Assembly: GCA_024699855.1 (NCBI GenBank)
Contig: JAMPIQ010000001.1
Span: 15,376,001 to 15,440,000, forward strand
Source: Aphelenchoides besseyi
Lineage: Eukaryota > Nematoda > Chromadorea > Rhabditida > Aphelenchoididae
Length of the DNA: 64,000 nt
Direction: 5' to 3'
Positions 1 to 64,000 of the stretch are shown one piece after another. The notes under the pieces were generated by a model, which had not been told where the DNA came from, did no database searches, and was given only the letters and a program-made list of their open reading frames with translations. The translations under genes were made by a program, and so were the position numbers. The number at the start of each line of letters is the position of its first letter. Positions within the stretch are counted from its first letter, which is position 1.

Positions 1-1560
1 GTTTGTTCAAAAGAAGTGGCTTTGAACATCTCGTTTATCGACAGAACGACGATTTACGCAATTTCTACTGCTTGAGGTCATTAATGCAGATCATGAGTTC
101 AGATGAATTGTTTTTCAGAAGTCAATGTTTCATTACACTGAATTGATGAGTGAAAGATTCGTTTAATTAGAACTCGGCTCACATTGCAGATCAAATTTTT
201 GTTGGGAAACGTTCTTTGTAATCGATGATGCCACATGACGTTTGCTTGTTGATTTGAATGACCAGAACACTTTAACGTTGTAAAGAAAACATCGCCTCTC
301 AACCAAGATGGCAACACATCTGCGATGAAGAAATCGCTTTTTGCAAGAACAATTTTTGTTGTTGCGAATCGACAGCAGCAGGTGCAGGAATTCAGTTCTT
401 ATAAACAATCATTAGGGTCGTAAGCACACCGGGCAGAATCGGGCGTTACCCTGAAACTTTTTCCCTGATGTGGCATTGCGTCTGAATAAATTGTTCGCCT
501 TAAAAAACAAATAAATTTGACAAAAATAGTCCAATTTGCATAAAGAACGAAATGTTAAAGAGCTTTCGGGCTATCGAATGATACCAAACACTCATCATGA
601 CATTCTGTTTTTGGTCGTTTTTTCGATCATTTTCTCGGTCCCTCTTTGCGGTGGTCAACTTTAAGTCGTTGTAAAAAAGATTGCGTTCGGTGAATTTTTA
701 ATTTTTTTCGGTGAAATTGTTTGTTATGACATGCCGTATCTATGTTGCAAATTTCGTGTCGATAATATCCATATGAACGATTTTTTATCCATTTTTCTAT
801 TACAGACATGCAATCAAACGATCAAGCCCGAGCTGCCGTTCAATCCCGAATACAAAAACGCCAACAAGAAGTGGAACGACGACGTCACCATGTCGAAATG
901 ATGAACGAGAAAGGCCGACTTCTTTCGTGAATTCTCTTTTTCTTCTAATTCGAATGTTTTTTGTATTCTGTACCCTCGATCTTTTGGTTTTGAATTTTAA
1001 CTTCTGTCGCGACTGCAAGGGCGCGAGTCGCCAGAACCAACCCTGGCGACTCCGCCCCCTCCTGCAGTGGCGATATAAAACGGCGGTCACTCCGTTTTTA
1101 CTCACTTTTTCTTAGGCCTATTTTTGTAGTTGTTCTTTTTTCTTCGCCCCGTTCTCCTCCGACCCCGTTTATGTTTTAATCGTCCTAATAAATTGATTCT
1201 AACACTTCATTGTTCCCATGATTCTCCCCTCCATTCCCACCATTTCGCCCATAAGTCTTGTTTCTCTTCACGATATCCATCTATTGTAATTTGTAATACT
1301 TTGCTTACAATCAAATAAACAGCGCTCATAAAGATTCGAAATATCCACAGCGTCTCGCCGAAACACTAATGGACGCGTCAATGGGAGGACTACACGAAAA
1401 GATCGCCGGAAAAACTGTGCGAAAAGCTAACGCGCGCTTTAGCTGGCGTTGCCCGGCTGCGTAAGAGGCCGCGGAAGAATTGCGCTCGTGTTGTTGCAAA
1501 GCACGTATTTGGGTGTCGAATCACATCCAAATGCCATTTTGCTTTTCGTTGTTTGTGTGA
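1..1560. other. no confident gene; possible terminal exon near 809-928
   Basis: I see no multi-exon gene here. An acceptor-like ctattacag ends near 806 and is followed by an ATG at 809 opening a 40-codon reading frame rich in Arg, Gln and Glu that ends at 928. An overlapping frame reads to a stop near 901. Either could be the last exon of a gene that starts outside the window, but no upstream exon could be matched. Polyadenylation-like AATAAA occurs near 1187 and 1313. Confidence 0.25.
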
Positions 1561-1623
1561 AAAGGTTGAGATTCGTGACGCTTACCATTGAAATGTCTCA
1601 ATCATTTTGAGTTTCAGACAATT

Positions 1624-2689
1624 ATGGGGCTCACAACTACAATTTATGATGTTAATATGACGGCAAACGATTATTCTGAAATTACGACACAACCATTGAA
1701 CGGCTTGAATAATGTTACCGCTTTTTGTTTTTCTACGGTGTATGGCGACAACTACAGTACCAACTTTATCTGGACTGTAGGAATTGGACAGTTTGGTGAA
1801 TATTCTACGCTGAAGTTACGGATGACAAGGCGGTTAGAATGTACAGGCGAATCCTACGTTTTCATAGAAGATAAGGTTACAATTGAATAACACGACGATT
1901 TTATTTTTAGATTACTGTACTCGTACTTTTAGTCCAAATCTAGCATTTTTCAAATTTTCGCAAAGCATACGTAAGAGTGGATACAGATCGAACATCCGCT
2001 CTTTTTCTGTTGATATCGAGGTGTTGTCGTTCACATTGCCAACTCTTAAAACTGTCAACGCACCAAAAGAAGATCGTTTTCGTAAGAACGTGGAAATCGC
2101 TTTCAACGACGAAAAGTACTCGGATTTCACAGTGAAAGCTGGAGATCAAAGCTTCAAGGTCAGTTAAGCTCAACATCGGGTTTCTAGTTGTTTTTAGGTT
2201 TCAAAGTTTTTGTTGCGAACTCAATCAGAATATTTCGACAAGATGTTCAACCATCCAATGAAAGAGGGACTCAGCAATGAAATGGAAATTAAAGAGACTG
2301 ATCCTGAAATGGTCAAATTGATGTTGATGTTTCTGTACTCCGGAAAAGTCGAGAACTTGGAATCAGTTGCCGAGAAGCTTTTTCCACTTGCTGTTCAGTA
2401 TCAAATTGAAGACTTGGTTGTGAGTTTTTAATCTTTAATTTGTGCTATTCAATGTCTTCAGGATATGTGCGTCAATTCAATGGGCAGCAGCTTAAATTTG
2501 GCAAACATCATCGACCGTTTGCATTTGAGTGCCTATTATGATCATTTGACGGATTTCAAGGACAAAGTTTTGGACTTTGCGAAGACCCGTTACGCGAAAA
2601 TCAAACAGTTGGATGGATGGAAGGCTTTTACTCGCGAAAATGGAGAGATGATCGCTGAATTGTTGGACAAAATCATGAGTGTTTGGTGA
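1624..2689 (+). CDS. MATH-BTB (bath-type) protein
   Basis: Likely substrate adaptor for a cullin-3 ubiquitin ligase. The BTB fold is clear: EKYSDFTVKAGDQSFKV, then KFLLRTQSEYFDKMF, MKEGLSNEMEI, VKLMLMFLYSGKVENL, followed by a BACK-like helical tail ending ELLDKIMSVW. The N-terminal half (MGLTTTIYDV...) has the length and position of a MATH domain but is divergent. The start is the ATG just after a gtttcag acceptor, which could be a trans-splice site. Introns lie near 2159-2197 and 2418-2461. The junction between the MATH part and the BTB part (about 1830-1912) is ambiguous, because no donor keeps the frame cleanly. The bath family is strongly expanded in nematodes. Confidence 0.8.
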
Positions 2690-2852
2690 ATATTCTTTTT
2701 GTACTGGAGTTGAATAAAAAAGCATTTTCTGCGTTTTACTTGTGAATAACACTAGACATGAGAGCGATTGATAACCAGAAAATTTAGTAAATTTTTGTGG
2801 GCAACTAAACACTAGTGATTATCCGTTTATGTTCAATCGTTTATTAGTATTA

Positions 2853-4795
2853 TTAGGCACATAAACGAACGGTGTTAACGTTATCGTTGTTTTTGTTTGT
2901 TCTTCGTCTTGCTATGCATTTGAACTTGGGCGGCGACACGGTCAGACCGTAGATTCGGTCTTTCAAAGGTAGAGGTTCATCTTTCACGGGTTGAAACTCG
3001 AAGTTGCGTAGCAGATTGGCGAAGATCAAAAACAACTCCATTTTAGCAAGCGACATTCCCAAACACTCTCGTTTACCTAAACGAGTTGGTTATTTCAATT
3101 GAACGGTTGGCTACTACCAATGCTAAACGGCATAAACGCATCGTATCGTCGAAGATTTTGATTCTCATCCAAAAATCGATCGGGATTGAACTCCTGTGGA
3201 TTTGCGAAGTGTTTCGGATCGTTGAGCAGAATTGAAATTTGTGGCAGAACCATTGTACCACGAGAGTAACTGAACCCGTCAATTTCAACGTCTTCCATCG
3301 TCGTTCGAAGCAAATTAACGGGTAGAATATTTGCGACTCTTTGAATCTGAAAAGATTATTAAAAAGAGGTTTGAGGATTATGCACTACTTCGTTGATTGT
3401 TGCCTGCAAATAAGTCAACTGGTTTCGATGTGCCAACTCGATTCGCGGCGGCAGATGATCCAACTCCTCTTGTACTCGTCGTTGAATGTCGGGATGTAGA
3501 ACCAACATCAAGAGTCCCCATTTTGTTGTAGTTACAGTTGTTTCTGAACCCGCAAAAAACAAGTCCAGTAAGAGCATTTTTAGTTGCAAATCACTGCAAG
3601 ATATCGTTTAATTGAAGCAGTTAAAGTGCCAACCTGAAATGTCCGAGATCTTTTCCCGCGGCACGTCGACTGGCCATTTCGTTCATGTACACGAAAGTAA
3701 AGTCGTTGAGCTCGGTACCGGCTTCAAACTGTGTCTTATGCTCCTAAACTTTAGAGTTAAAATGAAGAAACAGAATTTGCAATCACTTGAATTTGACACT
3801 CCAAAAATTGCCAAAAATCATCTCGAATTTTCATCAGACGACGCCATGGTCTGTTGATGAGTGGAATATGAATGCTGAACGGAAACGTCAAGTACATTCC
3901 CATCATTGGATGAAGAACGAGAGTTGATTGCTGATCCAAAATGTTTTGCATTCGAATGAAAGTTGGATCCGTCTAAAGCGGAAGCAATACATGACGATTG
4001 ATTTACGGTAAACTTACGTATTCGAACGTTTTTCCAAACAAAATGTTGTTGATTATGTTGCCAACACAAACACCCAAATGACGTTCCGGTTCGATTAGAC
4101 CACAGTTTTCGTCTGATGCTCGATCCAAGTTCTTCATGAACCGATCGATCTCTTCCATGATCTTATCCTCCATGAATGCTCGACCAAAACCGAAATCTCT
4201 CAAGACGTGAAGAGAGAACCTTTAAAATCAAATCATAAGCCGTAAGCTACCAAAGTTAATACCGTCTTTGTTCTCGCCATTTGGGACCGTCTGTTTGTAC
4301 AACTCCATTGAATCCATCTAAACTTTAGAACGTCAGAGGTAGAGGACAATAAGCACTCACTTAACATCGAATCGGTGATAAAATTTCTCCACCGTCCACT
4401 GAATGTGTCACCATTACGAACGAAATACAAACGCATGAGATCAACGTCGCAGACCATCACCATCGGTACTAAACAAACGAATTTGATTAGCCAAACACTT
4501 CCAGCGATTACCAGGTCCCATCCAGAAGGTGAAAATGCCGCCGTACTGTTGTTTATAACGTTGAAAAAGACCATCAATATTCGACAGGTTTCGAATCACA
4601 TCAATCATGTTGCCAATAATCAGCAAGGGAGTTGGACCGGGAGGCAGACGAATTCGTTTCCAATACAATTCGTAAAACACGTAAACAAAGAACAGAACTG
4701 AGATCAATGAGTATAAGGTTAACTGGAACAAGCGAACTGAAGTCGTTTAGAATAGAACTTACTGTTGAGCTAAACACACAAGAGAGAACGGACAT
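2853..4795 (-). CDS. cytochrome P450, nematode CYP2-clan type
   Basis: Heme-thiolate monooxygenase anchored in the ER membrane. About nine exons. Exon 1 (4795-4763) encodes MSVLSCVFSST. The next exon gives a membrane segment (LTLYSLISVLFFVYVF) and the proline hinge LPPGPTPLLIIGN. Further landmarks are WREQRR (C-helix), FAGSETTVTTTKWGL (I-helix oxygen-binding region), EVQR (ExxR of the K-helix) and FSIG-KRECLG, the heme-binding loop with its cysteine, split by an intron at about 3074-3116. The C-terminus is extended (KFKCIARRRTNKNN...). All key residues are present, so the enzyme should be functional. The substrate cannot be read from sequence. Confidence 0.9.
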
Positions 4796-6161
4796 TTTCG
4801 TCTTCTTCGCCAATTGAAATGCATAAAATGAAGACAAGATGAAATCAAAAGTTGCTGAAAATGTTCGATTAACAATGTAAAGGTGAAAAGCAAATAAACG
4901 AGTTTGGATTTGATGTGCGTTCTAAGAAAGAGTCAATTAGTTTGAAGCTAATGGATTAGTTTGATGTTGAACATAGTGGACGATAACAGAGAGTTGATAC
5001 GATAAAAACTTACTGCTTAGCTCTAATACATGAATAGGAAGCAAATAGAAGAATATCTTTAAAGATCACCACTCTTTCGACACGTAAAGATCGCTAATAA
5101 ACAAAAGAAGAGGATCAGTGAAATGAGTCATGACGAAACACGAACAATTGCAAAAGAAGGAGAGGAAGTGGATGAAACGCTCAATGAGAAAATCGCAGCA
5201 TAAAGAAAGTTTTGTCGAGTATCCGGTCCGCAACACACACACACAGAAACTCAATGGTTGCAAAACGCACGTGGAGTTGAGAAATCAGTACAACACTTAC
5301 CGTTCCATCTGAACTACTCGAATGATGTAAGACGAAATCCACAATCAAAGTTCGCTGATTCTGTGCAGAAGTGGGTAATTCGTTACTCTCGACAAAAGGG
5401 ATTTACTCTGTTTCTCGCGCGTTTTTGTTCAAACAAAGTCGATCTCGACCGCCTTCTTCCTTGCGGCGTTTGTTTCAATCGGGATTTCGGACGCTGCGGA
5501 GGTTCACGTCTTCGTCAATGAAAAACGCGAAGCGGAACATTGTCGGTCAGCATGTTCGGTAAAAAAGAGGACGCAGCGATAATGCACGAGTTTGGGTCAC
5601 TCGTTTTCGGTCACACTCGCGCAATGAACTTCGGCGAGCGTGACCATTAAGATCGAATCGGGCACACAACGTTTTGTTTTAACAGAATGAGTTTATGATC
5701 ATTCTACTGCACTTTTTCGAAATCCGACTCTCACGCTGTGATTCCCATCGATCGTTCAAAACGGGAAATCGGCTTTCGCACGGCGATTGTGCAAAAGAAG
5801 AACGCGGATCTTCGGGTTTTCACTTTTCACGAGAAACATCTCAGCTGATAAAAAATTTCAATTGTTTATTCGAAAACTATCGTTCTAATGATTTTAAAGC
5901 ACGTTCTCGACAACTGCGAGTAGTCGTCTTCGTGCATCTGTTATGTACTACCGGAAATCAGAAAACAAATCGGTTGGGCCCCTAATAACCTACAACTTGA
6001 AAGCTTAAGAGAAGGATGGAATGAAGACAAAAAGGTTTAGCAAAAGCCAATTTAATTGTATAAAGATTCACAGTTGTCATTTGGATTAAAGAAAGAAGAA
6101 AACCGGTATTAAGAAACGAAGTGATTGCTACATTTTTTACATAACATGTGACTACTTAGAA
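4796..6161. other. intergenic, no gene recognised
   Basis: About 1.4 kb between the 5' end of the P450 and the 3' end of the DDHD gene. Short frames exist on both strands (for example 5130-5312 and 5695-5985) but they show no splice support, domains or codon pattern. A short CA repeat lies at about 5231-5242. Confidence 0.5.
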
Positions 6162-8662
6162 TCAAAGTCCTTTCTCCAAATTCAACGACGGATTCGGTGG
6201 TAATTCCGCCTTCTCGTCGGTGTCTTTGTGTGGTTCACGTGCCGGATTGTAAAGCTGATTCAAAATGAAGGCCGACACGTCCGGATTGGTCCAGTAAGAG
6301 AAGTGCGAACGTAGAACTGCGATCCAACTGCGCTCCGTCAACGCCGTAGCCAACTGGTAGTCCATACGACATTTGATTCGTAGTTCGTCTGAAAAACAAG
6401 TTGACGATAGAAACATGTGAAAACGAACCGGGAATCTCGTCGAGAAGCTGTTCGACAATCGACTTCTTTTCTTCGGTCGGCTTCTTTTCTTCTTCTTTCT
6501 CTTTTTCTTGTGCTTCTTTTTTGTCTCCTGATGATCCATTGGTCGAATGAGTTGGATCGTGTTTCGTGCTTCCACTACCAAACTTCCACCAACGAGTTCC
6601 ACTCGATGTGTTGGCCGATGCGGCAGCGTTCGCGTCTGCCAACTCGTCTTCGGGAGAAAGCGGACTGTTACTTCGTGGAGTACCTGAACGTTTAACTCGA
6701 AACAAAAGGGTTCTTGAAAGACTAACCGCCATCTTCACTTGGAGAATTGATACTGTCACCATCGTTCGACGAATCATAATCGTCGTCTTCGTTTCTATCT
6801 TCCTCCTCATTGGTGTTTTTGTTATGTTTATCCTAAAACAATCGATCAGTGGGTTCAATTAAACTCAACACTTACTGCTCCACCTTTGGCTGCTTTTTTC
6901 AGACGTTTGGCATACGATTTGTGAACTTCATAGCCGAGTTTGTCGTAGTCTCGGTTCACTTCGTTGAAATTGAACAACTTCAATGGTCGTATGTTCTTGT
7001 AATTGGCGTGAAAGAGTGGTTCTAGTCGATAGGCCACCGGATCGTACGGATGAAAGATGTTGAAAAGACGTTCGCATTCCGCTTCGGTTGGAACGAATTG
7101 ACCCTGAGCTCCTCTCATAATCACAAACACACCCAACGGTGATCCAATACAGAACAAGTTTTTAACTTTGAAGCACAATTGTTCGTCTTGTTTCAACAAA
7201 ACGTCTTCCATCGGATCTCCACTACTGTCGAGCATTCGCTTTCGAAGGTCGTAGAATTCGCGGAAAACCTTCTTGTTCTCGCAAATCGAATCTTCTTCCT
7301 GAACCACATGTTCGATTGCATTCGTAATGAACTTGTTGTAGAGCAACAGTGGTGACCAATTCGTTACGATGTCGTAGGCAATCACCGAGCCAAGTGAGTG
7401 GGCGAAAATCGAAACAGAACCATTGAATTTGGGATTGTTGTTGACGAACGTTCGATAAGTTCGATTGAGACATTGAATAACTCCGTTAACAATCTAAAAC
7501 AAGACTCTTAATCACGTAACTGTATTGCTAACTCACTTCTGTTCGATACAACGGCGATTGATAATACATGATGTCCATGGCAATCGAATTCAACATATTT
7601 CTAATGTCCGGAACCCGTGGTAGAGTTATCACCGACGTCAAATCGTTGTCCAAAACCAACGAAGAACGCCATTCAATGGGCAGAATCATCGGTCGACGTT
7701 TCTCTTCTTTGTAATGTTTATCCATTAGTTGCTCCATAATTTCCCGTATTCTAAACAAACAATAAAGAACTGAAGGGTGAACTTACTGAGTAGTGTTTTT
7801 TGCAATGAGATCTTCATATCCTTTTTGTCCGATTCCATGAACAACCAAAATCAAGTCGGAGATCATCGGTTCTCCATCTTTCGGATCTGCTTCAACATTG
7901 TAAGATCGTCTTAACGCGTAGACTCCTTTGGCACGTGTTACGAACCGCATAAATCGATTGGTTTTTGTGTTATTGAAATATACGACATCGATGACCGAAT
8001 TCCAACGAACTTCTTCGTGATCTGACCATTTGATTGTTGTCAAAACTGAAATTTCAATTCAAAAACAAATTTGGAAACTAAAGTACCTGGTTTTTTGTTC
8101 TGTTCGTACTCACTAAAGACGGGAGTGTCGGGAATTACTTGATTCCGAAATTTCATGATGTGATGTTCTTCAATCTTCTCGGCCATGTCCGGAGCCACTG
8201 GTTGCAACGAATCGGCGTAGAACCACGTTCCTCGACGAACTTTCATCGACTGATTTTTCCAATAGATACTCTTCACAATTTCGGGTTCATTTTTCGGATC
8301 CCATTCGAAAAGATTGTTCATGACAATGACCGTCGATGTCTTCGGAAACTCCGAAGCCACATGTTCAGCTTTCGAGTCTAATGGAATGTCGTTGAGCGCA
8401 CGATAAGCCAACTCCATGGCCATTGAATCGTAGCCTAAAGACGAAGACTAAAACTCGAAAAAAACGAAAACCAACCTTTGAATGGCGTCCATTTCGTGTG
8501 ATCAACATCCTTGTAGAACCAACGAACTTCCGAGCATTCCAACTCAGTCACCTTCTTTTTCGGTGTCTTGGTCGTTGGAACCGTTGAGTGGGTTGGCGAG
8601 TTGTTGGCCGGTTGTTTGCCGTTCGAACCATTGGGTTTCGCTGACTGATTGGTCGTCGACAT
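6162..8662 (-). CDS. DDHD-domain phospholipase A1 (PA-PLA1/DDHD1-2 family)
   Basis: Intracellular lipase acting on phosphatidic acid and related lipids at the Golgi and ER. From N to C: a low-complexity Ser/Thr/Asn lead, a WWE-like block (VRWFYKDVDHTKWTPF), VIDVVYFNNTKT, then LILVVHGIGQKGYEDL, the nucleophile motif FAHSLGSV (family GxSxG with Ala first), and the DDHD region VKNLFCIGSPLGVFV ... NIFHPYDPVAYRLEPL. An acidic linker and a Lys/Glu-rich insert follow, then DELRIKCRMDYQL and SHFSYWTNPDVSAFIL. About eight exons. The start is the first ATG of the frame at 8662; upstream in-frame Lys-rich sequence has no ATG, so an extra 5' exon remains possible. Confidence 0.88.
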
Positions 8663-9599
8663 AACCGCAAAAGTGTCCGGAACGGCGGCGACCGTTTGCC
8701 TTCCACTTTTCTTTTTCTTCTTCGACTTACGGGCACAGCACAAAATGACGACGAGCAGATGGTTTTTCGTGCAGAAAAGAAAATGGACAAACCAGTCGAC
8801 GTGTGGGTTTCTGATTAAAAAAATTCAATCGAACATCAACCGCCGACTCTGAAAACTGCTTTTTTAGAAAACACACGTCGCAGAGATTAGTCAGAGTCAA
8901 CAACTCGAAAAACAACAAAAACTGTTGGCCAGAAAAATGACGAAATCGAAAAAAGAATTCTCCTCGAATTTTTTATGAGTCACGAGAAAAAACGTGTTTT
9001 TTGGGAAGATTTGACAGGAAAAGAAGGCCGAGAGTTCGAAGGTTGCCCATCGATTTTTGTAGTCGAAGAACAACAACCTCCCGATCCGAATTCTCGCCTC
9101 TAAAGTGCACAAACAAACTCGCCGGTGTGTCTGGATCGGCGGCGATCATCATCGCGAATTGACGAGTGAATTCGAGGGTTGAAAGCAAAAAACGTCTGTT
9201 GACTTCGAGGGCCATCGGGCGACAACAAACTCCCGGAGACTCGAAACAACAAACTCGTGAGAAATTCGATAAGAAAACTGAACAAACGTTTGTTATCTGC
9301 AGGAAATCGACGCCGATGCTTATGATCGACTTTAAGTTTTGTAGTTTGTTTTCGATTCTTACTGACTGTTTTGTTGAGCACTTTAACGACTTGGACCCGG
9401 AAAAACTGGGCGGCATGCAATTTCGCTCACTAACCATATTCGGGGGCTAACATCTCGGCACGAAATCTTTCGAGCGATTGCAGTTTTCCCGCCGCTTTGC
9501 GGCCGCTGCTGTTCATTCATCGCGAAGAGAAACGGGGTCTTCTTTTCATGTTGATCGTCTCTCACTTCTAATTCTTCGTTTTTTAGGAACTAAACGACC
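8663..9599. other. intergenic region upstream of two divergent genes
   Basis: About 0.9 kb separating the DDHD phospholipase (minus) from the sigma-1 receptor (plus). Frames up to about 150 codons exist on both strands but lack splice sites, domains or a plausible ATG. It probably holds the promoters and 5' UTRs of both genes. Confidence 0.5.
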
Positions 9600-10375
9600 A
9601 TGGCGTTCTTCTTCACTCGTATCGTCAGGAACATCATTTTCGTTGTTCTCTTCTTCAATGCAGCTCAATACTACATGCGTTGGAAAGCCTACACGGTTAG
9701 TGTTAAGGACTTCAAAGCGTTGAGTACGAAATCTGCCGGTAAGTTTCGAAGTTTTGATTGTTATTTCAATTCGATTTTCAGATCAAAATCCGTTGAGTGC
9801 TGCTTCACGATTCGCCAGTGAAATTCGTCGTCGTTATCCGCAACACATTCCGTCCGAACTGCACTGGGTTCCTATCAGCGCTGGTGGAATGCATCTGAAG
9901 GTTCAGTTCTTGTACGGCGATCTCACCGAGTACGTGGCTTTGTGGTCATCGGTTGGACAAACGAGCGGACGTTCAGGTACGACAGTTTTGGTGGAAAACG
10001 TTTTAATCCGAATCTTCAGGTTTCCATTGGGTCAACAGCACCTGCACGGTCTTGAGCGGAGAATTGGGACGCGTCTCTGATTCACTCAACACGCCCGTCA
10101 AGGAAACGTTCACTCAAGGCCAAAATTTCCGTCATGCTCAATACGAAAGTTACGTTTACTTCTTGAATGAGAACACGCTTGTTTCCTGCTACGGGCGTGG
10201 ATTTATGCCCGTTTCTTCGATTTGGACTACCACTGGTGCTTTGGCTAACGGCGATCTGTTCAATTGGTTGAAATTGAATTACGCTTACGGTCGTTTGATG
10301 TTCGACGGTTTGACTCGCAACTTCCACGAGACTTACGACTACGTGAAAAAGAAGGCCACCAAAATGGAACTCTGA
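9600..10375 (+). CDS. SIGMAR1: sigma non-opioid intracellular receptor 1 (ERG2/sigma-1 family)
   Basis: ER membrane chaperone-like protein, related to fungal C8-C7 sterol isomerase. Starts MAFFFTRIVRNIIFVVLFF, a single N-terminal membrane segment as in sigma-1 receptors. Family landmarks follow: ELHWVPISAGGMHLKVQFLY, LTEYVALWSS, then after an intron FHWVNSTCTVLSGELGRVSD, a cupin-fold block with YVYFLNENTLVSCYGRGFMP, and the terminal helices DTLFSTLD-like region TRNFHETYDYVKK. Three exons; introns at about 9739-9781 and 9977-10019. About 220 residues, the usual family length. The start ATG has a purine-rich context (gaccATGG). Confidence 0.93.
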
Positions 10376-10577
10376 GCTCAACGCTGCCCATTAAACTACT
10401 CCAGTTGCTTCGTAAACTGTTTTATCGTTAATGTATTTGTGCATAATTCACTTCTAATTCTCTGTTCAAGTGGATTTATTAGTAGAATAAACTTTGCCAT
10501 AAACGAGAATTGGAATTGTGCAGTTTATTATAAAAAAAGAACAACAACAATATGTTAAGAGTGTTTCAACTGATTCA

Positions 10578-11397
10578 TCAATACGGCATTCCATAGGGTT
10601 GAGGTGGTGCAGGAATGAAAGCGGACGGTGGTGGCCGCATAATCGTTTGTTGTTGAGATTCGTCGAGTAGACCGCGAAAAGCGAATTGCATGAAGAACTG
10701 AAATTACGAAATTGACTCGACAAGTTCATTTCATTAACCGACCTGCTTCGTGTCTTTGTTCCAAACCGACCAGAATCGATCTTCCGTTTTGTCGACTTCA
10801 CGACTCGGAATCTTGAATCCAATGTTTTCGTAGGGTTCGGCAGCAAACAACAAATATTGCCAACGTTTGTCCGGAGGTTCGATCTTCTGCTCGTAGGCGG
10901 ACATGAAACGATGTCGTGGAGTAATTCCTTCAGCAATTTCCGGATAATCTGAAACAAAGATAGAAAGAAAAGAAACAGAATTTCTTACCAATTTGAAACA
11001 AGAGAGCTTGTTGACCGGTCACCGGATCTCGTTCCTTCGTAACTTTGTATCCCGGTCTTCCGATTTTGACGAACTTCTTCGGTTCGACCTTCGTTGCTTG
11101 TGGCAATTGGACATACGGCTGATCGGCCGCTTCTTTTGCCGCACGACGAGCTAAGTTGGCTTGATGCTTTTTGCCTTGAGTGTGTGCCAAATACGATCCC
11201 TCGTTGTTGTGCAACGTCAGACATAGTTTACACTCGTAGCCGCCCAAATGATTTCGCATAAAATAGGGATCCTTTTGCAGATCGATCGTCTCCAACGCCA
11301 ATTGTCGTAAACGTTCACGTCGATCCACGTTTGCATCTGAAGCGGATGCCACTCCACCGCCGCCGGTTTTGCCGCCGGCTCGGTTTTGGAAGTCCAT
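10578..11397 (-). CDS. SF3A2: splicing factor 3A subunit 2 (SF3a66/PRP11)
   Basis: Component of the U2 snRNP 17S particle. Begins MDFQNRAGGKTGGGG, then the U1-type C2H2 zinc finger YECKLCLTLHNNEGSYLAHTQGKKH, the KEAADQPYVQLPQA linker, RPGYKVTKERDP, and the conserved YPEIAEGITPRHRFMSAYEQ ... DKRWQYLLFAAEPYENIGFKIPSRE ... WSVWNKDTKQFFMQFAF block. Three exons. The C-terminus is short and proline-rich (PPPSAFIPAPPQPYGMPY); the long Pro-rich repeat tail of vertebrates is absent. An exon fragment of this gene is duplicated near 38947. Confidence 0.96.
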
Positions 11398-11658
11398 GAC
11401 TGCAAACTAGAACTTAATACAAGATCAACGGCTGAGATATTTTAGCGATTTCAAGCAAAAATCCAAATGGTCAGCGTCCAAGATCCGAAAAATGTAACCA
11501 AGTTTCTGCTCATTGATTTTCAGGTTAACTGAACGGTAATCAGTAGTGTTCAGGATTGGTTTTGATGAAGTGCTTCAATTGTTTAAAGATCTCAACGTTT
11601 ATACTCGAAGTCTACGCTTCAAACTCCCGTCCCTCAACAACGAACTAATACACGAATT

Positions 11659-13209
11659 TTGACCGTCGCTCCACGAAGTTCAACAGAAGTACAAGCAGCT
11701 GATCCAATGGTTGTGACTCCAATACAACCACTTTCAACGACAACTCCAGAGGCTTCAAGCGCAATAAAATCGATTAGCCGTGTTCCCGCACCAACAGTTG
11801 GAGTGAAAGAAAAGCCAGCAGTCATCAAACAAGCGACCTTTGAAGACCCTATACAGCAAACCGTTGTGCCATCAAATGTCCAGAAGATGCAGATAAAAGA
11901 AGTCGAGAAGGTAGTTGTTGAACCAAAACCGACCGTAGAATTTGCGTCTGAAACTCCGAAGCCGAAAACACCAGTTGAAAAAAAGCCGAAACAAACGACT
12001 TCGACACGTTCAGCGCCACAAATCGTTCAATTAAGACCAAAAGAACAAAGACGACCATCGAGAGATACAAGTGAGTCAGAAATTTCAAGAGTTCGAATAC
12101 TCTTTGCAGATAACTTATCAATGGCTTGTCATTTATTTCCACGACTAAGCGAATCAAATCTTCAATTCCACGACTGCTATTGGGGTAGAGAAGCTAACAA
12201 CCAGGTACTCGCTTGTCTTCTGTTTGCTCACACAGGTTTTTAGGTTTTTCTTCGACGTCGAGTTGTGACTGAATGTTCTGTTGAATTTCCATTCGTTACA
12301 ATTCACAACTGCGCGATCATCTCCAACTCAAAGCGATCAATTTCCCAGTGGTTTCAAATTGAAAGTTTTTCTAATCGACTTGAGACCTCAAACCGGAGAG
12401 CAAGTTGTTTCGAATATCTTGGAAGTACCGTTGGAGTTTCAACAAACGAGTCGATTTAGCGGTCTTTTCTGTCGTTCTGTACGTGACTCGGCAATTTAAC
12501 TGCAAACAGCATATTTAGGGTCCGTTAAAAACGATTCTGGTTCGCTCAAACTACAAGCAGCCAAAAGTTGTGGTCAGGATAGAACTTCTACAAGGACTTT
12601 CAACCCTTGGATATTCGGATTTGAGGCTTTTAAATGAGCAAGGACAGAATCTGTTGACGAACAAAAGTCAAGTTCTAAACTTTGGAGAAAACTTCAAAAT
12701 AAATTTGGAGATTGCACAGCCTTCGAACAAACTGATGCTTCAAGCAGAGTAAGCGAAACAACGTAACACCAATTGTTTCCGATCTTCAGTATGTTGCCCG
12801 ATATCTCGTTGTGTCTTGAATCGTGGATTCCGATGATTGCCGCGTACCGTCAAGTAATTGCTGAGGTTTTGGCCGACTGGGACACTCACGTGGAAACAAG
12901 TTGGTTGTATCTGCTCAGTTTAACCTGATGATTGTTCAGCGTGGTTAACGGATCCAATTGTTGCAACCTTTCCAACAATGTGCGAAAATCAAAGATTGGC
13001 CACGATGTTTGTTCAGATTTTGAGCAAAAACCAGGTACCCGCTTTCAAAGAGTTCGATAATTCGGTCTCTTTCAGAAATACGATTCAACAACTTTCCGTA
13101 GATTGTACATGAATTATATTTTTCCTTTAGTCAACATACTTCAAAGTCGAAACGATGAGCAGCTGAATGACTATCGTTCGAAGATCGAGAAAACTCCGAA
13201 AGTCCGTTG
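11659..13209 (+). CDS. unrecognised multi-exon protein
   Basis: The first exon is a low-complexity Pro/Thr/Lys segment (TPKPKTPVEKKPKQTTSTRS, 11659-12070). Later exons contain LSMACHLFPRLSESNLQF, FKLKVFLIDLRPQTGEQVV, VVVRIELLQGLSTLGY, EILGENF-like NFGENFKINLEIAQ, LCLESWIPMIAAYRQVIAEV and WLTDPIVATFPTMCENQRLA, ending KIEKTPKVR at 13209. Introns with good signals lie at about 12071-12108, 12203-12242, 12481-12519, 12750-12788 and 12901-12941. The frame between VFLRRRVVTECSVEF and FKLKVFLIDL (about 12290-12350) needs one more splice I could not place. The first exon frame opens at a non-ATG codon, so a 5' exon is probably missing. I do not recognise the family. Confidence 0.55.
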
Positions 13210-13391
13210 AAGTTGTTAAGTGCATCGAAATGTGCGCCGTTGAACGTTTATGACTACGCAGTTCACTCGTCCGGCTATCACGCATTAGATTGATTTTTTT
13301 ATTTTAATGAATTAATGTTACAACAACAAAGTCAAGAAAAATGTTAATTGGAGGTCTGTACACAAAAAGCGACCAAATGAGTTCTCGTAGA

Positions 13392-13685
13392 TCAACGATT
13401 CGCAGTCTCACATGCATCAATCCAATCGGAGTAGACGTCGATTGGCTCGGAGAGATAGTTGATTTGTGTTTGGAATGTTTCCGTGCATACGCGACACTCA
13501 ATAAAACCGATGTTTCGCAGACGATCTCTGGAAAAGAATCAGAAAATGAACTCGAAAATCGAAACTTACAATTTGACTTCGCAAACACGCTCGTGATTGC
13601 AAAACGGACAGTTGAATTGCGTTTCCAACGGCTCGATGATCTTCGCTTTCGTTGGTGCTTTTCGTTTCGACTTCTTTTTGGCCAT
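13392..13685 (-). CDS. ELOF1: transcription elongation factor 1 homologue ELOF1
   Basis: Small zinc-ribbon protein that binds elongating RNA polymerase II and acts in transcription-coupled repair. Two exons, with the intron at about 13529-13569. The N-terminus is [20 protein letters not shown], then the first zinc knuckle [13 protein letters not shown], and in exon 2 the second pair [12 protein letters not shown] followed by the signature [16 protein letters not shown] and stop at 13392. 83 codons, matching the family. The gene is convergent with the unknown gene ending at 13209. Its first exon has a degraded copy near 40336-40402. Confidence 0.96.
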
Positions 13686-13929
13686 CGTGCACAAACACCG
13701 TTGATGGATCGGACGGCGACTCTGAAATCACGAGTATTAGACACACAAGCCAATAGCACGTTTCTATGACAACCGAATAATTGCTTTCTGGACTACGCAT
13801 AAAAACAATCAAAAGAACAAACTTTAAAGAATTGCCGTTGACAGCAAAAACATCGCGCGCGTGTTTGAGCGTCTAAAGTCATCGGTTAGCAGAAAAAAAG
13901 TAAAACACAAAGCCAACGTGTGTCAACGA

Positions 13930-14665
13930 TTAAGAGACGTTCGCTTTGGAATCCAATTCGAAGGTAACACATGAAAATGACCGTACTCTTAAACTGCCAA
14001 AGTTGTTCGATGGTAAGACTGACGTCTCGAGCATGTGGGTTTGAGCTTGTTGCATTCCAACGAGTTGAAATGATTTCTGAGTCAATGTGAGAGCTTTTCC
14101 TTCAGTAATCAAGTCCGAACGAGCTCTCACAAAACTTTTTTATTTCCAATTCCGCGTTTTCTAAGATCAAAATTTCAGCGAAAGCGAAAATCTTCGTTCG
14201 AATCGCGCAAACTTCGTAGCGTTCTAACGTTTTCGACTCGAAGTGAACACTCTGTTCGTCAAAACATTTACCAGATAGACGATCACAATACAAGTTGCTC
14301 TCTGCTTATCGTATTTAACGCATTTCTTTTCCAAGTCAAAGCTTCAGACACAACCGAGAGCTTGAAGGCAACATTCGGGAAAAAGAAGAAATCTTCCAAA
14401 GTAACAGCGATTGGTCTTCGCTGATAAGCAAATGACAAGTGCACAGATCCATTGTTATTTCAAGAAAGCAATTACAGAAAAAGCGAAGCTTGAACGAATA
14501 CAAAATTCAAATGGAGTTCACTATTTATTTGGCTTCTGTCTTCGTGGTGAAAATAGTAGTGACTGCGATCTGGAGGAGGAAGATCGTCTGACCACCGTCG
14601 AAGCGAACTCTGAACCACAGCCACAAGAAGTTTACCGTCGCGGGTTCCGCTTCATCCGAAATTGA
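13930..14665 (+). pseudogene. decayed UBL gene copy 'H' (leader plus ubiquitin core)
   Basis: 13930-14150 aligns, with many changes, to the 5' leader exon and first intron of UBL copies A-C (shared words include ctcgagcatgtggg/tttgagct and the ccaacgagtt block). Downstream the ubiquitin fold is recognisable but broken. VKASDTTESLKATFGKKKK corresponds to the beta2-alpha1 segment. A one-base shift and a TAA follow before QRLVFADKQM (ubiquitin QRLIFAGKQL), and IQNSNGVHYLFGFCLRGE stands where ubiquitin has its LRLRGG end. The last open stretch is 14411-14665. The intron found at the G|K position in the other copies is absent here. A relic is the most economical reading. Confidence 0.6.
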
Positions 14666-15532
14666 ATCTATGACCATTCCGGACGTACTCTCGAGATTGT
14701 GATTGCCCAATCGATCGTGCTGTTCGGGCAATTTATCATGGCATAAGTTTGGTGAAAAAATGACTTTTGTATACTCGTTTTCAATCTATATCAGCCCAAA
14801 AACCACGTTGTGTTTGTCGTTATATACGCTGTTTGTTGGGAATAAAATTGATAATACAACTCGGCTGTTGCACTGGAAGTTTTTCGATTAACAGTTGAAA
14901 CTCGATCCAACAAACATTTGGGCGCGTAGGAGTTTTGGGTCAAAGGTTGAAGGCAGTGAATTCGATTCACGTGTATTTTCTTATCGCGATTCTTCGGCAC
15001 GTTTTTACGGGGAAATTCGTTCAATAGAATCTTCGATCGAAAGTCGCCGAATAAAAATTCTTCGAAATTGCGATTTGCTGGCCGAAAAATAGAGGAAATT
15101 GGAAGCGATCGAGTCGAAAGGTTACGATGAAAATCCTGTTGTCTTCGCTGTTCGGTGAGTTTCCGTCGTTGCAATTGAACTCTCTAGTTTTCAGTGTTCG
15201 TTGAGGCGAATGAACTTCAGCGCGTTGTGCTGGTGGTTCTCGACATTCCGTGAGGCAAAACATGTCAGGGATAGAAGTCAGAGAGCAATTCGGGTCCCTG
15301 TCGACGGGCTGCAGAGATCTGTTATCTGCGGGCGTCGTTGGAGAATAGTTGCAAGTTGGAAACTGAAATGGTACAAACTCAAAACTACTGTTCATCGACG
15401 GTCAACATCCTGGGTGGTGGTGGTTTGAGGAATGAGTGTTGCGATTGTTATTAACTTGGGAAAAAACTGCAAGAGAATGGCGAGGAATGTGAAGCTCCAG
15501 TTGATTTCAGTGCACCCCCAAAGATCCGTTCC
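14666..15532. other. intergenic; possible two-exon secreted ORF fragment
   Basis: Little can be supported. At about 15127 an ATG opens MKILLSSLF, and after a consensus intron (gtgagttt to ttttcag, about 15155-15194) the frame continues VFVEANELQRVVLVVLDIP and stops. This looks like a signal peptide exon of a decayed gene. The duplicated block of module A begins sharply at about 15508 (cccccaaagatccg), where identity with modules B and C starts. Confidence 0.3.
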
Positions 15533-16805
15533 ATGAAGTGTTTTGCCATTTTGTTGTTCTCTTTTCTTATTCGTGCGCGTCTGATTCTTAGGCTCCCCAA
15601 TCAAACGCTCCTCGCCAACTTCTACACTCGAATTCGATGCGCTGTTCTACTTGCTAACTTCTTTTCGCTCGTCCATTTCTCTCGTTCAAACCGCTTGTTC
15701 TTAGCGCAATTCTTTTATCTTCGTTTCTTGTTGCCATTTAAGCGTAATAATTAACAGAAGCCTTCGGGGACACGTGTTCCCGTCGCAGCTTCCGATTGTT
15801 CCGTGGATTTCGCTCACAGTTTGCGGAATCCAAAACGCCTGCCGATTTCTCTTCTTCATTTCTTTGTCTGTGTGTTTCTATTTGATTTCATCTCCTGTGT
15901 TTGTCGAAAGTTGTAACCACCGAACTTTCTATAATAAACGATTTTCGTCGTTGCGGTTGAACACAAGTGCAGCTACTCGAGGGACGATGTCACCTTCCTG
16001 TCTATCCAACCGTTTCTTCAGTGATCTTATGGGCAACGGCAAAATGCTCGAAAGAGAAGATGCTGACAACTCGTGAATCCATCACCAAGTGCTTGGTGAT
16101 GCACCTTCCAAATTCATTTTCCCCTGATGTCACTACGCGAGTTTACGACGCAAGTCCTTCAATCGCAATTTGCCTGTTGACTGATCGAGAAATGGTGGAG
16201 ATCTTCATTTATTTTGGTTCAAATGAACTAACAAACGACACATCCGAAAGCTTGGAGTCTCGATTCTGTAAAAGAAGAAGCTGTCGGATGTACGGCCGGG
16301 AGTTGGTCATCAATCGTTTACAACGAGTGGAACAACGTTGATGTTATACCGGGTCATTTGATCGTATCAAGTGAGTTCAACGGAATCCATTTCAATACTT
16401 TCATTTTAGATGTGCTGTTAACGTTTCGATCTTCATTACGGCTCCCGGTTTGGATTGCTCTTATCATGTCTCTACTCTTTAGATTAAGATCACAGATTGC
16501 TTGATCACGAAGTCTATTGCAAGAACCGAACTGAATTTTGAATCAAATGGAAGTGGAGAACCGTTTTGCATTCCGTTTGCCGAACCGGTGGAAATGACTC
16601 TCGGCTGTGCGTATAGTGCATCGGCATTGTTAAAGGTTGGAAACGATCAATCGTTGTTTTCTTATTCGGATTTTAGGGTTCTGATTTGTTTTATGGATCG
16701 AAGGTCAGCGTTGAGTGTTACGCAAAAGCATCAAATACTATTACGTTTCTCTTCACGTTTGCTGACGGAACGAACAACAAACGTCGGTGGACGATGATCA
16801 AATAG
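15533..16805 (+). CDS. gene X, module A copy: predicted secreted orphan
   Basis: An ATG at 15533 gives MKCFAILLFSFLIRA, a plausible signal peptide. The next exons are uncertain. Later exons read clearly: VGCTAGSWSSIVYNEWNNVD (about 16290-16369), KITDCLITKSIARTELNFES ... CIPFAEPVEMTLGCAYSASA (about 16486-16638), an intron at about 16639-16678, and DLFYGSKVSVECYAKASNTI ... RRWTMIK with stop at 16805. Cysteines and Asn-x-Ser/Thr sites fit an extracellular protein. I recognise no domain. It converges on the UBL gene, with 3' ends about 420 bases apart. Copies B and C are nearly identical except at the C-terminus, where this copy reads into a different tail. Confidence 0.5.
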
Positions 16806-17221
16806 TGTGTTTATAGTTCTGCTTAAAGATGCAGCTAATTGTAAATAGCGCCACATTAGTCGTTGTTTTCGCTAGTCAACTATCTTAGTCTCAACATAAA
16901 CACTTTCATATGAAATGGAGAAGCGAGTTGATCTGATGCCAAAAGATAGAATTCGAGCTGCAGAATCTCGTCTATTTCATTGAGAGTCACAACTACGAGC
17001 CTTGTGAAAGACTCAAAAGTAAAACAGACGTTAGAGGTGTAACTAATGTTTTCGAGACAATGCATCAAGACCACGTCTGACGAAATAGAATCAGATTGCA
17101 GAAAAAGAAAAAGACATGAAACCACGTATTTATTTAAAATTTTCAATTGTCTACAGCGATTACAACGAAAAATGAGGTAGAAGACTTGGATGAATACAAA
17201 GACTTGGTAGTAAGATTCGAT

Positions 17222-18093
17222 TCAATCATTGGCTACGCGACGTCGACGCAAGCCGGGATGACTAATCGACTCTTCTGAATCTGGTTCCTTTTTTATGAGT
17301 CCAAGTTGCTCGTAGAGATAAGCGATTCGAGGTTTCAGTCTTTCGTGTAGCTCCGGAGGTCCACTGAGAATACGATCGAGTTCTTTATTGTGGAGCATCT
17401 CAGCCGCAAGTGCCTGTCGAGCTTCAATTACTTCCTTATCCCAGTTAAAATGAAAGTCCAAAATTGGGGTCTCTTCTATTTCGTGTAAACCGTATTCCAT
17501 GAGCATTTTATCATCTTTGAGTTCCATTCCTAAAATGAAACAGTTAATCAGCAAAGTTGTTTTGAGCTTACGACAAAAAGTTGCAATTTGTTGGTCTGCC
17601 GGAAGGCCTCCTATTTTTTGAATCTTTTCCTTCACTTGTTCGACGGTGTCGGTGGGTTTGACCTGAAATGACGGCAAAGTAGACAGACGGTAAAGTACAA
17701 ACGTACCTCAAGCATAAAATTTTGCCAATTCCAAAATACCACTTTGATCTTCATGATCCACGACAACAAGAAGAGAGCATTTGATCGAAGATGTTCAACT
17801 GAAATCAAATCGACACTTGCTAATCGAAAAAACTCGCAAACGATCGAGAAGTTAAAAAACACGTGATTAGCAACAAGAGAAAAATTTTGCGCGAGCTCTT
17901 TGGGACTTGAGAACTGAAAGGAAAACTCACTCGTTGGCTCAGAATCTATTCCAACGAGTTCAAGGCAATGAATCCAAAGCTCAAAACCACATGCTCGAGC
18001 CGTCAGTCTTGACCACCGGACAACATTGCCGGTCTCCGGGAATCTTGGCATTTCGTTCAACTTCATGTCACGATCCAGGATTTGAGAGTCCAT
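17222..18093 (-). CDS. ubiquitin-like (UBL) domain protein, copy A
   Basis: Four exons. Exon 1 starts MDSQILDRDMKLNEMPRF directly after a tttcag acceptor, which suits SL trans-splicing, and ends near 17942. After a ~150-base intron come EHLRSNALFLLSW and the UBL beta1 strand MKIKVVFWNWQNFMLE. Exon 3 is VKPTDTVEQVKEKIQKIGGL then PADQQIATF (ubiquitin VEPSDTIENVKAKIQ.. PPDQQRLIF), and exon 4 MELKDDKMLMEYGL. The intron between exons 3 and 4 interrupts the fold at the ubiquitin G|K position. The protein does not end in GG. It has an ~85-residue charged helical tail ending SISHPGLRRRRVAND. No diglycine means conjugation is unlikely; it could act as a UBL adaptor. About 220 residues. Confidence 0.72.
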
Positions 18094-18430
18094 CTGAAAG
18101 CAGCCACTGAACATCGTGGAAAAAGAACTAAGCATTCCGATCGACAAAATCACTTGAATGCTCGAGACGTTTGATCATCGCAGTTAGCATGTTCAAGTCA
18201 CAAAGGTAATCGCAACTGAATCCGCTTATCAACCACTTCGGAAAAGCACAATCCACACGTTTAGTGCAACTAATCACACAAAGTTCTTTGTTTGCGTCAC
18301 AACAGAAGTTGCACGATCATTCGAATCAATTAGCTCCAGGGACTACACTACAAACTACATGTAAAACGAGTAGAGTCAAGACGGTCGCTATAAAAAGACG
18401 ACCAAGTCGAAGGTTATGACATCGCGTACG
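18094..18430 (+). promoter_or_regulatory. shared UBL/UGT intergenic promoter, copy A
   Basis: Divergent region between the UBL leader (minus) and a UGT exon 1 (plus). It contains a TATA-like ctataaaaag near 18388 and a block (18238-18430) repeated with few changes at 28840-29030 and 42820-43017. Conservation of this non-coding block beside broken coding sequence is notable. Confidence 0.55.
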
Positions 18431-18610
18431 ATGTTGTTTTGTCCTGCGATTGTTGTTTGTCTTGTTGCCGGCTGTTTTTGTTGAACGTTTTCTGTTCATA
18501 TCTACGAATTTGGGACACTCTCACATTGGTTTTACAGGATGTTTAGCGGACATTTTAGTTGATGCCAGACATGAAGTCGTGAGTTCGAAACGTTCAATTC
18601 AAGAGAATGT
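18431..18610 (+). pseudogene. UGT exon-1 fragment (module A)
   Basis: ATG at 18431 starts MLFCPAIVVCLVAGCFC and hits a stop. Relative to copy D, two bases are missing in the signal peptide, shifting the frame. The remaining exon-1 sequence (HSHIGFTGCLADILVDARHE) is readable in another frame, then the copy is cut off inside the first UGT intron near 18608. Dead fragment. Confidence 0.75.
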
Positions 18611-18695
18611 TACGTTTCTTGTTATCACTCAATCTAAGAATATCAGGAACCAAATTAAATAGTTTATTAACAATTCTAATTCTATACACACATCA

Positions 18696-18941
18696 TCATT
18701 CTTCATCCACAGCCTTTTGCAAGTATTTCTGGTCCAAACTCCTCATCGCATTACAATACTCCAATGCTAGTTCTAGGCTATTCTCCATAAGGAAACTGAA
18801 AAGAAACGATTAGATGGTCAAAGATTGGTGTTTGAATGCATAGACTTACCCAAGAGTGGCATCAATATCCGCACGGAGTTGTGCGTATTGAATAAGATTT
18901 GCGGGAGAGTTTGGATCGTCGTTTACCGATGGGACGGCCAT
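18696..18941 (-). CDS. small orphan protein, two exons
   Basis: The ATG at 18941 gives MAVPSVNDDPNSPANLIQYA then QLRADIDATLG. An intron at about 18798-18849 leads to FLMENSLELALEYCNAMRSL, DQKYLQKAVDEE and stop: about 63 residues, acidic and predicted helical. An upstream in-frame extension exists but lacks an ATG. The splice sites are consensus and codon use is normal, so I treat it as a real short gene. The family was not recognised. Confidence 0.5.
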
Positions 18942-19123
18942 GAGTGGACGTTTAGTTGAGAGCGAGAAGTTGAGCAACCGTTCAAGATAACAAGCAAGAA
19001 CCAAGGTGAATCGACGAACCAAATTTCCAATAAAATCGATTTTTGCATCATCAGTTTTCACTTAAAGATGCGAATTTAAATGTTCAGTTCACGTTTCTTC
19101 GACAATCTCATTTGTCTTCTTCG

Positions 19124-19888
19124 ATGGACTCGCCGATCTCTCAACCCGAAGCTCCGAAACGCCGTCGTCGGCAACGCGGAGGTCGCAAGTGCCGAGAACG
19201 ATTGGCAAAGCAAAAGACGGTCAGGAATGCCAACGAACTAACTCACCAGTAAGATCATTCATTTCACCAGTTTTCTTCAAGTCTTCAGGAAACAAATCAA
19301 AACGAAGAAGCCGATTTGCAGTTTTTGGCTTTCAAGCGGTTTCTGTCGTTTTGGCTCGTCTTGCCGTTTCATTCACGTTGATCGTAAAACTCAGTAAGTC
19401 AAAGAGGATTCAATCTTATATTCGGGTTTTCAGTCAACAACACAAATACAGAACTCGCACCTGCAACTTCTACGAAACGGGTATCTGTCCTTATGGTGAG
19501 CGCTGTTACTTTATTCACGATCGAGCTGGTAACGTGGAAAAGAACAATAAAGTGGCACTACAAAATGGCAAAAATCTTTTCAAAAGACAATTGGGTTTTC
19601 CTTTTGCAGTAAAAACACTAATTTCAGTTCTTGCCAGCTAATCCTCCAAAAATCCAGTGTTCGAAAGTCAAAGACGTCAATTCAAAGCCCACCAAATCGA
19701 TTGTCAAGATTCAGCCTTACAGTTCACAAAATCAACTTATCGACTCGTTTCTTGGTCACAATCTTCAATCGCTCAAGCGTTTGATTTGGATGCCGTCTAA
19801 GGAGGAAGAAGTTCAGTTGGTTCGTCTTGATCCTCTTATTTTGACTGCTTTTTGTTCAGAACTGCAATCCATTGAAGCGTTCGAGTAA
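19124..19888 (+). CDS. tandem CCCH zinc-finger protein (TTP/PIE-1-like)
   Basis: Probable RNA-binding regulator of mRNA stability or translation. The basic N-terminus MDSPISQPEAPKRRRRQRGG leads through an intron (about 19250-19286) to finger 1, CSFWLSSGFCRFGSSCRFIH (C-x8-C-x5-C-x3-H). A second intron at about 19393-19433 leads to finger 2, CNFYETGICPYGERCYFIH, which has seven rather than eight residues between the first two cysteines. An intron near 19583-19626 gives FLPANPPKIQ... and the C-terminal region LGHNLQSLKRLIWMPSKEEE. The end is either the stop at 19888 or, if 19815-19858 is spliced, a later stop near 19981 with PNLPPGFPPRL. Paired CCCH fingers are typical of nematode germline regulators. 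Confidence 0.75.
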
Positions 19889-20175
19889 CTCGACAGTCAA
19901 CTTGGACCCAAACCTACCACCCGGTTTCCCTCCACGGTTGTCAACGATCGAAACGATCTACAAGCAAATGTTCGAGTTTTGACCAAATAAGATCTCTTTC
20001 AGACTTCTTATAGAAGAATAAACAAAGTGATCGGCAATTAAGATTGAACATAATTGCAGAATCTTTTTCTTTGTTGTTGTTGTAAACTCAAAATTTTCAA
20101 CTTTAATGGTTTAGCCACTATTTTTTGGCCAAACACAAAAAAGTTTGTTAAACTGAGCGGCACAACATCGAATGT

Positions 20176-20820
20176 TTATTTCCGAGGAGAATCGTTTTTA
20201 CTAAGCTTTTCGGTTCTTGACTTCGTTTTCGATTTCTTTGATACTTTCTTCGAAGTTTGATTCAACTCATCGTCCGACTTCTCCTCCTTCAAACTCTTGA
20301 TTTTCTCGAGCGTATCATCCTCGTCCGATTTCGACTGAAACGCAAACTCAACAATTGGAAACGAAGTCAACTTACTTGGTAGAAAACTTTCTTGATCTTG
20401 AGCTTCCGATTTTCTTCCAACTCTTTCTCTCGCTTCTTCTTAACTGACGGTGTTGGTTCAACGACTTCCGGATAATCCTCGTCAAATGGTCCTGCTTGGT
20501 TCTTGACGTTCTTGGCTTCAACGACCACGGCGACTTTGGGTTTCTGCTGATCGTCGGCTGTCTTCCCACTGCCCTCAGCTGCAGCGATTTGTTTTCGTTT
20601 CTATCGTCCGACTTACGTTTTCCACTCTTCGATTTGGTGTTCTTCCCGGAGGAGATGCGCACAAGGTTCTGAAAATCGGAGATAGAAGACGATTGTAGCT
20701 TTTCAATCCAACCGATTTTCCACTTCGTTTCGAGATCTTCTTTTGGTCCATCGGTTTCTTCTTCGATTTGCACTGAATGAGCAGTGGAGTAACGAAGACG
20801 AGGATCATTAGTCCGAGCAT
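20176..20820 (-). CDS. basic protein with N-terminal membrane/signal segment
   Basis: Starts MLGLMILVFVTPLLIQC, a hydrophobic stretch followed by a Lys-rich region (KSKKKPMDQKKISKRSGKS). Introns at about 20674-20722, 20573-20612 and 20336-20378 keep frame throughout. The C-terminal half is highly charged (KKKREKELEENRKLKIKKVF then SKSDEDDTLEKIKSLKEEKS) and likely coiled coil or disordered. It could be an ER membrane-anchored adaptor. I cannot assign a family. The alternative upstream start gives a less plausible N-terminus. Confidence 0.5.
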
Positions 20821-21043
20821 CTGCCACTACGAATTGAAGATCGGAGATGACGGAGAAACTAGCCGAGAGAAACTGGACGTCCATCTTTGGAGACCGCCGA
20901 GCAGAAGGACAGTCAGTCGAGAATGCTCAGCGAACAAGTGAGGGGTTGATTTGCATTTTGAAGTCAACTTTCGGATCTCGTTACTTTCGTCTCGATCTCT
21001 TGAACTGAGGTCCGCGTTTTGCTCGGCTGCTCGACTGTCGAAA

Positions 21044-21669
21044 TGTCTCGTTTGAACCCGACTTCTGATGTTTCGGCCGAGACCGTAGGTGCATTTCGAA
21101 TACTTTAATTGGTGTTCTAGGTCTCACTTTTTGATTTCACTGCTAGTTCTGCGATAGCGGATCCGAATCTTGAAGTTCGTCCCGACCACTCGGTTGTTAA
21201 AGAAGAAGAGGCGGTCAAGGAGCAGCATCAATCCACTTCTAATCCACAAGCTTGCTCTTCTGATCCGATCGACCAAACGGGAACGATCAATTCGTCTAAC
21301 AACTCGAGCACTTTCTTCAATCCGGTGATTTGTGACTCGCATAGTGCGATCAGTTTGGATACAACCACTTCCTATCCGTCCACGAGCTCGAGCTTGTGTC
21401 TGAAGTCTTCTCGCGTTTTTCCGCCAAACATCAAATTAATCAATGGTAAACTCGAATTTAAATCAGTCAGCATTTTCGATTCAGAAGCCAATCAACAGAT
21501 GAGTCAACTTCGTGACATGACTTTGAAATTGAAACGAACAGTCGATTTGTTGGCCGATGCACTGGCGAGTTGGCAACGATGAGAACGATTACCGATTATT
21601 TCAGGAGAACAAGAAGTGTGGACGTGCAGTGCTTGCAAACTATTCAAACGACATCGACCAATTGGGTAG
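21044..21669 (+). CDS. orphan Ser/Thr-rich protein with coiled coil and C-terminal CxxC
   Basis: MSRLNPTSDVSAET, an intron (about 21086-21120), then a long low-complexity acidic/Ser exon. A second intron lies at about 21445-21483. A heptad-like helix follows (QQMSQLRDMTLKLKRTVDLL), then an intron at about 21567-21602 and the end EQEVWTCSACKLFKRHRPIG with stop at 21669. The CSAC pair might be half a zinc site. Splice sites are consensus. The family was not recognised. Confidence 0.5.
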
Positions 21670-21698
21670 GCTGTTTATCATCATTTCTGTTCAATCTT

Positions 21699-23384
21699 TC
21701 AATTATTTGGCGCATTGCTTTTAACAAAACTGAGGCAAAATAGAACAAACTGAACAAACAAATTCGCCAAAACGATGGTGAGAAATTTCGGCAAGAATTT
21801 TTGAATTGTATTCTTAAAGGAATTTCTTGTCATTGGCGAGTCGTCAACTATATCATCAACTCTACGGTCGCCATTGTCCTCCATCGTGACATCGCCACGC
21901 GCACGGTATGGGACCTCGATGCTTTCTTGCAGGACCCGTCGATTCAAGTCGCGGTTTTGGTTCCGCACAATAACGCTCTTCGGCTTGCAGAACATGTTCG
22001 ACAACTGCATAATTTGAGGTGAAAACGTTGCACTGAAGAAAAGCGTTTGTCTGTTCTCAACCTAAAGGTAACTAGCGCATTATACAGCTTTAACAGAGAG
22101 TACTTACGGGTGGAAAAGTGGGAGAAGTGACCATTCTTTGAACTTCAGGCATAAACGACGACTTGAGAAGTTCATCGGCTTCGTCGAGAACCAAAAACTT
22201 CAACTTATCGTATTTCAACTGAAATGACAAACACAATAATAGAAGAAACGATCGAAATGGTACTTACGAATTGCGCTTCAGGGTCATCCGAACTCATGAA
22301 GTCAATCAGCCGCCCTGGTGTTACAACCAAAATGTCGCAGCCATTCTGGTAAATGTATTCTCTGTTCAAATAGACCTTGTTGTCATAAGCGACATTGACT
22401 CGCACTGTGGTCTCTAAAAGTCGAAATCAGTCTTAGGTTGAGATCTTTTGCAACATACCGTCCGCGAATTTTTTGGCTTGTTCGTACAACTGAGCAGCCA
22501 ACTCACGAGTCGGTTCAATGATCAACGCAGAAACCGAACACAAACGTTCGGTCTCCTCCTGGTCCTTAAATTCGTCGTGCAATTTCTGGATAATTGGCAA
22601 CAAAAAGGCGGCCGACTTTCCACTTCCAGTCTCGGCTTGTCCTTTCACATCGAAACCGTCCATGATCAATGGCATAGCGTATTTTTGGAAGTTGCGCGGG
22701 AACGAGTAGTTCGAACGTCGAATGTTGTTCATAATGATCTCGTCAAACTCGGCTTCTTCCCATTTTCTGAAAACAAACTCGTATTTCCAAAGCTAGAAGT
22801 TGTCCACTTACTCAATGACAGTCAGAGGCTCGGGACCATTTTTGACGGTGATTTGTCCATCGCACGAGTAGAAGACTTTGGTTTGTTTGTGCTTCTCGTC
22901 TTCTTTGAAAATTTCATCGACACTGCGTTCCACAGGAATGTGAGATGGACGAGCTAAAAAATTGAACTAATTTTGAGGTTTCTACGATTCAAACTTACCA
23001 ATTCGATACATTTCGCCACTAAAGTTGTAACCACCCGGACGGCTTCCATTGCCATTGTAGCCTCCTCGACCGCCACGAAACGGTGGACCGTTGTCGTAAT
23101 CGTTAGATGATCCTTGACCTTCACGATAGGAATTGCCGCCACCATCATTCGCAGGACTATTGTAGTCGTTGGATTGTGAACGCTGATCGAAAGCTGAAAC
23201 AAGAGTGGTTTACTGATTGAATTAACGGATCTTTGATTTACTGTCTCCTTGTCCGCCTCCTCCTCGGCCTGCGCCGCGAAAAGTCACTCCACTGGAGTCT
23301 TCTGTAGAAACAATGTTCAACGTCAAATATTGCAAACAAGCACTCACCGTCCTGCATGCCACCACGACCACCGCGGAACGCCAT
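21699..23384 (-). CDS. DEAD-box RNA helicase lacking the C-terminal RecA domain
   Basis: RGG-rich N-terminus (MAFRGGRGG..., PPFRGGRGGYNG) like Vasa/DDX3 proteins. Helicase domain 1 is intact: Q-motif NYSFPRNFQKYAMPLI, motif I AETGSGKS, Ia EPTRELA, Ib TPGRL, motif II DEAD in FLVLDEADELL, and motif III as ATFSPQIMQLSNMF after the last intron (about 22056-22107). Domain 2 should then follow (ARGLD, HRIGRTGR), but the frame instead runs about 80 residues without any helicase-C motif (...TIVLANLFVQFVLFCLSF) and stops at 21699, only 30 bases from the convergent gene. It is either a truncated helicase or a pseudogene. Confidence 0.75.
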
Positions 23385-24017
23385 TTGAGTCGATGGATTA
23401 CCGAAACGAGTACTTTGATTAATATCGATAAATGCAACGCAAAAACCAAAAGACAAGGATTTACACAACAGTCAAGTGTTACAAGTATAGGAAGAACGGA
23501 CAAGGAAGTTTAAGAGGCCGAGAACATTGATCGAACGTTCGAAAGAAGTCACAGATGCACGGATTGTCGCGAAATCAAAATGAAGAATCGAATTGCAGGA
23601 AGAATTCAAAAGACAAACGAATCTCTCGAGACGTCTTTAGCGACAAACATCGATTTGAAATGGTCAGATCGATAGCGAAATCGTCGAAAATGCGAATCGA
23701 CTTTTGGCCTAAAAGATTCGCTTTCGCAGCCGACACCAAAACAATCGTCGTTTTGCAGATTGCGTTGTTTATCACAGACCAATCGCGCTGCCATTTCGAC
23801 TCGACGGTGTGTTCAACCTCCGACTCAGTTCTCTTCGGCGCGTCTTAAGGAAACAACAAACGAAATGGTGCGCTACGAATGGCGATTTGCCTTTTCTTTA
23901 AACGATGCGAAAAGAGTGTAATAGGATAGAAGCATTTAAGGTCAAATTGCCATTGCAATCAAAGTCCCTGCCAATCGACATCAGTCGCTTACGAACTGGT
24001 TTTGTGCAAAAATTTAC
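23385..24017. other. intergenic between helicase and MYBBP1A
   Basis: Divergent promoter region of about 630 bases. Frames in it (for example 23555-23848) lack splice support and domains. Confidence 0.45.
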
Positions 24018-26761
24018 ATGAAACAAAGAAATAACTTGCGAGTGGATATCGAACGTCCGCCGGATTCTGTTGTCAATCTCTTCTATCGACTCGCCGATTT
24101 CAGTTCGGAAGAACGAGTTGCGGCGGCGGTCGAATTGTTGAACTGCGAAGGAGTGAGTTTCAGCCAAATGTTTTCAATTGCTCTTTAGATTTCAACTCAA
24201 TACGAAGACTACGTTCTTGACCGTCCGATTCGAGGACTGGCGACTGGAAAGACGGCTTGTCGCTTCGGCTTCTCGACCGCACTTGGCGGATTTCTGCAAA
24301 CGTATCCCGACACGTTGGACGTCGACGAGTTTCTGAAGTTGGTCGAGGAAAAGTTGCCGTTGAATTTGCAGAAATCGGTTGGTCCTTCTTTCTTTAACTC
24401 TTCTTATTTCGTTTAGGAAAACGTTGCCAATGGCATTGGACAACATTTGGCCTTTCTCTCGGCCTACGAATCTGCGGCTTTCGATTCGCACTTGAGGAAA
24501 CTGGTAATTCGGCATGTCGCTTTGTTGTCCGATTCTCCGTTCTTGTCATTGGCGGTTGTCAACGCGATTTCCGATGCGGCTAAACGACTCGACGCTTCGG
24601 AGTTCAAAAAACTAATTCTGCCGCAGATTCGTTCGTTAATTGAACAGCCCCTTTCGACAATCACTCTTCACGGATTGATTCTGCTCATCGATTTAGCTCC
24701 AGTGTTTCCGGTTCGTTTGATTCTGTCTAGTTCTGAATCGTCTTCTTTTAAAAGCTTTTATGTTCGGTCAACTCGGCAGTGTCTTCTGGAGGCCTCGAGA
24801 TCAAGGACAAAGATCACGAATCGATCATATCGTTGTTGAAGGCAAGCGAATTGTCATGTACGGTTATTATGGTTTGTAGAGCGCTGATCCCTCACATCGG
24901 CATGCGATTTGCGTCAAAATTCTCCGGTTGGGTGCCGACAATCACAAGTTCACGACGCTGCTCAGCGGCATCGTTAACAAATACGTTTGGGAGGGAGACG
25001 AAGCGAAATCGTGTGCTCGCTATTTCGATCTGATGGCAAATTTGTTTGCCGAAACAAAGTTTGGAAACGATCAGGTAACAGATAACTCGTATTCTTCTGT
25101 TCGATTGTTTAGGTTCTGCAATTGTTTGACACAAAGTTCGTGGTTTCTTGTCGCAAATACGCTCATCGTTCGGATCCGTCTTTTCGTGGAATGGACGCTG
25201 AATTGCTGAAGCGATTGATGAGGCGAAGAAGCGAATTGAAAGCCAAGAGTTTGAGTCTAATGATCTATACAACTTCCTGGAGATGATCGATGGAGTTGAA
25301 GGCGGTGATTTCGACACTCGAGTTGCTCTGCCGTTTCGTTTCACCGAATTTCTGATTTCCAAATTGAACAACGACGATTACATTCGATTTGCTCAAAGAG
25401 TGAGTTTGCGTGTTCGGATTCACGAACTCTTCCCTAGGCATTCCGCCAAGATCACTGGTCGTATAAACGGTTGGTGGTGGATTTCGCTCAACGACCTTCC
25501 GGTGTCAAGAAATCGGTGCTGTCGAGTTTGGAGAAGAAGGACGAAAAGACATTCACTGTTGCTTGTGGATTGTTGGAACAAATCTTCAAAGTTCATTACA
25601 AGTTCAATCGTTTCGCTGAAGTGGAATTGAAGGCCACAGATGCGGAGATGTTGTTGGAGTTGTTGTGTCCAGCTAAAAAGTCGACCAAAAACAAGAAATC
25701 GGATAAGTGAGTTCGATGCATTTGACATTCAAACGTTTTGTTTAGTTCTCTGGAGATTCTGGCCGCTGGTCTTCGCTATCTTGGTCGAGTGGCTTCCGAT
25801 GAACAGGATGCAGAGCAGTATTCCAACGAAGCAGACGAGTTGATCAAGATCTCTCGAAAACCTACTGGTCAATTAACTGCACTGATGGATTTGTTGATTT
25901 CGGTAATCAGTCGAATTCATCGCGTCCATCGACCGTTAGCGTTCTTTGGCATCACGAAGAATCACTCGCTTTTCCAACCAAAGGATGTTGAGCACTTGGT
26001 TGACGGTATCTGTCGTTCCGATTCACAGATCTTGGATGATGGAGAAGATATGATGGACGAAGATGACGAATTCAAACCGATCACCGAAGAGGAACGTCGA
26101 GCAATTCAAGAGAAATGGGCCAAAAACGCGGATGATGTTGAGATGAAAGAAGAAGCCGAAGAGACCGATGACTCCACGGATGCTGACTCCGAAGTGGATG
26201 TTGGCGACGACGAAGAAGAGCAGTTGGACCCGACGGCGCCTGTCGATCCGCTTTTCGTTGCACGAATCAAAAATGCTCTGGGCAAAGCAGCTTTCGAAGA
26301 GGAAGATCAAAGCGACACGGTCAGTTTCTTCACTTTCTTTCCTCATTGTCGACTTTTAGGACATCGAAATGGACGATGAAGAGATGGAAGAGTTGGACAA
26401 GAACTTGGCTTCAGCTCTGCGAACATTCACGACTCGTGGCAAGAAAGAACAAACCGAAAATGTGAAGGTGTTTCGCTCCAAATGCATCGAAATTCTGAAC
26501 GTTTATTTCACTGTTGCCACCCTCGAAGAAGCTCAAGTGAGTGATCAGTCGCCTGATAGAAACTACAAGTTCTGTTTATAGGCGAATATCCACAATCTGA
26601 AGTCTCTTGTTTCGTTTCTTCAACGCCATCAGTTTACAGAGTTGTTGAAGAAAACGAGCGCAATTTGCACGGCAATCGCAAACAAACACAAGAATTTGAA
26701 ACCGCAGTTTCAACGTAGAGGAGAATTGTTATTATCGAAAGTGGAGCCGGAAGAAAAGTAA
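24018..26761 (+). CDS. MYBBP1A: Myb-binding protein 1A / DNA polymerase phi (POL5) homologue
   Basis: Nucleolar HEAT-repeat protein needed for rRNA synthesis. Begins MKQRNNLRVDIERPPD then VVNLFYRLADFSSEERVAAA and the family landmark DYVLDRPIRGLATGKTACRF. Helical repeats follow (KLPLNLQKS, IRSLIEQPLSTITLHGLILL). The diagnostic acidic C-terminal region is present: FFGITKNHSLFQPKDVEHLV, DGEDMMDEDDEFKPITEEER, EEEQLDPTAPVDPLFV, then MDDEEMEELDKNLASALRTF. About ten exons with short introns, ending KVEPEEK at 26761. Its 3' UTR (26762-26905) is duplicated near 45110-45290 downstream of UGT copy D. Confidence 0.85.
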
Positions 26762-26915
26762 TTGGTTGTTGTCAGATGTTCTAAACGAGTGTTTTTGTTG
26801 ACTTTGATTGTTTTTTATTGTTGTTAAGTTTTCCAGTAAAAGTTTGAGTAAATACTGCAGACAATGAGTTTTATAGTCCTTTATTTCTACAACAAAGAAA
26901 TCAACAATCCAAAGT

Positions 26916-28835
26916 TCATGCCGTTTTCTTTTCTTTCTTTTGACCGTATCGTTGAAGCAGCTTGGTGCACAAACGAGCTGTAGACTTCAGAATTAGAACC
27001 AAAGAAAGAAGCAAAGTAAAGATGGAGAATGTGAAAAGAGCAAGAAGATCAAAGGAATGTTGTTGAATGAAACTCGATCGGGATGCTGGCAGTTCAAATT
27101 CGTTTAATGGTCCGTTACGTGCAGAAAACTCGACGTGACGAACGAACACATCTCGCAGACTAAACGGATCGTCCGCCATCTTTAAGCTCACTTCTTTGGC
27201 CACTTTCAGATAACTGGGATCTTCGAGAATGGTACTGATAGCATCAGCAAGCGTCGAAGTGATTGTGTGGCTTCGGTCAACAAAAACTCCGAGTTTCCGT
27301 TTGACTATAACCGCCGTGTTGAACGGCTGATCAGCAAAGAAAGGTATGGAAACGACGGGAACACCAAAACGAGCAGCTTCATTCAACGAATTCAAACCTG
27401 TAAACATCGCATTTAATTCCTGTCTTCTTGCTCGTCGAGGCCGATTTGCTTTCTAAATTCAAAGAACTTACCCATGTGTGAAATGAACGCAACAGTACGT
27501 GGATGAGCCAGAATACTCGGCTGGTTCATCCAATTAACGGTATGAACATTCTTATAGTGAGCAGAAGTCAGATGAGTCAAATTGTTGCCATTGGCACTCG
27601 TCACTTTCCAAATGAATTGGTAGTTCGGGAATTAACTGAAGGCATCTAGGAACGCATCCCGGATCTCTGGCTTCATGTGATCGGTGTTGACGATTGATCC
27701 AAAGGAGACCAGAATCACTCCTTTTGATGCACGATCAAAAATGGCCGTAAAAGTCTGTGGAATCGTTGTATTGCGGTAGTAAATAAACTAATACCTGATC
27801 CAATTTTTGAGGTGTTTTCATTCCGATTCCATCAATTTGCTTCACTTTAGCGGGCAATGATCTCGGGAAATCAATGAACTTGTTGGTGTTCAACCAAACG
27901 AACTCGACTCGTCTCATAATTTCTTCTGATGATGGAAAGCCCGGAGAAACAAGTTTCTGCATAACTTTCCACACTGGACGCGCTTTCATTTGTAAGTTTG
28001 TTCGCCAGAACATGATCGAATTGACCGCTCGTTCTGTCAAGCGACTAATCGGATTAATTTGTACTTGATTGGCCATCATTGAAATGCTCTTGTTTTATGC
28101 TATCGGTAATACAACTTACTCGGAATGTTGTTATGGTCGGTGGGAATGCCGTGCACATAACTTGTGTAATCAGTTGATGGAAGAGCTGAAATGTGCCGTC
28201 CTTTTCGATAACAGTAATCTCTTCGTACCGCTTAGTTCGTGAGTAAGTGGAAGAGACTGAAGGCACATTGATCGTTGCTCTCGTCTAAATTGCCACCTTA
28301 TTTCTTGATAGTTCGTCTCACTAACCGAGCCGATTGTATTTGCGAGAACGAAGCTTCTCCAAAAGCTCGGTCTGAAGCAACATACCTAAAATCTGTCAAC
28401 AAGAACCGGAAGAAATCGCTTACTTTCGCAATACATGGCCATCATATTTTTGAACTTCTCGGAATCTACCGGAATCTTTTTGTTCTCAAAACATCATTCC
28501 ACCTGAAACCACGTCCAAGAGTTATGTTCAGTGCGATCGAGCTGACCATTTCATGTTCTCCTAACTCGCTCGTAGACGTCAACTCCACGCGCGTGACATT
28601 CGCTTTCTTCGTTCCACTTGAAGTGATTGAACAGCGGAATCACAAAGTCCTAAAAACAGTCTCTTGAATTGAACGTTTCGAACTCACGACTTCATGTCCG
28701 GCACCAACTAAAATGTCCGCTAAACGTCCTGTAAAACCAATGTGAGAGTGTCCCAAATCCGTAGATATGAACAGAAAACGTTCAGCAGAAACAGCCGGCA
28801 ACAAGACAAACAACAATCGCAGGACAAAACAACAT
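26916..28835 (-). pseudogene. UDP-glucuronosyltransferase, module B copy, with premature stop
   Basis: UGTs sit in the ER membrane and glycosylate lipophilic compounds. The C-terminal half is well preserved: VILVSFGSIVNTDHM, NWMNQPSILAHPRTVAFISH plus the donor-binding end MG|GLNSLNEAARFGVPVV ... IPFFADQPFN, then a membrane anchor (LLALFTFSIFTLLLSLVLIL) and KKEKKTA. Three lesions break it. There is an in-frame TAA at about 27630 (AFS-stop-FPNY, where copy D has AFGQFPHY), a frame loss in the signal peptide, and a one-base shift after DFVIPLFNHF that it shares with copy D. Lesions were read from aligned copies, not from transcripts. Confidence 0.82.
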
Positions 28836-29172
28836 CGTACGCGTTGTCATGACCTTCGACTTGGTCGTCTTTTTATAGCGACCGTCTTGACTCTACTCGT
28901 TTTACATGTAGTTTGTAGTGTAATCCCTGGAGCTAATTGATTCGAATGATCGTGCAACTTCTGTTGTGCCGCAAACAAGGAACTTTGTGTGATTAGTTGC
29001 ACTAAACGTGTGGACTGTGTTCTTCCGTAGTGGTTGACCAGCGAGTTCAGTCGCTATCACCTTTATGACTTGAATATGCCAACTGCGGTGATCAAATGTC
29101 GCAAGAGATCGAGTGATTACAACTCTCGAAATGGTCGGTTGTTTCTTCACAATGTTCAGTGGCTGCTTTCAG
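28836..29172 (-). promoter_or_regulatory. shared UBL/UGT intergenic promoter, copy B
   Basis: Reverse-oriented copy of the block at 18094-18430, between the UGT (minus) and UBL B (plus). It retains the ctataaaaag TATA-like element near 28870-28880. The UBL start at 29173 again follows a tttcag acceptor. Confidence 0.5.
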
Positions 29173-30047
29173 ATGGACTCTCAAATCCTGGATCGTGACA
29201 TGAAGTTGAACGAAATGCCAAGATTTCTGGAAAGCGGCACTGTTGTCCGGTGGTCAACACTCACGGCTCGAGCATGTGTTTTTGAGCTTTGGATTCATTG
29301 CCTTTGAACTCGTTGGAACAGATTCTGAGCCAACGAGAGAGTTTTCCTTTCAGTTCTCAAGTCCCAAAGAGCTCGCGCAGAACTTTTCTCTTGTTCTCAA
29401 TCACGTGTTTTTTTTAACTTCTCGATCGTTTGCGAGTTTTTCCGATTAGCAAGTGTCGATTTGATTTCAGTTGAACATCTTCGATCAAACGCTCTCTTCT
29501 TGTTGTCGTGGATCATGAAGATCAAAGTGATATTTTGGAAAGGGAAAAGTTTCATGCTTGAGGTACGTTTGTACTTTACCGTCTGTCTACTTTGCCGTCA
29601 TTTCAGGTCAAACCCACCGATACCGTCCGACAAGTCAAGGAAAAGATTCAAAAAAAAGTAGGCATTCCGGCAGACCAACAAATTGCAACTTTGTGTCGTA
29701 AGTTCAAAACAACTTTGCTGATTAACTGTTTCATTTTAGGAATGGAACTCAAAGATGATAAAATGCTCTTGGAATACAGTTTACACAAAGTAAAAACGGA
29801 CGTAATTTTGGACTTTTATCTTGAAAAGGATAGGGATCTATTCAAAGGTCAACACGAATATTTGTTAATGGCATCCGACACAGTGGAACTTCATCGTTTT
29901 CTCAATGGATCTTCGAATCTACGCGAAAGATGGAAACTTCGAATGGCTTATCTCTACGAGCAAGTTGGAGTCACGCAAAAGAAACCAGATTCAGAAGAGT
30001 CGATTAGTCATCCCGGCTTGCGTCGACGTCGCGTAGCCAATGATTGA
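29173..30047 (+). CDS. ubiquitin-like (UBL) domain protein, copy B
   Basis: Same architecture as copy A. The leader reads MDSQILDRDMKLNEMPRFLE, the UBL strand MKIKVIFWKGKSFMLE, then VKPTDTVRQVKEKIQKKVGI, PADQQIATL and MELKDDKMLLEYSL, and the helical tail ends SISHPGLRRRRVAND. The donor of intron 1 has changed from gtgagt to gagagt (about 29334), so the leader exon may be skipped or spliced elsewhere in this copy. The UBL core remains open and could be expressed from MKIKV. Exon 4 is identical to copy C apart from one residue, while exons 2-3 differ at many residues. Confidence 0.68.
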
Positions 30048-30478
30048 ATCGAATCTTACTACCAAGTCTTTGTATTCATCCAAGTCTTCTACCTCATTTT
30101 TTGTTGTAATCACTGTGGACAATTGAAAATTTTAAATAAATACGTGGTTTTATGTCTCTTTCTTTTTCTGCAGTCTGATTCTATTTCGTCAGACGTGGTC
30201 TTGATGCATTGTCTCGAAAACATTAGTTACACCTCTAACGTCTGTTTCACTTTTGAGTCTTTCACAAGGCTCGTAGTTGTGACTCTCAAGGAAATAGACG
30301 AGATTCTGCAGCTCGAATTCTATCTTTTGCCATCAGATCAACTCGCTTCTCCATTTCATATGAAAGTGTTTATGTTGAGACTAAGATAGTTGACTAGCGA
30401 AAACAACGACTAATGTGACGCTATTTACAGCTTTACTGCATCTTTAAGCAGAACTATAAACACGGTATTTGATCATCG

Positions 30479-31739
30479 TCAACCGAATGTACCGTTGTTC
30501 GTTCCGGCAGCAAACGTGAAGAGAAACGTAATAGTATTTGATGCTTTTGCGTGGAATTCATCGCTGACCTTCGATCCATAAAACAAATCAGGACCCTAAA
30601 ATCCGAATAAGTAAACAACGATTGATCGTTTCCAACCTTCAACAATGCCGATGCACTATACGCACAGCCGAGAGTCATTTCCACCGGTTCGGCAAACGGA
30701 ATGCAAAACGGTTCTCCACTTCCATTTGATTCAAAATTCAGTTCGGTTCTTGCAATAGACTTCGTGATCAAGCAATCTGTGATCTTAATCTAAAGAGTAG
30801 AGACATGATAAGAGCAATCCAAACCGGGAGCCGTAATGAAGATCGAAACGTTAACAGCACATCTAAAATGAAAGTATTGAAATGGATTCCGTTGAACTCA
30901 CTTGATACGATCAAATGACCCGGTATAACATCAACGTTGTTCCACTCGTTGTAAACGATTGATGACCAACTCCCGGCCGTACATCCGACAGCTTCTTCTT
31001 TTACAGAATCGAGACTCCAAGCTTTCGGATGTGTCGTTTGTTAGTTCATTTGAACCAAAATAAATGAAGATCTCCACCATTTCTCGATCAGTCAACAGGC
31101 AAATTGCGATTGAAGGACTTGCGTCGTAAACTCGCGTAGTGACATCAGGGGAAAATGAATTTGGAAGGTGCATCACCAAGCACTTGGTGATGGATTCACG
31201 AGTTGTCAGCATCTTCTCTTTCGAGCATTTTGCCGTTGCCCATAAGATCACTGAAGAAACGGTTGGATAGACAGGAAGGTGACATCGTCCCTCGAGTAGC
31301 TGCACTTGTGTTCAACCGCAACGACGAAAATCGTTTATTATAGAAAGTTCGGTGGTTACAACTTTCGACAAACACAGGAGATGAAATCAAATAGAAACAC
31401 ACAGACAAAGAAATGAAGAAGAGAAATCGGCAGGCGTTTTGGATTCCGCAAACTGTGAGCGAAATCCACGGAACAATCGGAAGCTGCGACGGGAACACGT
31501 GTCCCCGAAGGCTTCTGTTAATTATTACGCTTAAATGGCAACAAGAAACGAAGATAAAAGAATTGCGCTAAGAACAAGCGGTTTGAACGAGAGAAATGGA
31601 CGAGCGAAAAGAAGTTAGCAAGTAGAACAGCGCATCGAATTCGAGTGTAGAAGTTGGCGAGGAGCGTTTGATTGGGGAGCCTAAGAATCAGACGCGCACG
31701 AATAAGAAAAGAGAACAACAAAATGGCAAAACACTTCAT
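30479..31739 (-). CDS. gene X, module B copy
   Basis: Mirror image of 36205-37465 and, as far as I could compare, identical to it. Signal peptide MKCFAILLFSFLIRA, later exons VGCTAGSWSSIVYNEWNN and KITDCLITKSIARTELNFES, and C-terminus KASNTITFLFTFAAGTNNGT. It differs from copy A near the last exon (FYGSKVSDEFHAK versus FYGSKVSVECYAK, losing a cysteine). Function unknown. Confidence 0.5.
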
Positions 31740-32126
31740 GGAACGGATCTTTGGGGGATGGGAGGAGGTCATGAGTGGCAATTCGACTTGTTACTTTGGG
31801 CGCAAAACGAAGAAAGTGAGCGCTTCTGAAAAGGATGATGACTAGCGAGAAATCAATGGGCAAATTGAGGCAAAGAAAACACAAAATGACCCGCAGCAAC
31901 CAAACGGAAGTCCACTTATGACCGAACGATTATTTTAATTCCAAATCCTAAACGATTGTTGTCATGAAAAGGGCTGTGAGCTTGAAAACCGACTTCAGAA
32001 ATGAATCCCACGATCCGGTAAAAACGGCCATTCCATCTTCGGTCACGCCGAGACCAGACACACGATTATCGTGACCAGCAAGTACTCCTGAAAAGTTTGT
32101 TTAGACTCGACGTTTCGTCCACCCAA

Positions 32127-32838
32127 ATGGCCGCCAACGCTCATCGCACCAAAACATTTCAGCAAACCACCAAGACAACGTCGCGAAGTGCCGATGACGA
32201 GACGTGTTGTTGCTGCATTCCTATCATAGTAAGTGAGGGTGCGGGCCGAACTACGACCACTTGTGATCTTCAGGTCGGTGCCAAGCTCATCGCCGTTTGG
32301 GTGATTGCAATGTCGCTGTTCAGTCTCATGAATAACATCTATGTTATTGCTCACCCAAATGTGACCCATAGATATCTTCTGGTTATTGTCTTGTTCTTTT
32401 AGCCTCCCGAAGAGAAATCGTTTTCGTTGGACTACGCGTTGTACAAGAAATACGGAAAGACGACGGTCTACATCGATTTGGCTTCCGATCTCTGTGCCAT
32501 CATTCTCTCGATTGTGATTCTCTACGGAATCTACACCAAAAATCAACGTTGGTTCATTCTGCCGTGTCTCTACAGTGTGAGTCCATGGACCCTGACAACC
32601 ATAATCGCGATTTCAGGGCGTCGAAGTTCTCGGTCGAATGTTCGTAATCGCCAATTGGTGCATCTACACGGACGAGTATCTTCACAGCGGCGGTTTTCTG
32701 GATGTGCCCACGAATCGACGTACTCAAGCGGTTATCATCATCTCCTCGAGGATACTCGTCGGAGTTCTTCACTGCGCCATGCAAATCTATTTCATTTGGA
32801 CGATGGTATTGGCGAGTCGTGTTATTAAGCAGAGTTGA
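32127..32838 (+). CDS. four-TM LAPTM4-like membrane protein (left arm)
   Basis: MAANAHRTKTFQQTTKTTSR, a Cys cluster (ETCCCCIPII), then an intron (about 32229-32272) and membrane segments KLIAVWVIAMSLFSLMNNIY, a loop (FSLDYALYKKYGKTTVYIDL), LCAIILSIVILYGIYTKNQR, WFILPCLY|GVEVLGRMFVI, and TQAVIIISSRILVGVLHCAM. Topology and the WxxPxxxY segment resemble lysosome-associated LAPTM4 proteins. Four exons with consensus splice sites. This is the intact copy; the right-arm copy carries a frameshift. Confidence 0.6.
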
Positions 32839-33013
32839 AGTAGACGGAATGAGCTTCATTCTTGTCGAACGATTACCGGAGATATTCACGTTTCCTTGTA
32901 AATTGTAGTCGAGCAATTAAACGAGAATATTGAAGTTTACAAAGATTACAAAGATTTATTCGGTTCAATCAACAAATCAACAACAAGATAAAATGAAAGA
33001 TGGTAAAAGATAG

Positions 33014-33613
33014 TTAATTTGTTGATGCGAATACTTCGACCGCTTTTTTCCAATCACTTCGGTTTTGAGCGATTTGTTGCCATCCGTTTCCCAACAGATT
33101 CAAGTCTCGGCGCCAACGGTGAGGTGGTCTTCCAATTGGTCTGGTCCAACCATAAGGCCACCAGAAAGTTGTTCTTGTTGACCATCGGTTGTCGTTTCTT
33201 CTTGCGACATGTCCGGCCCATCGAAACTTACGTTTTAATGCGTCGTGAACGGCGTCTTTAAACTTTGTTTGTGCTCTGATTTCAACACTTCTGACTTCAT
33301 CGCGTAGTCGAATGCCAAGAATTCTTCTTTCCATTGCTCTTTGCGTCGTTGTTAGTTTGGTACGTTCGGTTTTCCGCATCGTCCAAACTTCAGATTTATA
33401 ATTGAGCGCTGGTAGTACAACTGAGTTGAAGAGTTGAGCTCGAATTTTGACGTCTTTTGTCTTCTTCAGGACTTCTTGGATGTTTTTGAATCCAAACCAT
33501 CCGGCCGATCGTCGCCTTCGAATTTCCCCATCAATGGTGTGGTTTTCAGAGATTTCTTGACCTAAATAAACGTATTTACTTACCAATTTAATAGGTTCGT
33601 CCTTGATCAAGAC
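33014..33613 (-). mobile_element. RTE-type non-LTR retrotransposon, 3' part of reverse transcriptase ORF
   Basis: A 198-codon open frame corresponds to the RT thumb and C-terminal region of RTE/BovB-like LINEs: KLVSKYVYLGQEIS, RRRRSAGWFGFKNI, RAQLF...VVLPALNYKSEVWTM, RRILGIRLRDEV, FRWAGHVARRNDNRW and RPPHRWRRDL. 5' truncated: the catalytic domain is missing because a Helitron end abuts its 5' side. The 3' side ends in short ACAAAGATT repeats near 32938-32960, like an RTE tail. Confidence 0.85.
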
Positions 33614-34609
33614 AAGACGGTCGCTTCGCTCCCGTCTTTTGCCGTTAGTGGCGTTGGGTTTGTAACGTGGGTTGGAGGGGAGTTGATAAAGTTGACTACC
33701 TGACGTTGGGGGCCTTCAGCCCGAAAAGTGCAAGACGGTCAACGGACTTTTGAATTGTGTTCGAAACAGTTTGATACGATAAGAATATTGAAGATGAGTT
33801 GGGAAGCGAAACATAAAGTTATGAAAATAAACGGTTCGAGCAGACTCCTAATCGACTCAAAAATCGTTTGTAATGTAAGCGGATTGACTCTTAGTTGAAA
33901 AGCCACTTCACGTACGCCAACGTGATCAATCCATCGAAGTGGTGCTTTCGTTTTGAAGGAAGAAAGCGTAAGAAACATATTTGTGTCAAAGAATGAACGA
34001 CAATTAAACATCCATTGAATCGTCGTCATCGGCTGTTAGATTGGCCGGTAGCTTAACGGGAGCAGTTGTAGTAACGACATTGGAATTAACTGCGTTCGCG
34101 TCAGCTTCCAATTGTGTCACGAATTTCGTGACTTCCGGATTGACAACATTCAACATCAACTTGCTTTGCTGTCGTGCTTTGGGATCGGTTTGCACATTAT
34201 CCGGCTTGAAAATGTAGATGTCAGATGCGCGACGAACACGCGACAAAGCCACATACAACTGACCGTGCGCAAAGACCGGCGAGTTCAAATACAACCCGAT
34301 TCGCTCCATTGTTTGGCCCTGGGCTTTGTTGATGGTCATTGCGAATGCCAATTTCAAAGGAAATTGGACACGACGAAAAGCCACCGTTTGGCGTTGATCG
34401 TAGTTGACTTTGCGATCGAAAACTCGACGAACAACGTCGATTTCTTCGCCAGTCAAACCATCGGACTCGATGCGGCGAACAGTCACGACGTCCGGTTGCG
34501 AATCGGTGACAACTGCCGGAGTGCCGTTGCAGAGTCGGTAGGAGGTGTCGATGTTCGAAATGAACATGACTTTTGCGTCGATCTTCAGCTTCAATTGCTG
34601 TTGAGCCAA
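33608..34609 (-). mobile_element. Helitron 3' part: helicase ORF end plus terminal hairpin
   Basis: Rolling-circle transposon remnant. The ORF 34004-34609 is the C-terminal part of the Pif1-like helicase: KIDAKVMFISNIDTSYRLCN, PLKLAFAMTINKAQGQTMER (motif V region) and VFAHGQLYVALSRVRRASDI (motif VI). About 370 bases beyond its stop, 33614-33638 forms a 7-bp hairpin (aagacgg...ccgtctt) around a gagcgaagcga-type loop, as at Helitron 3' ends. The expected CTRR is not clean (CTTG is nearest). The hairpin abuts the RTE frame, so the Helitron seems to have inserted in the RTE. The 5' side is cut off at 34609. Confidence 0.75.
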
Positions 34610-34614
34610 GCGGA

Positions 34615-34874
34615 ACCCATGATCCTAACTACCAGGTCATCCTTCGACTATCAATCCATTAAACTCGTTGTTCCAGACTCTGGCAGCCATCGACAACAAC
34701 TGCTTCCAGAAACCTAATGGTGCTTTCTCACGTTCAGACGGTGGCTTCGCGATTCCGCCCGCGAAATCTCCGGCCGCTCCGCCGCATCCTCCAGCACAGT
34801 TGGGAATGGCACAGACTCACGACCCGAATTACCAAACTTTGGCGGGAATAGGAGGCGACGTGTTCAAGAAGTGA
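34615..34874 (+). pseudogene. gene fragment with THDPNYQTLA repeats
   Basis: Two exons: HDPNYQ before an intron (34636-34678), then TLAAIDNNCFQKPNGAFSRS, a Pro/Ala-rich linker (PAAPPHPPAQLGMAQ) and a second repeat THDPNYQTLAGIGGDVFKK with stop at 34874. The repeated THDPNYQTLAxI unit implies a longer repetitive protein, of which only the 3' end is here. It abuts the truncated Helitron ORF exactly, so it looks like a captured or rearranged fragment. Family not assigned. Confidence 0.5.
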
Positions 34875-35103
34875 ACAGCAGAGTGGTTCGGTTCATTCGA
34901 TCAATAAACGTTCCATACAATTTCCAGCTCGGAAACAACTTTCGTAGTTCAATTCAAATGTCAGTGGCTGTTGACAACAAAGTCCTTGGGATTTAGAACA
35001 GGTGAACTTCAATATTCTCGTTTAATTGCTCGACTACAATTTACAAGGAAACGTGAATATCTCCGGTAATCGTTCGACAAGAATGAAGCTCATTCCGTCT
35101 ACT

Positions 35104-35817
35104 TCAACTCTGCTTAATAACACGACTCGCCAATACCATCGTCCAAATGAAATAGATTTGCATGGCGCAGTGAAGAACTCCGACGAGTATCCTCGAGGAG
35201 ATGATGATAACCGCTTGAGTACGTCGATTCGTGGGCACATCCAGAAAACCGCCGCTGTGAAGATACTCGTCCGTGTAGATGCACCAATTGGCGATTACGA
35301 ACATTCGACCGAGAACTTCGACGCCCTGAAATCGCGATTATGGTTGTCAGGGTCCATGGACTCACACTGTAGAGACACGGCAGAATGAACCAACGTTGAT
35401 TTTTGGTGTAGATTCCGTAGAGAATCACAATCGAGAGAATGATGGCACAGAGATCGGAAGCCAAATCGATGTAGACCGTCGTCTTTCCGTATTTCTTGTA
35501 CAACGCGTAGTCCAACGAAAACGATTTCTCTTCGGGAGGCTAAAAGAACAAGACAATAACCAGAAGATATCTATGGGTCACATTTGGGTGAGCAATAACA
35601 TAGATGTTATTCATGAGACTGAACAGCGACATTGCAATCACCCAAACGGCGATGAGCTTGGCACCGACCTGAAGATCACAAGTGGTCGTAGTTCGGCCCG
35701 CACCCTCACTTACTATGATAGGAATGCAGCAACAACACGTCTCGTCATCGGCACTTCGCGACGTTGTCTTGGTGGTTTGCTGAAATGTTTTTTGGTGCGA
35801 TGAGCGTTGGCGGCCAT
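35104..35817 (-). pseudogene. LAPTM4-like gene, right-arm copy with N-terminal frameshift
   Basis: Same exons as 32127-32838, but about ten codons after the ATG (35817) an A-run is two bases longer (about 35788-35795), so the frame shifts after HRTK and soon ends. Everything downstream is identical to the left-arm gene. Either a true null copy or a homopolymer sequencing/assembly error. Confidence 0.7.
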
Positions 35818-36204
35818 TTGGGTGGACGAAACGTCGAGTCTAAACAAACTTTTCAGGAGTACTTGCTGGTCACGATAATCGTGTGTCTGGTCTCGGCGTG
35901 ACCGAAGATGGAATGGCCGTTTTTACCGGATCGTGGGATTCATTTCTGAAGTCGGTTTTCAAGCTCACAGCCCTTTTCATGACAACAATCGTTTAGGATT
36001 TGGAATTAAAATAATCGTTCGGTCATAAGTGGACTTCCGTTTGGTTGCTGCGGGTCATTTTGTGTTTTCTTTGCCTCAATTTGCCCATTGATTTCTCGCT
36101 AGTCATCATCCTTTTCAGAAGCGCTCACTTTCTTCGTTTTGCGCCCAAAGTAACAAGTCGAATTGCCACTCATGACCTCCTCCCATCCCCCAAAGATCCG
36201 TTCC

Positions 36205-37465
36205 ATGAAGTGTTTTGCCATTTTGTTGTTCTCTTTTCTTATTCGTGCGCGTCTGATTCTTAGGCTCCCCAATCAAACGCTCCTCGCCAACTTCTACACT
36301 CGAATTCGATGCGCTGTTCTACTTGCTAACTTCTTTTCGCTCGTCCATTTCTCTCGTTCAAACCGCTTGTTCTTAGCGCAATTCTTTTATCTTCGTTTCT
36401 TGTTGCCATTTAAGCGTAATAATTAACAGAAGCCTTCGGGGACACGTGTTCCCGTCGCAGCTTCCGATTGTTCCGTGGATTTCGCTCACAGTTTGCGGAA
36501 TCCAAAACGCCTGCCGATTTCTCTTCTTCATTTCTTTGTCTGTGTGTTTCTATTTGATTTCATCTCCTGTGTTTGTCGAAAGTTGTAACCACCGAACTTT
36601 CTATAATAAACGATTTTCGTCGTTGCGGTTGAACACAAGTGCAGCTACTCGAGGGACGATGTCACCTTCCTGTCTATCCAACCGTTTCTTCAGTGATCTT
36701 ATGGGCAACGGCAAAATGCTCGAAAGAGAAGATGCTGACAACTCGTGAATCCATCACCAAGTGCTTGGTGATGCACCTTCCAAATTCATTTTCCCCTGAT
36801 GTCACTACGCGAGTTTACGACGCAAGTCCTTCAATCGCAATTTGCCTGTTGACTGATCGAGAAATGGTGGAGATCTTCATTTATTTTGGTTCAAATGAAC
36901 TAACAAACGACACATCCGAAAGCTTGGAGTCTCGATTCTGTAAAAGAAGAAGCTGTCGGATGTACGGCCGGGAGTTGGTCATCAATCGTTTACAACGAGT
37001 GGAACAACGTTGATGTTATACCGGGTCATTTGATCGTATCAAGTGAGTTCAACGGAATCCATTTCAATACTTTCATTTTAGATGTGCTGTTAACGTTTCG
37101 ATCTTCATTACGGCTCCCGGTTTGGATTGCTCTTATCATGTCTCTACTCTTTAGATTAAGATCACAGATTGCTTGATCACGAAGTCTATTGCAAGAACCG
37201 AACTGAATTTTGAATCAAATGGAAGTGGAGAACCGTTTTGCATTCCGTTTGCCGAACCGGTGGAAATGACTCTCGGCTGTGCGTATAGTGCATCGGCATT
37301 GTTGAAGGTTGGAAACGATCAATCGTTGTTTACTTATTCGGATTTTAGGGTCCTGATTTGTTTTATGGATCGAAGGTCAGCGATGAATTCCACGCAAAAG
37401 CATCAAATACTATTACGTTTCTCTTCACGTTTGCTGCCGGAACGAACAACGGTACATTCGGTTGA
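36205..37465 (+). CDS. gene X, module C copy
   Basis: Identical to the B copy. Signal peptide MKCFAILLFSFLIRA at 36205. The best-supported exons cover about 36950-37042 and 37155-37310, then the last exon after the intron at about 37311-37349, ending FTFAAGTNNGT and stop at 37465. Converges on UBL C. Unknown family; the middle exon boundaries are not secure. Confidence 0.5.
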
Positions 37466-37898
37466 CGATGATCAAATACCGTGTTTATAGTTCTGCTTAA
37501 AGATGCAGTAAAGCTGTAAATAGCGTCACATTAGTCGTTGTTTTCGCTAGTCAACTATCTTAGTCTCAACATAAACACTTTCATATGAAATGGAGAAGCG
37601 AGTTGATCTGATGGCAAAAGATAGAATTCGAGCTGCAGAATCTCGTCTATTTCCTTGAGAGTCACAACTACGAGCCTTGTGAAAGACTCAAAAGTGAAAC
37701 AGACGTTAGAGGTGTAACTAATGTTTTCGAGACAATGCATCAAGACCACGTCTGACGAAATAGAATCAGACTGCAGAAAAAGAAAGAGACATAAAACCAC
37801 GTATTTATTTAAAATTTTCAATTGTCCACAGTGATTACAACAAAAAAAATGAGGTAGAAGACTTGGATGAATACAAAGACTTGGTAGTAAGATTCGAT

Positions 37899-38770
37899 TC
37901 AATCATTGGCTACGCGACGTCGACGCAAGCCGGGATGACTAATCGACTCTTCTGAATCTGGTTTCTTTTGCGTGACTCCAACTTGCTCGTAGAGATAAGC
38001 CATTCGAAGTTTCCATCTTTCGCGTAGATTCGAAGATCCATTGAGAAAACGATGAAGTTCCACTGTGTCGGATGCCATTAACAAATATTCGTGTTGACCT
38101 TTGAATAGATCCCTATCCTTTTCAAGATAAAAGTCCAAAATTACGTCCGTTTTTACTTTGTGTAAACTGTATTCCAAGAGCATTTTATCATCTTTGAGTT
38201 CCGTTCCTAAAATGAAACAGTTAATCAGCAAAGTTGTTTTGAACTTACGACGCAAAGTTGCAATTTGTTGGTCTGCCGGAACGCCTTCTTTTTCTTGAAT
38301 CATTTCCTTCACTTGTCGGATGGTGTCGGTGGGTTTGACCTGAAATGACGGCAAAGTAGACAGACGGCAAAGTACAAACGTACCTCAAGCACGAAACTTT
38401 TCCAAGCCAAAAATACCACTTCGATCTTCATGATCCACGACAACAAGAAGAGAGCATTTGATCGAAGATGTTCAACTGAAATCAAATCGACACTTGCTAA
38501 TCGAAAAAACTCGCAAACGATCGAGAAGTTAAAAAACACGTGATTAGCAACAAGAGAAAAATTTTGCGCGAGCTCTTTGGGACTTGAGAACTGAAAGGAA
38601 AACTCACTCGTTGGCTCAGAATCTATTCCAACGAGTTCAAGGCAATGAATCCAAAGCTCAAAACCACATGCTCAAGCCGTCAGTCTTGACCACCGGACAA
38701 CATTGCCGCTTTCCAGAAATCTTGGCATTTCGTTCAACTTCATGTCACGATCCAGGATTTGAGAGTCCAT
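37899..38770 (-). CDS. ubiquitin-like (UBL) domain protein, copy C
   Basis: Same four-exon layout as copy A. UBL strand MKIEVVFLAWKSFVLE, exon 3 VKPTDTIRQVKEMIQEKEGV and PADQQIATL, exon 4 TELKDDKMLLEYSL, and tail ending SISHPGLRRRRVAND. The intron-1 donor gtgagt is intact. Compared with copy A, exon 2 differs at 6 of 16 residues from MKIK onward with one silent change, while the next intron differs by one base. No diglycine end. Confidence 0.7.
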
Positions 38771-38946
38771 CTGAAAGCAGCTACTGAACATCGTGAAGAA
38801 ACAACCGACCATTTCGAGAGTTGTAATCACTCGATCTCTTGAGACGTTTGATCACCGCAGTTGGCATGTTCGAGTCACAAAGATGATAGCAACTGAATTC
38901 GCTGGTCAACCACTTTGGAAAAACACAATCCACACATTTAGCGCAA

Positions 38947-39018
38947 CAATTCACGACATCGTTTCATGTCCGCCTACGAGCAGAAGATTGAATGTGCGGA
39001 CAAACGTTGGCAATATTT
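38947..39018 (+). pseudogene. captured SF3A2 exon fragment
   Basis: About 72 bases match the SF3A2 exon at 10850-10922 (reverse strand) with a handful of substitutions, coding RHRFMSAYEQKIE then DKRWQYLL in one frame. It begins abruptly where module C loses similarity to the UBL/UGT promoter (after ttagcgcaac) and ends in unrelated AT-rich sequence. Confidence 0.85.
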
Positions 39019-39104
39019 GTTAGGTATTCTACATGTTTATTGAAACTTGCGCTTTTTTTATTTGTAATAAATATGTACAGATAAAACAAACGAAGTAAAC
39101 ACAC

Positions 39105-39185
39105 AGATCCGTCAATGATTCGCACAGGCATGTTTGCCATCAGAATTATAGGTTGTTGAAGTTCTCTTTGATCCAATTTTTTGTG
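39105..39185 (-). pseudogene. UBL-tail relic F4 (partial)
   Basis: The minus strand reads KNWIKENFNNL, matching the tail motif of relic F1 (NWIKENFNNL) and, more distantly, F2 (KKWIPENFGNF). Only about 80 bases are recognisable. Confidence 0.4.
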
Positions 39186-39229
39186 TACTTATAACCGCGT
39201 ACCGCGCGGCCTTCATCCGCGCCGCCACA

Positions 39230-39370
39230 TTGGCACTGAAGATTGTAAAACTTCAATCATCAAAGTTTCGCTCCAACGTTGTCTGCCCGCCGAGTCCTTA
39301 TCGCTTAAGGACCCGAGGGCAATGCTGATACCCAAGATGAAGACGAACCTCAAACTTGGGTTAATAAACC
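39230..39370 (-). ncRNA. candidate spliced leader (SL1-like) RNA gene
   Basis: The minus strand from 39370 reads a 22-base leader identical to nematode SL1 at 20 positions (ggtttattaa then cccaagtttgag), followed at once by a GT donor (gttcg). The leader's acccaag pairs with cttgggt 18 bases on, putting the donor in a loop as in SL RNA stem I. A second hairpin follows (gtcctta / taaggac with gccc / gggc below), then a weak Sm-like aaactttga, then a third hairpin (tgaag / cttca). The order stem I, stem II, Sm site, stem III is that of nematode SL RNAs. The Sm site departs from consensus and no promoter element was confirmed. Confidence 0.62.
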
Positions 39371-39559
39371 TTTATTTAACAAGTTACGCGGATTAAAACC
39401 AAATTAGAACATGATCAACTTACAAATCCGGCGGCTGAGTTAGAACACGTGAATTAAAGACAGCAACAACAAAATGCAACGGCGATCAGATGCAGAAAGG
39501 TGAAACGCTCGACGTTACTGATCAACGGACGATCGGAACAAAAGTGAATTTAATTCTTT

Positions 39560-39800
39560 TTCCATTATCTCCGTCTTTTCCCGATTTCGTCATCGAGATC
39601 GGACAAGATAATAAGTTGTTAAAATTCTCTTTAATCCAATTTCCGATGAATAGATATCCTCGTTGTAGTTGTATAATTCACCCCTTCCTTTACGCGTTCA
39701 CCTTCTTCTCCGTCCTGTAAAAAACCGCCACAAGGACAGAAAACCAAGTAAAGAGTGAAATATATGGTGCCCGAAGCTTCACGCTGAAGAAAGTCGTTTA
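39560..39800 (-). pseudogene. UBL C-terminus plus tail relic F1
   Basis: The minus strand reads ASGTIYFTLYLVFCPCGG, where ubiquitin has ESTLHLVLRLRGG, then a charged tail LQDGEEGERVKEG. After a frame change comes IGNWIKENFNNL. The di-glycine is kept but followed by a tail. Frame breaks make it a probable pseudogene. Confidence 0.5.
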
Positions 39801-39894
39801 CCTTTGATTTTGATTCCGATTCTTTCACTTGTAGAAGTACGAACAGAGATCACCCTAAAAACAAAAATTAATTTTTTAATTCAAAACGACCATA

Positions 39895-40250
39895 CCTAAA
39901 GGTAGATCTTTTTGTTTTGGACAACTGTTTTCAAAGCATAACGTATTCTTCGCACTGTTAACGCTGATGTCCGACGTGTTCTGGGCTTCTCGGTTTTCCG
40001 TATGACCATTGTTGTCCAAACCGTCAATAACAAAATAAATTCCGATGTTGGCCAGAAATATTATCGTGAAATTTCCAAAGTTCTCAGGGATCCACTTTTT
40101 TACGAAGTTAAGCCACGCATTGCTCGTCCTTCTTCTACAAGTTCTTTTGCTCGTTCCGCTTCTTCATTGTCTGTAATCATACCTCCACAAAGTTAGAGAA
40201 CCAAGTAAATAGTGAAATCCATAGTGTCTGGGATTTTGACCTGAAAACAA
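39895..40250 (-). pseudogene. UBL C-terminus plus membrane-like tail relic F2
   Basis: After an acceptor (gttttcag at about 40243) the frame reads VKIPDTMDFTIYLVL, then TAA, then LCGGMITDNEEAERAKEL. The TAA replaces the Arg of LRLRGG. After a further shift, AWLNFVKKWIPENFGNFTII and FLANIGIYFVIDGL give a hydrophobic segment, then an Asn-rich end. Same plan as F1 and F3; broken. Confidence 0.55.
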
Positions 40251-40274
40251 ATCGAATTAGAAAGCTCCAGAAAC

Positions 40275-40405
40275 ACGAAAAACAGAAGGCAAAAGACTCC
40301 GAAGAGCTCCGGCGACTTCAAAGATCATCCAGCCGTCGGAAACGCAATTCAACTGTCCGTTCTGCAATCACGAGCGTGTTTGCCAAGTCAAATTGTACAG
40401 ACATG
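40275..40405 (+). pseudogene. captured ELOF1 exon fragment
   Basis: 40330-40405 matches ELOF1 exon 1 (13565-13645, reverse strand) with about six substitutions and encodes [19 protein letters not shown] then VKL, with the zinc knuckle intact. Similarity fades towards the ELOF1 start. The copy ends at the ELOF1 splice donor, then continues into unrelated bases and a stop. Confidence 0.85.
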
Positions 40406-40446
40406 TTTAAAAGGAAATCTTGTCATTTAGGTGTAGTATGATCCGC

Positions 40447-40722
40447 CTATAAGTAATGCTTTTCAATCAAACGTACCATAAAATTGGCGATGAATATTAC
40501 CAAGTTTGATGAGTGACGTTTGAACCAATTTAATGTCGTGTTCCACCCTTGCTTCCGAATGCTTTCGTTTGGTAGTTCTGCGGCACGTTCATTTTCTTTC
40601 TCATCCTGAACTAAGCCCCCACAAAGACGCATCATCCGTGTACGGTGGAGTGCTTTTTAATGTTATAATGCGCTACGGTGCGTTCATCCTCGAGATGCTT
40701 TCCTTGAAGTTGCGTTTTGATC
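40447..40722 (-). pseudogene. UBL C-terminal exon plus hydrophobic tail relic F3
   Basis: After an acceptor (acttcaag, about 40712) in the same phase as the other UBL genes, the frame reads KHLEDERTVAHYNIKKHSTV, close to ubiquitin [20 protein letters not shown]. A one-base shift follows, then MRLCGG (ubiquitin LRLRGG), a charged stretch LVQDEKENERAAELPNES, and a possible membrane segment LVIFIANFMVRL, ending at 40447. This is the clearest ubiquitin match of the array. Confidence 0.62.
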
Positions 40723-40789
40723 ACGCTGATGCGTTGGTTCTTATTTCTCGTAAGTTCATTTTGAAGACTGGGAACTTGATCGTTTAGAA

Positions 40790-41150
40790 ACTGGAGTTTA
40801 TTTTCGACGTGGTTGGTTTACTCGATACAAGATCGATGGATCCGCTTCTGTAACTTGATAGTGACCGTTTTTAAGGCTGCTTGGATTCGTTCGAGTTCGA
40901 TCGTTACTTGTCCAAGTTTTCGGTAAACTCGTTGAAAACGACTTTGCGGTTTCCGATTCTCGTAGACTAACAACGAATCGCTGGTTGAGGAACTGGTGAC
41001 TCGTTTGAAATCTCTTCTAGGAAGGATTCACGGAATGGTCTCTCGGTTCCGGACGATTCACCTGTAGGACCTTCAATGCGAGGATGCTTTGAAGGTGGAA
41101 TTGTGACCGACTGTCTCTTCGGAGGCGCGAATTCCGCTCTCTAATCACCA
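40790..41150 (-). other. open coiled-coil-like frames upstream of F3
   Basis: The minus strand contains FAPPKRQSVTIPPSKHPRIE, then, after a likely splice, a helical stretch (RVYRKLGQVTIELERIQAAL, KTVTIKLQKRIH). These may be 5' exons of the F3 gene or an unrelated fragment. A stop interrupts the link to F3. Confidence 0.3.
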
Positions 41151-41366
41151 AGAATTTGGCCGTAGAAAGATCAAATTAGCAAAGTGTGTTCATTGAATAT
41201 AAGCGCGCTTCTAACAATTTCATGCGGGATTATATAGATCGCGGGCGTCCGGTCGAGAAGTGCATTAATGCACAAGTGGGGGCGTTCTTAACGTAAACGC
41301 CTCCGCTTTTCCCGTGACTTTCACGGACAGAGTTTGCGAAAAAGTTTTGAGGCAATGAAGACTCAC

Positions 41367-41856
41367 CACTTCTCCAGACGCTTTGATGGGCATTGTTCTT
41401 AGATCAACTTGAAAGTGAACAAAATCACGAAGGCAATTGAAAAGCGCGATAAAGCAAAAGTGGAGAAATGAAACACCAAACTAAAAGTCGCGAGTCTGAA
41501 CGCCGTTCACCTAACAGACGGCCTAAAAAACGATCGACTTTCCGTTCGAAAGTCGTTTTGGCATCGTGCATCAGAAGGTGCGATTCAAACGGCAATTTTG
41601 GTTTTCGTTGAACTTTCAATCTCAACACGTGATTGGAAACAAGGAAAAACTTTTCCGAGAGCTCGTTTAAACTCGACAATTGAAAAAAAACTCACTCGTT
41701 GGCTCAGAATCTATTCCAACGAGTTCAAAGGCAATGAATCCAAAGCTCAAAACCACATGCTCAAGCCGTGAGTCTTAACCACCGGACAACATTGCCGGTT
41801 TCCAGAAATCTTGGCATTTCGTTCAACTTCATGTTACGATCGATTTGAGAGTTCAT
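41367..41856 (-). pseudogene. UBL leader fused to eL20-like first exon (copy D)
   Basis: 41690-41856 is the UBL leader exon (MNSQ... NEMPRF, donor gtgagt retained) as in copies A-C. Instead of the UBL exons, similarity then switches to a sequence shared with locus E: a conserved hairpin (cgactttc/gaaagtcg, about 41532-41552) and a 9-codon exon MPIKASGEV with a gtgagt donor (41393-41367), like the N-terminal exon of an eL20 (RPL18A) type ribosomal protein gene. The downstream exons are missing. Confidence 0.5.
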
Positions 41857-41991
41857 CTGAAAGCAACCACTGAAGATCGTGAAGAAACAATCGACCATTT
41901 CGAGAGTTGTAATCACTCGAGACGTTTGATCATCGCAGTTGGCATGTTCAAGTCACAAAGGTAATAGCGACTGAACCCGTTGGTCAACCAC

Positions 41992-42819
41992 TGTCGCCCC
42001 GACTTCCTCGAGCGACAAGGAAGGTAACGATTCTCCCGGTCGCCCCAACTCGTGTACAACCGCGGAGTCTCCAACGACTTGAACGACGATTGACGACGTT
42101 CACCAAAGAACGACGACTGGCGAAGTTCGCAACCAGTGGATGCCCGACTGACGAGATTCCAGATCGACGCTGCTACGCGGGACTTTAAACAACGTTCCAA
42201 TTGTTGATAACAACGAAGTTTTTATTAGCCTCAAACTTGGGTTAATAAACCTTACAAGAGTACAGCACGGAAATACGAAAAACGTCACGATTACAAAAGA
42301 GTAGGCCAAACAAGTCGATACGATAGGAACATTTTTGGCCATCGAAATGGACCACAAACCACACGAATTAAGAGAATCGGGCCGTTAAGGGATCAGCACC
42401 TGATCGTGAATAAGCGGAGATTAAAGTTAGGCATAAGGAATGAGATCTACAAATAAAATTTCAACTACAATCAAGTGGGGGAAATTGAGAGCGGAAGAGA
42501 CGCCGACCGACCGTCCGACATCTTCGTAGGAACAACTGAGCGAAATGGCAAAGGGCGGCAAAAGGGCAACAAGAGGCCTCTGATCGGCCCATTTGGTCGA
42601 CGGACAACGGCACCAAGAAAATTCCATACGGTGAACGGCCACTCGATCGAGCGCTTTTTCAGGTCGGAGAGAAACAAATGTAAACAATTGAGAGGTGAGA
42701 AAAGAAAACAGACAAACAAGAACGGAGAGACGGCAGTTAGAATAGTTTGGAGGCGGAGGATTAGAACGATCAGAGAGTTTTCAACGGACTCCGCTTCTTT
42801 TCTCGCGTTGCACGCGACA
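41992..42819. mobile_element. solo LTR with 4-bp target duplication
   Basis: An 828-base insertion interrupts the UBL/UGT promoter of module D. The sequence expected in the other copies (gtcaaccac|ttcgg) is split. The element starts TGTCG and ends CGACA (perfect short inverted ends, TG...CA) and is flanked by CCAC at 41988-41991 and 42820-42823. An AATAAA occurs inside. No internal coding region, so a solo LTR is the simplest explanation. Confidence 0.75.
42230..42251 (-). other. second SL1-like 22-mer, inside the solo LTR
   Basis: Identical to the leader at 39349-39370, sharing 25 bases in all. Here it is followed by GC rather than GT and no stem I partner is present, so it is not an SL RNA gene. 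It may be a leader acquired by trans-splicing and reverse transcription. Confidence 0.6.
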
Positions 42820-43017
42820 CCACTTCGGAAAAACACAATCCACACGTTTAGTGCAACTAATCACACAAAGTTCCTTGTTTGCGACACAACAGAAGTTGCA
42901 CGATCATTCGAATCAATTAGCTCCAGAGACTACACTACAAACTACATGTAAAACGAGTAGAGTCAAGACGATCGCTATAAAAAGACGACCAAGTCGAAGG
43001 TTACGACATCGCGTACG
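42820..43017 (+). promoter_or_regulatory. UGT promoter block, copy D
   Basis: Right-hand part of the shared promoter, after the solo LTR. It retains the ctataaaaag element near 42975 and matches 18238-18430 with few changes. Confidence 0.5.
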
Positions 43018-45001
43018 ATGTTGTTTTGTCCTGCGATTGTTCTGTTTGTCTTGTTGCCGGCTGTTTCTGCTGAACGTTTTCTGTTCATATCTACGAATTT
43101 GGGGCACTCTCACATTGGTTTTACAGGACGTTTAGCGGACATTTTAGTTGATGTCGGACATGAAGTCGTGAGTTCGAAACGTTCAATTTAAGAGACTGTT
43201 TTTAGGACTTTGTGATTCCGCTGTTCAATCACTTCAAATGGAACGAAGAAAGCGAATGTCACACGCGTGGAGTTGACGTCTACGAGCGAGTTAGAAGAAC
43301 ATGAAATGGTCAGCTCGATCGCACTAAACATAACTCTTGGAGGTGTTTTCAGGTGGAATGATGTTTTTGAGAACAAAAAGATTCCGGCAGAATCAGAGAA
43401 ATTCAAAAATATGATGGCCATGTATTGCGAAAGTAAGCGATTTCTTCCGGTTCTTGTTAACGGATTCCAGGTATGTTGTTTTAGACCGAGCTTTTGGAGA
43501 AACTTTGTTCTCGCAACTACAAAATCGGCTTCGGTTAGTAAGATGAACTACCAAGAAATAAGGTGGCAATTTAGACGAGAGCAACGATCAATGTGCCTTC
43601 AGTCTCTTCCACTTTCTAAACATTCCACTTACTCACGAACTAAGCGGTACGAAGAGATTACTGTCATCGAAAAGGACGGCACATTTCAGCTCTTCCATCA
43701 ACTGATTACACAAGTTATGTGCACGGCATTTCCACTGACCATAACAACATTCCACGTAAGTTGTATTACCGATCGCATAAAACAAGAGCATCTCAGTGAT
43801 GGTCAATCAAGAAAAAATTAATCCGATTAGCCGCTTGACAGAACGAGCGGTCAATGCGATCATGTTCTGGCGAACAAACTTACAAATGAAAGCGCCTCCA
43901 GTGCGGAAAGTTATGCAGAAACTTGTTTCTCCGGACTTTCCATCATCAGAAGAAATTGAGACGAGTCGAGTTCGTTTGGTTGAACACCAACAAGTTCATT
44001 GATTTCCCGAGATCATTGCCCGCTAAAGTAAAGCAAATTGGTGGAATCGGAATGGAAACACCTCAAAAATTGAATCAGGTATTGGTTTATCTACTACCGC
44101 AATACAACGATTCCACAGACTTTTACGTCCATTTTTGATCGTGCATCGAAAGGAGTGATTCTGGTCTCCTTTGGATCAATCGTCAACACCGATCACATGA
44201 AGCCAGAGATCCGAGATGCGTTCTTAGACGCCTTCGGTCAATTTCCGCACTACCAATTCATTTGGAAAGTCACAAATGCCAATGGCAACAATTTGACTCA
44301 TCTGACTTCTGCTCACTATAAGAACGTTCATGCCGTTAACTGGATGAACCAGCCGAGTATTCTGGCTCATCCATGTACTGTTGCGTTCATTTCACACATG
44401 GGTAAGTTCGTGAATTTAGAAAGCAAATTGACTTCGACGAGCAAGAAGACAGGAACTAAACGCGATGTTTACAGGTTTGAATTTGTTGAATGAAGCTGCT
44501 CGTTTTGGCGTTCCAGTCGTTTCCATACCTTCCTTTGCTGATCAGCCGTTCAACCTGGCGGTTATAGTCAAACGGAAACTTGGAGTTTTTGTTGACCAAC
44601 GTCACATAACCACTTCGACGGTCGCTGATGCTATCCGTATCATTCTCGAAGATCCCAGTTATCTGAAAGTGGCCAAAGAAGTGAGCTTAAAGATGGCGGA
44701 CGATCTGTTTAGACTTCGAGATGTGTTCGTTCGTCGCGTCGAGTTTTCTGCACGTAACGGACCAATGAACGAATTCGAACTGCCAGCATCCCGATCCAGT
44801 TTCATTCAACAACATTCCTTTGATCTTCTTGCTCTTTTCACATTCTCCATCTTTACTTTGCTTCTTTCTTTGGTTCTAATTCTGAAGTCTACAGCTCGTT
44901 TGTGCACCAAGCTACTTCAACGATACGGTCAAAAGAAAGAAAAGAAAACGGTGTTGAAATCGAGACGAATCAACAGAAATAGATTTATAAACGACAAGTA
45001 A
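43018..45001 (+). pseudogene. UDP-glucuronosyltransferase, copy D, frameshifted
   Basis: The best signal peptide of the three copies (MLFCPAIVLFVLLPAVSA), then RFLFISTNLGHSHIGFTGRL and ADILVDVGHE. After intron 1 the frame reads DFVIPLFNHF and must shift by one to continue as GTKKANVTRVELTSTSELEE, a lesion shared with copy B. A private 2-base loss follows SSEEI (about 43955), where copy B has IMRRVEFVWL. The donor site (MNQPSILAHP...FISHMG|LNLLNEAARFGVPVV) and C-terminal anchor are intact. The tail extends beyond copy B's end to FINDK. Confidence 0.8.
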
Positions 45002-45175
45002 CAATAACAACAATAACGAGAAAAACAGAATAATAACCGACCCACCGGCCCTGCGAGCCCAAAAACGACCCCAGCCGATCAGCGGATTGTTCTTCATCGA
45101 TTTCGCGTGCTCGCGACAACGGTCTAAACTTTGGATTGTTGATCTCTTTGTTGTAGAAATAAAGCACTATAAAAC

Positions 45176-45714
45176 TCACTGTCTGCAGCATTTACTCAAA
45201 CTTTTATTGAGAATATAACAAAAACAAAAAACAATGAAACTCAACAAAGACACTCGATTACGACATCTTAAAACAACCAATTTCTTTTGGATGTTGCATT
45301 CGGCCAGAGTCCGTTCATTTTCAAGTTGTTCGCCTGAAAGATTCTGTTGCTTTACAAACAGGAATCGTAAACTTACCTTCAAAGATCAAACGTTGTTGAT
45401 CTGGAAGCATACCCCCCTTGTTTTGGATCTTCGCTTTCAGATTTTCGATCGTTTCAGTGGCCTCGAAATCGGCAGTGATCGTTTTACCATTCAACGTATT
45501 GAGGAAGATTTGTACGCGCGTTTTCTTCACCTGACGGCGTTGGGACGGGAAGTACCAATAACGCGATCTTGGAACAACGACAAATTTCTTCAACTGAAAT
45601 GGCGAAGATGAGAACGAAAAATTTGGTCGAAAAGTCGGAAAGTTTCAACGTTTTTGGAGTTTGCGAAAAAGTATCGAGAATATTCACCACTTCTCCAGAC
45701 GGTTTGAGCGGCAT
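45176..45714 (-). CDS. chimeric eL20-like / ubiquitin / MYBBP1A-3'UTR ORF (locus E)
   Basis: Exon 1 (45714-45688) reads MPLKPSGEV. Exon 2 (from 45593) reads [20 protein letters not shown] then QVKKT, resembling the VVAKSRFWYFVS region of ribosomal protein eL20, and runs straight into ubiquitin: [46 protein letters not shown]. After an intron at the same position as the other UBL genes come [17 protein letters not shown], then a tail translated from sequence homologous to the 3' UTR of MYBBP1A (26762 on). The ubiquitin end STLHLVLRLRGG is therefore lost. The frame is open throughout, so it could be expressed; a decaying chimera is equally possible. Confidence 0.55.
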
Positions 45715-46143
45715 TTTCGTTGGATCGAACTTGACAGCCAATAAACTCAATCAAAATAATCGCGAAGCACGCAAAAACAAAAATCGCGAAATAAAAGTCG
45801 CGAAGGACTGACGAATCTGAAGATCGCCGTTGACCTAACAGACGACCTAAGAAAACGATCGACTTTCCGTTCGAAAGTCGTGTCGATCAAAACGCGCGAT
45901 TCAAACGGCAATTTTGGTTTCCGTTGAAATCGCGTATGATTGTCGATTGAGATGTTAAGTGAGTTTTTTAATCCCATTAATTTGGACCTTTAGATCTTAT
46001 CACCAAATCACGTTTGGTCTTGCGGCGTTTTGCTTCGAGCATTTCGGCCAATCCGAATCGAGAAGTTGGTTTGATTCACATCGACGATCACTTTCGATCG
46101 ATTCCGAAGGAGAATTGAAACAAACAAACGTTCTTGGAAGCTA

Positions 46144-46648
46144 ATGGTGAGTCTCCTTTTTTTGTCGTTGTTTTGACGTGTTTTCAGAGCTGTTTGAACG
46201 AAGAGCGAGATTCAAGAATTGAAACGGACCAACAGGTGACCGCATTCACCGGACACACCGGCGATGTAAGGTCGTTGAGTCTGTCGCCGGACATGCGAAC
46301 ATTCGTTTCCGGAGCTTGCGATGAAAGTGCCAAATTCTGGGATATCCGCGAAGGAATGTGCAAACAAACTTTCCCGGGGCACGAATCAGGTACTTTAACA
46401 CCATTCAGTTGGAACCGATTAACATCGATTTGCAGATATCAACGCCGTCGCATTTTTCCCGTCCGGTCAAGCGTTTGCCACCGGTTCTGACGATGCAACC
46501 GTGAGTTTTGTCCTACTAATCACCTTTTCATCCAACCGTTCAGTGTCGTTTGTTCGATATCCGTGCTGATCGGGAACTTGCCATGTACTCTCACGACAAT
46601 ATTATTTGCGTTTTCTTTACCTCAATTTGCCTATTGATTTCTCGCTAG
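46144..46648 (+). pseudogene. G-protein beta subunit fragment (WD blades 5-6)
   Basis: A lone ATG exon, an intron, then [69 protein letters not shown], and [20 protein letters not shown]. This is near-identical to the middle of heterotrimeric G beta. It lacks the N-terminal helix, blades 1-4 and the last blade. After DNIIC it runs into a sequence repeated at 31770-31885 and 36055-36180 and stops. A truncated, relocated piece of a highly conserved gene. Confidence 0.85.
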
Positions 46649-47604
46649 ACACCATCCTTTTCAAAAGCACTCACTTTCTTCGTTTTGGCGCCCAAAGTAA
46701 CAAATCGAATTGCTACTCACGACCTTCTACTTACTGTTTGAATTTATTTAATGAATGTTGCAATAAGAACATCCAATAAAGTAAATGGTCATCTTTAGTC
46801 GTCATTTTTTGATTGAAGATGTTGTGTCGAATTCTGACTCTACGGATCGCGAAATTAATCTTTGCATTCATGACAATGTAATTTGGGATTTTAGTTCATG
46901 GACGAACTTCGAAGCAAATTTAAGAGCAATGGGACAACATTAAGAAGTCAATTGCTACAAAAGGAAATACCTTGGTTGTAAGCCTTCTTTTTGGTTTTCT
47001 CTAAGTCTTTTTGTTTAGATTGAATAAGAAGTACACAATACGCTCAACTTACTGCGAACCGAAGAAATATCGGCATCTAAGTCGTCTTGATCAGAACGTT
47101 GATTGACTGAGTGTCTGACAAATGCAAAAAAATCGCTGATTCTTATACTCATAAACCAATTAAGTTACCCACTTATCTCAGCTTTGTTGTGCTAAAACGT
47201 CGTAGTAATGATAACTAAGAATTTGAATAATTCCGGACTTAAGTCCAGCTTTTAACTAAATTCAACTTCAGGCTCAAACTTGGACTTGTGTGTACTTGAA
47301 AAAATGTTTTGAGGGTTTGAAATTAAACTCAAAGTCATCAGATTTGATCTCTTGGTCGTAATTAAAGAGCATTGAAATTTGAAACGACGGAAATAGCTGT
47401 ATGTGACTTTTGTTAATTTACTCGACCGTCGGAGCAGAAGTGAATTCAAACTATTTTTTGAACCGTTTAACCATAATCCTTGAATGTCAACGCGGAAGTA
47501 GAAACCGACGATGCGTAAAGACTAAGAAATACTTTAAATCCTTTAGTAGTTTACTTGTGTGGTCTATTCGAATGGTCGAGAATTCGTGAAGATATTTCAC
47601 GGCA
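46649..47604. other. intergenic, AT-rich
   Basis: 46600-46740 repeats the palindrome-arm sequence near 36060-36180. The rest shows no gene. A partial SL-like ctcaaacttgg occurs near 47273 but is too short to interpret. Confidence 0.45.
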
Positions 47605-48254
47605 ATGAGTGTTCAAGTTCAGTTTAAGAATACGGTAACTCAAAGGTAAGTTTGTGGCATCTTGTAATTTCGTTTTTTTTTGAAACTCTCTAATTGACTC
47701 TGATACAAGACAAAGTTCTGTTCACATTGCAAAAGAATTTGTCATGCACTTACAAAATTAGTCTCCTGAATGTTTTTGTTAAAAATTGCAATATTTTAGC
47801 ATCCAAACTAAACCTCCGGAAGTACAGTCTGTGACTCGGCCAGAGCGCAGTTTACCGCCGTTGAGTTCAAATTCTGTGGAAAAACGATTAACAGACACAA
47901 ACCCACAGAGTTTAGCTCCGGCTTTAAACAATTGGAATCGTTTGAAACGCCGATCGTCTTCTGTGGTCTATTCTCGAAGTTTGGATTCGACTGTCAACGC
48001 TGTCCAGCGACCGCGCCTACGTGTTACGCGAACAATCCACAACGACGATAGTTCGGACGATGAAGACGAGACAAACAAACCACCAGCTCCCGCCCTACGA
48101 GATGTAATCTTTCAACTAAGACGTTATTCGGAAAAGTGGTTTCAAGTGAGTTAAATCGATTAAACGATGTGTCTTATTTTCATAGGAAATATCAACCAAA
48201 CATCCCGAGTTGTTTATTGACACCACAAACTATGCGTTTTACCAGCGAACTTAA
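47605..48254 (+). CDS. orphan protein overlapping the CFAP57 start
   Basis: MSVQVQFKNTVTQ, an intron (about 47646-47799), then a Ser/Pro/Arg-rich region (RRSSSVVYSRSLDS), an acidic DDSSDDEDE run, and ALRDVIFQLRRYSEKWFQ. A second intron (48147-48185) leads to EISTKHPELFIDTTNYAFYQ and stop at 48254. About 165 residues, no known domain recognised. Its last 23 bases overlap, in another frame, the first codons of the next gene, which suggests a two-gene transcript resolved by trans-splicing at the 48185 acceptor, or an alternative splice. Confidence 0.5.
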
Positions 48255-51200
48255 TGCCGCTGCTATTGACGTTGTGGACGTTCTTCAAACTCAACAACCA
48301 AAATTTCGTCCACTCATTGGTTTCAATCCCGAACACACCTTCTACATGGCTGATAATCGACTGCTCACCTATTCCGATCGTTTTCTCTGTCAAATCGACT
48401 TAACTGATTGTGCAGATGAGCGGACGTTTGTTGATATGCGAGGGAGAATCTCGGATGTGAGTGTTTCGCCAAAATTCGATGTTCTCGCCGTTTGTGTGGA
48501 TTTTCGACGTGGATCAACGGTTTTCGTTAAAGAAGTCGATGACATAACGAAAACAAAAAATGCGTTTATGGTCGAGTATGTTCACTGAGATAAGCGAATT
48601 ATAAGACTTTTTAGTGTTCTAGCCACTCAAATGCTCGTGACACTGAACGGGCAGTTTTTGGTTCTTCTCGAAATCGAGACTGATCGCCAAGCTGCGCGTA
48701 TTTCAGTTCACAATTTAGCTGATGGAAAGAAATACGCAGAAAGTCGGATCGATCATCAGCGCGTTTCAAGTTTGTGGGAACTTTCAATGTGTCCAGCGGA
48801 TGAAGACGTTTTTGCGGTACTAAGTGAAGACTCGATTTCGCTTCTACGACTATCGCCCGGAGTTCTTACAGCCTTCTCCAGTGTCAAGGTCTTTAAACCG
48901 ATTATTACGACAATCGATAGCAGCCTGCTGACTTCAGGTCTTCAATTTTACTTCACACGCGTGGGCTGATGACGTGACTTTGGCATTTGGAACACGAGAC
49001 GGACGTTTGGTTTTATATCGTGAAACCATTGCACTCGAAACTATCGATTTAGGCGAAATGCACGGCAAACTGATTGCCGATGCACAACAAGCAAATCGTG
49101 CAGCAGTTGCGAGAATGCATGCTACAGAACAAGGTCTTTTGGTTTGTGTTGAAATTGGAGTTGTGTTTGTGTTTCCGCCCTCTGACCTTGAAGAAGATCG
49201 TACAAATCGTTGGCGAAACTCGAAAGCAATTGTTGTAAGTGATCGCTCAAGAAGATCTTTCAATTTGTTCAGATCGAATCACTCGGTGTTCCTTCTCCTT
49301 GTCAACGTCTGTCACTGGACCCGACTGGCAATCGTGTTGCTTATGCCGATCGCCAGTGTGTTTGGTTGTGTGATGTTCGTTACGCCGAATCGGTTTGTCG
49401 TGAGGGAATGCGGTTGGTTGCCGCTCAACACGCCCAACCAGTTCGGCATTTGGCTGTTGACATTCGCGAATCACAAGTTTGTGCTTCTTTGGACTCGGAC
49501 GGATGTTTAATTGTCACATCAACATTATCAAAGTATGTCTATTTTCGATAACAAACGTTGTTAAGTGGCAAGTTGAATTGATTTTGCTGTTTCCAACTGG
49601 TCGATTGCAATCTTCCAAACAGCAGGATTTCGTTCCGCAGTTACAGTTTCCGATCGAATGGCAAGATTGTAAGAGTTCAAAAGAAACTTGAATTGATCAG
49701 GAAATTGAGTGGCGTAGAGACGAGTTGTTGCTTCCAAATTTCGATTCACGTACTCCAAAAGTTGGCTCTGAAGGAGGTTTTCTAATATCACAAACATCAA
49801 ACTAACCATCTCATCAACTCCAACGGTCATTTGTCTCACCAATACTGTTCCACTCGACCACAACAAACTTCTAATTGTTAACGCATCTCCCAGAGCCGAG
49901 TTCACGTATGCGGCCAAGAGCAAAAAGACGGTGAAATGAGAGTCGCCAAAAGAGAACTCGAGAAAACTTTTAAGCAAATCTTCATAACTGAAACCCACAA
50001 GATTATTTGTTTGTCTGTCAAACTACTCACAAAGGAAGAAAGGCATCAAGACCAGAAATTGATTTTGTCAACTTCAACGATAAATGGCCTTGTACTGCTT
50101 TCGGTAACAAAAACTCGTTCAACACAATGGAAATACATTTTTCAACGTATTCTGCTTGAAATATTTCGGGGCCCAACAAATAGATTTCGGCAACTCGACA
50201 GTAGATGTCTCCTGGAACACTGTGAACCAAATTGAAGTACGTAGGTTGTTGTCGAAGTAACAGAACGGTCCATAGCAAACTCAGCTCGACAATCTCTCGG
50301 TCATCTGCCACGATTTTTGATCTAAACAGCAAATGAATTAATTAATTGACATTCCTTACTTTTCTTCTTTTGTTGTTGCAATTGCGTTGGCTTCACGTTT
50401 GGAGCTTGCATCCAAAACGCGTCGAACGGGAGTCAAACTCCAACCAGCAGTAACTAACGGATTGACATCTAATGTAAATCGACGTTCTCGATTTCCCTGC
50501 TGTGTAACACTGAAACGATCAAATGGACCAATGGATATGAAGAAATCTCACAATTCCTCAATGTAGAGCTCGCAAATCGAATCCATTCGTGATCGAGCCA
50601 ATTCTTCCAATGGATCAACTGTTTGATTACTAAAATATAATAATCAAAGAAGATTGAAAGCAAAAATGAACTTTGGTGAAACTCGAAGTTTGTCGAACAG
50701 ACGAAGCAAATTCTTTTCTTGTGCAGGTACCACCGATTTCATGTACTTGCTGGCAAAATCCATGTGCATTGGATTCTAGAAAGCAGGTGTTTGAGGAGTT
50801 TATTTATCTATTACCATTGCCAAACGAGAGTATTCGGCCAATCCCTCTGCTTTGAGAACATCGTCCGAAATCACTTCCAAGTTGCGAATGAACTCGGCGG
50901 CTTTGGTTTCTTTTTTTTCCAAACTTTCTTTTGGTGTCTCCGATGTTTTCAAATCGGTACTTCGATTTTGAGTTCGTTGTTTGAACAGAGAAACTAAACA
51001 ACGTGACATACGAGTTTATATTCCGGGCTTACCAGTCGGTTTCTCTTTCTTTTGTTTTGCTCTTTTTCTCAAAAACTCAATAGTTGAGGGATCTGCAACC
51101 AATCAGTTTTCGTTTGTGTCAGATGGACAGCAAACCTAAACGTTCGTGGATTTCTTCCAATGCACGTCGTATCTCGTCTTCGTCCATTTCGGCAATGCGA

Positions 51201-54200
51201 CGGTCATTCTCGCGCTCAATTTGGTCGTAGCTCGTTGTTGGTTGGTTCTCTTCTGTTGAGGTTCGTTGAATTTGTTCGGGAACCGATGCTGAAATTGAAC
51301 GTCAATTTGTTTTCATGGCAAAGAAAAACCTTTAGAAAGATCACCATTTAAACGATCAAACTCTGTGGCAAAGATACTCTGACCCTTTGGTTTTTGAAGT
51401 CGCTTTGTCGAATCACTGGAGAAGTAGGCACTCAAATCTAAGGCCTCGGGAAACCCGTCTTCTGTTGCGTATCCTTCACAACCGACAGTAAACTCGTAAG
51501 GTTGACATCGTTCCGGATAGTCGAAGAAACCGGGTAAACGTTCCTAAAGAACTTTTAATCAGCTGCTTTGAAATGAATTGTTACCTGAACGTGACTGATT
51601 GGTGGATTAGGAGTTTCTTCAACGGTTTCCAAATTGAAACGACCGCGATTCGGATTACCGAGTTTGAGCGTATTTATCACTTTCTTTGGCTTTCTTGACA
51701 TCTTGACTAAACACACACTTTCAGAAAACTTCTTGCACTTCATCACGATCGAAATATTCGAAGTGTCGCGGTTCTGCGCGGCGGTAACAAACTTCTACTT
51801 TTGACTCAAAAAAAACTTCGACTTTGTGTTTTGTTGGGTCATCAGTTAAAAGACGACAGGATCATAATGGAGAATCAGAACTTTCAATACGTAGGTTGAG
51901 GGCGAATAAACAAACAACTTTGGCTTTTTAGTTAATGGCTGATAGTCGTTTGCGTTACATTGCGATTTTGGCTGCCGACACTCTCTATGTTATTGAGGCC
52001 GAGGGTCTACGGAAGATTTGCTATGTGAATGTCGGAAAGAAAGAAGTGAGTTCACTGGGAGATTTGTTTATTTCAAAGTCGAGATGAAAGTTGAATGACT
52101 AAAGAAACGTGTGTCATTGAGCCAAAGTTCTATTTTATTATTTAGGATGTTTTGGCATTGAAATGGTCACCGGACAGCACAAAAATTGGTTTGCTAAGTA
52201 ATCAAGACACTTTGTCTTTAGTTGATGTTCAGAATGGTAATATATGTCAGAGAAAGCTTTTGAGCTGACTGTTTCAGGTCAATTGTTATGGACATTGGAT
52301 TTGAAATTGCGTTTTTTCGTGGATATTAGCGTTGTCGATGAAAACATGTAAACGAAGAGTTAGCAACGCCAAATAAAAGATCTCTTAGTTATGCAATGGG
52401 CAACAAGTTTATGTTGAGTCGACTGAATGCCGGAAAGGAAATTGAGACGAATAACGTGCATCAGGAAGGAATTAGTTTAAAGGCGAGTTCTACATTACTG
52501 CTCAGTACCCGACAGGTTCATGTAAGTGAGCAGTGTGAGGAAAATGATCAAAGAAAAACATTTCAGTTTGTGAGCAGTTCGTGTGGGAACGTGATTCGCG
52601 TCGATCCTCAGAACCCGGATGCTGCTGCTGTTGTCAATTTGCCTGATCAAAGCGCAATAACGGCGGTAAGCACCATAGATGTTCAATTACATACTTCTTT
52701 GCAGTTACACCACGATCCAACTCGTGATCAGATTTTCGTAGGATTCGATGATGGGAAAGTAATTTCTTTCGAAGTGATGAGTCAAAGTGATCCCGAGGTG
52801 CCCGAAGATGATGTGGTTCATTCGAACGATTTCGTTTTGTGTCCAATATCCCAAGTCTTGAAATACGTGGGTTTTCAGTTGTTAAGTCAAAGCATTTGAT
52901 TTGTTTAGGAAACCGAACTGAAGAATCTCAGCGTTGAGTGCAATTTGATTCGCGATCAAAGCGAACGGATTCTTAACGACTATAAAACGGTGAAAGAACG
53001 CGAAATCAGCGATCTGAGAAATGAACTCGAATCGACATTAAAAGCGATGAGAGAAAAAATGAAAGTGAGTTTAAGAAGATCATCTGCTCAACATTGACGG
53101 TGTTATTTTAGCGTGCTGAAGAAAAATACGAAGCGATTGAAGCGTCGAAAGAAGAGGCGTTCGCACGCATGCAACAGGAAATGAACGATACGGTCAGTGA
53201 GCAAAAGAGTTACTACGAGAAACTGATTAACGACCAAATCAAGTGAGTTACTCAATTAACAACAAAGAAGCTTCTTGTGTTTAGATCGGCAATAGGCAAG
53301 GAAGAAGCTCAAAGCCATCAGTTGAAACAAATCGAAACCGATTTCCAAACCAAAATCACTCAACTGCAAGAGGTTTTCAAGCAAGAAGAGAAGAAGTGGA
53401 ACAAACGAGAACATAGATCGCAAAGTGAAATCAAAAAAGTGGGTTGAATAGAAGCAATGTTTACGTGCGTGTTTTAGTTGAATGCCGAATTGCAACTCGC
53501 ACAAATTCGAGAGCAACAGCTGCATCGACGAATTGCCGACGAACAACGACAATTCGATTTGCGTTTAAGTGAAGAGCGTAAGTATAGCGAAGAGCAGAGC
53601 AAAGACACGATCCATCAAATCAAACAGTTGAAAGCGTATTTGCTTCGTGAACGAGAAGCCAAAGAAGCTTCAGATTCTAAGGTGAATGAACTGCAAACGG
53701 AGCTTGTAACTCGAAATGATGAACTGGAAAAACTGCACATCGATTTGGAACAAGCGATTTTGAGTAATGAACAAGTGGGTTTAAACGACGGTTTAAGACT
53801 AGTTGTAGCCTTTAGAGTAGCTTAAGAAACTCCGAACTGTCAAAACAACTCGAAAAGCTGCGACGTGATCACGACGTGTTGATTCAGAAACAAAAACTTC
53901 TGGCTAAAGAACTCGAAAAGGAAAAGCAGTTGGTAAACAATTTTATGTTACAAAACCGAAGCCTCTGGTTTTCAGCGTCACGCTCATCAACGTCGTCTCA
54001 AACATTTTGAAATGCTCGTCGACGAACTCTCCGAACACATCTACGAGCCTCGACGTTTGGAGCAAAATGTTCTCGGACTATTGGCCTTCTTCAATTCGGT
54101 GCCCAAGTCCGGACAAATGCAAACCAACGAGCAGATTAATTCGATTGATAATCAGCGAACCGGAGTCACTAAACGTGTTCTACATCTGGGGAATTCGCGT

Positions 54201-54215
54201 AACAAAGCACATTAG
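48232..54215 (+). CDS. CFAP57: cilia- and flagella-associated protein 57 (WDR65) homologue
   Basis: CFAP57 assembles inner dynein arm and regulatory structures of motile axonemes. The N-terminal propeller matches closely: PLIGFNPEHTFYMADNRLLT, RGRISDVSVSPKFDVLAVCV, LWELSMCPADEDVFAVLSED, SISLLRLSPGVL, and FNFTSHAWADDVTLAFGTRD GRLVLY (family HTWVADDKIVVGT). After a 2.3 kb intron (49533-51859, phase preserved) come LALKWSPDSTKIGLLSNQDT and more WD strands, then about 300 residues of coiled coil (ISDLRNELESTLKAMREKMK onward), and the conserved end LVDELSEHIYEPRRLEQNVL (family AYIQEPRLLKEKV). Start at ATG 48232 gives MRFTSELNAAAIDVVDVL. About 850 residues, shorter than the ~1250 of vertebrates. 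RPAP1 lies inside the large intron on the other strand. Confidence 0.8.
49561..51702 (-). CDS. RPAP1: RNA polymerase II-associated protein 1
   Basis: Assembly/import factor for Pol II. Starts MSRKPKKVINTLKLGNPNRG. The N-terminal RPAP1 motif is clear: IAEMDEDEIRRALEEIHERL|DPSTIEFLRKRAKQKKEK. Middle: KAAEFIRNLEVISDDVLKAE. C-terminal helical region: LSLLWTVLLLRQQPTYFNLV, VPGDIYCRVAEIYLLGPEIF, and SFGDSHFTVFLLLAAYVNSA, the conserved block near the end of RPAP1 proteins. Eleven or so short exons, about 600 residues, roughly half the vertebrate length. The whole gene lies within one CFAP57 intron. Confidence 0.8.
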
Positions 54216-54657
54216 TCATTTACAGAAACCCTTTTGAAAACACAAATCGATTGCAGCAAGGTTGTGAAATAAAAATGTTTAACTTAACTTCTGATGAACT
54301 CGCAAAACCAGACATCAATAAGAACAACAAGATATAAGAATCCAAAGCTCACAGATTAATTTTAACCTGAAATTTGTTACAAACATTTCCAAGTATTTAG
54401 TCACGAAACATTTGGCCACAAAACAAACGCGAACGTTCGCTTTAGAACAAGGTCTCGTTAACAAGCTGTCTGACTACTGTTTATTTTCAGTGTTGTTTTG
54501 GAAGGACAAGAAATCAGTTCGTAGAATGCTGGACGTGAGATCAATAGTCATCAATGAGAACACGAACTGCAGATTTCGGCAGATGTGTGAGTACGTTGTT
54601 GTTCCAACGAATCAGGAGACATGAAGAATTGATTAGCTAAAAAGACAGTTAACGTCC

Positions 54658-55285
54658 TTAAAGACCACTGACTTTCTCAATAACTCCGACCATTACATTC
54701 ATGTGGTGCTTCAGAGCCGTCCACTCGTGAAGACTGAACACGAACACATCATTAGTTTTTGGCTCATAACTGTAACCTGAATTCAATTATACATCAAACA
54801 TAACGTCAACTAAACTGTTCTCCACACGCCGCACAACGAGCAATAATGTGCGAGTTTCGTTCGAAGGTCCACGGTATGATGAGCGACGGATCGACAATGC
54901 ACTTGGCGAATAGCGGACAATACGATTCGATAACTTCGGGTCGCCATGAGACTTCACAACGTGGTTTGAATTCGTATAACATTGCACATTTCATTGCCAA
55001 ATCGTCGAAACCGTAATATTCGGCCTCCTTCTCCAGAAACTCCGCATTTGAGTAAGTGGATCCTTCGCTGTAAAGGATACGAGAACCACAGTGCAAATAG
55101 TCCAAAATTGTCTTTAAACCATAGGCATCACGATCAATGAAAATCTCCGCGTGTTCGGGACATTTCAACGCCAAATTCCTAAGCAGAGATTTGGGATATA
55201 ATTCTAAGGTCTCTCTGGCCATTTCAATTATCGTTCCACCAACGTTGAATCGCACTACACCGACAGTTAAAGGGGCTACAGCCAT
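54658..55285 (-). CDS. KCTD-type BTB/T1 domain protein
   Basis: Probable cullin-3 adaptor. MAVAPLTVGVVRFNVGGTII opens a T1/BTB fold: FNVGGT, ELYPKSLLRNLALKCPEH, IFIDRDAYGLKTILDYLHCG, FLEKEAEYYGFDDLAMKCAM. Exon 2 follows a ~36-base intron (about 54780-54815) and reads YSYEPKTNDVFVFSLHEWTA ... NVMVGVIEKVSGL. Two CxxC-like cysteines (ARCAACGEQF) lie before the intron. About 200 residues; the subfamily could not be assigned. Confidence 0.78.
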
Positions 55286-57104
55286 TTCGTGACTACTGGA
55301 TGGAACGTTCTGAAAATTTGCAATACGCTAAGAAAATTAGAGGCATAAGGCTTACATTCATTCGGCTTGTTAGTTTGGGTACTAACTGGAATTAGGCTTA
55401 AGGTCGAGAATATCTGTTGACACGCAATTTTGTCTGAAGTCCCAAGAACTCAATTAAGAAAGCTGCGGTCTTTTAAGGAAAATAAGCGCTCAAAATTGGT
55501 CTGTGTAATTGACAACGAGTTGGAAAAGAGTGAGAACTCATTGGGTATTCAGTTTGATGTTTTGAAAATTAACGTGAAATTCCATGAGGACTAGCTGAGT
55601 AGTTTTTGTCTGTTCCGCTTTGTGCGACCTCTCTAGTCGTCCGACAAGCGGAGAGAAAGAAATGAAATTAGAATTCCAATTAACATCGTGTTGCACAGAT
55701 TGGCTTCGAGAGAATCGAATACGTGAAAGTAGACGAGTGAGTCGAACACGAAAAGAAGAGTGAGAAAACGAGCTGGAAAGCACCACAGCGTACTTCTTTT
55801 TTAGATTTGCGGTTTCGACCTCTGAACTTTACCGCCTTATAAACAGCCCGTCGACTATTTTCGTTCGTAATACGCGACAGACTGAATAGTTGATAGCAAA
55901 AAATGAATGTCGGTTCTCACCTCTTTCATGCATCGTACTCATTTACTTTCAAGTTCTATTGACTCCATGGAAACGGTGCGATTCCGAAGCGGATGTGCGT
56001 GCTCGAACAACACGCAAACTTCTATCGGATTACTGTAGAATGTAATACGACAATCAACGGCGAACATTTCGATCTGAAGTGATTGGTTGCTATCGGAGGT
56101 CTTTGTTTTGCTGATCATACAACGGCACTTATCATCAGCCGAAAGCTCTTGTTGCGCTTCTCGATGATTACTTTCACTTCTAATCTTCGATTTCCGTCGT
56201 CATCCTCGCGGTTCGCGTGTTCGCGTCAGCGATCCGTTTTCTCTTATTTGTCGACTGAATCATAATCGATAACAACGTCTGAACTCGTCAGTGATTCGGG
56301 AAGCCTTGAGGAGGTTTCGAGTCCACAAACCAATTCAGCTGACGATTTTCATTTCGTCGAACTTTCGCTTCGTTGTTTCCGACCCTCGACACTGAAATTC
56401 GGACAACAACTCGCCGCTATCGATGAGAGATCTGGTAGTCTACTTGAGGAAAAACGTTTGCAGGGCGCAAGCGGCAGTTCAGTGGACGGAATTCTCCTCC
56501 TCAGCTTTGCGTCTCCGCTCTTTTCGTCGCGTTCACGCGATTTTGTTTCTTTTGCTGCTCGTTTCTTTGTTGATAAACGTTTGGTTATTCTCTTTGATTA
56601 AAAGTATCTCATTTTCCTTCAAAAAGTCCAATCCAAAAGCTCATGGTTCCCGTCGCAAAACGTTTCCACGTGACTTTTTGTTTTGATCGAACGATTTCAG
56701 TTGTCAATCGTGTACATTCGGCGACCGCTAGTTGGCCATAGGACTTTGGTATTCTTTTCCACGTATTTGCAAATTCACTTTGAAGTTCGAACGTCTTCCA
56801 ATTTTGATTCCGAATCAAGATTTCGAGCCCAACTCTTCCAACCACAGCCAACGGGTACGGTCGTGGACAAGCCGGCGGTGTGCATCGTCAGCATCAGGAA
56901 CCGCTACGAAAAGATGCATTTGTAGTTCGTTTTAAGGTAATATTTGCCGCACTTATTAGCACTCGAGATGTGTTGTCTGCGATAAGATCTGAAACGGCGA
57001 GTAGGAATCCATTCAACGGGATTTAGTTTAAACTTTGTGTCTGCGAACTTGCTGAACCTTAAAAACAATCGGACGTTCATTGAATTCAGTTATCGATTGC
57101 AGAG
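55286..57104. other. region with a possible single-pass membrane protein gene
   Basis: About 1.8 kb before the MFS gene. A plus-strand frame at 56423-56684 contains a strong hydrophobic segment (RVHAILFLLLLVSLLINVWL) after a Ser-rich region, and an upstream stretch near 55985-56080 reads MCVLEQHANFYRITVECNTT. These may be exons of one gene, but I could not join them in frame, so no CDS is called. Promoter elements of the flanking genes presumably lie here too. Confidence 0.35.
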
Positions 57105-59043
57105 TATGATTATGCGACGAGGCCGTTCGATTTTTGGTTTGTTCTGCCGCAAACCCTGTGCAACGGCGTGTCCAGCGACCAAAAGCAAAACAATGAAACC
57201 GGAAGCCTCACTGACTCACGCGTTGATCGTCATTTTTCTCGAGTATTTTGCATGGGGTCTTTTAACTGTTCCGGTTATCAATGTGAGTTTCTTGATTTTT
57301 GTTGCATTTCTTTTTGGGTTCTAGGTCTTAGCTGAAACGTTTCCATCGAACAAGTTCCTGATGAATGGACTGATTTTGGGTTTCAAGGTAAACTGGCTTA
57401 TTAATCGTTGATTGAACGATAATTTAGGGCCTTCTTTCGTTTCTCTCAGCTCCACTCGTTGGTGCTCTAAGTGATGTTTGGGGTCGCAAAAGATTCCTGT
57501 TAATCACCGTCTTTTTCACATGCATGCCGATTCCTTGTCTGAAGATTAGTGCATGGTATGTTTTGTTCGATTGGTTTGTTTTATCTTTTTTAGGTGGTAT
57601 TTCACGTTGTTCACGCTCTCGGGAATTCTTTCCGTCACCTTCAGTGTTGCTCTCTCGTATGTTGCCGACATCACAACGAAAGAAGATCGGGCAACAGCTT
57701 GCGGTTTGGTTTCCGCAACTTTTGCTGCTTCTCTTGTCACTAGTCCTGCACTTGTAAGCGTTTAGATTTGCTTTCAACATTTATTGGTTTTTAGGGAGCT
57801 TATGTTTCAAGTCGTTATTCGGATGACATAGTCGTTCTATTGGTATGTTTCCATTTTTTCACATTCTTATTGAGCATTTTAGGCGTCGATCATCTTTATT
57901 CTCGATTTGATTTTCATTGTTGTTGCTGTCCCCGAATCGTTGCAACCGAAGAAACAGAAGGGCGAAGAAGACGAGAACTGCGATGCTCTTTCGCCGGCTT
58001 CGTGCACCGCGACAGAAACTTTCACGTGGCAAGTGGTCGATCCGTTCCTCTCATTGCGCATCATTTCGAGAGATTGGATGGTTTTACAATTGGCAATTAT
58101 CGTGTTTTTGTCTTACCTACCTGAGGCCGGACAGTTTTCGTGTTTCTTCGTTTATCTTAAGCTTGTAAGTTGCTAGTGACATTTCTCGTTGCTATTCGGC
58201 TTTAGGTCGTCGGTTTTTCACCTGAAGCTGTAGCCGCTTACATCGCAGTTGTTGGCGTTCTGTCGGTGGTTGCTCAAACCGGAGTTCTGCTTTTGATTAA
58301 TCAAAAGTGGGGCGCCAAGCACTCGATCACTTTCGGTTTGTGTATGCAATTCGCTCAGTTGACTTGGTATGGGCTTGGAACGGTGAGCGACATACTCTGT
58401 TAGTTTGTTATTCAAAAGTTTTGCAGCAGTTTTGGATGATGTGGGCTGCTGGAGTGTTTGCTGCGCTCTCGTCGTTGTCTTATCCGGCAATTAGTGCATT
58501 TGTGAGTGTGCAAACGGATCGCGATATGCAAGGAACAGTCCAAGGAGTGTTGACTGGAATTCGAGGGTTGTGCATGGGTAACATAGAATTTGCCAGTTAT
58601 GTTTTAACATTCAGTTTTAAAGGTTTTGGCCCCGCCGTTTTCGGCTTCATTTTCTACCTATTCGACATGGATTTATCAGCAGATCATGATGAAACGGGAC
58701 ATATCGGTGTTGGACCGCAGTTTCCAATGCCACACATTCGGTTACAACCTTTCGGCAATCCCGTAATTTCCCCCAATCGAAATCATACGACCCCCAGTGA
58801 TCATATCACCACTTTAAACGTAAGCTTACACTCAACATTAACCATCTATTTGATGACATTTAGCATCTTATTCCCGGTCCACCTTTTCTTTTTGGTGCTC
58901 TTCTAGTCTTTATGGCGCTTATGGTTAACTTGTCGATGCCTTCGTCAATGAAGGAATTTCGAAAACAGTTACGACGAAGTTCGAGCAGTGGAACCGCTGC
59001 ACATCATCGCGACACCGCACTTCTGATGGCCGATTCAGACTAA
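57105..59043 (+). CDS. MFS transporter, HIAT1/MFSD14 family
   Basis: Twelve-TM major facilitator related to hippocampus-abundant transcript 1, a sugar-transporter-like protein of Golgi/endosomes. From MIMRRGRSIFG: TM1 SLTHALIVIFLEYFAWGLLT, LAETFPSNKFLMNGLILGFK, the MFS signature APLVGALSDVWGRKRFLLIT, SVALSYVADITTKEDRATAC, LLASIIFILDLIFIVVAVPE, an acidic loop, then MVLQLAIIVFLSYLPEAGQF, FAQLTWYGLGT|QFWMMWAAGVF, and SVQTDRDMQGTVQGVLTGIR. The end is FKGFGPAVFGFIFYLFDMDL, a luminal His/Pro loop, then LFGALLVFMALMVNL and a Ser/Arg tail. Around ten exons. All conserved charged motifs are present. Confidence 0.9.
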
Positions 59044-59640
59044 TCTCCCCCCGCTTATCACCACTCAAATTTACGTGTAAATATCTTTGTTGTCAGTTGA
59101 TTCTGTCGTCTTATACAACACTTTTTGTTTAACTAGTTATACAGAAGAAGACGCGATTCGAGTTTGTTTTCGCGATAAAGTCTAGACTTTCTTCTCTGTT
59201 AACACATCTGGTCGATGATCTTTGTTTGTAAATTGAAAGAAACGCATAATTTACGGTACGTAGTACTTTCTGGTTAACTTCTTTATTGTACCTCTTCGAA
59301 ATGAAGCACACAATCCAACGGTTATTTCTGCCACTTTTCTGAGTCGACAAACTTTCTCTTTATCTCCCGTTCTTTTCCGGTGCTTTTTGTTTGAATGAAC
59401 TGATCGAATGGCTAACCATGTTGCTCATTTCGTATACGTGGATCAATTTTTGTGCTGTGCAATCCATTTGATATCAGAGAATAAAACGTTTTTGGACTCA
59501 ACAGACTTCTTTGTTGATTGGAAAGATTGTCGACGAAAAGAACGAAACTCATGACTCTCCGAAGAACAACAAGTGACACGAGCAGCTGCTTTTCGTTGTT
59601 ATCTTCGGGCTTCGTTGCTTTCGATCATTTGGTTTCGGAG
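59044..59640. other. intergenic between MFS and NDUFB2
   Basis: About 600 bases. AATAAA-like signals (near 59480) and T-rich stretches; no gene seen. An in-frame upstream ATG at 59551 could extend NDUFB2. Confidence 0.4.
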
Positions 59641-60237
59641 ATGTTGGGACGTAAACTCGTCGATGTTCAGCGTTTGCGTCTTGCTCATCGTATCCTACGT
59701 GAGACGGGAGTTTTGAACCAATTCGCCGCTACTCGTTCTCTTCATTTGACGGCAACTCAACGAAAATGGCTTTCGGCTGAGGAAGCAAAATTGGTTGCCG
59801 AGATTCCGGTCGGTCCAAAACCCGGTCATCCCGAAGATCCTGTGCGTAACACTTACGATAAAGAATATCGAGGATCTCCGAATAAAGGCGACGTTTTAAT
59901 TAAAGAGTAAGTTGATTTCTTATGTTATTTAATTTTTGGGTGTTCAGATGGCATTATCGTTCGTATCCAACGTCGACTACGTATTTGGATCGTGTGATCA
60001 CTTTGCTGTTGACCACAATGTTCTGGTATTGGCTTGCGTATCACATGTATTGGGATTACAAGATCTATACTGTGAGTTCTCGTTTTCGTTCATTTGGACA
60101 TCGATCGTTTTCAGGGTCACTTCTACATGCCGTATCTCGAGGAGTTTACGGACGAAGAACTGGGTATTCCACCGGACAGTGCCGAAGATCCCGAGTACTG
60201 GGGCCATCACGGAAAACCGTACGGCACTTACCGTTAA
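59641..60237 (+). CDS. NDUFB2: NADH dehydrogenase 1 beta subcomplex subunit 2
   Basis: Accessory subunit of mitochondrial complex I. ATG 59641 gives MLGRKLVDVQRLRLAHRILR, a basic amphipathic targeting sequence. After an intron (59908-59947) comes WHYRSYPTSTTYLDRVITLL, a membrane segment LTTMFWYWLAYHMYWDY, an intron (about 60072-60113), and the family C-terminus GHFYMPYLEEFTDEELGIPP, then DSAEDPEYWGHHGKPYGTYR. The TDEELGIPPD block is diagnostic. Some upstream N-terminal extension is possible (ATG 59551). Confidence 0.88.
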
Positions 60238-60340
60238 ATTCGATATGTTTTGCCGCTTAGGTTGATTTTGTGAATAAAACAAATTGCTGGTGAGAGTTTA
60301 TTCTGAGAAAAAATAACAACAAACTTAACAACCACATGGC

Positions 60341-61473
60341 TTACAAATAGAAACGTCGTTTGCTCGCCTCCATTTCATGACGCTAGAAGAAAACTTTAAA
60401 GACAAACATTTCGAATAAAGTTACCTTGTTGACCCACTCGAATTCGCCTTCTCGCGTATCAAAGGTTCCATTTTGTAGCCATTTCAATCGCAACGTAAAT
60501 CTCGGACCCAACTCGTGAAGTGCTGCTTTTTCTCCTTCACGTTTAAACTCGTAACTAAAATGCGAATAAGAAGGGCAATCGACGAAGAGTTACCGGTGAT
60601 GTCTGAAGAAAATGTAGTCGCGTTGATTGTGGAAAGTGACCACACGTCGACCGTGAAATTCGGGATCGTGTGGAAACAAACAAGCGAACATACGAGCAAC
60701 CGTGTGGCCCAGACGTGTGTTGAAGTTGTTCAAAATGACTTCTGGACAATGATCGGTACTATCACCCACTCCTTTGATATCTTTGGAGAACTTGAGTGAA
60801 TTGATTTTGAAGTAGGCGGTCGGTCCCTCCGGCAAATGACAAACAATAAGACCGTCTAGAAATGAGCGTAAAATTGAATTGCTTCTCTTAACTTACTTGG
60901 TTTCTTGTTGTCTTCGTGCACAACAACGATGTCCGTATAATCACGAGAGATGGCATCTTTGACGATCTTCTTGATTGATGCATTTTTTCTCGGCAAAAAC
61001 TCAGAGTCGGGAATACACTTGTGCAGTTCGAAAGCAAACTTTAACGCGACCTTAACACCAAACTCAAATGCGTGTGTTGAAACGGGGAACTTACGACTTT
61101 CGCTTTGGGTGAAGTTGTGAGCAGAATCTTCGGCTGAGTCTCACGATTGAAATACGCAGCCAACTCGTCGTTTTGTTCATCGTGCTTCACTTCTTCATCG
61201 TTCACATCGACGTACGTGACATCTGCCTCTCGCATATTCTCGATCGTTTTCGGTTGTTGTTTCGGTGCGGCATCTTCTCCGTATTTCTGACGAATTTTCT
61301 CTCGTTCCTTTCGACGTTGTTTCTTAGCCTGCAAACAAACTTCTGGATTTGAAGGCAAACTTGAGACTTACCGCCTTGCTCGCCTTCTTTATCACCGCAC
61401 CATTTCGCTTCGATTCTACGGGACGACGTTCCGCAGGTTTCTTTTCAGTCGACGGTGTCAATTTGGGAGCCAT
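60341..61473 (-). CDS. RPF1: ribosome production factor 1 (Brix domain)
   Basis: Nucleolar 60S assembly factor. Basic N-terminus [20 protein letters not shown] and [18 protein letters not shown], then [20 protein letters not shown] and the Brix domain: [127 protein letters not shown]. The end, [20 protein letters not shown] and ASKRRFYL, is typical of RPF1. Six exons. Full-length at about 300 residues. Confidence 0.95.
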
Positions 61474-61697
61474 TGACGGAATCTGTAATCGAGAATTCAC
61501 AAACCAAAAAAGCGAAGTAAAAGCTGAAGCCCACGAACCAAAATTGACGTTTGAATTCCAGACTTCGATTTGCAGTTTGCGGTCGTTCGAGTTGACTGGA
61601 AAACTTTGGTCTTCGACCACCGGCTGTTTTTGGTCGGAGAGTAAAAGTTTTGGATTTGTTGTTTCGTGTAACTGGTTAGTTATATTTCGATTCAAAA
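61474..61697. promoter_or_regulatory. short divergent promoter RPF1 / V-ATPase F
   Basis: Only 224 bases separate the start codons of two housekeeping genes on opposite strands, so this must hold both core promoters. No TATA box is obvious. Confidence 0.45.
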
Positions 61698-62110
61698 ATG
61701 GCGATGTCAGCTCAACGCGGAAAGTTGTTGGCGGTGATTGGCGACGAAGACACGGTCGTTGGTTTCATGTTGGGTGGAATCGGTCAGTTGAATAAGGCTC
61801 GAAAACCGAACTATTTCATTGTCGACAAGAATACGGCAGTCACCGAGATCGAAGAGATGTTTCGCACCTTCGTTTCACGTGACGACATAGCCATTATCTT
61901 AATCAATCAGCACATTGCCGAACAGATTCGCTACACCGTCGATCAACACACCGCAAGCACACCGGCGGTTCTGGAGATTCCGAGCAAAGAAATGCCCTAT
62001 GATCCGGCAAAAGTAAGTTTACTTTTTTCTTTGTTCGAATTCGCAATGTTCAATTGCAGGACAGTATCTTGAACAGAGCTCGTGGAATGTTCAATCCGGA
62101 CGATTTCTGA
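61698..62110 (+). CDS. ATP6V1F: V-type proton ATPase subunit F
   Basis: Central-stalk subunit of the V1 sector. [20 protein letters not shown], then [57 protein letters not shown], an intron (62012-62059), and [16 protein letters not shown]. About 121 residues, all family motifs present. Two exons. Confidence 0.97.
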
Positions 62111-62662
62111 TCACTTGCTTTCACTTTCTTTCGATTCACTTATCTTCTCGATTCGTATCTTCGAGTTAGTTAGTTGGCTTTCCATTTGTATAATTCAAAT
62201 CGAGCAGAGAGAGTAATAAAGTTTATATTCGACTGTAAACTCGGAGTTTTGTTCTCGTTAATTCAAGGATCCAACGGTCAAATGCCTTCAAGTTCTAATA
62301 CGAATCAAACGGTTTGATTGAACACGATGATCTTGTGCGTGACAATCAAATCGATCTCTTCATTCGTCCGAGAACATGGACAAAAAACATCTTGCTAATG
62401 CAAATACAATAGAAAAAAGACAATTTCAAGTCGTTCATTTTACCTTTCGAACGAGCGAAATGCCTGAGGGGTCGCGAAGAAGATTTGTGGTTGAAAAAGC
62501 AGATGCATCTAACGCTGAAGTTAATTAGAGAAAAGATAACAAGCGGCTAAGCGTTCAAAAACAAGTCGATTGAAGCGAAAGCGTGACCACAGAAACGATG
62601 ACCAAAAGGAGATACCCGCTGAGCATTCGCATTTCAAGTCAACAGTTCAATTGGTTAGAGAA
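62111..62662. other. intergenic
   Basis: Contains AATAAA at about 62215 for the V-ATPase transcript. No other gene seen. Confidence 0.4.
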
Positions 62663-64000
62663 ATGATTTGGTTGCTTTTTTTGTTCATTCAATTGTCCGC
62701 TGGGACACCGGCATTGTCGCCGGCTACATCCGATCGAGTGGTGATTTCACGGCAAACTGATACACAGGTTCAAGATCGTTTTCAAAATGTCGATGTTTCT
62801 GAAGAACAAATTCAACAGTCCAAGCATCGATACGCTTTGGAACACCTCGAACCGGATCCTGCTCATTCGATTTTTGATCGTGGCAACCTAGTGGCCAATC
62901 CGCTTCAACGAACAACAACGGCAAATCCGCAACAACAAACCACGAAATCCAAACCTCCGCTGGTGCTCGTAACTGGCGGATCGAGAAGACACTCTGGTGG
63001 AGTTAATCTGCAACAACAACGAGGTTAGTCATCGAGTTTATTGAAAATCTTGTTAGCTGAAGTCTTAAAAGGCTTCATCTTCTTATTTGTTGTTAGCTAA
63101 ATTTTTGACTCTAGGACGTCGCAGTGTTCCAGTGGTGGCGGATCGTGAGTACGACGTTTTGGTTAGCGATTTTAACGAAGACGAAGCTCCGGTCCGAGTT
63201 GTTGCTGCCAAGGATTCGCAACGTTCAACTCCTTCGGGTTCTGTGTTTTCCACGCGAGTTGTCAACGATGCAGAGATCAAAGATCCACGAGCAATCGAGG
63301 TTTATTTTTGCTGATAAACTCATATATCAATCGCTTTTTAGGCTCCAATTCGTCAGCACCGTGTTCACGTTCCCGCTCATTTGTTGGAATTGCAAAGTGA
63401 AGAAACAGACGAACCAATCCGTTCGACTACTCAATCAACCACCACAACAAAACTCACCACTTCAACGAAACGCATCACCACAAAAACAAAACTCTCTACC
63501 ACACGTCAACCATCGGCAACAGCTCCACCACCCGTCGAATTTAGCGGTGAAGAGCCAACGGGAAATTTCTTTGATGAGAAAGAAGAGGATGATGGGACAA
63601 CAACAGAATCGCCAGAAATTTCTACACCAGCCATATTGCCAGTTCAGAAAGCAGAACGCGCACTAACCACTCTGTTAACAAAATTGACCGAACGGACAAC
63701 CAAAAAGATTGAAAGTACCACATTGCCAACCAAAATCCAAAAATTGTCGGCTGTGAAGTTCGAAAACATTCTCAGCGAAGTGCACAGAGATGTTTCCGTA
63801 CCGAAAGCAGAGGGTTTCTTGTTGTTGGATCGAACAGTTCGAAAACCTCGACGAATGTTAGCGAATTTTGTGGTGAGTTTTTATCGTTGGGATTTGTAAC
63901 ACGTGTCTCTAAACCAGAAGTTTCCGTACAACTTCTAATCTTTGCTTCTCAACTCTGACTATTGCAGAATCTTCGACATGGGTCGGGGATCTCTCGAAGA
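62663..64000 (+). CDS. secreted Thr-rich protein, incomplete at window end
   Basis: ATG 62663 gives the signal peptide MIWLLFLFIQLSAGTPA. The following region is Gln/Arg-rich. Introns at about 63026-63115, 63299-63341 and 63871-63967 keep the frame. After intron 1 a basic site RGRRSVPVVADREYDVLV might be a processing site. Exon 3 has a Thr/Lys stretch (TQSTTTTKLTTSTKRITTKT) suited to O-glycosylation, an acidic stretch (EEPTGNFFDEKEEDDG), and SEVHRDVSVPKAEGFLLLDR. The last visible exon starts NLRHGSGISR. Likely extracellular or cuticular; no domain recognised. Confidence 0.65.

Follow-up and report, generated by a model that had tools for sequence, protein, structure and literature searches.

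Few known proteins are as conserved as ubiquitin. The ubiquitin extension effectors of cyst nematodes carry a signal peptide and a diglycine (GG). The gland site and the cleavage of these extension effectors have been described (PMC5632807). In precursors such as Ub-eS31, Ub-eL40 and FUBI-eS30, one polypeptide combines a ribosomal protein with ubiquitin or one of its relatives. One paper gives eS8, eS19, uL1, eL41 and P1 as rare ubiquitin fusion partners and states that the fused ubiquitin can sit C-terminally or internally; a partner under the name eL20 is absent from its main text (PMC8122580). In C. elegans, intracellular parasites induce F-box and MATH genes (PMC9762603), F-box proteins of nematodes are reported to be expanded and to evolve fast (a 2006 paper by Thomas is cited on this family), and in Caenorhabditis tropicalis toxins derived from fars-3 are found with F-box antidotes (PMC12680543). 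Aphelenchoides besseyi, studied here, is a plant parasite according to abstracts. At the level of titles and abstract openings, we found no account of a family with the layout described below or of an eL20-ubiquitin fusion, in line with a sequence-only reading that had seen no described counterpart, and no paper devoted to an A. besseyi genome assembly.

The window, a stretch of 64,000 nucleotides of A. besseyi DNA, contains three intact three-exon genes (A, B and C), each of which encodes 148 residues in the spliced models. These genes, a shared upstream region and a palindrome are placed as follows.

17222 to 17754, minus strand: gene A, 148 residues, a ubiquitin-like (UBL) part and a helical tail without GG; exons 17754-17707, 17662-17572 and 17529-17222.
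29515 to 30047, plus strand: gene B, 148 residues; exons 29515-29562, 29607-29697 and 29740-30047.
37899 to 38431, minus strand: gene C, 148 residues; exons 38431-38384, 38339-38249 and 38206-37899.
17756 to 18200, minus strand: upstream region of A, common to B, C and D and partly to H.
29407 to 32940, no strand assigned: left palindrome arm with gene B, mirrored at 35002-38539.
35002 to 38539, no strand assigned: right palindrome arm with gene C, mirrored by the left arm.

The introns of gene A are of the GT-AG type and measure 44 and 42 nt. All three proteins exceeded the PF00240 cut-off of 25.4 bits (A 42.6, B 48.2, C 41.2), and the ubiquitin origin proposed for them from the letters alone was borne out by Pfam (E 5e-11, 9e-13 and 1e-10); ubiquitin-derived sequence was also confirmed at E and F1. 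Residues 75-76 are NW in A, EK in B and EK in C, confirming the absence of a diglycine; they are EE and EE in the family members L035 and L037, and the diglycine required of conjugable modifiers is thus lacking there too. An N-terminal leader had also been proposed. This was rejected as the best reading, since B and C have their first in-frame Met at the equivalent of ubiquitin Met1, with no in-frame ATG upstream of it in translation, and the models of A-C are best read as starting at this residue with no leader. The upstream frame of A is open and holds ATGs, and a leader is possible for A alone. Five of eight annotated A. besseyi relatives are 148 residues long, with the same start and splicing as our models; P0003 (202 residues) has an N-terminal extension in its annotation, and P0002 and P0004 are spliced differently.

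The sequence-only reading had named the lack of a beta-grasp fold as one refutation, and this did not come about: in the AlphaFold2 model of a close relative of A-C, a ubiquitin fold leads into helices and then into a disordered end (the VIA rows for this model cover residues 1-80). The hydrophobic run near the start falls on the initial beta strands of this fold; by hydropathy, C and L035 are fairly hydrophobic there. Helices are predicted in the tail, as had been proposed, but its length is 72 residues past ubiquitin position 76 and not about 85. Its C-terminal end carries an invariant LRRRR and is predicted to be disordered. No UBA, F-box or MATH match was seen in A-C in Pfam at E up to 1, a range in which most matches weaker than 0.1 are removed by the HMMER filters; in this, A-C differ from shuttles of the Rad23/Dsk2 type, which pair a UBL with a C-terminal UBA. 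A PPEL..KP motif in the tail suggested a likeness to Elongin B, but Pfam gave no Elongin match, and this likeness was dropped. By eye, the ubiquitin-coiled-coil tails at C1:16.37-16.41 Mb showed no likeness to A-C.

Compared with ubiquitin and polyubiquitin of the same genome, A-type copies are collinear over residues 1-76, with 24-28 of 76 residues identical in the five copies compared. They differ in the missing diglycine, in Thr at position 44, in the 72-residue extension and in codon-level support for positive selection. Both introns of A-C match, in position and phase, those of the polyubiquitin genes, and both are also found in the Ub-eL40 gene; the second intron only is present in E and the eL20 fusions, as it is in the gene for Ub-eS31 and in two genes for monoubiquitin (the labels eL40 and eS31 were assigned by eye). 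One A-C intron, between ubiquitin residues 16 and 17, had been overlooked before. The intron after the IFAG equivalent, from which common descent of A, B, C, E and F3 had been argued, is real; since it is general to ubiquitin genes here, it shows descent from ubiquitin and does not mark one special family. A cluster of unusual ubiquitin-derived loci does exist, but not as a single family: A-C and E/D/F are two lineages. The remaining loci are listed below.

45688 to 45714, minus strand: exon 1 of E, the first nine eL20 codons (MPLKPSGEV).
45176 to 45593, minus strand: exons 2-3 of E (45593-45377 and 45333-45176), an eL20 piece (..SRYWYF..KKT) fused to ubiquitin, which ends at about residue 64 and gives way to former 3' UTR.
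41330 to 41615, minus strand: D, the 5' flank and first exon of eL20 (start codon at 41393), linked to upstream DNA of the A type at 41624-41955.
40459 to 40703, minus strand: F1, a ubiquitin end (40703-40638) and a charged/hydrophobic tail (40620-40459) in different frames.
40044 to 40186, minus strand: F3, a CGG end and an F1-like tail, broken; tblastn 1.8e-4 in two pieces.
39631 to 39849, minus strand: F2, a CGG end and a piece of charged tail, seen by eye; no tblastn match.
39155 to 39217, minus strand: F4, a short tail fragment; tblastn E 0.02.
13998 to 14434, plus strand: H, an A-type upstream piece (13998-14164), then decayed ubiquitin (14252-14434).

At least two intact genes encoding eL20, ubiquitin, GG and a hydrophobic tail lie outside the window (L069 and L070). 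eL20 precedes ubiquitin in these and in L072 (Pfam domains were checked for L069 and L070), the GG following as LRGG in L069 and L070 and as LQGG in L072, and the ubiquitin of the fusions is under purifying selection. Like Ub-eS31 and Ub-eL40, the fusions have a GG after ubiquitin, at which they may be cleaved; unlike them, the partner is eL20, it is N-terminal to ubiquitin, and a hydrophobic tail follows the GG. The earlier reading had missed that E and D have ribosomal protein eL20 (RPL18A) as their leader. In blastn, E was 82% identical to the eL20 gene L068 over 673 nt (46210-45573), and D was 75% identical to the eL20 gene over 291 nt and 85% to the region upstream of A. E, which has no GG, is probably dead. 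F1 gave tblastn values of 7.7e-6 and 1.9e-8. The common tail proposed for the F relics held for F1 and F3 (tblastn 2e-8 and 2e-4), was weakly matched by F4 and was visible in F2 only in translation. The L070 tail, unlike that of L069, matched no F relic in the window by tblastn. From their sequences, E, D and F1-F4 resemble decayed remnants of the eL20-ubiquitin fusion family, F probably belonging there with E and D. H, also proposed to be ubiquitin-derived, looks like another ubiquitin relic, with a faint tblastn match (E 0.028 at 14252-14434, plus strand). A search for eL20-ubiquitin junctions elsewhere was swamped by polyubiquitin among the best 120 of 1240 matches.

The A-type family comprises 17 loci in the genome: 12 copies at C1:14.87-15.72 Mb and five distant copies elsewhere. 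Nine of the 12 are intact, with open frames and GT-AG introns, and three are damaged. A search with the A-type tail returned eight matches, all from A. besseyi; among 31 profile matches, 17 were named as A. besseyi and 14 had no species name, several of the latter labelled ubiquitin. All named relatives that carry the tail are from A. besseyi. Among five 148-residue proteins of assembly M3Y98, two have exact counterparts here (P0005 in L035, P0007 in L038), P0001 shares 143 of its 148 residues with A, and P0006 and P0008 share only 130 of theirs with the copies closest to them. Tail words of the B/C type were absent from the A. besseyi proteins fetched, which are annotated proteins only.

In the palindrome, two inverted repeats (2058 and 790 nt) are 100% identical and a third, of 696 nt, is 97% identical. 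The 696-nt part differs between the B and C arms at 21 positions, of which 17 are exonic, one is intronic and three are upstream; the C tail (codons 77-148) is identical to that of B. The region upstream of A was 94% identical to that of C, 90% to B, 85% to D and 75% to H (blastn). The region is rich in inverted duplications and contains a fragment of a Pif1-type helicase.

Codon analyses support diversifying selection on the UBL part and, less surely, on the tail, and they speak against neutral decay of A-C. In the UBL part, amino-acid change exceeded silent change in 34 of 45 pairs (omega was at most 1 in 10 and undefined in one), and codon models supported positive selection, with an omega of 2.2 and 43% of sites near 5; the site models, which we coded ourselves and ran with the relative branch lengths of M0 kept constant, may be inflated by recombination. 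These likelihood runs used 10 of the 12 cluster copies, truncated L041 included (L042 encodes the same protein, and L036 lacks an acceptor). Selected sites 5 and 23 showed V/I-type changes only, and the L044-L045 pair gave p 0.07 (N versus S). Genes A and C show 35 nonsynonymous differences and one synonymous difference in the ubiquitin part, and differ at 2 of 86 intron and 0 of 150 upstream positions. This pair is extreme and not the rule, because mean divergence per site in the 5' flank (0.10) is about that at UBL codon position 2 (0.103); the means were 0.032 for introns (without L035, which has a 43-nt intron) and 0.050 for the 3' flank, and L046, L047 and L055 lay outside the analyses. 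A UGT control gave an omega of 0.43 in the one usable segment of three; a second segment (0.54, N 58.2) was probably read in a wrong frame.

In the tail, omega exceeded 1 in 29 of 45 pairs, was at most 1 in 15 and was undefined in one; the M0 test, on nine copies (B and C tails being identical) and codons 77-141, gave p 0.03. Since 23 of the 29 pairs above 1 include the B/C/L041 tail type, the tail signal is mostly a contrast between two tail types. In that contrast dS was about 0.12-0.16, above intron divergence, and part of the signal may therefore be older sequence imported by recombination. An omega above 1 can also have causes other than an arms race.

The reading that we favour, and that could go either way, is that A-C belong to a lineage-specific, non-conjugable UBL family that arose from a conventional two-intron ubiquitin gene of this nematode and acts as decoy or adaptor in a conflict. 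The UBL would dock on ubiquitin receptors (E3s, deubiquitinases, the proteasome), the helical tail would bind a partner, and the basic end may route the protein to the nucleus. A changing antagonist, such as an intracellular parasite, the product of a transposon or selfish gene, or a host factor, would drive the change, and recombination and gene conversion in the duplicated, palindromic region may have spread the variants. Cleavage of the fusions at the GG could give eL20-ubiquitin and a tail peptide. A role as neofunctionalised intracellular immune adaptors rather than decoys, analogous to Caenorhabditis F-box and MATH/BATH proteins, is unlikely. Those adaptors are likewise fast-evolving, lineage-expanded parts of the ubiquitin system, inducible by parasites (PMC9762603) and expanded in nematodes (PMC12680543), but they have another fold and A-C matched neither domain in Pfam at E up to 1; in the A-type family it is the ubiquitin-like domain itself that changes fast. 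This role would nevertheless be hard to tell from that of a decoy or adaptor.

We think it quite unlikely that A-C are secreted effectors like Hs-UBI1 and GrUBCEP12, disturbing plant ubiquitination and diversified by the host. Ubiquitin with a novel C-terminal extension in a plant parasite, as in cyst nematodes (PMC5632807), diversifying selection that would fit host contact, the open frame upstream of A and the extension of P0003 are consistent with secretion; against it, A-C have lost the diglycine, show by hydropathy no obvious secretion signal (though C and L035 are fairly hydrophobic near the start), are best read as starting at Met1 with the hydrophobic run inside the fold, and carry a long extension predicted to be helical, while LRRRR is a hint, but only that, of an intracellular site. 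The eL20 fusions have the GG, but with eL20 ahead of ubiquitin. Duplication followed by decay, with functionless ubiquitin and eL20 leftovers and a selection signal due to recombination or gene-model artefact, appears distinctly improbable. In its favour, H and the E, D and F1-F4 loci show decay or truncation, three A-type copies are damaged, inverted duplications abound in the region and a helicase fragment lies there; against it, nine A-type copies are open with GT-AG introns, five of eight proteins of the other assembly agree with our models, and in most pairs amino-acid change is in excess of silent and intron change, which is not expected from decay. A toxin-antidote or selfish cluster, in which the eL20-ubiquitin chimeras would be toxic variants and the hypervariable UBLs linked antidotes, is very unlikely. 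It would share with the fars-3-derived toxins and KSS F-box antidotes of C. tropicalis (PMC12680543) the linkage of essential-gene duplicates to a fast-evolving ubiquitin-pathway family, and copies differ between assemblies (the M3Y98 proteins and the missing B/C-type tail words); but the fusion ubiquitin is under purifying selection, and the missing tail words, sought in annotated proteins only, weigh little.

A bolder reading, also improbable, is that of a conflict locus, in which hypervariable non-conjugable mimics, their docking surface remade by selection, and linked eL20-ubiquitin chimeras would together form a selfish (toxin-antidote-like) or an immune system that polices translation or ubiquitin signalling in a parasitic nematode. 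In one nematode lineage, copies of a highly conserved protein appear to have retained its fold while their amino acids change at a higher rate than silent sites and introns. If this is true, the ubiquitin surface would be a site of active conflict in this nematode, and the copies would be natural variants for identifying the receptors involved. In the eL20-ubiquitin-tail fusions the usual order of ubiquitin and ribosomal protein is reversed and the ubiquitin is under purifying selection; the fusions therefore test the purpose of such precursors.

The genome was searched (47.4 Mb, 31 contigs), and the ubiquitin-derived loci of the window were found to belong to two families, group 1 (A, B and C) and group 2 (E and D), with the relics F1-F4 placed less surely in group 2. 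The sequence-only reading had seen a single cluster of common descent marked by a shared intron; instead, it is the first intron that sets the two groups apart. The introns of group 1 lie between residues 16/17 and within codon 47, and both positions were also present in the polyubiquitin repeats and what we take to be the Ub-eL40 gene of the same genome, while the presumed Ub-eS31 gene (both labels assigned by eye) and two monoubiquitin genes have the second intron only. The shared intron is real, but it is therefore a general property of ubiquitin genes in this species, polyubiquitin included.

The gene models of A, B and C each consist of three exons coding for 148 residues, with GT-AG introns of 44 and 42 nt between them; the first Met aligns to Met1 of ubiquitin. 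The N-terminal leader proposed earlier for these genes is not retained, since the best model makes that stretch upstream DNA. It holds no in-frame ATG in B and C; in A it is open and contains ATGs, and the start of A alone is less clear. Five of eight annotated A. besseyi relatives (P0001 and P0005-P0008) agree with our models in start and length, P0003 carries an extra N-terminus, and P0002 and P0004 are differently spliced. Over all 148 residues, P0005 and P0007 match the genomic loci L035 and L038, respectively, without a difference. The first 62 residues of the annotated protein P0023 are shared with B, and the first 58 of a second one, P0025, with locus L034; by eye, the P0023 annotation departs from the third exon of B and splices to sequence near window 34.7 kb. 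The 42-nt second intron (window 17530-17571, 29698-29739 and 38207-38248) has no in-frame stop, so the frame stays open on retention, as annotated in the 162-residue P0004. By eye, a nine-codon upstream ORF lies just before the start codon of A, its stop overlapping the start (ATGA), behind a TTTCAG site that is a possible trans-splice acceptor; this arrangement is not kept in the distant copy L044.

Protein A as query gave 45 exon-level matches in the genome. Twelve group 1 loci with at least 55% identity to A all lie at C1:14.87-15.72 Mb, and nine of these are intact as gene models. An early stop interrupts L041 and L042, and the second acceptor of L036 has no AG. Five others at 31-39% identity (L044, L045, L046, L047 and L055) lie elsewhere, of which L044 and L045 retain the layout and the LRRRR end. 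All eight matches among proteins bearing the A tail were from Aphelenchoides besseyi, and relatives with 53-57% identity are annotated in its assemblies M3Y94 and M3Y95.

The extreme pair among these copies was A and C, in which 150 nt upstream are identical and the introns differ at 2/86 and the 3' flank at 8/248 positions, while 85/423 nt differ in the first 141 codons (42, 29 and 14 by codon position). By Nei-Gojobori counting, the ubiquitin-like (UBL) part of this pair had 35 nonsynonymous differences against 1 synonymous, and the tail 43.3 against 5.7. Across 45 pairs from 10 copies, UBL omega exceeded 1 in 34, was at most 1 in 10 and was undefined in one; the tail gave 29, 15 and one, with the B/C/L041 tail type involved in 23 of the 29. 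Mean pairwise differences per site by codon position were 0.179, 0.103 and 0.068 for the UBL and 0.197, 0.175 and 0.111 for the tail, compared to 0.032 for introns, 0.050 for the 3' flank and 0.100 (range 0-0.20) for the 5' flank. The excess therefore stands out clearly when compared with silent sites, introns or the 3' flank, but less strongly when the 5' flank is the reference. The palindrome carrying B and C contains stretches of 2058 and 790 nt with 100% identity; the 696 nt next to them show 21 differences, of which 17 are exonic, 1 is intronic and 3 are upstream. A Pif1 2B-domain helicase fragment (window 34004-34624, reverse strand; Pfam E 8e-9), presumably Helitron-like, is present near the palindrome centre.

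Codon likelihood, limited by our own implementation, fixed relative branch lengths and recombination between copies, gave an omega of 2.19 for the UBL (10 sequences; p 0.003 against 1; M8 versus M7 p 4e-10, 43% of sites near 5) and 1.78 for the tail (9 sequences; p 0.03; M8 versus M7 p 0.015). Posteriors exceeded 0.95 at 15 UBL sites, eight of them within residues 45-48 and 60-68, on the face bearing the docking patch in ubiquitin. The distant pair L044-L045 pointed weakly in the same direction (N 21.5, S 2.5; p 0.07). A duplicated UGT exon from the same region had an omega of 0.43.

The starts of E (18 residues) and D are the start of ribosomal protein eL20/RPL18A, and blastn aligned them to the eL20 gene at 82% over 673 nt and 75% over 291 nt, respectively. 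The PF01775 profile detected six loci above the cut-off and one below. L068 (C1:15856034) is an unfused, intact eL20 gene (180 aa, Pfam E 1e-23), and in the remaining five of the six eL20 continues in frame into ubiquitin. Two of these, L069 (284 aa) and L070 (272 aa), have uninterrupted frames with GT-AG introns. Their eL20 part lacks 27-28 residues near the start and the last 20; behind it come a ubiquitin beginning at Met1, the residues LRGG, and a tail that is acidic and includes a hydrophobic stretch, with hydropathy peaking at 0.87 in L069 and 1.86 in L070. L072 has LQGG and a non-GT first donor, and L073 and L071 apparently lack 5' exons. L074, outside the six, resembles E. A deletion reaching the old 3' UTR (83.5% over 91 nt to the L070 3' UTR) removed the ubiquitin end of E, whose stop codon lies past AATAAA; E is therefore probably a dead copy. 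H is a decayed ubiquitin copy preceded by part of the upstream sequence of group 1; in D, this upstream sequence is joined to the start of the eL20 gene. F1, F3 and, weakly, F4 matched the L069 tail; none of the three matched that of L070.

Among L069, L070 and L072, omega was 0.16-0.24 at dS 0.70-1.36 for the ubiquitin part and 0.33-0.47 at dS 0.13-0.18 for the eL20 part; fusion eL20 parts against the unfused gene gave 0.27-0.52. Purifying selection on their ubiquitin argues that the fusions are functional. Since dS is lower in the eL20 part, this part was perhaps homogenised with the unfused gene at a later time.

Several other sequences were noted. The eL20-ubiquitin relic L071 (C3:7191842 onward) runs into VGER/VDER repeats, and a helicase reading frame close to it looks Helitron-like by eye. 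Sequence preceding the 5'-truncated eL20-ubiquitin copy L073 (C1:15226414-15226557, reverse strand) appears DEAD-box-helicase-like by eye. Window 26755-26846 (forward strand) matches the L070 3' UTR region at 84% over 92 nt and adjoins a UGT gene copy. A third group at C1:16.37-16.41 Mb (L029, L075 and L076) has ubiquitin followed by a tail that is coiled-coil-like by eye, retains both ubiquitin introns, and carries RGG (L075, L076) or IGG (L029) after ubiquitin; the L075 model ran on without a stop. Its tails are much more diverged (dS 1.3 and 1.5 in two computable pairs) than its ubiquitin (0.10-0.29) and introns.

We found no published account of a family of the A-C type in the literature searched. 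Cyst-nematode ubiquitin extension effectors also consist of ubiquitin and an extension, according to PMC5632807; unlike these, A-C have no GG and no obvious signal. PMC8122580 describes ubiquitin-ribosomal fusion partners as almost always eS31 or eL40, with eS8, eS19, uL1, eL41 and P1 reported rarely, and C-terminal or internal ubiquitin as reported but rare; the term eL20 is absent from its main text. The closest evolutionary parallel, judging from PMC9762603 and PMC12680543, is provided by the fast-evolving nematode F-box and MATH families, alongside which toxins derived from an essential gene are described (PMC12680543).

If cut at GG, the group 2 fusions would release a hydrophobic peptide and leave eL20 with ubiquitin at its C-terminus; if uncut, the hydrophobic tail could tether the fusion to a membrane. 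Group 1 proteins cannot undergo conjugation of the usual type, and a nuclear location might be guessed from LRRRR. Their conserved fold, rapidly changing surface and partner helices suggest that they may act as decoys or adaptors for ubiquitin receptors within a conflict.
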